From Tetradesmus obliquus (Eukaryota; Chlorophyta; Chlorophyceae; Sphaeropleales; Scenedesmaceae): DNA of 64,000 bases. The stretch lies in assembly GCA_030272155.1 (NCBI GenBank), contig CP126202.1, positions 3,121,501 through 3,185,500 on the forward strand, written 5' to 3'. Within the stretch, counting starts at the first letter, position 1. Every line of letters starts with the position of its first letter. The notes under the pieces are model-generated. The model was not told the origin of the DNA. It saw only the letters and a list, made by a program, of their open reading frames with translations, and made no database searches. The position numbers and the translations under genes were made by a program. This document shows positions 1 through 64,000 of the stretch, piece by piece.

Positions 1-57
1 AGATCTAAGGAATGAGAAAACAATAAACAAGCGTAATGTATCAGATGCAGAACGCAC

Positions 58-97
58 CTGCGACAGCCAGCGCAAGCGCGAGCATCGCCTTCCTCAT
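58..97 (-). CDS. First exon of a secreted or ER-targeted protein, cut by the window edge
   Basis: On the minus strand an ATG at 97 opens a 13-codon hydrophobic stretch reading MRKAMLALALAVA, followed by G and a GTGCGT donor at 57. This is the n- and h-region of a signal peptide. Two other secretory genes in this window (starts at 14673 and 17093) also begin with a very short exon that splits the signal peptide, which supports the model. The rest of the gene lies beyond position 1, so the product is unknown. The only support is the start codon, hydrophobicity and donor. Confidence 0.45.
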
Positions 98-483
98 GGT
101 TCCTCTGCACAGGGAACACAGCCGAGACAACGACGGTGCATGAAAAAGGGGAGATACGCGGATTGTTAGGCTGTTCTAGATATACAGTAGTGACTTAACA
201 GTGTAGAATTCGCGTTGAACGAGGCTGCAGTCTGTGGCACGCACGCAAGCTGGCATGTCGCGCATGCTCAGAGAACAGTGGCTCAACCAGCAAAATATCG
301 CGACACCACATTAACATAGCTATATATGTGGTTTGGTTACCTTGGTCAAAATCTCGGTGTCAGGACGGTCGATCACCACGCAGAGTAAAGAACAAAAGTG
401 GCGCGAGCTGTTGAGAGATAGAGAAGATCAAGATGATGGGGTAAGAAGATGATGGTAACTGTTCAACACTCTGCTCATTCGAG

Positions 484-491
484 TATATAAG
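484..491 (+). promoter_or_regulatory. TATA-box-like element
   Basis: TATATAAG sits in an otherwise mixed-composition region and would fire rightward. About 150 bases downstream a possible acceptor (TCGTTGCAG, ending near 644) opens a 400-base open frame to 1040 with no recognisable domain. No convincing first exon links them. The promoter call rests on the motif alone. The rest of 98-1471 shows no gene I can support. Confidence 0.3.
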
Positions 492-1471
492 GGCAGCAAA
501 GAGTGTCCACATGCCGGCCTAGTCAGTGTTTGGGTTCTGGCGAATTCTCCAACGTGATACGGCAGCATCCCCTGGGTGATTCAGCACACCAGTACCTAGC
601 GAAGATAATGTAGCACAACATCAACATTCTTTTCGTCGTTGCAGCTGGAGCGGCACGACCCTGAGCTGCTGCCGAACCACGGTGTTGTCACGAACTTCAC
701 ACCAGAAAGTCGCCAATATCACCTGCAACGTTATCAAACCGTCCGTGTCACAACAGAGCGTCATTATGTTCAAGCCGTTGCGTCTGCGCAACATTGCGAC
801 CTGCACCGACCATGCTTTGATGTACTGCTCAGCAGGTGCCAAGTGCATACTGTAGTACCACAACACTTGAAAAAGCATATCATCCACCAGCACAAAACTG
901 GGACAACAACGCGGGTGTGTGACTGCAGCACAAGCTTCATGCTTAGACCAAACACCTGTGCGACAATGCACCTAAGAGCTTGGCTGCCTTCTGCGCTGAC
1001 ATCGCGCCAGCAGCACTGCAGTTGTCCTGCCTGCAACTGAAACTTTGAGCTGCTAGGCAAACCACCCCTGTCCATCAACAGCACCGGTAACAGCGCTGCT
1101 TACGTCCCACATACCAAACAAAGCGCTGCACATGCAAAATAAACCACCTGTCAGCCAGTAGTCGGCACTGTTTAAAACACCACTGGCATGATACATCGAC
1201 ATATACATGTTGGTTGTATGTACATATCACGGAACACACTCGTTCTTGAGGCAGCTGCAGCACATGCAGCACAGGGTTGAGCGTCCACCGGCACACAGCC
1301 GCACTTGCATAGGCACCAGCGGACAGCTTGTGCCTACTGCCAGCTACACACACGCTACAAACCAACTCTGACATGCCCATGTTGCCTACCACAATCTCTG
1401 TCCCCCTCCAAAACTGCACAATGAACCCTCAACACACCCTTATACCCAACCTTCTTCAACCCCAAACTGCA

Positions 1472-1912
1472 TCACTCCCTCTCCAGCAGCACGCCTTCAT
1501 CCGACGATGACGAATGCGGCGACACCCGCTCCGCTGCTGCAGCAGCCTCCCATCCACCGCTGCCAGCAGCAGCAGCAGCAGCAGCAGGGCCTTCCCCTTG
1601 CGCATCAAAGCAGCCCGGCCGCTCCACCCACTCCCCTTGCCCTTCAGAGTCAGTGGACGCCTGCCGGCCAGCAGCAGCACCACCTGCTGCTTCTGCTGCT
1701 GCTGTGTCAGTGGCAGGGCCGACAGACCCTGCTGCTGCTGCTGCTGTTGAGCTGGAGTGTAGGTGTGCGCGCTGCTCCTGCTGCATCACCACGCCACCCC
1801 AGCCAGACATGATCATACTGGGCAGCATCGGCACAGCAAAGGCAGAGCGCAGCGGCTGCCGCTGCTCAAAGCTGCTCCTGGTACTGCTGCTTGCCGAGAG
1901 GCCTGGCTCCTC

Positions 1913-1958
<46 letters not shown>

Positions 1959-4332
1959 ACATGCGGATGCTGCTGCTGCTGCTGCGGTGGGTGTGTAGCT
2001 GCGCCGCTTGCAGATGCTTGTTGGTGGAATGCACCACCCACAGCTGCAGCTGCACTGCCAGCAGCCGCTGCTGCTGTACCAACCATACGCTGCTGAACAG
2101 CTGCTGCAAGTGCCTCGCTGTCCACTGCAGTCACTGCGGCCGCTGCCGCTGCTGCTGTGCTGGCAGCAGCAAATGCTGCAGCGGCTTGCTGAGCAGCAGC
2201 TAGCTCTGGAGCAGGCGATGATGATGCTGCTGGTGACGTCAGCACAAAGCCGCCACTCTCAACACGCGGCAGATCCACAACCACAAACTGCTCGCCCCGC
2301 TGCTGCTGCTGCTGCTGCTGTTGCTGCTGCGTGCCTCCAGCTTCCTCAATTCCTGCTGCTGCCGTGTCTGCTGCGGTGCTGCTGGCTGCTTGTTGTCCTG
2401 CCAGCCGCACTTGCTGCTGCTGCAGCAGCGCGTGCGGCATGCTGCTGGTCAGCGCGACCAAGATATCAACTCGCTGCTGAAGCTCTCCCATCTCTCGCAG
2501 CACTGCCTTCCTGCGGCGCTTGTGGTCAAGCAGTGATGCAGCGAAGCGGCTGATGCTGCTGCGCGCAAAGCGCCAGGTCACCACGATGGCTGTGACAGCT
2601 GCCAGGCCGCTGCGCAGCCAGCTGCTGACCTGTACCTGTAGTGACGCAGAACAAGAGGCGATCAAGTTGGCACACAAATGGTTGCGTTCTCGATGCAGCG
2701 AGCATGAGACAGCCACAGCGCAGCTCTGCCTTGACACAGTGCAGGTAACACCAGAGTGCAGATATAAACCACCAGACTGGTGCGGCTCAGCACAGATAGC
2801 ATTTGAACTGAGCACTGTCAACTTTCAATTCCAGATTCGAATTTTGCGTGTGTCTCACCGGCAGTGGCGTGATGGTCTTCACCACTTTGAAGATAACAAA
2901 CACGCTGCCGCTCACAACAGCAGCCTTGCCCAGCTGCAGCGCAATTTACGGAATGAAAACAGCGCATACTTTGTCAGTAGTTGGGCGTGCACTGCCGGCA
3001 TGGGCTGCAGCTGCTACCGGCAACGTCAACCACAGGTACAGGTGTAGAGCTAGCAGAAGGCCCATGGCTACTGGTGCTGCTGCTGCTGCTGCTCTGGGAT
3101 GCTGCCATGCAGCACCCCACATGCGGTGCATTACCTCCTCCAAGCATTGTAACGTCCACCCGCCTCCTGAAACTATGCATGATGTGCAGCGCAACCGCAC
3201 TCACCTCCTCTGCAATGTACTCTGGCGGGTACAGCTGTGGCTCCAGCTCATTGACCAGCTCCTCCAGGCGCTGCAGCCAGTACACATACACACAGCACAG
3301 CAGCCACATACACATCTCAATGACCACTTGAAAGCAGGTACAGTGAAGGTATACAGCAAACATGTACAGCGGTACAACCTGTGCGGCAGAACACGGGGAG
3401 ACGGGGGGGAAAGAAGCAGTGCATGTCAGGGCAGCAGGCAGAAGCAACACAGCTGAAGCGTAGGACGCAATTGCCTCTAGACCACATCCTGCTGCTGCGC
3501 ATACAAAGCATGCAAAGCCAACGCATGTAATCCTGGCTGCTGCTGCTGCTGTGTCTGCTGCTGCTGCTGTACAAAAGGAAGGGCCTTCCAGTGGCATGCT
3601 CACCGCTGCTTCGAGCTTGAGTGCTTGCACATGCTGTGCCACTGTTGCATATCCGCGCCGCAGCGTGTTGACGTCTGTTGCATGCAGCTGGTGCAGCTTC
3701 TGCTGCAGCACATCCACCTGTGAAGGCATGGGGCAGGCAGCATGCTTGCTTGCAGCTTTGGATGCTTTGACGGTTTTGCATGCATGTATGGAAGATGCTC
3801 ATCTGCTGCCATTGAGCTGAGCGTGCGTTGCATAACCGCATGCACCATGTGTCGGAACAGGGCTGCAGCAGCAGTTGCCTTGCCTATGTTGCTGTGTGGA
3901 GCTGCAGGCCGGCTCTGCATGTGGACAAGTTGCATGCATCCTGCAAGCCATAATGTGTGCTGGCATGCAGCACCCAGCAAGACCGTTAGCTTCGCAATTT
4001 TAAACACAACACGGCCCCTAAGCCAGTGTCCGCTGTCATGCTTGGAAGGCGGGGGTCACCCCAACTGCTGGGGTCACCCCCAGTCCAGTGTGCAACATGC
4101 CAAGTCATGTGCAACACCGTCAACTGCTGCCGCATGCATGCAGGCCTAAACAAACTGTGCGTGCATGCGACATGAACGCGGCAGCTAGCTGAACGAGGCT
4201 CGTGAGGTGATGGACTCCACGTGAGGGTGACTTGGACAGCAACAAGCAGAGGACCCATGCGCTGCTCACCTGCGCTTGCAGCTCCGCTACGCGCTCGCTT
4301 TCTAGACCATGTTGAGAAGTTGGTGCTTCCAT
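1472..4332 (-). CDS. Unknown coiled-coil, membrane-anchored, polyglutamine protein (5 exons, 491 aa)
   Basis: Exons on the minus strand are 4332-4270, 3717-3604, 3270-3205, 2933-2859 and 2629-1472, all joined in phase 0 with GT donors and CAG acceptors. Residues 1-81 are charged and heptad-like (ESERVAELQAQ, VDVLQQKLHQL, RLEELVNELEPQ), suggesting a coiled coil. Exon 4 (KAAVVSGSVFVIFKVV) and early exon 5 (SGLAAVTAIVVTWRFA) give two hydrophobic segments, probably a membrane hairpin. A basic stretch with HKRRRKAVLREM follows, then about 300 low-complexity residues rich in Q and A, including an uninterrupted polyQ run, ending SSSDEGVLLERE. I do not recognise the family. It lies 406 bp downstream of the TatD gene in the same orientation. 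Small exons between 3205 and 2933 could be missed. Confidence 0.6.
1914..1957 (-). repeat. Coding CAG tract (polyQ) in the coiled-coil protein
   Basis: About 15 uninterrupted CTG units on the plus strand read as CAG glutamine codons in the sense of the gene. Shorter Q and A runs surround it. Confidence 0.9.
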
Positions 4333-4738
4333 CCAAGTGTCAGGTGCTGCCGCAATCGCCGAGCACAGATTGCCAGTTGATCGAGCAGGGAGGAAAACCT
4401 ACGACCCCTAACAGAGCTATAGTCGTAAATGCGTGAAGAACTACAGGAGTTGAGTTGTTTGCAGGCGGCGAACTCGATCCCGGACAGATGAACACAGAAC
4501 GAGGACCCCACACGTAACGCTGTATGTGCAGATACTTCCAGCCATTCAAGATAGTCTGCCCAAAAATCGCAGTTAAAGTGCAAGAGCAAAGTACGCGAAG
4601 GGCGTAAATACATCATACGGCATCGCAGTGACCTCCAAACAACCCTAAGGTTCAAAATTGCCCTAAACTAACATCACCAACAGCCATGGCGTTTGTCGTC
4701 TGCACGCATGTTGCAGCTGATGGTCAGCCACCGTGCCA

Positions 4739-5659
4739 TCAACTTGCAGCTGTTGCACCTGCTTCTGCTGCTTCACATGCTGCGCCTTCTGCTGCTGCGG
4801 CGCCTGCTGCTGTCGCCAGCCGCTGCCGCAACTTAGGAAACAGCGTCAGAGCATTGTTTGTGGTCACAGCTGCCACTTCTTCTGCTGACACCCCCTTAAT
4901 CTTGGCCACCTGCAGCATGACACACACATAACTCAAGTGTCAAGATTTGTATCATGAGCGACTGGGATTTGACCGTCGAATGTGCGACACATCCTGCATG
5001 CAGCGCATGTCACGATGCAGCTGGATCTGCTGCGTCAACACGCGGCAATACAACAGCAAACGTAGCATCACATGTACACAACAATCCGCCAGATGCGCCC
5101 GCAGCACCTGCCAAAGTAACCCTCGCACCTCAGCGCAAGACACCGTGATGTTTGCAGGAACATTCACGGCGTCCTTGTCAGGCCCCAGGGCAGGCGCGTC
5201 AGTTTCCAGCACCAGCCTGCGGCGCAGCAGCAGCAGCAGCAGCAGCATGAGCACATGCAGCAGCGTCAGGAGACAAATGTGCAGCCAGCAAACGCTCTGC
5301 CAACACGCACATGTATGCGTTACGGCTCTGGGTCAGAGGCTGGTGCGGCGGCCAGATGCGATTACCTGTGAGGTTGAACTCCGTAACACGTATGCCTCTC
5401 AGAACTCCTGTGCAGCACCGTTCACTAGCCAGCCTTGGAACATAACAAGTGGATGATGAGCAGCACACACCTGTCCAGGGGAAGGCCCTTGACCAGCTTC
5501 TGCTTCTGTGGTGAGCGCACAATGCTGGGAGGCACACTGAAGTAGAAGCCGGCAGCAGCACCACGCAGCGCGTGGCCCAGCTTGCCGTCAAATGCGTGCA
5601 GCAGCGCGCCGCCGGCGTTGCACTCTATGAGGGTGTCGATGGCGTAATGGCCTGCAACA

Positions 5660-5728
<69 letters not shown>

Positions 5729-6706
5729 TTCAGTGTGTATGGCCCAGGCAGCCATGATCTGCATCCGACGCAGCGCTGCATGGGCAGTGTGCAAGCACTG
5801 CAAGGCAGCGACTCCAGATGGCATGGCGCAGCGCATGCAGCCGCGCCAACCGGCGGCTGCATTCATGAAAGCAACGCAAGAAGCTGTGGCAGCACAAGCA
5901 CTACAGGCCAGTCAGAACCACCTCGCAGAGTCAGCTATTACGCCACAGCAACCCGCTGCAGCTGCGACAACAACCTCAACTACAATGTTACTCGATTGTG
6001 CTGAGCACTGCTGCTCCAGCCGCACCTGCTGATCTGGAATGCACGTTGACTGGCAGTCCCAGCTCGTTTGCGAGCTGGATCTGCTGCTTGAATACTTCAC
6101 GCTGTACTTCCCGCAGCCGCTGCTCCTCTTCACTGTGAACTTTGCCGACCACGTGAGGGCTGAAGTCCAGCCCAACCTCCCCTACTGCTACCAGCTCGGA
6201 TGCATGTTGGCGGATGAAGGCAAGCACTGGGACTACTTCTGAGACATCCTGCACACTCCTGCAAGCAGGCGTAGCATCAGGTGTGAGGCGTGTTGTGTTT
6301 GTACTGATGGCATCAATGACAGCATGATTACAGCGACGCCGCGCGGTCAGCAATGCCTCCATTTTCTTCGCACATGCACACACTGCGCCCGTGGCCTGGA
6401 GCCATGGCGCCAAGCAGCGTGTGCGCTGCAACAGATATGCATGAGCCTGAGTTCGCCAGTGTGTCACCTGCAGCTGCTGTAGAACTGCCCATTAGCATGG
6501 ATGGGCTGCACAGGATGCAGCCCTGCACAGGCTTGCACTATAGGCTCTTCCCTAGCCAGCTGCAGCACTGCCTCACAGTCCTGCAAGCTCTCTGGCACAG
6601 TTACTATTGCCTGCACGCCTGCATGCCTCGCTGCTGCTGCTAGCCCTGGGATGTCTGCTCTGCTGAACTGGGGCGGGTAGAAGTGCGAGTGGCAGTCGAT
6701 GATCAT
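4739..6706 (-). CDS. TATDN3: TatD-family metal-dependent nuclease, TATDN3 type (303 aa)
   Basis: Five exons (6706-6468, 6258-6026, 5651-5471, 5216-5129, 4909-4739) join in frame to 303 aa, close to the usual TATDN3 length. The TatD TIM-barrel metal ligands are visible: DCHSH near the N-terminus, the GEVGLDFSP motif (Glu ligand), NVHSRSAG and LLHAFDG (His ligands), and LETDAPALGP (final Asp). The sequence follows vertebrate TATDN3 almost block for block, including PPSIVRSPQKQKLVK and the C-terminal NALTLFPKLR. TatD enzymes hydrolyse DNA in a Mg-dependent way and are linked to repair and apoptotic DNA processing. The exact substrate here is inferred only. The tail after LFPKLRQR is an alanine-rich extension. 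The gene diverges from METTL5 and probably shares its promoter. Confidence 0.95.
5660..5726 (-). repeat. Long sense-CTG tract in TATDN3 intron 2
   Basis: About 20 CAG units on the plus strand, that is CTG in the gene's sense, end within ten bases of the exon 3 acceptor at 5652. The tract occupies the position of the polypyrimidine tract. Confidence 0.9.
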
Positions 6707-7160
6707 GGGTTAATTGCTGCTGGGCGAGGAGGGAAGGAGAGAGCTGACTATGACACCACAGCAACAGGTGACTCTGCAGCTGGTGTTGCTGCTCTGGCAA
6801 CCTGCCTGTTTGCTGTGCCGAGTAAGGCGTGTTGGATCAAACATGCGGTGTAGAGTAGTTATACTGACGTTGTTGTTCTGCAGGCTGAAGTACGCAAGAC
6901 CTAACCAGAGGGCATTCTTCCGGGACCTGCACGACGCACTTGTACTTCACAACCCACAGCGCGTTAACATCACCACCAATTCATACCGCTGGTTGTTCAA
7001 TATCATACTTGTAAATCCTTTGCTCTCGCCCTTGCCGTGCCTCTGCATCTGGTTGACAGCTGCCCCAGGTAGCTTGACTCGACTGCCTGACTGCTTGCCC
7101 AACAGCACCATTACAAGGAGCCAGTAGCAACTTACTGCACTTCAAAAGCAGCCTGTCGGT
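6707..7160. promoter_or_regulatory. Divergent promoter region between TATDN3 and METTL5
   Basis: The two start codons are head to head with 454 bp between them, so both promoters must lie here or be shared. No clear TATA box was seen. The short open frames inside it show no family similarity. Confidence 0.5.
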
Positions 7161-10100
7161 ATGAAGCTGAAGGAGCTTCATGCTCTTATGCAGGTAACCC
7201 AGGAAGGCAGCAGCAGCAGCACCAGCAGCAGCAGCAGTAGCAGCAGCAGTAGCAGCAGCAGCAGCGGCAGCAGCAACAGCAACAGCAGCAGCAGCAGCTG
7301 GTCCGACTAGCCGGCATAGCAACGTTACACGCAAACATAATTTCAACAACAGCACCTTCTGGCACATTTGCAGGACATTGAGCCGTTTGCGCAGCCCAAG
7401 GTGCAGCTGGAGCAGTACCCCACAGGCGCTGACATAGCCTCACGCATGCTGTACACTGTGAGTATGGGGCAGGAGCAGAGGCCTAGGCAGTTCGATGTAT
7501 TGGTGTTGAACCTTACATTGTTGTGGCAGCGGTTCAGAAAGGGCACAACTGACCGCAGGTGTTGGCAAGCTTGCAGCCAGCCAACTGCATCGCTGTGCAT
7601 GGCATTTGCACGGCTTGAGCAGTTCAGCAGTTTCACACGCAGTTCAATGTTGCATGCAACAGGCAGGAGCTGCAATTGTAATCTTGTGCCTCAGCAGCAG
7701 CTGTGCTGTGCTGTGTGTCGTGCAAGCAGTAGGCGTATAGGAAGAGAATGGCTGCACTGCAAGCAGCTTTGCAGTACCAAAGGATTGCAGCAATGGCAGC
7801 AGCGCCAGACGAACGCCCTGCTAGCATCCATCCAATGCACGTGATGGCATTTGCACAGCCGCCTTTTAGTTCGCGCTAATCTGCGCTAAGCTTGCGCGCT
7901 GTGTTTGCCACTCGCCCTGCGTGACTTGCCTGCAGATAGAGTCCATGTTTAATGACATAGAGGGCAACATTGTGGTGGACCTGGGAACAGGCACGGTGAG
8001 CAGCAGGCAGGGAAGGAGTGCAGTGCCAGCGCAGCAGCACATGCGCAGAAGCAGCAAAGCAGCACTGCGGCAGCACAGCAGCACATGCGCAGAAGCAGCA
8101 AAGCAGCACTGCGGCAGCATAGCTGCGCAGGGGCAGCAACGCAGCGCAGCGGCAGTGCAGCAGCGCAGTCGTATGTGACCTGTTGAACGTCCAGCAGGGA
8201 GCAGTTTTGTGGGCTTTGCATCAGCTTGCTGTCAAGAATGCTTGGCAACGTGGGTGGAAAGGAGTCGGCGGTTTACTTTGTGGTGATGATACAATCCTGT
8301 GCAATCATAGTGCACACAGCGCAGCATGCCGGCAGCTGCTGCTGCGTCCTGCTGACTTTGCCAAAATATCTGCTGCGGGCCACACTTTCCAACCCGTGCA
8401 CCCCCTGTGTCCGCTTGCAACAACAGGGCATGCTGGCCATTGGTGCTGCACTGCTGGGCAGTCCCTGCATGGTTCCAAGTGCATACACTATGACATGCTG
8501 TAACAAGCACCAAATTTTGTGACGTAACTGTAACTGTCTGTTCAAGCTGTAACAGGGCATGCTGGCCACCGGTGCCGCGCTGCTGGGCAGCCCCTGCGTG
8601 GTTCAATGTTCAGAATCTACGACATGCTGTAACAGGCTTTGACATGCTGCAACATTATCTTTGCAAATTGCGACAGGGCATGCTGGCCATTGGTGCCGCA
8701 CTGCTGGGCAGCCCCTGCGTGGTGGGGCTGGACGTGGACGCTGATGCACTACAGGTGGCACAGGACAACTGCGAGCAGTTTGAGGACCCGCTACCGGTGA
8801 GCTATGATCAGCTGCGCATGAGTGTAGGGTTCTGGGTGGCCAATGTCACATGTTTTGGGGGTTTAAGTGATCTGGGTGTTCTGGTGCAGCTTCAGGCGCG
8901 AAATTTCTTAATAGTGTGCCATGTGAGAACAAGATGGCTGGGGGAGGTCTGACATGAGCTGGGCAGCCCTGCGTGGTGGGGCTGGATGTGGACGCTGACG
9001 CGCTGCAGGTGGCGCAGGACAACTGGGAGCAGTTCGAGGACCCGCTACCAGTGAGCAGCAACAGCAATTGCTTGTTGACTGATATTTAGGTGCAGTGGCA
9101 ACCTTTGCAAATCGGGGTGTGGTGTGGATGTACCCGTCACCTGTGACTGCATCAGCATCAAGGGTGGCGCCCTGCAACAGCAGCATGTGCAAGCAGGCAC
9201 AGCAACTGCAGCTTAATCACCGCTTGATTGCATTCAACAAGTCAAAGCTGCTGGCACAAACCTGCTGCAACTTGCAGTGCTTGGTGCGCTGCATGCAAAT
9301 TCTATGTGGCACCGCTACCTGGCTCCTGGGCTGCAGCAAGCGCTGCAAATCAATGTGCCACAGTTCACACCCAGCCTGCCGTGCACCTGCTACCCTGCCT
9401 GCCCCACTCTCTCCCTCCACCCTGCAGATAGACTTTGTGCTGTGTGATGTCAACCAGCTACAGCAGCAGCAGCGGCTGCAGGCAGACACTGTGATAATGA
9501 ACCCGCCCTTTGGCACCAAGATGAAGGGCGCTGACATGGCTTTCCTGCGAGCAGCATGCAGCTTAGGGCCCAAGCAGATCTACTCACTCAATAAGAGCTC
9601 AACGCGCAGCCACATACAGAAGGTCGCCCTCAAGTGAGAGGGGCAGAAAGATACATGAATTGTGTCAATTCGGGCAAGCTGTGCTGCATTGCTGCTGTAT
9701 CAAAGTTTTGCGCCGTGCCCAAATCACTCAACTGCCTCTTGCGGCCAATTTTGATGTGCTGCATCTGTTCTTTGCTGCATCTGTTCTGCTGCAGGCAGCT
9801 GGTCTGTGCTGTGCTGCATTGCAGCTGCATGCAAGTTTAAGCAGCGTCCGCAAAGCACCGTACTGCCCACTGGCGTTGATTTTGCATGTGCTGCATTTGT
9901 TGCTGTGCTGCAGGGAGCTGGGCTGCAGCTCTGCTGAGGTGCTGGCTGAGCTACGCTACAACCTGCCAGCAACCATGAGGTTCCACAAGTGAGTGCGCTG
10001 CCTGCAGCTGTGTACAACAGGCGTGTATGAACACCTGTGATTTGTAGTGACAGCAGCCAGGAGTGTGTGAGTGCCTGTTGGCAGCTACTGATCTGTATAG

Positions 10101-10254
10101 TCAAGCGCCTGCTGCAGCATTGACGTGGTTGGTGACTGAGCCATGACAAGCAAGCCATTGCACACTGAACGTCAGTTGTTTGCGCTGCTGCTGCTGCTGC
10201 TGCCGCAGGCAGGCTAGTGTAGACATAGAGGTAGACCTATGGCGGTTTGAGCTG

Positions 10255-10286
<32 letters not shown>

Positions 10287-10341
10287 TGGCGGCAGCAGCA
10301 GTAGTGAAGGAGACGATGAGGACCAGTCGGAAGGTGCTTGA
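7161..10341 (+). CDS. METTL5: METTL5-type 18S rRNA N6-adenosine methyltransferase (236 aa)
   Basis: Seven exons (7161-7193, 7374-7457, 7936-7995, 8677-8796, 9428-9633, 9914-9988, 10209-10341) join in frame. The order of conserved blocks matches METTL5: start MKLKELHALMQ, LEQYPTGADIASRMLYT, the SAM-binding VVDLGTGTGMLAIG, the acidic loop GLDVDADAL, the catalytic NPPFGTK, FLRAACS, YSLNKSSTRSHIQK, LAELRYNLPAT and the C-terminal SVDIEVDLWRFEL. METTL5 works with TRMT112 to place one m6A on 18S rRNA in the decoding region. A polyalanine and acidic tail follows the normal C-terminus. Motif I reads DLGTGTG where animal enzymes have DLGCGCG. Exon 4 has extra partial copies in both flanking introns. 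Use of the GTGAGA donor inside CTCAAGTGAG at 9634 avoids the apparent stop. Confidence 0.95.
8032..8118 (+). repeat. Two-unit tandem repeat in METTL5 intron 3
   Basis: Two nearly identical ~45-bp units containing CACATGCGCAGAAGCAGC and AGCACTGCGGCAGC lie just after the exon 3 donor. They are non-coding. Confidence 0.85.
8427..9050 (+). repeat. Partial tandem copies of METTL5 exon 4
   Basis: Two partial copies precede the true exon (8677-8796). Copy A is at 8427-8474 and copy B at 8556-8603. Each keeps an ACAG acceptor and the sequence for GMLAIGAALLGSPC before diverging. Copy D (about 8957-9050) lacks the acceptor, starts at CTGGGCAGCC, has lost a C that shifts the frame, and otherwise repeats the rest of the exon including the GTGAGC donor. 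Copies A, B and the true exon are spaced 129 and 121 bp. Only the complete copy gives an intact METTL5. Confidence 0.9.
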
Positions 10342-11141
10342 GCCTCGCGGTCAGAGACAGGGCGCTAACAGGGTGCAACTTGCATACGTAGTACGTATGT
10401 GCCTGCACTGAACGTTTACGTCGCATATTGACGTCATTTTGGTGGGTAACATGCTGTTACTGATACTGGGGTCTTGCCAGGCACGTTGCCAATGTTTTGG
10501 TGTCCTATGGCTTGCAAGCCACCAATTGCTGGAGCATATGAGACGCTGATTTGTCCACGTGCATCATTTGGCCCTGATGTTGCCAGGAAGAGGAAGCTGT
10601 TCCTGTTGGCAGGTCCGCCAGCTGACAGCCTTGGCTGAGAGCTCCACTGCCATGGCCCTTACCAATACCAATACCAAAGTATGGGACGGACCCACCTCAG
10701 GCACAAGCCCAGCGAGCCGATCTACCGCTCATGAGGGTTGGAAAGGTACCCAGTTCCTGCTTCATTACTTACAAGCGGCTTGTAGTAAAGATGGACAGTC
10801 TAGTACTACTAGTAGCTACTATAGTGTAGAGCGCTGATCAAGGACACAGTTGCTTGGCAAGCAATGCAAACAATGAACCTAGCCCGCCTCAGCTGCAGCG
10901 GTACACAGTTTGTCCCAAGCCGTTACACTCCACGCCATCCAAGTTGGACATGCCAGCAGCCTGTTTACGACGGCCAGCCGCACGCCATGTCCCTGGCCTG
11001 CCTACCCCTCCAACACACTCGTGATCACGTTTGACAAAACCACAACCGCGACCACGCACTGTCATCCTCCTTCAGCATTTCTCAACCATGGCGGCTGAGT
11101 GTACGTAAGCGCTTTGAAGACCAACACCTCAGCGGCCCCGC
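10342..11141. other. Intergenic region between convergent genes
   Basis: METTL5 and the saposin-like gene converge here. Two plus-strand open frames (near 10559-10837 and 10910-11098) have no family similarity, splice structure or biased codon use that I can see. I take the interval to hold both 3' UTRs. Confidence 0.5.
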
Positions 11142-13933
11142 CTACAGCTCCGCTTCGCCCCTGACTCCTCCAAAGCTCTTCAGCTTGTCCTTCAGGAAGC
11201 TGCTGGCCTTGCCCACAGCAGCAGCAGCAGCGTCCTTGGCTTGCGCAACAGCATCACCCACCACCTCCCCCGCCTTGGCCATAGTCTCCACAACAGTACC
11301 GGCAACGCTGCCGGCTGCTGCTGGTTTGTCTCCGGGCACCTCTGTCATGGGTGTGGAGTGGATCTCGCCATCATCCGCTTGCTGCTGCAGCCCCTGCATC
11401 TGCTGCATCAGGTCCTCCCTGCATGCCATGCAGCGCGTTACAATTGACAGACGAAGTTTACGGTGCTTGGGGTGTGTTCAACAAAAGACGGCCAGCAGGC
11501 GGCTAGCTTGAGGCGCGCAGGATGGCAATCAGCAGCCAGGTGGGTCAGAGCATCTTGCGCTGCATGGCTGTAATCACGTCTTGCTCGCATGCATGCGCGC
11601 GTCAAGACAGTTGCCGATCAAGAAAAGCCTGCAACAAAGTAAACTAAACTCAAAATGACGGAACACCAGCAGCCGCACCTATTGTACATCTGCCCTCCCA
11701 GCCCCGCCGCCTTCATGCGAGCCATCATCGCCTCTCGCTCCGCCTCGCCAGCAGACATGGGCATGTGGGCAGGCCCTGGCGCGCGGTCCTGCAAGGCACA
11801 ACAACACAGCAGGGATACATGTTGGCACTACATACGATGCACCTGCGGAGAGTGGGCTGCTTCATCAGCAAACATGGGCACGTGCGCAAGGCCGGGCGCG
11901 CGGTCCTGCAGGCCACAAGGCAACAATCCATAATCATGTTGATGCACAACTCACAGACATAACGACACTGCAGGGTGAGGTCCGCGGTCCTGCATGCTGC
12001 AACAGCAGCGGCCAAGCATGGCGCATTGTACGGCAGCAGCGAGGGCTTGAGAAAACTGGCATGGCGGCTGCATGGTTGCTGTGATAGTAACCACAAAATT
12101 GGCAACATGGAGTGTAGACACAGTGTGGTTTTGTGTCTCCTTTGTGTGAAGGCGATGACCGAGCGATTGCTGCCTATGTTGAGTTGAACAGACAACACTG
12201 GTGGCAATTTGCACAGCTGCTGGCAGGCAGCAGCGGGCGGCTCACCTTTGGTACGGGTGGCGGCTTTACGCGGCACACATTGCTCATCTCGTAGCAGGCC
12301 AGCTATGAGTTCACAACGCCGTCGAATCCATGAACAGCAGCTAAGAAGCAGCAGCAGCAGCAGCAGCAGCACCAAGCAACTCACCTTCGGCACGGGTGGT
12401 GGCTTCACGCGGCACACATTGCTCATCTCGTAGCAGGCCAGCTGTGAGTTCACAACGCCGTCGAATCCATGAACAGCAGCTAAGAAGCAGCAGCAGCACC
12501 AAGCGACTCACCTTGGGCACGGGTGGTGGCTTCACGCGGCACACATTGCTCATCTCGTAGCAGGCCAGCTGGGTGAGGGCGCTGCGGCTCTTGCCGCTGT
12601 ACAGCGCCTCAGAGAGGTCCGACAGGTCCAGGGCATCGGTCACCTACAGAGCAATGATCAGCAATGATCAGCTACACAATGCCAATGCGCCTGTACAGCT
12701 GGCCGCAGATGCGCAATAATTGGTGTGTTACGCTGATGCTGCTGGCGCATCTCAACAGCGCACACAGCTGCAACTCCTGCTCTGCAACAATGCTGCCGCT
12801 GACAGCAGTACAGCATGCTGGCTGCCCACCTGGCTGCAGGCACGTGCAATCGTGGCGCACTCCGTGTTGCATTTGCTGGCCTGCAAGAAAGCAGCAGAAA
12901 TCAGCTATGTGTCAGCATATGTACAACCTGTTTGCAGTACTACTTCTGTCTTAGTTGCAGTCACCATGCGCTGCTGCCTTCGTTCTAGGTGGTGCCTTGC
13001 TGCCACAACTCCCTTGCTGGGCCCCTGGCCTGGTGTGTTTATGCAGCCCACTTTGCAGCATGAAGGTATGCAAGTGCCAGCATGTGTTGAGTAGGTGAGG
13101 TCTGTAGCAGTACCCGCGTGAATTGGCGGCACTGATTTGAATCTGTCACAGGGGTTAGCAGGTTGCATTGTGTATCTTCTATCCATCTCAGGGCTGAAGG
13201 CTATGTCGCACACCTGCTGCTTGTCCACAAACTTCATTTGCCACCGTCCTCCAACATGTCGTAGTGGCTGATACAGCAGGATCAACCTTAGCACTAAGCA
13301 CATCATGTACTTACGCTTACACGGACCCGCGCACCTGCTTTGTGTCCACCAGCTTTATCCTGCCGCCGTCCTCCACCATGTCATAATGGCTGATACAGCA
13401 GGATTAACTTTAGCACCATGCATATCATGTACTTATGCGTACCAGAACCCGCGCACCTGCTGTGTGTCCACCAGTTTTATCCTGTCTCCATCTTCGACCA
13501 TGTCGTAGTGCGTGATCCAGCCGCCGTCAGGCTTGGCGGGGTTGCAGGCCAGCTCCAGGTTCTCAATGATGGCAGACTCATCCACCTGGCACAGCAAGAC
13601 GATAACAGGAAGCAAAAAACACTTCAAGACCACACCGATGCATTGGCGGCATTCAGGGGACACAGTATGTAAAAAGAAGGCCTGGTCTGAGCTTGCTTTG
13701 GTGTCGGTCTACTATGTACTTGCAGCAGGTTCAGACTGCAGCTTCTGGGTTTAAAAGCATCTGCTGCTGGTGGTGTTGACGCATCTGCTGCTGCTGGGGT
13801 TCTGCATCTGCAGGTGCTGGGGTCTACGCATCGAATGCTGAGCCTCACCAGCTGCCCCGGCTTGAGCTTGCTGCTGTGTGGTTCTACCAAGTGCCTGCAG
13901 CAGGCTCAAACTGCGGCTGCTGGGGTCTATGCA

Positions 13934-13966
<33 letters not shown>

Positions 13967-14673
13967 ACTGCTGTGTTTCACGCATCTGCTGCTGCTGCTG
14001 CTGCTGTTGTGTTTCACGCATCTGCTGCTGCTGGGGTCACCGCAACTGGCTGCTGGCCCTCACCCGCTGCCCCGGCTTCAGCTCGCCCCGCAGCGCCTTG
14101 ACCTTGCGCGTTGCCTGCTTCACCAGCGCCTCACACACACCACACTTGATGAACTTGACGTCTGCAGCAGCAGCAGCAGCAGTAGCAGCAGCAGTGTTGC
14201 TGACTTATAGGTGCCCTGATTACCTGCATGTCCTGTTACAGCGGTGTATGTGCGGTTCCTGTCCTGCGGGATAGGCTGCACATTTGAAATGTGTACCCTG
14301 TTTAAGTGCAAGGGATTTGTTGCTTACCGCTGATTGCCTAGCAGGCAGGACAAAGTGCATAGTGTGTGCCTTGCAACTGTACTGCACAGCAGACAGCGCA
14401 GCCTGCTGCCTCACCTGACACTACTGCTGCTGCCTTTGGCTGCTCAGGCATGCCGCCCATTCCCATGCCCGGCATCATGCCAGCGGCATGCGAGCAGAGC
14501 TGCAGCACTATGCTGCACGCCAGCAGCAAGAATGCTGGGTGTCTGACGAAAAGCAGCACAAGCAGGGGCAGCAGCACACCATGGGTTACTGGGTGATGCC
14601 TGCTAGGGCGTCTTGCCGCCGGATTATGTGATTGACATTGATTGATAGCAAGACGCGGAACATACCTCTGCAT
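11142..14673 (-). CDS. Secreted saposin-B/CNPY-like cysteine protein with helical tail (310 aa)
   Basis: Eight exons (14673-14666, 14542-14415, 14161-14064, 13585-13457, 12880-12830, 12643-12512, 11788-11679, 11418-11142) join in frame. The first exon is only 8 nt. With exon 2 it encodes a classical signal peptide, MQRHPAFLLLACSIVL then QLCSHAAG. The mature part has saposin-like cysteine spacing: IKCGVCEALV, ENLELACNP, KCNTECATIARAC, and LACYEMSNVC. A PPPVPKDRAPG segment follows, then MYNREDLMQQM. The C-terminus is a ~70-residue alanine/lysine amphipathic region (AKDAAAAAVGKASSFLKDKL). Such saposin-fold secretory proteins bind lipids or act in ER folding. Which applies here is unknown. Exons 3, 4, 6 and 7 each have decayed duplicate edges in adjacent introns. 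Family assignment is from cysteine pattern and recall only. Confidence 0.7.
11850..11992 (-). repeat. Echo copies of the 5' edge of saposin-like exon 7
   Basis: On the minus strand the acceptor plus GACCGCGCGCC of exon 7 (start 11788) recurs at about 11906 with a degraded continuation, still encoding an AHVPMFADEA-like stretch. A shorter remnant, GCAGGACCGCGGACC, lies near 11990. Confidence 0.8.
12240..12575 (-). repeat. Threefold copy of the 3' edge of saposin-like exon 6
   Basis: The segment for LACYEMSNVCRVKPPPVPK plus its GTGAG donor occurs at 12575-12512 (true), about 12450-12386 and about 12310-12246. Flanking intron sequence with a CAGCAGCTAAGAAGCAG block is copied too. Units are about 128-138 bp apart and more than 90 percent alike by eye. 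Confidence 0.92.
13195..13515 (-). repeat. Threefold copy of the 3' edge of saposin-like exon 4
   Basis: The segment encoding HYDMVEDGDRIKLVDTQQ and its donor is present in the true exon (ending 13457) and again ending near 13336 and 13216. Spacing is close to 120 bp. Divergence increases with distance from the true exon. A separate degraded copy of the exon 3 edge (LKPGQ plus GTGAGG) is near 13849-13870. Confidence 0.9.
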
Positions 14674-15799
14674 CGTAGACACGGCTCCACAAACTGCCCC
14701 AACAGCAAATTGCTCTGGTGTGTGCACAGCAGCAGTGCTACTAGTGCAGTGACAACGCCCGACAATTCGATCGATCAGAACTAAGTAGCCAAAAGAGAAT
14801 TTTTTCGCAGAGATTTGCTGTACGCCAGGTTGAGTGCGATACCGAGGCGGGAACAGAGGCTTCAAGAAGGACCATGTCCTTGACAACTCGGTACCTCATC
14901 GAAATTACGGTGTACTTTATGAACTTGTATGACTTTTCATCGATGCAATGTGCAATTGTTGGTGAAGCTGGGGGTCTACAGCAAGCTGCACCACAGCAAG
15001 CGTCACCTGTACTTCCCTGCTGCAACTGTACAGGCTGGCCAGTGGCATTATATAAAAGAAAGTTGCCGATTGCATACATTATGCACTGCGGGGCACAGCT
15101 GCAGTAATCAGCTAAACACACCCACGAGGCTGGTCAACCATTCAACATGAAGTGGGCAGTCAAGATCTTACAGCTCCAATGTTGAGCTAGCCAACTGCAG
15201 CGCACTTCAACTGCATCACTGACGACACCTGACATAGTAATGCTGTTCCATTTCTGACGTCAGGCAGCTGATAGATGTGTTACACCCACGCACAGAGCTC
15301 CGCTGTGCACTCTCAGACCCGTGGCGGTTCCAACATTGGGTTAACCCGCGGAAAACACTGCCACTGTGGCACACACCTGCGGGCAGGCTGCTCAATGCAG
15401 CCACAGTTGAGCAGCGCTGCCGCAGCACGCATGCAGAACGCCACTGCGAAGCCACAGCCAAAGCAGCAGCTGCTGCTTGCGATCAGCTGCAGGATGCCAA
15501 CGCCGCCACTTCCTGTGCCGCCCTCACCAGATGGCTAGATGCCACAACCAGGCATCCACCAAGTCGCTCAACAAACAACTGCGTTCGCGCAACAAGCAAC
15601 CACCAGCTGTGCCTGCCGCATACCGGTGCACACCGACTCCCGCTGCACCCGCCCGCCCCAAACAACCCTGCCCAAGCAACTGCTGCCGCTGCCACCATGC
15701 TGTCAACCCACTGCTGCAGCAGCTTGCCCTGGGTACCGTCGAGCTGCCTCAGCTGCTGCAACAGCAGCAGCTGCATCAACCAGCACCATAGCGCAGTTC

Positions 15800-15965
15800 A
15801 GCTCACAGCTCCGTGTTGCCTGCCGGCTGCCCACTGTGCTGTCGCGCGGCAACAGCCAGCACCAATACCAACTCACAGCCGCCAGCTCCGCTGTCGTCAG
15901 CTGCTGCTGCAGAAGCACCAAAAGCCAGCTGACAGCTCCGCCTTGCCTGCGCGCTTCTTCACTCC
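15800..15965 (-). repeat. Degraded copies of the C-terminal coding end of the small secreted gene
   Basis: The plus-strand text CACAGCTCGGTCTTGCCTGC at the end of the true gene recurs with changes at 15931-15965 (GACAGCTCCGCCTTGCCTGC) and about 15804-15840 (CACAGCTCCGTGTTGCCTGC). These lie downstream of the stop codon, in the presumed 3' UTR or flank. The remaining 14674-15800 holds no gene I can support. Confidence 0.7.
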
Positions 15966-16004
15966 ATCATGCTGCAAGCAGCAGCAGCTTCGCCACAGCA
16001 CTGC

Positions 16005-17093
16005 TCACAGCTCGGTCTTGCCTGCGGGCTTCTTCACGCCCAGCTTGTCCAGGGTGCTGGCCAGCAGCTCCTGGGCCTGGCCCAGGTACTCCGTGGCCAG
16101 CTCCTGAGCCTGCGCAACATACACTGCGGCAGCAGCAGCAGCAGCAGAAGAAGAAGAATGCGGTGGTGAGAGGATAGGAATGGCACGCGCGAACAGTTGA
16201 GGTGCGGCGGATGTGTTGCAGTACAGCAGCACACGGCTGTGAGCAGGTCAGGGACACAGCATGCTCTGTGCAGCACACAGCAGAGTTCTCCAGGTAGTGC
16301 GGCCGCCACACTACCGAGCCTGGCCTTGAGTTGAGCAATGCAGTCTGCATTGGCTAGCAGTGGTGCAGAGTGAAGGCAAAAGCAGACCTCCTGTGCACAG
16401 TTCCTCCCCGTAATTTGCTCAAAGAAGCAGTGGAACAGGGCATGCCCAGCTAACCAGTTATGTGCGCAGCAGCCGCGGCAGGCAGCACAGCAACCAACCT
16501 GTTGCGGTCTCAGTGGCCTTGTTCAGGTACTCAGTGGCCAGCTCCTTGTAAGCATCCATTGAGCCTGCTGCAGCAGCAGGAGTGGGTGTCGCTGCTGCTG
16601 GTGTGGGGGTTGCCGCAGGGATGGGCTCCGCTGCTGCTTCAGCTGCCTCTGCAGCTGCCTCAGGCTTGGAGCTAAAGTGCATGACTGTTGGCTCCTCGTC
16701 GTCCTGGCAGCGAACCACTGCAGAAGTCGCCAGCAGGGCTACCACGGCCAGCAGCATCAAGTACCTGCAGCGGTGGGCAGGAAACCAACAGCAGCAACGC
16801 CGGGTACCACGGTTAGTGCACAGCAGGGCGCCCAGCTGCACCATAATCGTCTGAAGTTGGAGGATCAAGCAAAACAAGGTGGGCGTTTGCCGCAGGCTGC
16901 AGCACGCGCTGATCTAGAGTGTTGTTGCCCGCCTGGAGTGATGTGTCCTCAACTGGGTAGCAAAGTAGCAGCATGAACGGACAGTGCATCCGCTCCTTCT
17001 ACGACCACTTTCACACGCATGCTGTTGTACCAGGAGCTTTGGGTCAGGCGAAGCAGGCAGTTGGTGCTGCCAACACACTCACTTGCGTGCCAT
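16005..17093 (-). CDS. Small secreted alanine-rich helical protein (131 aa)
   Basis: Three exons (17093-17083, 16764-16499, 16123-16005) join in frame. The first exon is 11 nt (ATGGCACGCAA). Joined to exon 2 it gives the signal peptide MARKYLMLLAVVALLATS followed by AVVRCQDDEEP. The mature protein has a low-complexity A/P/T spacer (PAATPTPAAA) and then amphipathic helical segments sharing an ELATEYL motif: KELATEYLNKATETA from exon 2 and QELATEYLGQAQELL from exon 3. It ends KPAGKTEL. The repeated helix resembles lipid-surface or LEA-type helices, but no family is recognised. The gene diverges from ZOP1 across 624 bp. Confidence 0.62.
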
Positions 17094-17717
17094 GTTTGCT
17101 AGGCTGGCTTTCAGCGACGAAACGACGACTTGAATCAAAGGAGGAAGCCCTGAGTGCACACAACAAAAGCTGGTGAGAATGGTGCGAACGGCGGGTGAAG
17201 CACAGCAGGGACAGCTCAGTGGATGCGCACCAGTGAGGTAGCACGGTCACAGCAAAATAGTACTCGATGGTGAAGGTGAAAGCTGCTTGGACCCACGGGT
17301 GCTTCAGCTGCTCACATGGGGGCCCAGCATGGCCCTAAACACTGGCACACATGACTGTTTCTTTTGCAGCGCACAGAGATCACCAACGATGCACCTGCTG
17401 ATGCTGTTTGTCATAACTTCCGTGTGCACTGCTAGCCTGCTGTCTGCGTGCGTCCTTTGCCTGTGCTTGTTAGCCTTGCTGCTGCTGCACTGCCACTCAG
17501 TTGCTGCTGTCCGTCAGAGCGCCTTCACTCATATTGCTACCCTAGCAGTGTTGTGTGTGGCGGGTCTGAGTTGCTAGCACGCTAGGCAGCAACTCGTAGC
17601 CCAGCAGGGATCAGCAGAGAGCCTGCGACTCCAGGACAGCGGCTGTGGCAGCCCAGTTACCTTTCAGCAACTACATTCCTGCATATCGTGCGGCCTTAGA
17701 GGCACAGGGGAGGCACC
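17094..17717. promoter_or_regulatory. Divergent promoter region between small secreted gene and ZOP1-like gene
   Basis: The start codons at 17093 (-) and 17718 (+) are head to head with 624 bp between them. A plus-strand open frame at 17287-17577 has a hydrophobic look but no splice support and is not called. Confidence 0.4.
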
Positions 17718-18352
17718 ATGACGGAGGTAAGACCCAGACAGTGCTTCCCAGCTGGCATTACAGCAGCACATATCAACGCTGCTGTGTAGCGTAGGCGCCT
17801 GGACAGGCAGCCTACATCCATACTTGTCGCAAGCAGTACATGCACTGCTGCTTTCACAGGAGGCCTGCTTACACCCTTCCTGCAAGCACGTCCATGCTCA
17901 CCAGCTGCTGCATGTGTGCTGCATTGCCTGCCCTTCGTACAGCGATGGAAGTCCAACCCCATGTACTGGTGCGAGCTGTGCCGCGTATGGATGAACGACA
18001 GCAAAGCGGCAAAGTTCAACCACGAGCAAGGCGTGAAGCACAAGGAGAACCTGGCTCGCAGTGAGTGACAAGAACAGCAGCAGCAGCTGCAGCAGCAGCA
18101 CCTCCAGCCGTGATGAGACAGCAGCAGCAGGTGGTGTTCCCTTTTGCATGTGTACAGCCTGCAGGCAACCCAAGAGCAGCTGCATGCCAGCCCCACTGGC
18201 ATGCCAGCAGCAGTCACTGTCGCACGTTCAGCGGCAGTAGCAGCAGCAGCAGCAGCGGTAGCAACGGCAAGCAGCTGGCTGAACATACACAGCCTAGCTG
18301 GCTCGTGTGCTTGCTGCCTTGCAGTTCCATGCCTGCTGAGTTTCGAGTCACC

Positions 18353-18415
<63 letters not shown>

Positions 18416-19657
18416 ACCTGCACCTGCAGAGCTGCGGGACATGTCCAAGAAAGCGGATGCAGAGAAGCAGCAGGAGGAGCATGCGATAGCGGCCATGGAC
18501 AGCATCGAGGCAAAGGCGCGCAAGCAGTACGAGGCAGACCAGGCAGCAGCGCAGGCGCAGGCGGGCAAGTGGGTGTGGCATGAAGGCAGCGGCTACTACT
18601 ACAATGCAGCACACAGGTGAGCCTGGCTGTGCAGCCCTTGGTCCAAGACCTTTGTGAAACACACAGCACAGCACCCTTGCAGGGTAGACGCAGCGGGCTT
18701 GAACCTTTCCGGGAGCCAAAACAGCTGCTGCTCGTCAAGCAGTGCTGCATGCAGCAATTGCACTTGACGATTTTCTGCTGAACACACAGTGCACAGCTTG
18801 TGAGCTGTGTTGTTGGTGCGCCTAGTGGCTGCGTGCTTGCTGACCACTTTTACGTCGCTGCCTGCTGCCGCTGTTGCTGCTGCTGCAGATGGTACTTTGA
18901 TGTCAAAACAAGCTACTATTACGGTGGGGAGCCAGTAGCCTGGACACAGCAGCCAGGCATCCCCTCAGCAGCAATGTTTGGCGTAGCACCATTTGAGGGC
19001 GGTGACGCAGCAGCGCAGGCTGCAGCAAAGGCAGCAGCCGCAGCAGCAGGAAGCAAAGCAGGCGGCGGTGCTGCAGCCAGCAGCAAGCCAGCAGCAGCGG
19101 GTGCAGCAGCAAATGGCCAGGGTGTGCGGGTAGTAAAAAAGGTGGTGCAGCTGCCGAGCCATCCGCTGTCGGGTGTTGGAGGGCATGCCATGCCTGTGTC
19201 TGGGCGCATTGGAGGCGCAAAAGGGGTCGGCATTGCTGACCCAGCAGCAGCGGCAGCAGCAGATGCTCAGAAGGTGACCGCTGCAGCAAAGTTTTGGAGT
19301 CACCAAAATGCTGTGCCATGCGCTGTGCTGTGGATGCACAGCAGACTGTGGCACTGCGTCAGTCGATAACGTGTTTCTGTAGGGTGCAGCCAATACAAAC
19401 AGCCTGGCACCCCACTGCCAGCAACCGACTACCGATCATTCGCTGCTGTCAACGGCTGCTGATGAGTCTGTGCTGTACGGCTGCCTGTTGCTGCGCTGCA
19501 GAGAAAACGAGAAGGTTCTTCGTCAGCAGCAGCAGCAGCAGCAGGCAAGGGCGTCAAGAAGCCGCTGGACCCTGCAGAGGCAGAGGCATTGGCGCGCAGG
19601 GAGGCGGCACGGCAGCGAGTAGAAGCACGCACCAAGACTGCGTTCGGGCTGACGTGA
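17718..19657 (+). CDS. ZOP1: ZOP1/WBP4-like splicing factor: U1-type zinc finger plus OCRE domain (284 aa)
   Basis: Exons 17718-17726, 17943-18060, 18430-18616, 18889-19273 and 19502-19657 join in frame. Residues 4-40 form a U1-type C2H2 finger (YWCELCRVWMNDS, then FNHEQGVKHKENL), the first domain of WBP4/FBP21 and plant ZOP1. A charged helix follows (LRDMSKKADAEKQQEEHA). Next is an aromatic OCRE-like motif: KWVWHEGSGYYYN from exon 3 continues into WYFDVKTSYYYGG in exon 4. The C-terminal basic helix EALARREAARQRVEARTK also fits ZOP1. Plant ZOP1 acts in pre-mRNA splicing and RNA-directed DNA methylation. The splicing role is the safer inference here. The alanine/glycine spacer in exon 4 is lineage-specific. 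The first exon is only 9 nt (Met-Thr-Glu). Confidence 0.9.
18356..18416 (+). repeat. Sense-CTG tract before ZOP1 exon 3 acceptor
   Basis: About 19 perfect CTG units end 14 bases before the acceptor at 18429, in the place of a polypyrimidine tract. Confidence 0.9.
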
Positions 19658-20221
19658 AGTGGTAGTTAGTTGGACCAGGCCAGGGTGTGCGTGCCTGTCG
19701 TTGGCACCGACCACAGGGCTGCGGCAGCGGCAACAGCTGGAACACGTTGAGCTGTGCAAGCAGAGACCGCTGCTAAACAGCCTGTTGGTCTGCAGGTGCT
19801 GTGTGCTGCCCGCGGCTTGCTGGTCTCACTGTTTGCTGCAGCAGCAGTTCATTGTGCATCCGCAGCTGCGCCCGTGGATGGTGCAGCACATTCACATGCT
19901 GTGCTGAGTACTGGTGCTGAGGGCAGCCGTTGTGGGGTTGCTGCCTCTCCTGCAAGTCGGTGATTACAGTTGTGTTTCATCTTGTTCTTGTAGCTTGGGC
20001 CCGAGCTGAACGACCCATGTTCATCGTGACTTCCTCCAACATTTTGACTGTCACACGCAGGTTCTTGTGCCTGCCTGCAGCTCGTGACCTACCTGAAAAT
20101 CACGTCATAGACAGCATTTGCCGAGGTGCCAGCCTTTGTTTTGGCGATCGCACTGTGCCGTCTACCTGAGGTTCGGCTGGCACCTCTAGGTTGGAAACTT
20201 TGTAGATTAGATTTATTGACA

Positions 20222-23200
20222 ATGAAGATTTCCTTAGTCATGCTTCTGCTGGGTTTAGCAGGCATAGGTGGGTGCGCGTCCACGCGAGTCTGGCGCCATC
20301 ATGGATTGCGCGGCAAACGATGCTGTGCGTGCCGACTGGCGCATGCTGGCGCCGCACGTACTTGACTTGCTAACGTCGAGATTTTATTGCTGCAGGTACA
20401 TATGCACAAGACCCGCAGCCCTTGCTGCATCCTCAGCCTGCATGGTCCGGAGTGCTCACCAGCAGTAGCAGCAGCAGCAGGTTGCGCCTTGCCAGCACGC
20501 AGCAAAGCTCACCTGGCAACAACCCTCTGCTGGCACCCAACTGGCAGCTAAAGCTGGGCCAGTTGCCCCTGTGGGACAAGATCAGGCCAGAACACATCCA
20601 GCCTGCAGTTGCAACACTGATTGAGGAGGAATCAGCGTCCCTGGATTTCCTGGAGCAGGATCTGCTTGCAGGAAACGGCGCCGTCAGCTTTGACCGGATC
20701 TTCAAGCCGTTGACTCAGATTCAGCTGCGCACTGACTTTGTCAGCGGGCAGTTCAGCCACCTCTCGGTGAGTGATTGGTGCTGCTGCTTGTTGGACTGCA
20801 GCAATGTGCTGGTACAACCCAGCAGCTGATGTCACGCTGTTGTTGCCACGCAGCTGTCGTTGACACAGTATGGATTTTCTGTTCAACATGCATCCGCGTC
20901 ACCTGGCCTGCCTCACCCTGCCACCTTACCCTGCCGGTGTCTGGCCGCATTCTTCTGTACACAGGATGTCATGAGCACCGACGCGCTGCGTGCAGCTGTT
21001 GAAGCTGTCACCCCTGCCCTAGTCAGCTTCAGACTGCGGCTGGGCCAAAGCAAGCCAATCCACAACGCGCTAAACACCCTCAAGTCTAGCTCAGACATCT
21101 GGCAGCAGCTGTCACCAGAGCAGCAGCGGCTAGTGTCCAAGACGCTGACAGAAATGGCTGGAAACGGGGTGGGGCTGGAGGCTGACAAGAAGGCAGCATT
21201 CAATGAAGTCAAGAACAAGCTGGAGCAGCTGCAGAACCAGTTCTCAAATAATGTGCTGGATGCAAAAGGGGTGAGTGATGTGAGGCTGTGCACAGTTTGT
21301 TTGACAGGCTGCTGCTGGCTTGCTTGTAGGGTGGCTCCCTGTTGCCTGCCCTGATCAGAGTCGCAGGCAGCAGACATGCTGTTGTGACGGTGTCTGCCTG
21401 GCACCAAAGATGCGGACTGCTGTTGAAAACCGTGTAAGGCTGTGCTCTGGAATGAGGCTTGTCTAGGCTACCTACACAGCTCTTGCAGCCGATTCAAGTC
21501 AACGCCAGCAGCAGCGCCAACAACATCCACGCACGCTGCCCCTTACCAACAGCTGCCATGCTGCAACCCTGACAACCTGTTTGCACGCAGGCCTTCAAGC
21601 TGCTCATTACAGAGCAGGCTGATGTGGTAGGCCTGGCAACCAACACCCACCCTTGCCATTGCACCCTAAACCCTTTCTTACAGCTGCCGCGCTGCCACCA
21701 CAACAACTTCATTGTATGCAGGCCTTCAAGCTGCTGATTGAGGACCAGGCTGATGTGGCAGGCCTGGCAGCCACCACACTCGCCCTGGCAGCTCAAAATG
21801 CGCTGGCAGATGGCCACACCACTGCCACAGTAGCAGACGGCCCTTGGCTCCTGAAGCTTGATGGCAACACATACTCGGCAGTCATGAGCTCCGCACACAA
21901 CAGGGAGCTGCGCCACAGGATGTATGTTGCGGAGAAGACGGCTGCGTCGGCTGGGCAATACGACAACAGTGGCCTTGTGCGGGACATTCTGAAGCTGCGG
22001 CAGCAGCTGGCAGGGCTGCTGGGGTACAACAGCTGGGGCGAGTACAGAGCTACCAGCAAGGTGAGCGGTGCTTCACACCCTTGCAGATGTTGAAACACGC
22101 CTGTTGTTAGTTGGTTATGCAGTGGCTCAGACTGCGTTGGTTTGTTGCACTGTGGATCTGGACCTGTCTAGACTGACATATGTCGCAGGTGCAGTTTTTG
22201 CAATTCCATGTGTATGTTAAGCCGGCAGATGGTGAGCTTGACCAGGCAATTGGTGCCATACAGCCAGCCAATAAACTGGCATTTGACAGCTTCAGCTGTT
22301 GAACATGCATTTGTAACATGTTACTAACACTTTTTAAACCCCCCCTGCAGATGGCCAGCATTGACCAGGCCGTTGACCTCATGCAGCAGATGGTGTCTGC
22401 TAGCCAGCCGGCAGCAGCACGGGAGCACGAGCAGCTGGCAGCCTTTGCGCGGCAGCATTCAGGGGATCCTCAGCTGCGGCTGCAGTGGTGGGACGTGGAG
22501 TATTATTCGGAGCGGCAAAAGGAGGCATTGTTCAACCTGAACCAGCAGGAGCTGCAGCAGTATCTGCCGCTGGACAGCGTGCTGAAGGGCCTCTTTGACG
22601 TGAGTGGTTCTGGTGTTTGCCAGAGGAATCGAAGCAACATCCTGCAGTGTGTGCCACCATGCATGGGTAGATAACAAGTTGCAGGATGTTCTTTCGATCC
22701 GCAGAAGTACAGAGTTGCTGGGTTGCAGCTGTCAGGCTGTGGTTGCTGTGCAAGTAACCAACAGCAGCTGATGCGGAGTCTGCATTTGCTCACATTGGTT
22801 GCAACCTGTTGCTTTTGTATGTGCGTCTGCAGCTGGCGCAGAAGGCGTATGGCATCAGCATCGTCAAGGCTGTGCATGACGGCGACAACACGCCCCACGT
22901 GTGGCACAAGGACGTCACACTATACCAGGTGGGTTAGCTGACTGTATGTTGTGCGTGCTGCCACTGTTCTCGATAATCACTCGTGATGTATGAAGCAATC
23001 GCAGGGCCGGTGGCTTCCATATGGCATGATCGCTGACATCAAGATGATGTGACACTGTTATCTGCTGCACCAGGTGCACAACCAGGGCACGCAGCAGCCC
23101 ATTGCCTACTTCTGGACCGACCTGTATGCACGGCCAGGCAGCAAGTCAGGTGCGTGGCAGCATGTCCCAGCACAGAGGTGCTGGGTTGCTGTGCTTGGCG

Positions 23201-23929
23201 TTGCATCAAGCACGCAGTGCTCAAAACCCAGCAAATGGTGCTCTGATGGCTCGGCCAGCTGGGGGTCAATATCAAAACATGCAGTTACAGAGTGGCTGTA
23301 GCTAAAAGATGGCATGGCTACTGGCACCACGCTGGGTGAAGCTGTCTGGTGACTGTTTGACACGTGTTAACAAGTGTACACGCAGCTGCGTGCCTGCAGC
23401 CTTGCAGGAGGCGCCTGGGGGAACGACATCGTGTCAGGCGTCATCCTGTCTACCAACTGTAACGCATGTACACATGTCTGTCTGTGTGTTTGTCTGTCTT
23501 GCGGCAGGCGCCTGGAGAACGTCATCGTGACAGGCGCTGTCCTGGTGCCAAGCTATAACGCATGTACACCTGCCTGCCTGTGTGTCTGCCGCCCTGCAGG
23601 AGGCGCCTGGGAGAATGGCATCGTGTCAGGCGCCAAGCTGTGGCTCACCCCCAGCCCTGCCGCACTACGCGCACGGCAGCTGCCGGGCGGCAGTTCAAAC
23701 CCCGGCTTTTACACTCCCGAGCTCGCTGCAGCGCAAGCCGAGTGGCTGGACGCCGCGCCACAGCTGCTGCCGGCTGCCATTGTGGTGTGCAATCAGAGCC
23801 CGCCTGTGGCTGGAGGCCCCAGCTTGATGAACCTGAGGGAGGTTGAGACGCTGTTCCATGAGTTTGGGCATGCCAGCCAGGACATGCTGACTACTGTCAA
23901 GCTGGGGCTGGCTGCTGGCATCAGGTGGG

Positions 23930-23993
<64 letters not shown>

Positions 23994-25391
23994 TACTTTG
24001 GGAACGCTTTGCCACCCAATCTTTGACAGTAGTTGGTCAGCAAGTACAGCACAGCCATCATGGCTTATGATAAAGAGACATGACTGCAGCTCCTGAACAA
24101 ATCAGCGTTCACCAGCACCTGTTTGATGCTGCTGCTGCCGCGCTTGCAGGAACATTGAGTTGGATGCAGTTGAGATCCCTAGCATGATGCAGGAGAAGTT
24201 GGTGTACGATCCAGCCATATTCGCCAGCATTGCGCGCCACTGGCAAACGCAGCAGCCGCTGCCGCAGCCGATGTTTGACCAGATCGCAGGCCTGCAGACG
24301 TACCGATCTGGTACGATGTTTGCGCTGCAGCTGTCCAAGGCGCTGACAGATCTGAAGCTGCACAGCAGCTATGATGTGCAGGCGGCGCAGAGCAGCCCTG
24401 GGGACGTCTACCTGGACACACTGGCACAGATTGCTGTGAGTTGACAGCGAGTTGGTGAAGCAGCACTGCGCATCACTGCGTGCTAGTCGTGGCATACACT
24501 GCAACAGTTGCTGGCACTTCAATGCCATCTGAAGTGCACATGTGACAGCACCAACAAACCACAGTGAACACGGCATGCGATCTTGTGCCTGCTATCTGAA
24601 TGCAAGCAGTGGCTGCCAATTGTGACGAAGCAAGCAGACCGGCTTGCCATATATCATGCAGCTCCAGCCTTTGCCGCTGCTGAACGAGGCTTTGATGGGT
24701 GGCGGCTCGAGTGCATGCTCAGTGCTTGGGGTACCGCCGCTGACACCACCACCCCTGCTGCTGCTGCTGCCGCTGCTGCTGTGCAGCCCATGGCTCCCTG
24801 GCCCGGAGACAAGTTCCTGAACCAGTTCAGGCACCTGTTCTACTACGGCTACGATGCAGGCTACTACTCTTACTATTGGGCTGACATCATATCAGCAGAC
24901 ATCCACGCAGCATTTGCAGAGGCAGGGCTGGACGACGCAACTGCCATGGCAGAGGTTGGCAGGCGCTACAGGTGGGTGGGTGGGAAGATGCAAAAACACC
25001 AGGCTGTGTTGAGAGACGGGTCGCGGGTGTTTGTTCGGCAGCCTGTGAAATACCGAGAGTGCCTAAGCAATGACTGCATACGCAGATATGTGCGGGCTGT
25101 AGCCCTAGTTGCAAGTTCAGTTGTGTGTCACTACGAGGTAGTGCCACCCATGCGCGGGTTGGGTCAGCCGCGGTGGCTGGGGCTTTGCAAACTGCTATCA
25201 ACCTGGGCACTTCTCAGGCCATGCCTGTACGTCACTCACGCAATAACTTTGGTCTGCGTTGTTTTGCGATACGCAGGGACACATTCCTTTCGCTGGGAGG
25301 CTCGGTGCACCCCCAGGAGGTGTTCAGGCGCTTCATGGGCAGAGAGCCCAGCATCGGTGCCTGGCTACGGTACAACGGCCTGCAGCAATGA
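20222..25391 (+). CDS. M3-family oligopeptidase A / organellar oligopeptidase homologue (797 aa)
   Basis: Eleven exons (20222-20267, 20396-20766, 20965-21270, 21722-22060, 22351-22599, 22833-22928, 23074-23149, 23600-23924, 24150-24435, 24787-24971, 25277-25391) all join in phase. The N-terminal region reads [21 protein letters not shown] in frame. The zinc site is in exon 8: [20 protein letters not shown], with the HEFGH motif intact. The downstream Glu ligand region is [16 protein letters not shown]. The C-terminal [34 protein letters not shown] and [15 protein letters not shown] are diagnostic of plant and bacterial OpdA/OOP enzymes. These degrade short peptides, including cleaved transit peptides. 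The chosen start gives [16 protein letters not shown], a signal-like leader. An in-frame ATG at 20126 would add 32 residues and could make a transit peptide. Exons 4 and 8 have echo copies upstream. Confidence 0.95.
21591..21655 (+). repeat. Echo copy of oligopeptidase exon 4 start
   Basis: A CGCAG acceptor and about 65 bases of exon 4 lie 131 bp before the true exon. They encode [17 protein letters not shown], against [17 protein letters not shown] in the true exon. The copy then diverges and carries no donor in frame. Confidence 0.9.
23408..23645 (+). repeat. Threefold copy of oligopeptidase exon 8 start
   Basis: The true exon start (23600, [14 protein letters not shown]) is preceded by copies starting at 23408 ([14 protein letters not shown]) and 23508 ([13 protein letters not shown]). 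Each is followed by AACGCATGTACA and a CTGTCTGTGTGT stretch that leads to the next acceptor. Spacing is 100 and 92 bp. The first copy keeps both acceptor and frame. Confidence 0.92.
23931..23991 (+). repeat. Sense-CTG tract after oligopeptidase exon 8 donor
   Basis: About 20 CTG units begin six bases after the GTGGGT donor at 23925. Confidence 0.9.
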
Positions 25392-25677
25392 TTGAGTTGT
25401 ATTTAGTGGTTGCAAGTTTGATTGTGACTTGCATACGGTTCCGAGCGATCTGTGTAACGACTGTCACGAGTGACTGTGCCGAGCTCTAGTCGAGCCTGTT
25501 GACAAGGCCGCAGGACGCGTAGCGTAGCGCTGAGTTGACTTATTCTTGTGGCAAAGATCACGTCAACCAATTCTGCTCACGCATCATCAGCAGCGGACCA
25601 CGAAGTGATACACGTCTCGTCCATTCTGCCGAAAGCCGAACACCGCTGAACCCCCGACACACCGGCATATAGCAAAC

Positions 25678-28600
25678 ATGGTTTACAAAGCAGCACTATT
25701 AGTAGCTGCAGCAGCAGCTGCTGTGGCTGCACTCACCACGTTGCGCAGGGATACGACAGTGATGACAGCAGCAGTAGCACCACTGGTGCAGCTGCTCAAG
25801 CCTGCGTCAAACGCAGCGAACAGCCTAGCCAACAGCACTACTGCACCTCAAAGACAACGATGGGTGCAGCAGATATCCTGGGAGCCGCGCTCGTATCTAT
25901 TCCATGGGTTCTTATCAGACGAAGAGGTCGCACAGATAAAGACTGCTGCTGCCCCTTTCATGAAGCGCAGCACAGTTGTGGGTGATGCAAAGCAGCACAT
26001 CAACGTCGTGGATGAGTACCGCACAAGCTATGGCATGTTCATACGGAGGAACAACCCTTTGATCACTGGATTCATGAAACGGGTAGCGGAGTGGGCAAAG
26101 CTGCCAGTCAGGTGGGCACCCCGCAGCAGCAGGCCGACACACTTGCCGCTTGCCTTACGTTGGGTAACGCCCGCACACCAGCAGCTGCACGCGCTAATGA
26201 GCGCAGTTACAAGTTGCGAGTCCTACGCTTCGGAGGCAGGCAAGCCTGCTTGAGCCTATGCTCTTCCGTGCGTAAAAATGAGCGCAGCATATCGGACCAC
26301 ACACAGCAGCATCAGTCCTAGCAGCACCAGTGGCAGCAGCAACCACGTGCGCCAGATCCCCTGTGTTGAGCCATGCTTCACTGATTCGCTCTGCTCTGGT
26401 TATGCATCACTTCCTTCCTGCAAAATTGTATGCCTGCTCGCCTGCAGCCACTTTGAGGGCATGCATACACCACAATTAAAAACTAATGCTTTTGCTCCTC
26501 TGACGTTTTTTGCACCACCTGCCTGCGTGCCTGCAATTTGCCTGCATGACTGTCTGCAGCCACTTTGAGGACATGCAGGTCCTGCGTTACGGGGCGGGCC
26601 AGCAGTACAGGCCACACCAGGTGCGGTGCAGCAGGTGCCAACCCCACAGCGCTCGCCCAAGCCCCAATAGCAGTGTACAGCAGTGCCAGACGTACACAGC
26701 GCTGTCATAGTCATCAGAGAAGTTGTACCTTTGAAATAGCTTGACAAGCTGTGTGTGAGATGGCACAGCGTCATTTGGCTGCCAGGCTGTCAGAACATGC
26801 CGCAGCTCGGAGAAACAACAGTTGCAGTAGTTGCAGCTGTTTCACAGCTTCAAAACCCATCCAAACAGCTCACCCGCCGTGGGGCTTGCACCACATTCCT
26901 TTGTGCCAATCTCAGCTTGTCAAAAATCTGTCCTTTTGTGCACCGCGCCTGCAATGCTGCACTGCAGGACTCGATCCTTGACGAGGTGCAGCAGCCGCAT
27001 GGGCCCCGCCTGGCCACTGTGCTGCTGTACCTGAACGATGTACCTGAGGGAGGGGAGACGGCTTTCCCTGACACAGGTGTGTACTGCACAGCAGCAGCAG
27101 CAGCAGCAGCAACAGCTGCGGCGGCCAGCAGCCGCCGCCAGATGCAGCTGACGCGTATTGCTCTGGCCATGTGTGGGGTCCAAGGCCATATATGCAGCAG
27201 GTGTGGGCTCCCTCGGCTGATGTGAGCACTGCCGCGTGCATGCCAGCCAGGCTGCGTGGTCAACTGCTTGCTGGTTTCCTGGCAGGCTGCTGCAGAATGA
27301 CACATGTAACACTTTCCTGTGCACAGGGGCGCCTGTTGCATAGATGCTGTTCAGCGCTGTTCAGGAACAGAACTTGCCAGCAGGCGGCACAGTTACCATC
27401 AGACAACCCCTACCCCACACCCCCCCTATCCTGTCCTGCAAAACCCGACATTTGAATGTATGCAGATGCCAGCAAGTGGGCTTCGCCAGAGGTGGGAGCG
27501 CAGGTCGACCCCACGCTCTCAGAATGTGCCAAGGGATCTGTCGCCTACAGGCCCCAAAAAGGCGATGCATTCATGTTCTGGTCTTTCAAGCCAGATGGTG
27601 TGTCCATGGATCCCTTTGCACAGCACACGGGCTGCCCCCCAACCAAAGGAGTGAAGTGGGCGGCTCCTATGTGGATTCACTCGCGCCCTTTCAGGCCAGA
27701 CACTGCAAGTGAGTCGCGTCGCTTGCAGGACAGCTGCAGGATGCTAAATACCATTCTTTTGTGTATATGCAAGCTGTTTGCACCCTCTGACTACTGCCAC
27801 GTTGCATCCCCCCCCCCCCCCCCCCCCCCGCTTAACTGACACTCACTAAATGAACTGTGCAGCCGGAGCATCTGCTCTTATGCCGCCGTGCAGCTGCTCC
27901 GCATGAACCTGTGAGGCAGCCCATCCTGACATGTAATCCACGGGGTAGTATTACCAGCTCAACCCCTACGGCTGCCGCCGCTGCAGCTACTGCTGTGCTG
28001 CTTTTGTACCACCGTGTAGATGCGCCGCACGCCCCTGTTGGCATTCGCAGTTTGTCAATGCAGGTGCAGCTGTTCAACTCTCTTGTGTCTCCAATTTTGT
28101 GCTACTGTTCCGAAGTGTGGGGTCCAGCCCTGCTGAGCCAGGCGGGCTCGGGTGCTGCTTTGGTCAGCAAGTTGCAGAACAATGTCATCAGCAGGGTGCA
28201 GTTCACGTTTCTGCGTACACTTGCAGGACGCGTCCGCAAGTCCACTGCTCGCTTGCTTCTGTCAAGAGAATTTGGGGCCCAGCCTTTGGTCAGTTTGTGG
28301 CTTCGTGCGGCAGTGAGCATGTGGAATAGGGTTGTGGATATGGATGCGTCCTCCCTTTTGGTCTGTGCTATGCGTGACAACTTACGGCTGTCCACTGTTT
28401 CCAGCAGCGGCGCAGTGTGGTGCACACAGTTGCGACGTGTACTTGAATATGTGCATGCCCACTCACAGCAGCTGGGAGATGCCGTGCAAAGGCTGCAAAA
28501 CTTCCAGTCTCTGGATCTGAAAACCATAGCGCGTGCTTTTGATGGCGTCTTGTATCAGCAGTGGCAGGGGTGCCCTGTCAACCCGCGTGATGCTGCTAGT

Positions 28601-29330
28601 GGTCATGGTGTCTACAGTACTTATGAGCGGTGGTTTGCGGCATGCTCTTCTGCTGACATGCTGTCTGTGAGCCCAGCTTTATGGTGCCCAGATTATGTCT
28701 CTCAAACTGCTGGGATCAACAGAGAGCATCTGGGGTCCTTGACCCGTTTCCGTTTGGGTGCTCATGATTTACGTGTCTGCAGTGGCAGGTGGCAGCGACC
28801 ACCTGTGCCGCGAAGTGACAGGGTGTGCCTACGCCCTGGCTGCCAGTCTGAGGTTGTTGAGGATGAGTTTCATATGGTCTTTGAGTGCCCTTTCTATGCA
28901 CCAGTCCGCGAGCGATTTGCTATGTTGTTCGAACCCTTCGGGGACTCGTCACAAACATGGGCTACTATTGCTGGTTGTCACCCAGCAGGCGATGACATGA
29001 TCACTTTTATGAAGCAGGCACCTGCTTTGGTGGCCGCTTTTGTGCACTGCTGCTATCTGATGCGGTGTCACCCGGACACTGATCCTGAGGTCCTTCTGTC
29101 CTCTCAGGCTATTGCTCAAGCTATTGATGATGCTGATGAGTTTTTTTCTGCGTTGTCGTCTGACGGTTTGGACGATGATGAGTTGTTCTTCGATGTTTCC
29201 TCCCCCTATGAGCCTCTCGTTGGCTCCTGACTGGGGTTCCCACTCCTCGTTGAGTGGAGCATGTAATGTAATGTAATGTAATGTAATGTATGAAGCAGCC
29301 AATCCACGCGCTTTCTTGAAACCCTGCTGG

Positions 29331-29379
<49 letters not shown>

Positions 29380-29746
29380 CTGCTCGGTCTGTCGTGCAGA
29401 TGCGCCGCATGACCCTGTCGAGGCAGTCGACCCGGGCGTGTGTGAAGACGTCAACCCCCAATGCGAGCAGTGGGCAGCCAGCGGCGCATGCGAAACCAAT
29501 AAAGCCTACATGGCCGGCAATGTGGAGCACCACGGGCATTGCAGGAAAGCCTGCGGAGTGTGCAGCGTGTGCGAAACTGATGACAGAATATGCTACGAGG
29601 AGAACCGGCGCAAGCAGGGCTACTTGGTATACACTGAAGATGATGAGCTTGCTGTTGAGTTTGAGGAAGGCAGGCCTGTAGTGAGGGAAAAGCAGGCAGC
29701 GGGGCGGCAGGGCGGCTGCGCTGCAGCTGGCGCGGCATGCGCGTAG
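25678..29746 (+). CDS. Prolyl 4-hydroxylase with C-terminal ShK domain (397 aa)
   Basis: Exons 25678-26111, 26560-26620, 26968-27076, 27466-27708 and 29400-29746 join in frame. The N-terminus MVYKAALLVAAAAAAVAAL is a type II membrane anchor typical of ER/Golgi P4Hs. The 2-oxoglutarate/Fe(II) dioxygenase core has ISWEPRSYLFHGFLSDEE, VLRYGAGQQYRPHQD (the HxD iron ligands, split by intron 2), PRLATVLLYLNDVPEGGETA, then HTGCPPTKGVKW (distal His and the 2-oxoglutarate Lys). Exon 5 encodes a ShKT domain, VCEDVNPQCEQWAASGACE to CRKACGVC, common at the end of algal and nematode P4Hs, then an acidic tail. Such enzymes hydroxylate prolines of cell-wall and secreted glycoproteins. The last intron is 1.69 kb because of a LINE insertion. 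The gene starts 286 bp after the oligopeptidase stop. Confidence 0.94.
26441..26475 (+). repeat. Echo copy of P4H exon 2 start
   Basis: CTGCAGCCACTTTGAGGGCA at 26442-26461 repeats the acceptor and first codons of true exon 2 (CTGCAGCCACTTTGAGGACA, exon start 26560), 112 bp upstream. Confidence 0.85.
27808..27829 (+). repeat. Poly-C run in P4H intron 4
   Basis: An uninterrupted run of about 22 C lies between the exon 4 donor and the first echo of exon 5. Confidence 0.95.
27885..28045 (+). repeat. Two echo copies of P4H exon 5 start
   Basis: The true exon 5 junction (GTGCAG then ATGCGCCGCATGACCCTGTC at 29400) is echoed at 27894 (CTGCTCCGCATGAACCTGTG) and 28020 (ATGCGCCGCACGCCCCTGTT). The two echoes are 126 bp apart. 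Removing the ~1.25-kb LINE would place the true exon about 130 bp after the second echo, so the series was regular before the LINE arrived. Confidence 0.85.
28050..29290 (+). mobile_element. 5'-truncated non-LTR (LINE) retrotransposon, sense insertion in P4H intron 4
   Basis: An open frame of about 390 codons (to the TGA at 29228-29230) starts inside the reverse transcriptase C-terminal region: LFNSLVSPILCYCSEVWGP is the typical post-palm segment of LINE reverse transcriptases. It ends with a cysteine/histidine motif of the zf-RVT type (CLRPGCQSE, FHMVFECPFY) and an acidic tail. There is no 5' UTR, ORF1 or catalytic YADD part, so it is dead on arrival. The 3' end is a short UTR and then five to six ATGTA repeats (29261-29290). 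The 5' boundary is set from the end of the P4H echo and is uncertain by about 30 bp. No clear target-site duplication was found. Confidence 0.87.
29331..29377 (+). repeat. Sense-CTG tract before P4H exon 5 acceptor
   Basis: About 15 CTG units end some 22 bases before the acceptor at 29399. Confidence 0.9.
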
Positions 29747-32700
29747 CACCGTGTGCAGTGCCAGGGTGTGCAGCGGCAACAAGCAGGAGTGCGCGGGGTG
29801 CAGGGAGGGGACGATGCGGGGGAGAAGCAGAGGAATAGGGATGAAGGGAGCTTGGTTATAAACTGGCAGTGGGTGCTGCTTATGCGTGTGCAGCACCGTA
29901 TATTGCTGTGCACGCGGCAGTGGCTGAAGGGCTTGGGATGGTGTTGGTCTGCACGTGGTGCTGCTGGTGCTTTGCCTGCACTGACAGCAGCCTAGTTTGG
30001 GCACGGGATGGACTTTCCAACTTTGCTGAGACATGGGGTTCGTTGTGGAGTCGGTATTCTCTAAGCTGCTCCTGTGCTGACAGGCACTGCCTTCCTGGTG
30101 CTGCTTCTTTAGTTTCACAAAGCGTCTGAAAAGTGACCAGGATGAGTGTCCAGTGGAGTCTGCGTCTCAGGGTCCCCACTTACTGTTGAATCTGTACATA
30201 ACTTTAACTCTGTGGGTTGAACTGGCAAAGCATATTGTATTGTGGAAACACCAGGGTGGCAGGGGTACAGTGTTCTGAAGCTGGCAACCAGCATTGCTGC
30301 CTCTGTTTGAGATGTTCACCTGCAGAGGCTGCTGTGCTGCGCTGGACTCCAGTACAGCACATGCAGTGCATGCGCTGCCTGACACAGCCTCAAGTTGTGT
30401 TCGAGCTTGAACAGGGCACTGCCCGCATGGCATCCGCAGTCCAAGCACCTGTGGCGCACAGTTGTTGCACGGTCACCACGGTCTATGATATCTGATCATT
30501 ACGTGTATCATCCCAAACCTGTACCTTGGAGCGGTCAACAGTGTCAGCTGATTGCTGCCACTTCGAAGTCAACAGGTTTAGTTACAACTTTTGAGCAGCT
30601 TCAAGGGTGGCGCAGCCGCAGCCACACCACCACTGCTGCTTGCAGGCACCGTTCAACATTGTGTGAAACCATGTACCTGTTCCTGCAAAGGCAGCCCATG
30701 CTTGCTAGCCGCAGTGGCTCTGACAATGCCACATCCTTTTAAGCCGGTCGGGCCAATAACTGCCCCGACCATGCGTGAAAATCACTACAACAGGGCAACA
30801 TTCGCCCAATCATTGTACCTAACATGCACAAAGCGTCCTAAAGCAATGACAAGTCATGGAGCAATGAATCTGGCATATTATGATGCATACTATGATGCAG
30901 CCTTCGTGCCATATGCGGCAGGCAAAGCAAGGACATAGTCAGGGCGCCTGCGCTGCTCAGGTGCACCAAAGTAGGACGATTTCTAGCACTGCCAAACGCC
31001 CTGACATATAACATCCCCGAAACCCCCCAGACAAACAGGTCACAACCCTGACTCTTCGTAACTCTGAAGCACAGACATACGCGAAGCACGCTAACGCGAC
31101 CATCCCTACTGCAAATACCTAATGCTCTTCCTAATTTTTGCCGCCTAAACCGCCAAACACCCACCTAAACCGCCAACCCAGGAAACCGGAACCGCCAAGT
31201 GGTTCTGCTCACAGACATGCCCTCTCCCAGCCGTGTTGTGCGGCATAGCTTGCAGCCGCACGCGCATAAACGCGTCATATGAGTGCACACGGAAATGGCA
31301 AAACTGCGGGGCCGCGCGGACAAGCGCCGCTGCGCTTGCAGGCGCCGCCATAATGATATATGCACAAACACACGCGCACAAACGCACGACCCGCTCTATA
31401 ACTGCTGCTGGAGCTTGTTCCTGGGGGCTTTTGCTGACGGCCGGATCCCGACGCCAGAGTTGCCGGCCCTTGTTTCAGAAGGCGCTACTGGGGATGCACA
31501 TACATACACATGCTGCAACACTGCAAGCCACGATACAGGCTGTTGCGCCAATGGCACTCCATGCAACCGTGTGCTGCTGCCGCCTCAAAACCACCCACAG
31601 CTGCTGCCGTCCGCCCTGGCAGCAGTGTGGTAGCGAGTGACACCATGCAAAGAGGGACACCAGTCACCGGTTGACGCCGCATGCCCTATGCACAAAGGTG
31701 TGGGGGATAGCGAGGAATGGAGCTAACATGTATGGCACGCAAGCAGCAGCAGGCCGCCTATGTGCCTGCAAGGAAAGCTGCAACAGCTGCAGCTCCCAAA
31801 AGACTGGGGGTGGGGCTGTGGTCCCATGGCGCAACAGCAGCACCACACACTACCTGGCCTGAGCATGTGTTGAGAGTGTGACCTACTGACACACGACCTA
31901 ACCTAAAAAGGCGCGCTGTAGCACATGCACCAGCAAGCTGGCAGCGGCACGAATACATCACACACGCAACCACAACACACAGTGGAGCTGCAAGTGCTGC
32001 AAGCGCTGAAAGGACTGCAAGTGCTCAAACTCATGACAATGTACTGCTTCTGCACATGCATACTGCTGCCATAGGCAGCACAGCAGTACAAATGTGGCAG
32101 CAGGCCAAAAGCCACGGAGGGGCTGCATGGCCCGATCCATGTATGCACTGTATGCACTACAACAACACCTCCACATGCTGCTGGCATGGCGGAACAGTCA
32201 GGTCACACGGAACAAACGAGCCGGAAACCTGGCAAGGAACTCGTCAGCAGTCACGCAAGCTCGTTGGTTGTGCGGCAAGTGCTGTGAACAAAGGCAGCAG
32301 GAAAGAGGCAAGCAGTGCCCTACACGCGTGCGTGATGCATTTGTCCTGCAGCCACGGCACGGTATGGCTTGGGCACCCGCTTCCTGATATGAGCAGGAAC
32401 CATGAACCTGATGCATGCACAACAGCAGTGGGCGCTTCAATCTCAAGTGCAAGCCGCAAACATGCAGACAGTCTGCTGCCTCACAAAGCAGTGAAGTGAG
32501 TCCTCTGCTGGCCGGACTGCAAACTGCAGCAGACATCATCGAGCACAACCATCATGTGTGCGTAACTGCAGCACAGCAGAACACTGCAAGTACTCATGCC
32601 GTGCAACTGCCACGCTATAATAGTCGAGCCGCCACAGCGCAGCTTCCGCATGTTGAACACGCCCACGGGTGATGCAACATTGCTGCGGCCTGGTCGCTAT

Positions 32701-34360
32701 GCTGCAAACAGCAACAAGCAGCCCAAAGATTCTCCTAGCACCCCGTGCTGCTGCACACACAAAGCACACTCTCCTGATCTGCAGGGCGCATGATCAGATT
32801 CCAACCGCGGCATTTGAGCTGCCATGTTGGCCCTAAGCCATATGTATGTCCCCGTGCGCAGCACTGCCAGGCGTGCCATGCCACCCCAGGCACGCAACAC
32901 ACAAAGTGGTGTAACGCAACGTGCATGGGGAAGACAGCATTGGTCCTGCTTCAACACATACCATACACTCAAAGCATTATTCTATCCCAGTCACACCTAT
33001 GTAAGGCCCCAACACACGATCACCAACCCACGGGCAATCCTGCTGCTTCCATGCACCTACTGCACCTGGAATGTAACACACACATACATATATGGACGCA
33101 TGCATTGCTGTGCATGCACACCAACGTGCTTGGCGTAACCATGAACGGCGCACCATATGTAGGGTCTCACCGACAGCAATCCCAAGCACAACACACACGC
33201 GGGCATACACAGTCAGCCCTGTACGCGCGCAATCATCAGACTGTACAAACGCTGCAGCATGCTGCACCGCACATGCAGGTATGCGCGGGCAGCTGGCAAC
33301 AAAACATGCCAGGGGCACCATGCAGCCATGTGCCGCTGGCTGGGCACTAGCCAGCAAGCTGAGGCTCGGCAAAACATGGGCGCGGCATGCTCTGTAAGGA
33401 TGTATAAACATTGGCATGCGTTGACAGCATACGCTGTGAGCTGACGAGTGTGCGCTTATCTGCATATCTTCCGTTGGAAAAGCAGCAGCACACACCATAC
33501 AAGCAGCAACGGCCAGCAAAACGTCAAACCTCCTGGAAACCCATACGCAAACCTGTGTTGATTGCGGGAGAGCTCTATGCAGCAGCAAGTGCAACGCCTA
33601 CTGTTAAACACACAGCACCTGCTGCAATGCCTGAACACCTGTAAACCTAGAACCAGCAGCAGCAAACCACGTGTCACCCTCTGATCATGCAGGCTTCGCA
33701 GTGTACATGTATGTACAAAGAGCACTCCCAAAGTCTCTCGTCAGCAAGCCACACAAGCACAGCTGGCGAAGGACGAAGATACAGCAGGCAACACACACGC
33801 CTTTGCTACGCTGCAGCTGGCGCTGCTGGGCATGCTGCTGTAATATGTTCGGTACAGTGTGGCAGCCAGCGCAGCTGCACACAGGCGGGCATAAATAACC
33901 GACATATGCACACCTTGCTGAGGAGCACATGCAACTCACAGCCCACCTCTGCAGCGGCATTGCAGGAAACCCTTCAAAAGCCTTCACAGGCCTGCAAGCT
34001 GCATGCACATCCACCCTCACCCGCTGTTCACCAGCGATGCATGGATGCAGTGGTGGGCAATGTCTCAGCCTCAAAACTCCTGCTGTGCCTCTGGCTGAGA
34101 GGCTTGCGCAGAAGATGGCACGCATGCATTTCAATAGATGGCCCACCGCTGCACATGTAGTCTCCTGAGCACAACCATGTCTGTGTGTCAATAGTTGTCA
34201 AGGTTCAACAGGTCAGCAGTCAGCGAGAAAGGGAAGCTACTCATACACACCACGCGGCTCAAGTTATAACAGACAAAGTAACAGGTGTTCTCTTCTCTTC
34301 CTTGTCATGAGCAGGAACCGCAGACCCCAAAGCACGCGGCTACTCACCAAACATACACAA
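29747..34360. other. Long gene-poor interval
   Basis: No open frame here shows a recognisable domain or consistent exon phases on either strand. The stretch from 31.1 to 34.2 kb is CA-rich on the plus strand with many short frames of Ala/Cys/His composition. Around 31,135-31,200 there is a short direct repeat, CCTAAACCGCCAA occurring twice. It may contain the P4H 3' UTR, an unspliced non-coding transcript or decayed repeats. Confidence 0.5.
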
Positions 34361-34865
34361 GTCACGCTAGCGCCACCCAGCCAGTAAGCAAGAGAAAGAC
34401 AGCAAAAGGACAACTCGCTGCTGAAAGCAACCCCTGGTAGAGTCCATGCATGCCAAACTCAGCACACCGAGCAATCCGTAACCATCGCTCACACCACAAG
34501 CTGAAAGCAGCAGCCAAACCTTGCTGCAGCAGCAGCCGCAAAGCTCCCAGCACACCTGGCGGCACTGCTGCAGCATAGCACGCATCCAGCAAAGCACTCT
34601 GCAACACATCAGCCTGCACTCCTACACGCACGCAGCCGCCTGAGTAGTCTGACCCCGCCCGCTGCTCTGTAGCACCCACAAACCAAGGAACCATCCCACT
34701 CCCAGCCCCAAAGTCAAACAGCCTGCCTGCAAGCTGAAATGAGTAGCGCCACGAAACATCGCCAGTCATAGGCACAGCAACACAAGCTGACAACATGATG
34801 AGCAATCTGGAATCATCACCATTGCCTGCCATCACCTGCCAAAGCAGCAGCAGCAGCAGCAGCAG

Positions 34866-35010
34866 TGCCCTGGCACTGCGCTCAAGAGCCAGCCCATCAC
34901 AGCACCAGCCAGCCACACTTCCCAAAAAGCAGCAGCAGCAGCCGCAGCAGCAGTGCCCTCGCACTGCCCTCAAGAGCGAGCCCCACACAGCACCAGCCAG
35001 CCACACTTCC
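34866..35010 (-). repeat. Two-unit direct repeat just downstream of the PP2C stop
   Basis: CAGCACCAGCCAGCCACACT with its preceding CTCAAGAGC block occurs twice about 90 bp apart, separated by a CAGCAG-rich spacer. It lies in the presumed 3' UTR of the minus-strand phosphatase gene. Confidence 0.85.
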
Positions 35011-35033
35011 AATAAGGCCCAAAAGGTCCAAGG

Positions 35034-38000
35034 TTAGCTGCTGGACACCGGGGAGCTGCTGCTGTCCTCACCCAGCGAGGATGTGGTGGGGCTGCTGCTG
35101 GCGTGATGCTGGCCTGCCTTGTCGGCGGCAGCAGCAGCGGCAGCATTCGCGCGGGCCTTCCCAGCATCCTGCACCACCGCCACCACACACGTGATGTCGT
35201 CCATCTTCCCACCCTTCGCAAACAGCCGCGCAAGCAGGCCGAAAGCCTTGCCAGCCGCCACAGACCAGGGCGATCTGAACTCCTTGTCAGCGGCATGTGC
35301 GGCAGCAGCAGCAGCCAGCAGCTCGGCAGCCCTCGCCACATCAGACGGTGACACGTCAGCAGGCGTAGCTGGCTTCAGCGGCGCGGCAGCAGCAACACCA
35401 GCAGCCTCCGCAAACACATCGTCCTCTGCCAAGCTATAGCCGGCTGCAGCAGCCACGGCTGCAGCCTTGGCACCCTTGCTGCGGCCCCACGAGAGCTTCT
35501 TCGCTCCCCACGACGCAATATGACTCGTGCTGCGGCTGCGAGGCAGCACCCCACTGCCACCTTGCTGCTGCTGCTGCTCCTGCGCCGCATTCGCATTCGC
35601 ACTTGCCGCCGCCTGCACGCTGGCGCTGCTGCTGCTGCGCGTGAGCGCTGCAAAGCTGCGGCTGCGTGACAGCAGTTTCTTGCCGGCTGACCTGCCCAGG
35701 CTGTCCATACCAGTGAGGCTGCTGCTGCTGTCTAAGGGCGGGGGTGCCCCCAGCAGCCCCTGAGGCAGCAGCGCCAGCAGCTCCTCATCCCACAGGTTGT
35801 CAAAGAGGCCGTCAGATGCTGCCACGATGATGTCGCCCTCCTGCACGTCCCAGGTGTACCTGTGAGCAGCAGCAGGAGCAGCAGCGGCAGCAGCAGCAGC
35901 GACCACAAACAGAGTCGGGGACAGTTCCAAGGTTGTGACCTGAATGAATTTGCATGCCAATGAGCTAGCTATTAGACCGTCGGGCACGAACAGCTCCTGG
36001 GCCTGGCCCAGCTGGGACGCAGCCCTGAAGGCACACAGATGCAGGCATCCATCAATCCAAGCAGCTTGCAGCTTATTTCACCACACAAGCATGCCCAGCC
36101 GTACCTGTCAGCGCTGTCTGCGGTGTCTGTGTCGGGGAAGAGCCGCGGGTGGCTCAGCTGGTAGGGCAGGTTGAAGTCATGCTGCTGCGGCTGCGTCTCA
36201 TGCACAATCTTGCCGTCACGCACCACCTGCGGCAGCGGCAGCAGCAGCAGCGTCGCGTCAGCCAACCACTCACAAAATCACACGCGTCTCCCGCGCGTAC
36301 GCGCATGCTAGCACTGTACCAAACAGTGTTCTTTACAGCTTTCACCAACGTTGCTACAGAACCGTTCTGCAGCTGCAGCAACATCCCGAAGCACGCTCTC
36401 CTGCAGCCTCAGAGCTGCTCAGCAACTGCCACTGCAGCTGCAACAGCATCTCACCTTGATGCCGCAGTCCCCCAGCTTCGCAACGTGCAGCTTGCCCGCC
36501 ACTACATACGCATGCTGTCACTGTACAACAGCAAAACCCGCTTTCCTGCAGCCTTAAAGCTGCTCAGCAACTGCCATCTGGTCTCACCTTGATGCCGCAG
36601 TCGCCCAGGTTGGCCACGTGCAGCTTGCCCCCAGGCTGCATCGCCGCCAGCACCACCGTGGCACTTCCAGGCTTGCACGTGCACTGCTGCGCGTAGCGCA
36701 GCACCGCGCGCGGGTCAAATTTCGCGCAGAACGTGCCCTTGTTTGCTGCACGTGCAGCAGCCATGACTCGCTCCTCAAACGCTTCACAGCAGTACTGCAC
36801 GAGGGTGCGGGAGTACTCGCCGGGGTCGATGCCGTCCTCAGCCCATGCTGACACGCCGTCTGACACGCCCAGCGCGCCGTGGCCTGCTTGGCTGATGAAG
36901 AAGGCGTCCTCGCCGCCAGTGTGCGTCTGCAATGAACAGCGAGACAGCGCAGGTCAGTAGTCAGCCACTTGCGACAATGGCCATATGATCAGAATGCTCT
37001 GGTTTCATAATACGTAGTGCAATCAGGCAAATGCATGAGCAGCGCTGGTGGGGCGCACAGCGTGCCTGTTTAGCATCCGCCTGCACACTCCGACAACTGC
37101 CTGGTGCATTCAGCTGCAAAACACCAATTGTTATTAGCACAAGCCAAGCCAATTCTGCAGATGTACAACCTGAGCAAGCTACAGTCACAACTCTTCTCAC
37201 CTTGTCCACGTGTGGGATGATGTGGGCAGAGGCCACCAGCCGCAGCCCCTCCTGAGCCACAGGGGGCTCCAGCACATCATCATGGCCCCGCTGGTGTGAG
37301 GGCTTGGCTGCAGCCACAGCAGCAGCAGCATCTGCATTCGCAGCACTCAACCGCGCAGCTTCGACTGCCGCCTTGTCAGCGGGCGAGGGAACTGTCACTG
37401 TGAGCCCCAGGCACGGCAACTGGTCCTTTGTGAGGCTGCTGCTGGCGCTGCTGCTGCTGCTGAAGCTGCTGCCCCCGGTGACAAAGCCGCTGCTGCTGCT
37501 GATGTTGCTGCCGGGCAGGCTGGGTGCAGCGGCGGCTGCCTGGTCCTGCAGGGGAAGCACGTCATCGTCATCCTCCCCAACCGCAAACACATCGGCGTCA
37601 TCATCTGCTGCGGTTATGTCGTCAAGCAGCTCAAGCTGCGCTGCCTGCTGCTCTGCGGCTTCTTCCTCTGCGCCTGCTGGAGCAGCAAACCTCGCCAGAG
37701 CCATGGGAGGCAGAGTGTCCTCTTTTGGCAGCAGCGCTGAGGCATCCACATCTTCACCAAGCGCACAAATCTCCGCTGCAGCGCTGAGGATAGCATCCGC
37801 GCTGCTGTCCCTGAAGCCGCCGCGGCTGCTGTACGTGCCAGCTGCTGCTGCTGCAGCTGCCGCGGCAGCTGCGCCAAACACGCTGCTCTCCTGCTGCTGC
37901 TGTGCAGCAAGCACAGCCGGCTCGACAGCCATCAGCTGCTCAAAGGCCAGAGGGTCTTGCAGGACGCCTGCCTCTAGCAGCTGCTGCTCATCCACTGCTG

Positions 38001-38824
38001 CTGCTGCTGCTGCCGGCGCTGCTGCCGGCTCCTGCTCATACAGCTCATCATACAGCAGCGAAGCCTCAGCAGCCATAGCCAGCCCTTCCTCTGAGCTCAT
38101 GTTGTTTACTGTGCCACAGTCCTCACTGCCAGCCAGCAGCTCAGACACCTCCATGCTCGAGTAAGCGCTGAACGATGCAGCGCTGCTGCTGGCAGCGCCG
38201 CGCAGCGGGCGCGTGCTGGTGCTGCTGATGGGTGACAGCAGGCTGTATGCTGGCGGCTTGCGCGCCGAAAACGGCGACGGAGACGACAGCAGCGGCTGGG
38301 GCCGCTGCTGCTGGTTGGCAGAGGTGGCCTTGCTCGCTCCGTCGGCTGCAATGGCGTCTGCGAGGGTTGCACCTCCCTCCTCACCAGCAGACACACCGCT
38401 GTCTGTGCTGAGTGAGTACTCTGGCACAGACACAGTGGGCCTCATCGCGCCGGCTGCTGCAGCTGCTGCTGCTGCCGCCAGCGACGCCGGCGTCAGCGGC
38501 TGCTGCTGCTGGCTGGCGGGCGCTGCTGCGGTGCCAGCAGCGGTTACAAAGGACGCATCAAACGAGCTGCTGATGCTGCTGCTGGCGCTGTTGCTGCTGG
38601 TGGTGTCGTACGTGTAAGCGCTCAACTCCTCTTCGGAGTTTGATGATGCTGAGGGGCCAAGCTGGCTGTAGCTGCCATGAGGGATCAACTGCTGCGAGCT
38701 GTTGTGTGACGACACAAATGACGCCTGCTTGCCGCTTGCTGCCAAGCCACCATGATCGGAAGCAGCAACGAACACGACATCGCTGCAGCTGCTGCTGCTG
38801 GCGCTGTCGTCAGCAGGTTCTGCA

Positions 38825-38858
<34 letters not shown>

Positions 38859-40084
38859 CCACGCTGGCCTCAACTGCCGCTGCATTGCTGCCTGCTGCTG
38901 CTGTACACTGGTGCTCAGCAGCAGCTGCTGCTGCTGTACGCGGGCTTCGCGAGACTGTAGCAACTGCATCATCCGCGTCATCTGCAGACCACAGCGATGC
39001 ATCGCTGATGCTGTGGAACAGCACACCGCCTGCTGCTGCTGCTTGTGGGTCCTGTAGCGATGTCAGCAGTGCTGCTGCCTGGGCGTCGCTGCTGCTGGCA
39101 CAGCCAGACGTCGCCACAACGGTGGTGCAGGCAGTGTTGGCCCACTCGCAGCGGGCCACCAGCGCATCACTGCCGGCGGGTACCTACAACTCAACAACGG
39201 TTCAACACGGCCAGAGACAGCAGCAGCAGCAGGGCGGCAACCGTTAGAATGACTGCGCCTAACGTACATCCCCATGCACAGCATGCTGCTGTGGCACAGT
39301 TGTAGGCCAACCTGCTGAACTATTCTGTTCAGCTTTTAAGGACGAGCCACGCGCTGCGCTTTGCGCAGACGTCATGTGGAGCTGATGGATATCGTCCTAC
39401 AAGCTGCTGTCTGCCCAACATTGTTCCTTGCCAGCGCATACGCTGCAAACATCAGCCTCAAGCCCAAGCCCACAGCCTGAACCTTGCTGCTGCTGTGCTC
39501 ACCTGCACAACCCTGTTGCTGCCCAGCTCCCACTCTTGCCCGCCATCAGCCTTGAGCGTCACACACTGCAAACAACAATGAAAGCAACAGAATGGGTAGT
39601 GCTTCTGTATGAAGCATCAAACTCTACAGCGTCCAGCCTGCGCTTGCTTGCTGTCCTTGGCAGGACCCAAAACAGTGCTGCTGCTGACCCTGCTGCATGG
39701 CCAGCCTGGCAGCACTAAAGGCTGCAAACACAACTCGCACCCAGACAGGTCCGTTGAGTGCCAATGGCTCACCTTGAACTCGTGCATGCCGGGCTGCAGT
39801 GACACCTCCCCGCGCCAAACGTCTCCCTCCTGCCACTGCAGTGGCACACCATCAAGCACAGACCAGCAGCCCAGCGCCTGCGTGTCTCCCACGACTGCGA
39901 TTCGATCTCCAAAGCCTACGCGTCTGGCCAGAACAATCGTCACGGGCGTAGAGGTGACACGAGAAGAGCTGCTGTCCTGCAAGGATGCTTCTTGTGCTGC
40001 TGGTGCTGCCACTGCCTGGCAAAGGGTGTCGGACGAGCTGCTGGGCTTGATGGTAGACGACCCGTTGCCTACAGGAACACGCAT
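35034..40084 (-). CDS. CBM20 starch-binding domain fused to a PBCP-like PP2C phosphatase (1214 aa)
   Basis: Exons 40084-39773, 39565-39503, 39183-37201, 36926-36588, 36226-36105 and 35859-35034 join in frame. Residues ~45-140 form a CBM20: VTIVLARRVGFGDRIAVVGD, LGCWSVLDGVPLQW, LQPGMHEFK, then WELGSNRVVQVPAG, with the starch-binding Trp positions. A ~600-residue Ala/Ser/Gln/acidic linker follows. The C-terminal third is a PP2C of the SpoIIE/PBCP type: THTGGEDAFF, GVSDGVSAWAEDGIDPGEYS, LHVANLGDCGIK, VASDGLFDNLWDEE written here as AASDGLFDN, and GGKMDDITCVVAVV. All acidic metal ligands of the family are present. Between DGLFDN and the last MDD block is a low-complexity insert. Inferred role: a phosphatase held at starch granules or the pyrenoid sheath. 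No transit peptide could be proven. The start at 40084 is the first in-frame ATG before CBM20. Confidence 0.92.
36445..36502 (-). repeat. Echo copy of PP2C exon 4 end
   Basis: On the minus strand the true exon end (GGKLHVANLGDCGIK plus GTGAGAC donor at 36588) is repeated 134 bp downstream as AGKLHVAKLGDCGIK plus GTGAGAT. Surrounding CTGCTCAGCAACTGCCA text is copied too. Confidence 0.92.
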
Positions 40085-40897
40085 GCAGCAGCGAGCGTTG
40101 AAAGCGCTGCGAGTGACACATGGGAGCCCCAGTCCGGCCCGATCATGCGCTGGGGGATGCCGCTGATCGCATCAAGGCATGGAGAATTTACTCAGCATTA
40201 TAAACGAAGGCTTTCTGGGCGTGCAGACCCTTCCGCACCTGTGAACAAGCGGCTCAGGCGGGCTGCTGCTTTCCTCGCTCCCCTACGGGACAGAGGACTG
40301 CTGCTAAGTTCTGACATACGAGCATTCATTGATCATAAAAGTGGTCCTAGGGCCTTCATGGCTATCCAAGTGTGTCTTGGATGAATATATACGCACTCAG
40401 AGGCTTTCACGTACTGCAGTATCACCAACAACATCGATGAAACTGCGAATGTGTGGCAGCACGCAACAGGAGCAAGTTTAGTCGCAGCGGTGTTGCAGGT
40501 TTGGCATAGCTGACTCATGAGGTCACCATCGCAACCGACCGAGGCCTCTTGGATTACCAGAAGAACTATCCAATAAAGTGAAAGAAGCAATGCAGAAACA
40601 ATAACCGCACTTCGAGCATCTTCAGTTGTTGCCCGCCATATCGACACTGTCCGACACACGCCTCTGCAGGGAGTGCAAGACGGCAACGTCTTCAGTGTCG
40701 AGTGGCTGAATCAAGTATCATTATATGATCCTGTTGTCGTGAGCCTGGTAAGGCGGCTGTGGCAGAAGCGTAAGCAGGTCCAACAAGTACACCTGCAATT
40801 TGTCAATTTGTCCGACCACAGTAGCACCCTCTGACTGCTGCAATGAGCACAACATTATCCAAGGTGTTGATACCTGATCACCTTGTACAATGCACAG
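40085..40897. other. Intergenic region between PP2C and IFT46 genes
   Basis: It must contain the PP2C promoter and the IFT46 3' UTR. A TATA-like ATATATAC is at 40384-40391. A plus-strand open frame ending at 40384 and a minus-strand frame at 40686-40333 have no recognised similarity. Confidence 0.4.
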
Positions 40898-42005
40898 CTA
40901 GCTGCTTCCACGCACGCTGCTCGCAGGCCTGCTAATGCTTGTGCTTGATGCCATCAGGTGATCCCTGAAGAAGGGGTTCTGCTTGAACTCCAGCAGCAAG
41001 CTGAAGAGGAAGTGCAGCGACTCAATCACGTTGTCATACACCGGCACATCCAGCAGCGCACACACCAGCTTGCTGTAGGACAGCAGGTCCAAGTCCTGCA
41101 AGACAACATCCGTCAGTCAAACATTGGTCAAGACGGATTCAAGCAAAAGCAGGGCAACATGGCAGGCAACAGTTGCAGCAGAACATAGCACCCTTACCAG
41201 AGTATCATGTCGCTGCATACTATGTTCAATACATCAAACAGCCTCACCAGGTCTGCAGTAGGCAGCTTGCTGGAGCGCAGCATGGCCTCCAGCTCTGGTG
41301 GCCACTCCTGCATCAGCACCTCCAGGTCTGGCATAGACCTGCTGTAGTGCACTGCTGCTGCTGGCTTGTTCTTGTGCAGGTCTGCTATGCTGCTTATCCA
41401 GGTGGCCAGGCGCTGCCGGCGGTCCTTGTCATTGTGCTCGATGCAGCCAACCACCTCCATGCGCACGCCTGGCGTGTCTTTGCTCAGCTGCCGCAGCTGC
41501 AGATTCAGCAGCGTTGGGTCTGACTGCACTGCTGCTGGCTCATCCAGCACCTGCAGCAGGTGCCACCAACATGACATAGTACATGATCAGCATGCGCACG
41601 CAGCCGCGCCGGCGCAGCTGGTAGGCCTAGATTGTTCCATGTCCGTGCACTTTCAGATTGACGATGCGTGTGACCTGGCACACATGCAGCTGCGGCCAGC
41701 CTTGCAGTCTGCTGTTATGTGTGCACGTGGCAGCATGTCGTGCAGCTGACGATGCCATTGCAGTTGAGGTGCGTCATTGCTGCTGGTATCACTGCTGCTG
41801 TGACGCTCTACTAACAGCAGCCACTGCTGCCCTCACACCTTGAGCCCTAAGTAGTCTGGCCGCCCGTCTGGCCTAGGCACTTTGATGAACTCATCTGTGC
41901 CGCCAATGGCAGGAATGAACTCTGGGATGAAGGGCTTCAGGCGTGTGGGCAGCTCCACTGTGGGTGGCCTGTACTTGCCGATGTACTTGAACAGGTCCTG
42001 CAAGC

Positions 42006-42058
<53 letters not shown>

Positions 42059-43438
42059 GCCACAGCATGAGCACGCACTCTGCTGCTTTGCAACCAGTAC
42101 TGAACTTAAAGTAGGTAAGACCTCCCTGTCACTGCTTGCCACCGAGCTGGCTGCCACAGACACCAGCTTTACGAGTTGCCAGCTGCAGGTGGTGGGGCGC
42201 TGCATGTTCACCTGGATGTCTTCCGACACATTCAGCCTGCTGAAGTCTGCTGGGTTGTAAGCGCCAGGCACAACTGCAGCTCAACACCAACACCACCACG
42301 GTGTGGCATGGTTAGGAGGGCGCATGAAGCAGAGCCAGGCGTGCGCCCTGCAAACACTCGCATCCAAGCTGCACTGTGGGTGGTGAGTTGAGGCGCACAC
42401 TTGGTGTTTTACACAAGCACAAAATTTGTCGCATGCTGGCTTGGCACCTATTTGAAGGACAGCACCCTCATAGTCACTGCTGGTCAACAATTTCTGCCAG
42501 TTGAAATCGTATGCTGCACTGCAACAGCTGCACTTGCCATCGCACCCGCTGAAGCACCTGCCCCTTGGCCTGACGGCGACGGCGCCTCAGACCCTGACTG
42601 GTCTGCTGCTGCTGCTGCTGTTGGCGAGTCCTGCATGCTTCTGCTGTCATATTGCCGCTGCAACGGTGAGCCTGATGGGCTGCCTATGCTGTAGCTGTCT
42701 GCTGATGCCTCCAGCTGCGATGCTGCTGAGGGCTCAAACGCTCCTGCAGGCAGACAGCAGCATGCAGCACATGAACATGGAGGAAGGCTTGTTGGCATGG
42801 CGTTTGCGCTAGCAATATCACATCTCTTTCAATGAGCAACAGCACCATAGCATGCATTAGCATCATCAAGGGGGCGGCATTCAGCTGCCACTTGTGCTGC
42901 GTGCTCACGAAAAGCAGGAGATAGCCTGGTGCTGACCTCTGCTTGATGGTGGTCCATCCGGGCTCATGATGCTCTCTGACTCGCTGAGAGCCACTTCCTG
43001 CAAGCATGATGGGCCAACAGCTCTCAGGTCATGCCAGTCATGCCCTGACACCCCATGACACGGCATGCAGCATGATGCAGAGCGCCTGCCATCAAGCATC
43101 AAGTGTGCTGCTATGGATGGAGCGCTGCATTGTATCATCTTAGACCCACCTCATCATGTGGCTGATTCTGGATGCGTGTCACTGTAGTTCTGCGCTGCGC
43201 ACTGGATGCCTGCTGCAGCCTTTCAAACTGTGCTGGATCAAACTAGAGGCGCAAGGTTGGCAGAAGCAGCAAGCGCCCAGATGTCAGGTTTGAAGAAAGG
43301 CAACTTTGAACGGGCTGCAAGGTAGTTCGTTGTGACCAGCCTGATGCACATGGTGAGGTGGCACTTGCTGCTCAGTTGACTTTTCACAGGGGATGTAGCG
43401 CTCACCACCTCATCACCATAGTCGAAATCGTCGTCCAT
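40898..43438 (-). CDS. IFT46: Intraflagellar transport protein IFT46 (364 aa)
   Basis: Eight exons (43438-43406, 43242-43150, 42997-42937, 42743-42558, 42273-42212, 41997-41839, 41550-41248, 41095-40898) join in frame. The start MDDDFDYGDEV was chosen over an upstream in-frame ATG because Chlamydomonas IFT46 begins with a similar acidic MDD stretch. NQPHDEEVALSESES in the N-terminal half, GAYNPADFSRLNVSEDI, then the core YIGKYRPPTVELPTRLKPFI, IGGTDEFIKVPRPDGRPDYL, LQLRQLSKDTPG, MPDLEVLMQEWPPELE and the C-terminal LVCALLDVPVYDNVIESLH all match IFT46. It is a core IFT-B subunit needed for IFT-B stability and outer-dynein-arm transport in flagella. Its intact state implies a lineage that builds flagella at some stage. 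The exon 4 donor is ambiguous between two GT sites 12 nt apart. Both keep frame. Confidence 0.96.
42006..42057 (-). repeat. Sense-CTG tract before IFT46 exon 6 acceptor
   Basis: About 17 CAG units on the plus strand, CTG in sense, end about ten bases before the acceptor of the exon starting at 41997. Confidence 0.9.
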
Positions 43439-43787
43439 ATCAAGTATTTTGCCTCGTTCTTGCTTCGGTCTAAGCTGATGTCGAGCAGACGAGGGCGCCA
43501 AACGTGTGCTGTTTTCTTTGCTCTGCTTCTCGTCACATGGTCAACGTAAAACTTATGCGCTTATAGATCGGGTTGTTACGTAGTCGAAAGATGAAGCCTG
43601 GCTTGGCCCACCGATGTTCCTTGTATGAGACCCTAAGCAAGGGTTCTCAAGGTGTCACGATCGCTTGCATGTGCACATGAACAACATTACATTGTGTGCA
43701 CCAACACTATCTGGTGGCTAGCTCATCACTTCGACCTACTGCTCTGCACCCAGTCACCACCAACTCCAGCACTGCCATTCCGTTTTG
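43439..43787. promoter_or_regulatory. Divergent promoter between IFT46 and the DUF1295 gene
   Basis: The start codons are head to head, 349 bp apart. No TATA box is evident. A short shared promoter is inferred from spacing only. Confidence 0.45.
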
Positions 43788-46632
43788 ATGCAGGCTGCTT
43801 TCAGCAGGCTCGGGCAGCTAGCGGGAAAGTTTGCTGCTGCTGCAGGAGCAGGCGTGAGGCGGCAGTTCTCCACCAGCAGCGGCAGCGCTGCAGGACAGGC
43901 ATCACTGCTGCAGACGTTCAGGTGTGCATCAGCACCACACACGTGCCCAGCTTATGCATGGGCAAGCACCCTGCAGCTACGCTTACGTTTTATGAGGTCA
44001 TCAGTGCCACACTGCATCAGCAGGATCGTTGCCGATGGCCAAAGCTGGCATGTGAGTGAGTCTGTGCTGCTGTCCCGCTGCACTCTCCTGCAGGGTGCCG
44101 CTGCGCTCCTCGCTGCTTGCTGCAACGCTCGGCCTAGGCACATTCGGCAGGCCTGCAGCAGCGGCCAGCTTTGCGTCATCTGCTGCCATCATTGACCAGG
44201 TCACATTCAAGGAGATGGGGCTGCTGAGCTGGCTGCTGGTGGACGTGGCCATCCAGTGGGGTGGCTGGGCCGTGTCAGCGCTGCTGAAGGTAGGTGGATT
44301 GCAATGCTGTGTCCACTTCAGAACAGCAACAAGCAGTGCAATGAATGCTGAGCAGCAAGGTCAATTGGTGTGGCGAAGCAATGTTCAGGCGGCAGTCATG
44401 TTGTGCCGTTTGTAATCCCCGTGCAAGCATACTTGCCGCAGCAGGCCATGCAGCCAGCAGCTCAGTGTAAAAAGCACCAGACCCTTCTGAAGCTGGGAAA
44501 GCAGCCGGACATAATAACAGACTGCACGCAGCTGTTTCATATCCGCATGCACCATTGAGATGCTGCACATTCCCACCGCTGCTGCATTGATGAACCGTGC
44601 TGCCCTGCAGACAGAGAAGTTCTTTGACATGCTGGGCACTGGCTCTTTTGCCGCCCTTGCTGTGGGCTCTCTGCTGGCATCCAAAAGCATGCACGCCAGG
44701 AAGGTGAGCAGCACGCAGCAGCAGCGGCAGCTGTTGTACACCCCCGGTGGCGCGTCAACACACACAGCAGCAGCAGTGTGAAATGTGCTGCTGCTAATAC
44801 AGCAGTGGAGTCCGCAGGTTGCTCCTTTTGCAGGTTGCTGCATTGCTCAATCAGTGTGCAGTTCGCAGTGCAAGAGTATGCAGCTGCATGACCGGCTGAG
44901 TGCGCCCACGACACATGCGCTGCTGCTGCTGCTGCTGCTGTTGCTGTGCGGCCAGATTGCTGCCACGGCGTTTGCAGCTGCATGGGCTGTGCGCCTGGGA
45001 GGTTTCCTGGTGATGCGCGTGTTCAAGACGGGGCATGACAGCCGCTTCGACGAGATCAAGCAGCAGCCTTTCAGGTTCTGGATCTTCTGGACCATGCAGG
45101 TGGGGCTGCAGCACATGTGGCATGCCTGGTGCTGAGCCTGGATGCAGTGCAACGTATGATCAAAGCTGCATGCAATGCTTCTTTGATTACATCAGAACCA
45201 TGATGCATCGTCTGGGTTGTCATAGTTAGGCAGAAGAGTTGTGCTGATTGCGCTGGACCTGCAATGATGGCAGTTGGCAGCAGCCCTGCGTGCCTGGTGG
45301 CCATTTGTACATCTGCTGAAATGCTGCCGATATTGTGGAAGCCGCCTATTCGGCGCAGTTGTGGTGGTCGCTCAGGAAGGTACCGCACCAGGGCAGCACT
45401 GCTTATACTCACTGCCGTACGCCACGCAACTCTTCACCAACGCACCGCCATGGCAAATGCACACTACTCCTTGTAACAGTATCACTGCGTGACTGTGCTG
45501 CCTGCATTGCCTGCCTGCCTGCAGGCGGTGTGGGTGTTCACCACGCTGCTGCCGGTGCTGCTGCTCAACAGCAGCAGCCTGGGCGGGCCTGCTGCGCTGC
45601 TGTGGAGCGACGTGGTGGGCGGTGTGGTGTACGCTACTGGCCTGGCAGTGGAAGCAACAGCAGACGGCCAGAAGTTTGCCTTCAAGATGGACCCAGCCAA
45701 CAAGTGAGCTGCGGCTGTTGCAGCCTGAATTGTACTGTTGGATGAAGCATGCTGCGCTGTGGTATTCGTTATGCATGTGTGCGGTTGTGTTAGCGGCTGG
45801 TGTGCTGTAAGCTAGGCAGACCTCGTCAGCACGGCTTGCAGGACATCAGCTAGCGTTTGTTTTTGGTGAAAGTCAGTACAAGAACACAACGGAGCTGTCA
45901 TGCCGTGCAGTCTTGTTACGCCCATAACTCACCACCCATCTGCATGCACGCAAGCTGTGTTGTTGCAAGTGCGAAAGCTCTTGGGCCTATGGGTTTGCTG
46001 TCCTGCTGCTGCAGGGGCAAGTTCATTGACAGCGGTCTGTGGTCGTACGCACGCTACCCAAACTACTTTGGCGAGATGATGGTGTGGTGAGTGCCCCAAC
46101 TGCTGTCGCGTGCAAAGCCCCGGCTCTGTTGCAACTTATCTGCTGGCGCAGCTGGCCTATCTGGACGATGCTGCTGGCCTCAACGCTGCTGTGTCTCTGC
46201 TGTGCATGCGCTGTGCCCATCGACACCGCAAACGCTCTGCCGCTCAGTGATTGGGCCAGTTGTTCATCCAAATCTGAGTTGCAGGCATTGTTGCTGCTCA
46301 TGCTGCTGCTACCTTTGCCGCTGTATGCTTGCACTACGCCTCAAAGCGCCCTCTACTGCTCACACTCTGCTGAGCCCCCGCTGCGTGCCTGTCTGCTTTC
46401 CTGCAGGTGGGGCATGTTCATCTTCTGCTCCGGTGGGCTGCAGGGCGCCCAGCTGGCCAGTGTGGTCAGCCCGGTGTGCGTCATGCTGCTGCTGTGCTAC
46501 GTGAGCGGCATCCCAACACAAGAGAAGCAGGCTGCTGCGCGCTGGGGCACCACGCAGGAGTACCAGGATTATGCGGCTCGTACGAACCTGCTGGTGCCCC
46601 TGCCCAAGTGTTGGAGCAGCAAGGCCAGCTAG
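43788..46632 (+). CDS. DUF1295 / steroid-5-alpha-reductase-like membrane protein (347 aa)
   Basis: Exons 43788-43921, 44094-44289, 44611-44703, 44956-45099, 45525-45703, 46015-46086 and 46407-46632 join in frame. The N-terminus MQAAFSRLGQLAGKF with VRRQFSTSS looks like an organellar transit peptide. Several hydrophobic segments follow (AALAVGSLLAS, AAWAVRLGGFLVMRV, WVFTTLLPVLLLNSS). The C-terminal half has the DUF1295 signature: GLAVEATADGQKFAFKMDP, FIDSGLWSYARYPNYFGEMM then VWWGMFIF, and SGIPTQEKQAAARWG ending with EYQDYAARTNLLVPLP. This is the NADPH-binding region shared with 3-oxo-5-alpha-steroid dehydrogenases and sterol C14 reductases. The substrate is unknown. A plastid or mitochondrial lipid or isoprenoid reductase is a reasonable inference. 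Confidence 0.88.
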
Positions 46633-47295
46633 GCGATGCTGGGCTCTGCTGAACAGCTCGAACAGGAATCATCAACATACCGGTTTAAATGTGCCAAATT
46701 GGCGTCACAGGTATAAGAATGAGTGCAGCGGAGCTATTGCTGGCTTGTAGCATAATAGCTGGCTGGGAAGGGCATCCATGGGTGCATGCTGCATGCGGTG
46801 GCTGCGACGTACAGCCGCTGTGGGCGGCTCAGTGTCCTTATGTGCAAGCTGGCTGACTGCGGTGATTTCCCCAAGGTGCAACATGATATGCTTGTCTCCG
46901 CTGCTAATTGGGCTGTGCTTGGAAGGTGTGGGTGGGGGGGAGGGGGGGGGGTAGTGCAGCGCGCTGTACATGTGCGCCCAGCACAGACCTGCCAGCTGCT
47001 GGCCAGCCAGGGTGCAGGCCATATGTCGATGTCACAGTGCAACAATTCTGAAATATCAGGACGTTCGCTCAGAGCATCGTTCTTTTACTTCAATGATCTG
47101 AGATTGACTCGAGAGCTTCTTCATCAACCGTACCTGAACTTCTGACCGAACCTCGGAGGTTGATTACGCCACCGCGTTCCTTCACAGTTGTGCTGAAGGC
47201 TTGTGACTGACCCACGACCATTTTGTTTTGGCTAAAATGAGGATTTTGTGCTTGTGTGCTGTGCAGGCTGCCAGGAGCCCCTGCTGGGATTCTGA
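46633..47295. other. Intergenic region with a G-rich run
   Basis: No gene supported. Plus-strand bases 46928-46950 are almost entirely G in runs of seven and nine, which could form a G-quadruplex. Confidence 0.5.
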
Positions 47296-47386
47296 CGTTG
47301 AGCGATGTGCTGCCTGTGACGTCCGTTGACGTGTCGCGCAGCGTGCGACACGTCAACGGACGTCACAGGCAGCACATCGCTCAACG
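47296..47386. repeat. Perfect 42-bp inverted repeat (long hairpin)
   Basis: Arms 47296-47337 and 47345-47386 are exact reverse complements over 42 bp, separated by the 7-base loop GCAGCGT. The arm starts CGTTGAGCGATGTGCTGCCT. The structure is strand-symmetric, so either transcript would fold. It is not within a recognised gene. Confidence 0.95.
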
Positions 47387-47621
47387 CTCGCTGCACGAAC
47401 TGGTCTAGCTTGCTGCAGAGGTATGCTAGCAACGTCGCAGTGTGTTTGCTGTACTGAGTGAATTGGTTGTCTTACGGCAGCAGTGTGCTTGGTCGCATTT
47501 CGCTGCAGTAGCAGCCGAACTACGCTGAGTTCTACAGTTTCAGGCCAAGTCGTGTCATAAATTCGTGCATTGAATCAGCGCAAGACCTTCAGCAGCGCGA
47601 ACCTCGCAGGTGAGCACCCGC

Positions 47622-47647
47622 AGACGATGGCAGATCTGCCATCGTCT
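47622..47647. repeat. Perfect 26-bp palindrome
   Basis: A 13-bp arm, AGACGATGGCAGA, is followed directly by its exact reverse complement, centred on AGATCT. Confidence 0.95.
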
Positions 47648-47953
47648 TTGTCTAGACAAACCGGTCGGCATCAGGTGCTCTTGAAAGCAGGCTGTTGCAC
47701 GCCATGCTTACAGCCAGAGGTGTGGCATGATACCAGCTACGACGCAGTAACATAGTTGACAGTGGGTTTGGGGGGCGGAATGCAGCTAGCAGACTGGTCT
47801 GTCTGGCGCTGCTCTCAGTACTAGTCGCCATACCTGACTTGCAATGGCTCACCAGCAGCGGCAGATAGCTGCCTGCGCGATCAAAGTCTGCAGACAGATT
47901 TGTGACTGACATTACTGCTGCTGCTGCTGCTGCTGCTGCATGGCCTGCCTCAG

Positions 47954-50265
47954 CTGCCGCTCATCACCCTGCTGCTCAGAATGGAGAGGGACCCCTCCAT
48001 GGATGATGCGGCTCCGCCCCATGAAGACCAGCCCAAGGCCCAGGTGCGGAAGAAGGCGGGCAACATACATTGTGCAAGTTACAAGGGGATGTAGCAGCAG
48101 CAGCAGCAGCCGCAGCCGCAGCCGCAGCAGCAGCCGTTGCAGCAGAACAGTCGTAGCAACAGCAGTAGCAGCAGCAGCAGCAGCAGCAGCTGCTGCAGCA
48201 GTGCATTGTGCTTGCTGTTGGGTGCCGATCCTTTGTACAGAACTGCAGATCACAGCTCACCAGGAATGCATTTTGGTGCTGTGCACGCTGACGTGCCAAA
48301 ATGCAGGTGATGAATGTGCACACACTCTTGCTGCAGCAGCAGTGTGCACCATATTGATCATTGTTTTGGCAGTTGCTCACAGCTGCAACCTGCACATGCT
48401 TGCAGGAGGCTGTGGCTGGCAAGGCAGGGACGCCTTCAACAACGGACAGCCAGCTAATCTCCAACTTGATTGCGTGCAGTCAGGTGCGGGATGGTGCGCT
48501 GTGGCCGTGAGCATCAGCAGCTGCGCAATTGCTACTACCTGCAACTGTATCAGCACTGCTTCGCCATCAGGCCTGTCGTGTGGAGGCTGCGCTGCGGCAT
48601 AACATCACAGCGAGAAGTGACTGTTGCAGGCACCTACCATGACAGCTACAAACAGTTGACAACACCACAAGATGCAGCACCCTCGGTATATCAATGTGAA
48701 TTGTGTGTCACCTGCACCCTGCCGCTGTTTGATTTTCAAGAGGATCGGGGGTGAACCCTAGCAAGGACGTAGTCTGCGCAATACTGCCTGACGCCATGAA
48801 ACCATTCGTTGCAACAGGACTTGTGATGCTGCTGAATGGTGACCTGCTCGCAGCAGGTGAGGGACAGGCATGTGCTGCAATCGCCTTGGTTTAAGCGTGA
48901 GGCGGCGGTGCCAGGTTGATGCAGCATGCATAGCGTATGAACATGCAGCGGGCTGAGACAGGGTGCTCTACCATAGTTTTGTACGTGTCCCTTTTCTTTT
49001 ATCGACCTGCTCCCCTTACTCTTGCTGCGCTGGCAATCCCTGTGCTTGCAAACCTGTGCAAACGGAAGTAAGCAGGCAGTTGACCATGTTGTGTGCCTTG
49101 CTCTTGTGCTCCTGCAGACTGTCGATCTTCACTTGGTGCTGCCGCTTTCTGTGCTTGGAGGACCTGTGCAGGTGCAAGGCAACCTACAGCCACTGACGCT
49201 CACATTTGTGTATGTAGTTAGTGATGCCGTGCATGTTTCTGGCGAGTCTGTGCTGACTTGCGCCGGTCACATCTGTTGTGCTGCCGCTGCTTGCAGCATC
49301 TCCCAAGGTGGCGATGGGGGAACATACAGACGGGCGCGCAACAGTTGTTGGCAGCGTGCTCAAACAGTACAGGGACTTCCGGCAGGTGGCTGTCGTGGCT
49401 TGTGCTCCTGCGGCAGACAGCAGCGCGGGTGCCGGCACACCTACAGAACGTTGCCGTGCTTCTGATACATTTGCTGCAACTTTTTCTTCTACAGGCATCA
49501 TGTGTGTTGGAAGGCAGAATTACGGGCAGGGCTGCACACAGCTGGGTGTCAGGAGTATGCATGATTCACATGCCAGCCGGCTGTGCTTTCCGACTGCGCA
49601 TTGCGACTGGCTGAGCATTGCTTGCCAAGCCACGCTTTGCCCCATATGCCCACCAACAAGCCCTGACCTTCGGTTTTCTGGAACGAAGAAAGTCTTTGTC
49701 AAAAGCCACTCAAAACACATGTGCCCTCTTGACCTTGCTACAAGCTGAAGAGGGCCTATGTGTTGTGAGTGGCTTTTGCTCGCTGGATGGCTGATAGCTG
49801 CTGTTGGTGTGATGTGCAGATTGTTGGTGGTGACAGCGTTAGGATGATCCTGAGCATAGCCACCAGCCAGCCACCTTTTGCATGTTGCGGTAGGGTAGAT
49901 GCTTAGAGTTGCTGCCAATGACAACAATTTGTGCTGCAGCCTGCAGACTGTGGTGTGGTTACGCTGCTGATGGAAGCTTTGGCAGCAGCTGCAGTTGCTC
50001 ATCGACGTATAGCTGTGTGCTGCTCATGCTACCCAGATGTGCCTGTGATGCCCTGCTTGAGCGCATGTCGTTTGTGCTGACATCCGCTGTGTGCCCTGCT
50101 TTCCATTGCAGCCTGTTTGGCGAGGACCTGTCACGGTACCTACTGCAGCACTACGGTGACCTGTGCGTGGTCGGCTGCAGTGATAGCCCGAAGGTTCAGA
50201 AGAATCAAAGCGTGATGACGCTGCTGCTGTCCAGCGTACCGCGCCCAGCGCCGCCCACGCAGTAG
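47954..50265 (+). CDS. Fragments of an unidentified multi-exon gene
   Basis: Several stretches look like exons with good acceptors and donors. 47954-48043 encodes LPLITLLLRMERDPSMDDAA before a GTGCGG donor. 48406-48483 encodes EAVAGKAGTPSTTDSQLISN before GTGCGG. A segment from 49119 reads TVDLHLVLPLSVLGGPVQ. The block 49296-49500 is open in two frames, one reading NIQTGAQQLLAACSN then HLQNVAVLLIHLLQLFLLQ. A segment from about 50112 to the TAG at 50263-50265 encodes SLFGEDLSRYLLQHYGDLCV. I do not recognise the family, phases do not close across the middle, and a complete model could not be built. An alpha-helical repeat protein is possible. Confidence 0.33.
49430..49580 (+). repeat. Single diverged copy of the 179-bp satellite unit
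   Basis: CAGAACGTTGCCGTGCTTCT, CATTTGCTGCAAC, TTCTACAGGCAT, CAGGGCTGCACACAGCTGG and TGTCAGGAG occur here in the same order and spacing as in the array that begins 4.8 kb downstream. The copy lacks the GTATGG insert after CTGCAAC that array units carry, and it sits in sequence that otherwise looks exonic or intronic. Confidence 0.88.
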
Positions 50266-50352
50266 ATGAGCAGCCAGTGCAGTCCGCTGCCACCTGCCGC
50301 TGTTGAATGGTGGTGCAGCTCACCCTCGGCGGCAAGTGATGCTGCACGCGTG

Positions 50353-50730
50353 CAGCAGCTGGAGGCCCTGCCCGGCAGCGTGGCTGCTGCATGTGCGCAG
50401 CAGCTGGAGGCCTTGCGCGGCAACCTGGCTGCTGCACGTACTCAGCAGCTGGAGGCCCTGCGCGGCAACCTGGCTGCTGCATGTGTGTGCGCAGCAGCTG
50501 GAGGCCCTGCGCGGCAACCTGGCTGCTGCATGTGTGTGCGCAGCAGCTGGAGGCCCTGCCCGGCAACCTGGCTGCTGCATGTGTGTACGCAGCAGCTGGA
50601 GGCCTTGCGCGGCAACCTGGCTGCTGCATGTGTGTGCGCAGCAGCTGGAGGCCCTGCCCGGCAGCGTGGCTGCTGCATGTGCGCAGCAGCTGGAGGCCCT
50701 GCCCGGCAGCGTGGCTGCTGCTGGCGGTGC
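50353..50730 (+). repeat. Eight-unit 45/49-bp minisatellite encoding QQLEAL-type repeats
   Basis: Units begin with CAGCAGCTGGAGGCC near 50353, 50398, 50443, 50492, 50541, 50590, 50639 and 50684. Spacings are 45, 45, 49, 49, 49, 49 and 45. A 45-bp unit encodes QQLEALRGNLAAACA. The 49-bp units carry a GTGT insertion that shifts frame each time. The plus-strand frame starting at 50266 is open throughout but changes register, so a translated protein repeat is doubtful. Confidence 0.92.
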
Positions 50731-51329
50731 AGATAAGTAGCTGCTACAGAGTTCTGTGTGTGATATGAGTTGTGCTTGTGTGCTCCATTCGGCACCATGG
50801 TGGTGGTGGTGCAAGCCATTCTGGTGGCCAGTCAGGCTACATGTGCTGGTAGTGTGGCACTTATGTTGTGAGCTGCAGCACATGCAGCAGCAGCAGCAGC
50901 AGCCGCCGCCGAGGTTGCCTTGCTCCTGTGCAGCGCCAAACTCATGCCCTGCAAGCTGTAGAGCAGGCTGGCTCTCGGGGTGCTGTGTTTTCAAAAACTG
51001 ATTCATCTACATGCAGCCGTAGCTGAAGTAACTGCTTGGTGCTGCGTCTTGCTGAAGCGATGGCAGCAGCTGCTGTGAGAATGTGGATTTGCGCTGTGTG
51101 CCCGCAGTGCAGCTGGCATGGCATAAGCACAGCGCATTTGGTGTTTTCAGCTGGTGTGGGGTGTGCAAAGGGTGCTGGGGTTTGTGTTTCACTGCTGGTT
51201 TTTAGGGCGCAAGCCATGCAGCATGCATGTGTGAAGGGTGCAGCTGACCATGCCGCTGCGGTTTGTGGTGAAAGCATCAAGCTAGCTGGGAGGGCAGGCC
51301 CCCAAGACATCTGTGTGGCTGCACGAGTT

Positions 51330-51890
51330 TTGGTGTGCCGGGTGCGAGGAGCAGGTGCAGGCTGGTGGTGTCGTTTGCCAGGTTCTAAGCTACTGTTGGC
51401 ACAGCAGGCGTTGTGCTGAGAGTTGTCGGAGCTCTTTGCTCTGCCACCCTGCTGCATGTGGCTGTGGTGAGGGCAGCAGCAGCTGTGACAGTGTAGGTTT
51501 GTGCTGTAGGGGTTTTGGTGTGCTGAGGAGCAGGTGCAGGCTGTTGGTGTCGTTTGCCAGGTTTCAAGCTACTATGCCACAGCACGCAGTGTGCTGAGTG
51601 TTGTCAGACCTCTTTGCTCTGCCGCCCTGCTGCATGTGGTTGTGGTGACTGCAGCAGCAGTTGTGACAGTGTAGGTTTGTGCTGCATGACGGTTGGTGTG
51701 CTCGTTGCGAGGAGCAGGTGCAGGCTGGTGGTGTCGTTTGCCGGGTTTAAGCTACTATGCCACAGCAGGCATTGTGCTGAGAGTTGTCGGAGCTCTTTGC
51801 TCTGCCACCCTGCAGCTGCTGCATGTGGTTTGTGGTGACGGCAGCAGCAGCTGTGACAGTGTAGCTCTGTGCTACGTGGCTGCAGAGCTG
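51330..51890 (+). repeat. Three-unit ~180-bp tandem repeat
   Basis: GAGGAGCAGGTGCAGG recurs near 51346, 51525 and 51709. Each is followed by GTGTCGTTTGCC, AAGCTACT, a TTGTCGGAGCTCTTTGCTCT block, CTGCATGTGG and GCTGTGACAGTGTAG. Periods are 179 and 184 bp. The sequence is unrelated to the main satellite. Partial relatives extend toward 51,050. No gene is supported in 50,730-52,220. Confidence 0.87.
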
Positions 51891-52220
51891 CTGGCGTTGA
51901 AAGTAGCAGCACAATTGGTTTAGTCAGCAGCGTGATGCCTGCACTGGTTGCTGAGGTTGTTGTTTGGCTGTTGGTGTTGCGTGCACAAGCCATGCAGTAT
52001 ATCTCAAAGATGTGTGCACGCTCCAAATTGTGGCTGATTCAGATTTCACGTGAGCCACATATATGACATGCATATAGCTCAGCCGCAGTTTAGCCGCAGC
52101 TAGGTGACACTCAAAGCAGCTGCTGCTGTGAGGTGGATGCTGCTTCGAGCATCTGTTGTAGTCAGGGTGTAGATGCAGGGTATTGCCAACACCCGCAGGT
52201 CCATGCTGCATGAATTGCAG

Positions 52221-52910
52221 GGCGATCTTGCTGGAATTCAACGCTTATAGGACATCAGACGCAATAGGACATGAGACGCAGCTTATCGTCAGCCTGCGGG
52301 CCGTAGAAGGTAGGATGCCTTTGTGTTGGTTGAGTTTTCAGGAGAGGCAGGTGCATATCTTCAAATGAAGAATCTTGAAAGGGTGTTCAAAGGCCTTCTT
52401 GATAACACATGTTGGGAGGTGCGTGCTGTGCCTGTATGGTGCTCTGCGTGTACAGTTGCTGCTGGCTGCGCTTTGTCGGAGCATGTTGTGCTGTGCAGCT
52501 GTAGGTGTGTATTGTACTCGAGTTTTGTAGCTTGCAGGAACACATCGCTGCAGCTGTGTGTTGTTCAAGCGTGTGCATTGTTTACCTGCCACGCTTGTGG
52601 TGCGTGCAGGCAGCCTTAGCTGACCATCATGTTGGCTGTTGTTGTGCATGTGAGGTGGGTTTTCATATGCTAAGGCTGGGCTGATGGCTAATGTCATCAT
52701 GTGTGCAGCTGCCGAGTGCAGTGTGCGTGAAAAATGCAGAAGATCAGCTTTTGACAGCGGGCAGCTGCGCATGCATTCCTCAATCCAGTGTGCGCAGAGT
52801 TAACCGGGCAGCTTATGTGGTGTCATGTGCAGGGTAAGGTGCGGGAGGAGTGCTGCATGCACCTCAAATTTGGAAATGCTGCTGGTGCGCAGCCACTTGG
52901 GGCTGTGGCA
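52221..52910 (+). CDS. Three linked candidate exons of an unidentified gene
   Basis: Exon 52221-52309 (AILLEFNAYRTSDAIGHETQ, then LIVSLRAVE) ends in phase 1 before GTAGGA. It joins exon 52342-52418 (GEAGAYLQMKNLERVFKG, then LLDNTCWE), which ends in phase 0 before GTGCGT. That joins an exon from 52833 (GKVREECCMHLKFGNAAG) ending near 52910 at a GTAAGG donor. The phases agree and the composition is protein-like, not low-complexity. The first intron would be only 32 nt, which is a weakness. It may be the continuation of the gene fragments at 48-50 kb. Family unknown. Confidence 0.4.
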
Positions 52911-52914
52911 ACCC

Positions 52915-54356
52915 GTAAGGCTCGGACAAAGTGGCTGCTGCCCCTTTTTGTCTCGTTACTGCGGCGCTGCTGCTGCTGCTGCTGTTGCTGTTGCTGCTGA
53001 CCTCCTGACTGCTGGTGGTGTGGCGGCAGGCATGTGTGGCATTTGGCAGCGGCTGGGCAGGCTTGCAGCTGGGTGTGCGACTGGGGCGAACATGTGCATG
53101 GTTCATGAGCTTGGTGAACCAGCATGATACATATGAGTGCTTGGGTGTTGCGGCCCACAGCTGTGCTGCCTCTGACTGTTTCAACATGTGTCTGTGTTTT
53201 GCTTTCATTGTCTGCATTATGCTGTGCTGCAGTTGCTAATCGTGGCTGGTCTGCAGGCCCACATCACATGGTGTGTATTATGTGCACCTGCATGCAGAGC
53301 GCAAAGGCATGCATGCATGCTGTAATGCATGACCGCTGCAAGGCGTGGCTTCATGGTGTTGGCGGGTACTGTCACCGCCATTTGCGCATTTGCTGCTGTG
53401 CATGGAAGGACGCAGGCTGGGGATCCCTAGTTGCAGGGCAGCATTTTGAGAGAGGATAGTTACATGTGGGTCCTGGCACGATCTTGGATGGTATGAGCCA
53501 CAACAGGTTGAACGGTTGGTACGAAACATGTCATGCATGCACCAATGCATGCATCAACGTACAATGCCTGGCCTTGGCCTGCGTACTGGTGCGTCTCTAC
53601 AGCAGTTGTCTTAGCCGACAACGCTGCGCGGGTCGCCCGGTTGAAGCCATCTGCACCGAAGTGCATTGTTGAATTGTTGCAGAACTGGAGTGCACTACCT
53701 GTCATGACTGCTCAACTGTGCTATGTAGCTAGACTTTTTATGTCGTACTGTGAGGTCCGCTGTAAACAAGGTGTTGCTGCCACGACCTGCCAGGCCATCC
53801 AGTGGATGTAAGCGTGTCGTGCACATGCCAGTGGCACATCCAGGTGTGCAAAATGCCTGTGCACATATCACTGCGTACAGAATGCAACATACTGCATGGC
53901 CCCGGCACTCTATGCAGAGGTTTGCGTGATGGACGCAGCATGTGGCAGTGAATATCCTTTATGTGCAGTATGATGCAAGAATACTGTTCCGCTAGATAGG
54001 CGATGCAACCACCCCCCCTCAACATCAGCCTTCAGTAGTAGTCGCAGGTGATCAAGCACAACGATGGTGAAATCTCGCGTACACTTGCATGTAGACAGTA
54101 GCACCTGCGCAAGCACATCGTCAGTAGCAAGACAATGGCGCATTGCAAGGTTACCAACTCATATGGGCCAGCTGCAGACATCAGCCCATTAGCAGGTGGC
54201 AATGAATCATTGCCTGATGGCTCTGCAACTTTACAACGATAAGCCATGTCATGATCGAAGCTCAAATAACAGCCACTGCCTCCAATGCAGCGCATGTACA
54301 CCATAATTGCCACCGGTACCAATGTGAGACACTTCTGACTCAGGTGGGTTGTCACT
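52915..54356. other. Interval before the satellite array, no supportable gene
   Basis: Contains a CTG/TTG-rich stretch at 52,965-53,000 and several open frames without family similarity. A possible exon-like stretch near 53,610-53,700 (ARVARLKPSAPKCIVELLQ) has no matching partner. Confidence 0.4.
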
Positions 54357-57300
54357 CGGGCGGGCCATCACACGCCAACTTAGCATGCATGACAAGCATC
54401 ACCTGGTAGGCAAGAAAAACGTTGCCGCGCTTCTAACTCATTTGCTGCAACCAGCTATGGTTCTGTTTCCTACAGGCATGAGGTGTTTCGAAAGATGGAA
54501 TGGCAGGCGGAGCTGCACACAGCTGGATGTCGAGAGCGTGCACTATCACACGCCGGATCAGCATGCATGACAAGCAGCGGCCCGGCGCGCATGCAGAACG
54601 TTGCCGTGCTTTGGATTCATTTGCCGCAACCAGGTATGGGTCTTTTTTCTACAGGCATGAGATGTTTGAAAAGATGGAATGACAGGCAGGGCTGCACACG
54701 GCTGCATGTCAGGAGCGGGCACTATCACATGCCGGCTCAGCATCATGACCAGCAGCGGCCCGGCACGCATGCAGAACGTTGCCGTGCTTCGGATTCATTT
54801 GCTGCAACCAGGTATGGTTCTTTTTCCTACAGGCATGAGGTGATTGAAAAGATGGAATGACAGGCAGGGCTGCACACAGCTGGATGTCAGGAGCGGGCAC
54901 TATCACAAGCCGGCTCAGCATGCATGACCAGCAGCGGCCCGGCACGCATGCAGAACGTTGCTGTGCTTTGGATTCATTTGCCGCAACCAGGTATGGGTCT
55001 TTTTTCTACAGGCATGAGATGTTTGAAAAGATGGAATGACAGGCAGGGCTGCACACACCTGGATGTCAGGAGCGGGCACTATCACATGCCGGCTCAGCAT
55101 CATGACCAGCAGCGGCCCGGCACGCATGCAGAACGCTGCCGTGCTTCGGATTCATTTGCTGCAACCAGGTATGGTTCTTTTTCCTACAGGCATGAGGTGA
55201 TTGAAAAGATGGAATGACAGGCAGGGCTGCACACAGCTGGATGTCAGGAGCGGGCACTATCACACGCCGGCTCAGCATGCATGACCAGCAGCGGCCCGGC
55301 ACGCATGCAGAACGTTGCTGTGCTTTGGATTTATTTGCCGCAACCAGGTATGGGTCTTTTTTCTACAGGCATGAGATGTTTGAAAAGATGGAATGACAGG
55401 CAGGGCTGCACACACCTGCATGTCAGGAGCGGGCACTATCACATGCCGGCTCAGCATCATGACCAGCAGCGGCCCGGCACGCATGCAGAACGTTGCCGTG
55501 CTTCGGATTCATTTGCTGCAACCAGGTATGGTTCTTTTTCCTACAGGCATGAGGTGATTGAAAAGATGGAATGACAGGCAGGGCTGCACACAGCTGGATG
55601 TCAGGAGCGGGCACTATCACACGCCGGCTCAGCATGCATGACCAGCAGCGGCCCAACACGCATGCAGAACGTTGCTGTGCTTTGGATTCATTTGCCGCAA
55701 CCAGGTATGGGTCTTTTTTCTACAGGCATGAGATGTTTGAAAAGATGGAATGACAGGCAGGGCTGCACACGGCTGCATGTCAGGAGCGGGCACTATCACA
55801 CGCCGGCTCAGCATCATGACCAGCAGCGGCCCGGCACGCATGCAGAACGTTGCCGTGCTTTGGATTCATTTGCTGCAACCAGTTATGATTCTTTTCCCTA
55901 CAGGCATGAGGTGATTGAAAAGATGGAATGACAGGCAGGGCTGCACACAGCTGGATGCCAGGAGCAGGCACTATCACATGCCGGCTCAGCATCATGACCA
56001 GCAGCGGCCCGGCACGCATGCAGAACGTTGCCGTGCTTCGGATTCATTTGCTGCAACCAGGTATGGTTCTTTTTCCTACAGGCATGAGGTGATTGAAAAG
56101 ATGGAATGACAGGCAGGGCTGCACACAGCTGGATGTCAGGAGCGGGCACTATCACACGCCGGCTCAGCATGCATGACCAGCAGCGGCCCAACACGCATGC
56201 AGAACGTTGCTGTGCTTTGGATTCATTTGCCACAACCAGGTATGGGTCTTTTTTCTACAGGCATGAGATGTTTGAAAAGATGGAATGACAGGCAGGGCTG
56301 CACACACCTGGATGTCAGGAGCGGGCACTATCACACGCCGGCTCAGCATCATGACCAGCAGCGGCCCGGCACGCATGCAGAACGTTGCCGTGCTTTGGAT
56401 TCATTTGCTGCAACCAGTTATGATTCTTTTCCCTACAGGCATGAGGTGATTGAAAAGATGGAATGACAGGCAGGGCTGCACACAGCTGGATGTCAGGAGC
56501 GGGCACTATCACACGCCGGCTCAGCATGCATGACCAGCAGCGGCCCGGCACGCATGCAGAACGCTGCCGTGCTTCGGATTCATTTGCTGCAACCAGGTAT
56601 GGTTCTTTTTCCTACAGGCATGAGGTGTTTGAAAAGATGGAATGACAGGCAGGGCTGCACACAGCTGGATGCCAGGAGCAGGCACTAACACATGCCGGCT
56701 CAGCATGCATGACCAGCAGCGGCCCGGCACGCATGCAGAACGTTGCCGTGCTTTGGATTCATTTGCCGCAACCAGGTATAGGTCCTTTTCCTACAGGCAT
56801 GAGATGTTTGAAAAGATGGAATGACAGGCAGGGCTGCACACAGCTGGATGTCAGGAGCGGGCGCTAATCACAAGCCGGCTCAGCATGCATAACAATCAGC
56901 GGCCCGGCACGCATGCAGAACGCTGCCGTGCTTCGGATTCATTTGCTGCAACCAGGTATGGTTCTTTTTCCTACAGGCATGACGTGTTTGAAAAGATGGA
57001 ATGACAGGCAGGGCTGCACACAGCTGGATGCCAGGAGCAGGCACTAACACATGCCGGCTCAGCATGCATGACCAGCAGCGGCCCGGCACGCATGCAGAAC
57101 GTTGCCGTACTTTGGATTCATTTGCCGCAACCAGGTATGGGTCCTTTTCCTACAGGCATGAGATGTTTGAAAAGATGGAATGACAGGCAGGGCTGCACAC
57201 ACCTGGATGTCAGGAGCGGGCACTATCACATGCCGGCTCAGCATCATGACCAGCAGCGGCCCGGCACGCATGCAGAACGTTGCCGTGCTTCGGATTCATT

Positions 57301-60300
57301 TGCTGCAACCAGGTATGGTTCTTTTTCCTACAGGCATGAGGTGATTGAAAAGATGGAATGACAGGCAGGGCTGCACACAGCTGGATGTCAGGAGCGGGCA
57401 CTATCACACGCCGGCTCAGCATGCATGACCAGCAGCGGCCCGGCACGCATGCAGAACGCTGCCGTGCTTCGGATTCATTTGCTGCAACCAGGTATGGTTC
57501 TTTTTCCTACAGGCATGACGTGTTTGAAAAGATGGAATGACAGGCAGGGCTGCACACAGCTGGATGCCAGGAGCAGGCACTAACACATGCCGGCTCAGCA
57601 TGCATGCATGCATGACCAGCAGCGGCCCGGCACGCATGCAGAACGTTGCCGTGCTTTGGATTCATTTGCCGCAACCAGGTATAGGTCCTTTTCCTACAGG
57701 CATGAGATGTTTGAAAAGATGGAATGACAGGCAGGGCTGCACACAGCTGGATGTCAGGAGCGGGCGCTAATCACAGGCCGGCTCAGCATGCATACCAATC
57801 AGCGGCCCGGCACGCATGCAGAACGCTGCCGTGCTTCGGATTCATTTGCTGCAACCAGGTATGGTTCTTTTTCCTACAGGCATGACGTGTTTGAAAAGAT
57901 GGAATGACAGGCAGGGCTGCACACAGCTGGATGCCAGGAGCAGGCACTAACACATGCCGGCTCAGCATGCATGACCAGCAGCGGCCCGGCACGCATGCAG
58001 AACGTTGCCGTACTTTGGATTCATTTGCCGCAACCAGGTATGGGTCCTTTTCCTACAGGCATGAGATGTTTGAAAAGATGGAATGACAGGCAGGGCTGCA
58101 CACACCTAGATGTCAGGAGCGGGCACTATCACATGCCGGCTCAGCATCATGACCAGCAGCGGCCCGGCACGCATGCAGAACGTTGCCGTGCTTCGGATTC
58201 ATTTGCTGCAACCAGGTATGGTTCTTTTTCCTACAGGCATGAGGTGATTGAAAAGATGGAATGACAGGCAGGGCTGCACACAGCTGGATGTCAGGAGCGG
58301 GCACTATCACATGCCGGCTCAGCATGCATGACCAGCAGCGGCCCGGCACGCATGCAGAACGCTGCCGTGCTTCGGATTCATTTGCTGCAACCAGTTATGA
58401 TTCTTTTTCCTACAGGCATGAGGTGATTGAAAAGATGGAATGACAGGCAGGGCTGCACACAGCTGGATGTCAGGAGCGGGCACTATCACACGCCGGCTCA
58501 GCATGCATGACCAGCAGCGGCCCGGCACGCATGCAGAACGCTGCCGTGCTTCGGATTCATTTGCTGCAACCAGGTATGGGTCTTTTTTCTACAGGCATGA
58601 CGTGTTTGAAAAGATGGAATGACAGGCAGGGCTGCACACAGCTGGATGCCAGGAGCAGGCACTAACACATGCCGGCTCAGCATGCATGACCAGCAGCGGC
58701 CCGGCACGCATGCAGAACGTTGCCGTACTTTGGATTCATTTGCCGCAACCAGGTATGGGTCCTTTTCCTACAGGCATGAGATGTTTGAAAAGATGGAATG
58801 ACAGGCAGGGCTGCACACACCTGGATGTCAGGAGCGGGCACTATCACACGCCGGCTCAGCATCATGACCAGCAGCGGCCCGGCACGCATGCAGAACGTTG
58901 CCGTGCTTTGGATTCATTTGCTGCAACCAGTTATGATTCTTTTCCCTACAGGCATGAGGTGATTGAAAAGATGGAATGACAGGCAGGGCTGCACACAGCT
59001 GGATGTCAGGAGCGGGCACTATCACACGCCGGCTCAGCATGCATGACCAGCAGCGGCCCGGCACGCATGCAGAACGTTGCCGTGCTTTGGATTCATTTGC
59101 CGCAACCAGGTATGGGTCCTTTTCCTACAGGCATGAGATGTTTGAAAAGATGGAATGACAGGCAGGGCTGCACACGGCTGCATGTCAGGAGCGGGCACTA
59201 TCACACGCCGGCTCAGCATGCATGACCAGCAGCGGCCCGGCACGCATGCAGAACGCTGCCGTGCTTCGGATTCATTTGCTGCAACCAGTTATGATTCTTT
59301 TTCCTACAGGCATGAGGTGATTGAAAAGATGGAATGACAGGCAGGGCTGCACACAGCTGGATGTCAGGAGCGGGCACTATCACACGCCGGCTCAGCATGC
59401 ATGACCAGCAGCGGCCCGGCACGCATGCAGAACGCTGCCGTGCTTCGGATTCATTTGCTGCAACCAGGTATGGGTCTTTTTTCTACAGGCATGACGTGTT
59501 TGAAAAGATGGAATGACAGGCAGGGCTGCACACAGCTGGATGCCAGGAGCAGGCACTAACACATGCCGGCTCAGCATGCATGCATGCATGACCAGCAGCG
59601 GCCCGGCACGCATGCAGAACGTTGCCGTACTTTGGATTCATTTGCCGCAACCAGGTATGGGTCCTTTTCCTACAGGCATGAGATGTTTGAAAAGATGGAA
59701 TGACAGGCAGGGCTGCACACGGCTGCATGTCAGGAGCGGGCACTATCACACGCCGGCTCAGCATCATGACCAGCAGCGGCCCGGCACGCATGCAGAACGT
59801 TGCCGTGCTTTGGATTCATTTGCTGCAACCAGTTATGATTCTTTTCCCTACAGGCATGAGGTGATTGAAAAGATGGAATGACAGGCAGGGCTGCACACAG
59901 CTGGATGCCAGGAGCAGGCACTAACACATGCCGGCTCAGCATGCATGACCAGCAGCGGCCCGGCACGCATGCAGAACGTTGCCGTGCTTTGGATTCATTT
60001 GCCGCAACCAGGTATAGGTCCTTTTCCTACAGGCATGAGATGTTTGAAAAGATGGAATGACAGGCAGGGCTGCACACAGCTGGATGTCAGGAGCGGGCGC
60101 TAATCACAAGCCGGCTCAGCATGCATAACAATCAGCGGCCCGGCACGCATGCAGAACGCTGCCGTGCTTCGGATTCATTTGCTGCAACCAGGTATGGTTC
60201 TTTTTCCTACAGGCATGACGTGTTTGAAAAGATGGAATGACAGGCAGGGCTGCACACAGCTGGATGCCAGGAGCAGGCACTAACACATGCCGGCTCAGCA

Positions 60301-63300
60301 TGCATGACCAGCAGCGGCCCGGCACGCATGCAGAACGTTGCCGTACTTTGGATTCATTTGCCGCAACCAGGTATGGGTCCTTTTCCTACAGGCATGAGAT
60401 GTTTGAAAAGATGGAATGACAGGCAGGGCTGCACACACCTGGATGTCAGGAGCGGGCACTATCACATGCCGGCTCAGCATCATGACCAGCAGCGGCCTGG
60501 CACGCATGCAGAACGTTGCCGTGCTTCGGATTCATTTGCTGCAACCAGGTATGGTTCTTTTTCCTACAGGCATGAGGTGATTGAAAAGATGGAATGACAG
60601 GCAGGGCTGCACACAGCTGGATGTCAGGAGCGGGCACTATCACACGCCGGCTCAGCATGCATGACCAGCAGCGGCCCGGCACGCATGCAGAACGCTGCCG
60701 TGCTTCGGATTCATTTGCTGCAACCAGGTATGGTTCTTTTTCCTACAGGCATGACGTGTTTGAAAAGATGGAATGACAGGCAGGGCTGCACACAGCTGGA
60801 TGCCAGGAGCAGGCACTAACACATGCCGGCTCAGCATGCATGCATGCATGACCAGCAGCGGCCCGGCACGCATGCAGAACGTTGCCGTGCTTTGGATTCA
60901 TTTGCCGCAACCAGGTATAGGTCCTTTTCCTACAGGCATGAGATGTTTGAAAAGATGGAATGACAGGCAGGGCTGCACACAGCTGGATGTCAGGAGCGGG
61001 CGCTAATCACAGGCCGGCTCAGCATGCATACCAATCAGCGGCCCGGCACGCATGCAGAACGCTGCCGTGCTTCGGATTCATTTGCTGCAACCAGGTATGG
61101 TTCTTTTTCCTACAGGCATGACGTGTTTGAAAAGATGGAATGACAGGCAGGGCTGCACACAGCTGGATGCCAGGAGCAGGCACTAACACATGCCGGCTCA
61201 GCATGCATGACCAGCAGCGGCCCGGCACGCATGCAGAACGTTGCCGTACTTTGGATTCATTTGCCGCAACCAGGTATGGGTCCTTTTCCTACAGGCATGA
61301 GATGTTTGAAAAGATGGAATGACAGGCAGGGCTGCACACACCTAGATGTCAGGAGCGGGCACTATCACATGCCGGCTCAGCATCATGACCAGCAGCGGCC
61401 CGGCACGCATGCAGAACGTTGCCGTGCTTCGGATTCATTTGCTGCAACCAGGTATGGTTCTTTTTCCTACAGGCATGAGGTGATTGAAAAGATGGAATGA
61501 CAGGCAGGGCTGCACACACCTGGATGTCAGGAGCGGGCACTATCACACGCCGGCTCAGCATCATGACCAGCAGCGGCCCGGCACGCATGCAGAACGTTGC
61601 CGTGCTTTGGATTCATTTGCTGCAACCAGTTATGATTCTTTTCCCTACAGGCATGAGGTGATTGAAAAGATGGAATGACAGGCAGGGCTGCACACAGCTG
61701 GATGTCAGGAGCGGGCACTATCACACGCCGGCTCAGCATGCATGACCAGCAGCGGCCCGGCACGCATGCAGAACGCTGCCGTGCTTCGGATTCATTTGCT
61801 GCAACCAGGTATGGTTCTTTTTCCTACAGGCATGAGGTGTTTGAAAAGATGGAATGACAGGCAGGGCTGCACACGGCTGCATGTCAGGAGCGGGCACTAT
61901 CACACGCCGGCTCAGCATCATGACCAGCAGCGGCCCGGCACGCATGCAGAACGTTGCCGTGCTTTGGATTCATTTGCTGCAACCAGTTATGATTCTTTTC
62001 CCTACAGGCATGAGGTGATTGAAAAGATGGAATGACAGGCAGGGCTGCACACAGCTGGATGCCAGGAGCAGGCACTAACACATGCCGGCTCAGCATGCAT
62101 GACCAGCAGCGGCCCGGCACGCATGCAGAACGTTGCCGTGCTTTGGATTCATTTGCCGCAACCAGGTATAGGTCCTTTTCCTACAGGCATGAGATGTTTG
62201 AAAAGATGGAATGACAGGCAGGGCTGCACACAGCTGGATGTCAGGAGCGGGCGCTAATCACAAGCCGGCTCAGCATGCATAACAATCAGCGGCCCGGCAC
62301 GCATGCAGAACGCTGCCGTGCTTCGGATTCATTTGCTGCAACCAGGTATGGTTCTTTTTCCTACAGGCATGACGTGTTTGAAAAGATGGAATGACAGGCA
62401 GGGCTGCACACAGCTGGATGCCAGGAGCAGGCACTAACACATGCCGGCTCAGCATGCATGACCAGCAGCGGCCCGGCACGCATGCAGAACGTTGCCGTAC
62501 TTTGGATTCATTTGCCGCAACCAGGTATGGGTCCTTTTCCTACAGGCATGAGATGTTTGAAAAGATGGAATGACAGGCAGGGCTGCACACACCTGGATGT
62601 CAGGAGCGGGCACTATCACATGCCGGCTCAGCATCATGACCAGCAGCGGCCCGGCACGCATGCAGAACGTTGCCGTGCTTCGGATTCATTTGCTGCAACC
62701 AGGTATGGTTCTTTTTCCTACAGGCATGAGGTGATTGAAAAGATGGAATGACAGGCAGGGCTGCACACAGCTGGATGTCAGGAGCGGGCACTATCACACG
62801 CCGGCTCAGCATGCATGACCAGCAGCGGCCCGGCACGCATGCAGAACGCTGCCGTGCTTCGGATTCATTTGCTGCAACCAGGTATGGTTCTTTTTCCTAC
62901 AGGCATGACGTGTTTGAAAAGATGGAATGACAGGCAGGGCTGCACACAGCTGGATGCCAGGAGCAGGCACTAACACATGCCGGCTCAGCATGCATGACCA
63001 GCAGCGGCCCGGCACGCATGCAGAACGTTGCCGTACTTTGGATTCATTTGCCGCAACCAGGTATGGGTCCTTTTCCTACAGGCATGAGATGTTTGAAAAG
63101 ATGGAATGACAGGCAGGGCTGCACACACCTGGATGTCAGGAGCGGGCGCTAATCACAGGCCGGCTCAGCATGCATACCAATCAGCGGCCCGGCACGCATG
63201 CAGAACGCTGCCGTGCTTCGGATTCATTTGCTGCAACCAGGTATGGTTCTTTTTCCTACAGGCATGACGTGTTTGAAAAGATGGAATGACAGGCAGGGCT

Positions 63301-64000
63301 GCACACAGCTGGATGCCAGGAGCAGGCACTAACACATGCCGGCTCAGCATGCATGACCAGCAGCGGCCCGGCACGCATGCAGAACGTTGCCGTACTTTGG
63401 ATTCATTTGCCGCAACCAGGTATGGGTCCTTTTCCTACAGGCATGAGATGTTTGAAAAGATGGAATGACAGGCAGGGCTGCACACACCTGGATGTCAGGA
63501 GCGGGCACTATCACATGCCGGCTCAGCATCATGACCAGCAGCGGCCCGGCACGCATGCAGAACGTTGCCGTGCTTCGGATTCATTTGCTGCAACCAGGTA
63601 TGGTTCTTTTTCCTACAGGCATGAGGTGATTGAAAAGATGGAATGACAGGCAGGGCTGCACACACCTGGATGTCAGGAGCGGGCACTATCACACGCCGGC
63701 TCAGCATGCATGACCAGCAGCGGCCCGGCACGCATGCAGAACGCTGCCGTGCTTCGGATTCATTTGCTGCAACCAGGTATGGGTCTTTTTTCTACAGGCA
63801 TGAGATGTTTGAAAAGATGGAATGACAGGCAGGGCTGCACACGGCTGCATGTCAGGAGCGGGCACTATCACACGCCGGCTCAGCATCATGACCAGCAGTG
63901 GCCCGGCACGCATGCAGAACGTTGCCGTGCTTTTGATTCATTTGCTGCAACCAGTTATGATTCTTTTCCCTACAGGCATGAGGTGATTGAAAAGATGGAA
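54357..64000 (+). repeat. ~179-bp satellite array, about 54 units, running off the right edge
   Basis: The unit (178-180 bp) contains CAGAACGTTGCCGTGCTT, GGATTCATTTGC, GCAACCAGGTATGG, TTTTCCTACAGGCATGA, GAAAAGATGGAATGACAGG, CTGCACACAGCTGGATG, GGAGCGGGCACTATCACA, CCGGCTCAGCATGCATGACC and AGCAGCGGCCCGGCACGCAT. The first one or two units (54357-54560) are the most diverged. Later units are about 90-99 percent alike by eye. Two main subtypes alternate at first (TTTTTTCTACAGGCATGAGATGTTTG and TTTTTCCTACAG followed by GAGGTGATTG, given here in part) with a 357-bp dimer period. Long-range copies appear at 3,236 and 2,154 bp. The unit length is not a multiple of three. Every unit has an ATGGAATGA in which a stop overlaps the next start, so the many 60-97-codon frames are by-products. 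Confidence 0.97.

Follow-up and report, generated by a model that had tools for sequence, protein, structure and literature searches.

Tandem duplication across an exon-intron boundary has been described previously; in the available part of that account, the copy inherited the splice site of its parent and an 83-bp duplication confined to the intron lay nearby. The AGGT tandem-duplication model of Rogers and the ATP2A2 test of Hellsten et al. (cited in PMC4974935) likewise concern, as far as the accessible text describes them, tandem duplication near a splice-like site. In tandem exon duplication and mutually exclusive exons, an exon is repeated within the adjoining intron, sometimes without being annotated and in UTRs too (PMC9013439, accessible sections), while introners alter intron content on a large scale (PMC9860276, accessible sections). 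The introns of Tetradesmus obliquus have a mean length of 462 bp compared with 230 to 302 bp in four other green algae, according to the available portion of PMC5966456.

Here, a 64,000-nt stretch of T. obliquus DNA (the window) was analyzed for tandem copies of exon ends in adjoining introns, termed echoes. The protein code is better preserved in these copies than would be expected of leftover DNA, which, on the sequence comparisons described below, suggests a continued tie to the working gene.

Results

Exon-edge copies in the window. Echo arrays were sought by self-comparison of the window and by alignments. Gene models were obtained by spliced alignment of the METTL5 protein P0002, which was 100% identical to the draft METTL5 translation, and of T. 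obliquus proteins P0121 and P0131; all 22 introns of the modelled genes were of the GT-AG type. Copies of exon edges in adjoining introns, as originally predicted, were real and were clear in the METTL5, saposin-B and M3-peptidase genes.

In METTL5, exon 4 (8677 to 8796, plus strand) had echoes on both sides. Two acceptor-side echoes were detected upstream, one at 8427 to 8473 consisting of the first 47 nt preceded by CAG and the other at 8556 to 8602, while a donor-side echo at 8958 to 9050 consisted of the last 94 nt followed by GTGAGC. This donor-side echo contained one 1-nt deletion and eight substitutions, all eight at third codon positions and one of them altering a residue. An acceptor-side array with a spacing of 130 bp preceded exon 6 (array, 9678 to 9912; exon start, 9914); it consisted mostly of the intron part and was entered as intron-only in one of the array placement tests.

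The saposin-B gene, on the minus strand and modelled by spliced protein alignment, contained an acceptor-side echo of exon 6 (exon, 11679 to 11788; echo, 11866 to 11905) and pairs of donor-side echoes of exons 5 and 3. Those of exon 5 (12512 to 12643) were at 12385 to 12444, with a single synonymous substitution, and at 12246 to 12304, where the aligned part had four, likewise all synonymous. Those of exon 3 (13457 to 13585) were at 13335 to 13399 and, with a 1-nt deletion, at 13214 to 13277. A CTG-rich array at the donor of exon 2 (array, 13688 to 14086; exon, 14064 to 14161) was dropped from the masked copy search.

On the plus strand, the M3 peptidase gene had acceptor-side echoes of exon 4 (exon, 21722 to 22060; echo, 21591 to 21656) and exon 8 (exon, 23600 to 23924; echoes, 23408 to 23449 and 23506 to 23537), the last of these having a 1-nt deletion and an AG scored as not intact. 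The original prediction had also named two further genes. The PP2C-like gene contained a single clear donor-side echo (36394 to 36497, minus strand; parent, 36539 to 36630) with four exon-part substitutions, all at third positions and one altering a residue. The P4H-like candidate, an acceptor-side echo at 26448 to 26465 (plus strand) located 112 bp upstream of an exon starting at 26560, was weak, matching at 18 of 24 nt as against a best of 17 of 24 in 500 shuffles. The predicted spacing of 92 to 138 bp proved too narrow: the closest spacings measured were 97 to 175 bp, with one of 255 bp. For the short tandem duplications of this genome, the closest spacing had quartiles of 112 and 152 bp.

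The prediction that these copies exceed chance was borne out, as the scores of 144 shuffled flanks all stayed below the threshold of 40 (maximum, 24). In the masked copy search, every copy was above a threshold derived by shuffling its own flank 60 times. Copies were adjacent, head to tail and on the same strand, and the one array searched against the genome gave a single match, showing uniqueness to the locus for that array. Self-comparison of the first 54 kb of the window detected no repeats at least 2 kb apart with more than 60 bits, and a WBP4-like gene (17718 to 19618) was free of arrays.

Spread beyond the window. The expectation that echoes are widespread was supported by 64 non-satellite arrays in approximately 254 kb (five regions, with C7 left out) and by chaperonin loci chosen blind. 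The same echoes were present in sampled stretches elsewhere, in ClpR, GSH1 and a CBF/Mak21 gene. ClpR was first spotted by codon periodicity and GSH1 by a scan of an array-rich stretch; hence, the array frequency of these two genes represents a non-random sample. In the chaperonin family, 26 copies were detected, with echoes in 5 of 10 loci; these loci were the ten best-scoring matches rather than a random draw, and two neighbours (L032 and L033) are probably one gene. No clear echo was detected among 40 profile matches for the proteasome family, also a blind choice, at a profile level insensitive to short copies. A PsaF gene identified by Pfam scan on contig C3 did not overlap, by coordinates, with any array there.

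False expansion of collapsed repeats during assembly is an extremely improbable source of the arrays. The youngest arrays, with identical intron parts and 95 to 98% identity in the exon parts, would fit such an artefact, but most copies carry several substitutions and some contain indels, a further T. obliquus protein set also includes the METTL5 echo, and tandem arrays were found on seven contigs (C1, C3, C5, C9, C12, C15 and C16).

Placement of arrays on exon ends. Of the 18 arrays in five modelled genes, 17 included an exon end, compared with 8.2 expected from random placement; one of the 17 (GSH1 5176) was counted though its segments matched exon and intron separately. The proposal that duplication acts at splice junctions was, therefore, supported with respect to exon ends but was too narrow, as echoes in ClpR and GSH1 lay past stop codons; these two arrays indicate that the rule concerns the borders of coding sequence. 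Copies were partial, comprising 27 to 108 nt of one exon end and up to 164 nt in the chaperonin loci.

An excess of local copies for exon edges over intron 60-mers was not obtained (20 of 66 edge and 129 of 365 intron-interior 60-mers), a comparison confounded because the echo copies themselves lie within introns; array-level placement tests were, therefore, added. For 39 arrays outside known genes, a plain motif scan found no excess of strong donor motifs (9 versus 8.7). A stricter scan for coding sequence plus a splice site found a coding-like splice edge in 17 of 37 such arrays compared with 8.5 (standard deviation, 2.9) in random intervals. The 60-mer and donor motif results are consistent with neutral tandem duplications, tolerated as they are spliced out and still recognizable only when paired with an exon under constraint. 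Placement of acceptor copies upstream and donor copies downstream is, moreover, an automatic outcome of tandem duplication across a junction, and several copies look fully neutral. Neutrality is nevertheless disfavoured and quite improbable given the edge content of the arrays, the coding-like splice edges outside known genes and, as shown below, the divergence of exon relative to intron parts and the shortage of residue changes.

Protein-level conservation of the copies. Conservation of the echoes at the protein level is a new point that was not foreseen in the original prediction. Differences between exon and copy were mainly at third codon positions, and dN/dS was 0.24 (0.15 to 0.36) for 21 arrays compared with approximately 0.5 expected, by our own arithmetic, for a free copy. 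Exon-part divergence was 0.28 times that of the intron part (bootstrap, 0.20 to 0.38), the intron parts thus being approximately 3.6-fold more diverged, and all 18 arrays were below the ratio of 0.62 that we calculated for a free copy.

An explicit two-lineage simulation of neutral copies, with one copy per array, predicted 77.7 residue changes while 54 were observed; none of 2,000 simulations gave a value as low. The shortage was also detected when ClpR was excluded (38 versus 50.0; P = 0.003), in the window genes including PP2C (23 versus 30.2; P = 0.016) and in the blind chaperonin set with one copy per array (24 versus 36.8; P = 0.001). The dN/dS of the chaperonin set was 0.21 (0.10 to 0.46), and its 26 copies had 17, 18 and 108 substitutions at the three codon positions. 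Acceptor-side copies alone fitted neutrality (23 versus 27.5; P = 0.095), and the signal weakened to a P value of ∼0.1 if the parent mutates twofold faster than the copy, G/C sites are 3- to 5-fold more mutable and parent omega is 0.05. A 'half' model, in which a constrained exon seemed to explain all of the data (74 changes versus 68.4), was rejected because it assigns equal numbers of substitutions to exon and copy.

Copy-to-copy differences were counted in five ungapped chaperonin arrays; the gapped L026 acceptor, L028 donor and L033 donor arrays were out of register and were left out. Differences at the three codon positions numbered 0, 0 and 35 in the L026 donor array (10 pairs), 2, 4 and 23 in the L028 acceptor array and 0, 0 and 3 in the L034 donor array, while the third-position bias was missing from the L032 donor (5, 7 and 5) and L034 acceptor (3, 3 and 3) arrays. 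Residue changes per codon were 0.062 for the nearest copy versus 0.131 for the farthest (18 arrays with at least two copies each; P = 0.003). Eight arrays were examined for mosaic variants; five had at least two informative sites and three of these five contained mosaics, with all four combinations present at 8 of the 14 site pairs that were informative. This mosaicism could reflect homoplasy.

The near/far gradient and low dN/dS would also be expected if near copies were younger or if copies in general were captured from diverged alleles. Capture would involve unequal recombination between haplotypes that juxtaposed two functional exon ends, such that the differences are allelic and synonymous and no later selection is needed. 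Synonymous divergence (pS, 0.24) and mean intron-part divergence (0.38) are similar in size, and T. obliquus strains are diverged, other METTL5 records matching the query at 98% identity within the conserved part and at 94 to 97% overall. Synonymous exon differences also lie beside near-identical intron parts (SAP exon 5 and ClpR exon 2). However, many diverged alleles per array would be needed, L026 holding five versions, and at a Q/H site in METTL5 the strain-specific residue is common to exon and echo within each strain (the window and another T. obliquus protein set). Allele capture is, on balance, unlikely.

Splice sites and use of the copies. Retention of the splice site had been predicted, and the dinucleotides at the copied edge were intact in 30 of 36 copies (20 of 25 donors and 10 of 11 acceptors). 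Together with the low dN/dS of the main and chaperonin sets, this would fit translation of the copies, either as cassette exons or as silent alternative ends of exons, used when entire repeat units are spliced out, with ordinary purifying selection. One METTL5 model from another T. obliquus strain, P0001, carries a 31-amino-acid in-frame insert that is the counterpart of the METTL5 donor-side echo. P0001, the sole candidate for inclusion of a copy in transcripts, is at the level of annotation rather than RNA evidence; P0004 has the same residue signature without the insert, which is present in P0001 only among nine aligned METTL5 sequences. Echoes were absent from all eight saposin relatives compared.

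The suggestion that echoes create alternative exons thus found one annotated case, but donor-side copies were not enriched for a normal-strength acceptor close to their left end (0.20 versus 0.30 at random intron positions), and cassette exons fail as a general account of these copies. As a normal acceptor is missing from most donor-side copies, translation is not a general answer; donor-side copies were not, in general, complete exons with both splice sites, the METTL5 and saposin exon 5 echoes being possible exceptions. With regard to the suggestion that echoes supply new introns, GT-AG pairs permitting a unit to be skipped were present in 7 of 38 copies, and in no case were both sites of normal strength, so that AGGT unit skipping also fails as a general account. 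Frameshifting gaps or stops in some echoes are further evidence against translated copies, a reading that we consider unlikely.

Discussion

We propose, with a probability of roughly 0.4, that tandem duplication is frequent in T. obliquus and that copies are kept code-competent because they are continually exchanged with the functional exon end by recombination. The alignments show the tandem anatomy directly, with intron parts that remain 90 to 100% identical in some arrays (SAP exon 5 and ClpR exons 2 and 5), and the proposal is in line with the shortage of residue changes, the near/far gradient, the mosaic variants and the METTL5 residue common to exon and echo. Short tandem duplications would keep arising in the genome, and one straddling the end of a coding segment would leave a copy of the exon end and its splice site in the intron or 3′ UTR. 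This copy would normally be spliced out or untranslated and would be silent, as is indicated by the absence of echoes from canonical proteins. Exchange between the functional exon end and its copies, through gene conversion and unequal crossing-over, would repeatedly change which copy is in use, such that a copy with a damaged frame would be exposed once moved into the gene and be purged. The exon part and splice site would stay code-competent while the intron part would presumably drift, and some copies may occasionally be included as additional exons. Taken by itself, gene conversion with the same parent as the donor would not be expected, by reasoning, to reduce dN/dS. An extension of this proposal, that untranslated exon-end copies are under protein-level purifying selection through recombination rotating them into the gene, constituting a genome-wide reservoir of spares and a recombination load on silent DNA, is somewhat unlikely on present sequence evidence.

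If silent repeats beside exons are selected for their protein code, a coding signal is no proof of translation and local recombination would be a force shaping introns. The arrays would then also provide present-day intermediates on the way to new introns and alternative exons, and the process may relate to the long introns of T. obliquus. There is also a warning for annotation, as echoes can be built into predicted proteins by gene finders; P0001 may be an example.

A literature search that reached few subscription papers found no published account of conserved exon-end echoes. Introners are, in the accessible sections of their description, dispersed copies of one element, while the echo array searched had one genome match. 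Compared with mutually exclusive exons, as covered in the available sections of PMC9013439, echoes are partial and those on the donor side in most cases have no second normal splice site; they are, therefore, not interchangeable whole exons. The AGGT model, as outlined in the accessible text, differs in that a GT and an AG at equivalent positions of two copies are not a general feature of echoes (7 of 38 copies). For the boundary-crossing duplication, the available part of the account describes one event that produced a new spliced intron and an altered mRNA, whereas in T. obliquus several genes have numerous arrays, most of them silent. In further contrast to that part of the account, the T. 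obliquus echoes occur on both acceptor and donor sides and also past stop codons, and exhibit conservation at the protein level.

Gene models and anatomy of the exon-end arrays

Gene models were built by spliced alignment of T. obliquus proteins in a genome of 104.66 Mb on 17 contigs and were clean, with GT-AG introns. METTL5 had 7 exons, a model that the solved structure 6h2u supports as well; the protein assembled from the window showed full-length identity with T. obliquus OEZ86_004795. Seven exons were found for the saposin-B-type gene (minus strand), the first being only partly modelled, while the M3 oligopeptidase gene (11 exons) was defined by spliced alignment and Pfam. The PP2C and P4H labels are based on Pfam matches slightly under the cut-off and on the original prediction.

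Self-comparison and alignments of the window detected tandem arrays in which an exon end, together with its splice site, is duplicated into the neighbouring intron. Donor copies lie downstream and acceptor copies upstream of the full exon, a geometry expected of any tandem duplication across a junction, so that no special machinery is required. The closest spacings were 97 to 175 bp, plus one at 255 bp. The predicted exon-edge arrays were confirmed and were widespread in the window and sampled regions; among the five genes for which they had been claimed, support was weak for P4H. The WBP4-like gene, which lies between those for saposin and M3, had no array.

The window also contains arrays of about eight 49-bp units (50340-50721) and about three 178-bp units (51318-51873) and a large satellite (54360-64000; 179-bp units, 357-bp higher-order period, about 54 copies) that fills the window end and is possibly a centromeric or subtelomeric array. 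A 458-amino-acid open frame at 27854-29230 (plus strand) had no Pfam match; its translation gives the impression of the C-terminal portion of a reverse transcriptase from a non-LTR retrotransposon. A short open reading frame with a ShK-like domain (Pfam PF01549) at 29294-29746 (plus strand) adjoins a short (ATGTA)n tract.

Spread of arrays and preference for exon ends

Sampling covered 40 kb next to the window and five regions of 40 kb each from other chromosomes. Array counts left out the window's own satellite and the region on contig C7 (2500001-2540000), much of whose 40 kb is a satellite of 297-bp period with variants of 83, 338 and 380 bp. The remainder, about 254 kb, contained 64 arrays with a median closest spacing of 130 bp (quartiles, 112 to 152) and an uneven density per 40-kb block (11 on C1, 7 on C3, 26 on C5 and 3 on C9). 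Outside C7, spacing clustered at about 110 to 150 bp; could nucleosome or Okazaki length be the cause of this size preference? The mean intron of T. obliquus, 462 bp, is the longest among five green algae compared in PMC5966456, which would fit growth of introns by exon-end arrays, other causes being possible.

On C1, a gene resembling plastid ClpR (7eko_L is the nearest solved chain) had arrays at 7 of 8 modelled junctions; they were also present at 5 of 12 in GSH1 on C5 (9ufc_A) and in a CBF/Mak21 gene on C5, outside the modelled set. The five modelled genes (METTL5, saposin-B, M3, ClpR and GSH1) held 38 copies in 21 arrays. Two of these arrays, one each in ClpR and GSH1, lay beyond stop codons, indicating that the shared factor is the coding-sequence border. 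Hence, of the predicted active process at splice junctions, frequent tandem duplication stood, but the survivors are recognisable at coding borders and not at junctions only. In both genes the last coding segment, including the stop codon, was copied past the stop, with 7 substitutions and no residue change in ClpR (2440-2990 of sampled stretch L004) and 4 substitutions and 2 residue changes in GSH1 (5460-5590 of L010). A 38-bp pair, 75 bp apart, on the minus strand of the window (15928-16040) resembles a coding-frame end in both members (PAGKTEL and RAGKAEL) and is perhaps another such echo.

An exon end was included in 17 of 18 array clusters in the five genes. When arrays were collapsed to restore shorter introns and one unit was placed at random, 8.2 were expected, and a total of 17 was not attained in any of 50,000 simulations. 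The three window genes by themselves gave 7 of 8 clusters with an exon end versus 4.0 expected (P = 0.035; stricter overlap, 0.011). A comparison of 60-mers proposed with the original prediction showed no edge excess (local copies for 20 of 66 exon-edge and 129 of 365 intron 60-mers), this control being inflated because the echo copies are themselves intronic. Outside known genes, a coding-like splice edge was present in 17 of 37 arrays versus 8.5 in random intervals (standard deviation, 2.9; highest, 15 among 30 draws), whereas scanning 39 arrays for the donor motif alone gave no excess (9 versus 8.7). The preference can partly reflect survival rather than origin, as old intron-only arrays decay faster and may escape detection.

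Protein-level conservation of the copies

Exon-copy substitutions in the five genes at codon positions 1, 2 and 3 numbered 37, 43 and 124. Because some codon-position bias arises anyway when one partner is constrained as an exon and the other evolves freely, a neutral simulation was used with two lineages of equal mutation rates, in which the exon was nearly protein-fixed and the copy unconstrained. Counting a single copy per array, there were 54 residue changes versus 77.7 expected (0 of 2,000 simulations that low). The deficit was maintained without the two arrays first spotted by periodicity (54 versus 70.9, P = 0.0005), without ClpR (38 versus 50.0, P = 0.003) and for the window genes plus PP2C (23 versus 30.2, P = 0.016). 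The signal was carried by donor-side arrays (31 versus 50.1), acceptor-side arrays alone not being significant (23 versus 27.5, P = 0.095). Two of twelve alternative mutation settings raised P to about 0.1; the others stayed at ≤0.035.

Pooled exon-copy dN/dS was 0.24 (0.15 to 0.36), compared with about 0.5 expected, by our own arithmetic, when a copy evolves freely next to an exon under constraint. The intron part near the edge diverged about 3.6 times as much as the exon part of the same repeats, often down to chance identity, and the exon/intron divergence ratio was below our calculated free-copy value of 0.62 in 18 of 18 arrays, the intron estimates being rough (gapped 40-nt windows). In the ClpR exon 4 array (L004, 805-1570), serine is kept while codon families are swapped between exon and copies (AGT versus TCC/TCT, TCG versus AGC), which is a sign of long protein-level conservation.

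Two Pfam families, proteasome and chaperonin (PF00118), were picked for a blind replicate before any match was viewed. The 40 proteasome profile matches yielded no clear echo, although short copies are poorly detected by profile matching. Among the ten best-scoring chaperonin loci, where the parent exon was the profile match and its edges are approximate, five had copies (26 altogether), although two of these, L032 and L033, are neighbouring matches of what is probably one gene. Substitutions by codon position were 17/18/108, with 36 residue changes versus 78.4 expected (0 of 1,000 simulations that low) or, with one copy per array, 24 versus 36.8 (P = 0.001); dN/dS was 0.21 (0.10 to 0.46). Locus L026 had five donor-side copies of the exon end encoding GGASPEVEVGYQLSKWSKTLR, whose 35 differences summed across ten pairs were all third-position, with 3 residue differences. 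Copy-copy differences were also third-biased on the acceptor side of L028 (2/4/23) and the donor side of L034 (0/0/3), the bias being absent on the donor side of L032 (5/7/5) and the acceptor side of L034 (3/3/3). Some copies appeared decayed, e.g., the far acceptor copy of L026, with a frameshifting gap.

Possible reasons for code retention in silent copies

The ordinary answer is that the copies are conserved because they are translated, and P0001, another T. obliquus METTL5 model, does carry the donor-side echo as an in-frame insert (LGSPCVVGLDVGADALQVAHDNCEQFEDPLP); P0004, which has the same residue signature, lacks the insert. The echo of the window strain is 1 base shorter than the exon. 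Points against translation as a general answer are that a normal-strength acceptor occurred near the left end in 0.20 of donor-side copies versus 0.30 of random intron positions, that splicing-out of a whole unit is rarely possible and that chaperonin or ClpR with repeated insertions would probably be damaged.

Exposure of the copies through recombination fits better, since conservation spans the exon part and splice site and weakens with distance from the exon, from 0.062 residue changes per codon in the nearest copy to 0.131 in the farthest (P = 0.003). Age differences among copies, or their capture from diverged alleles, could also produce this gradient and the low dN/dS. Recombination exposure also fits the mosaic variants among copies (all four combinations at 8 of 14 site pairs) and a METTL5 strain-specific residue common to exon and echo. 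Under recombination exposure, an array contraction fusing a damaged copy to the exon would break the gene, so that such copies would be selected against, in a large population even if exchange were rare.

Comparison with known systems

No report of genome-wide exon-end arrays, or of intronic exon-end copies conserved at the protein level, was found in the literature searched, and this conservation would be the new result. The same anatomy is described for the potato RdRp gene in PMC4974935, but there as a single event creating a new intron. The tandem exon duplications presented in PMC9013439 involve whole exons, whereas those described here involve exon ends.
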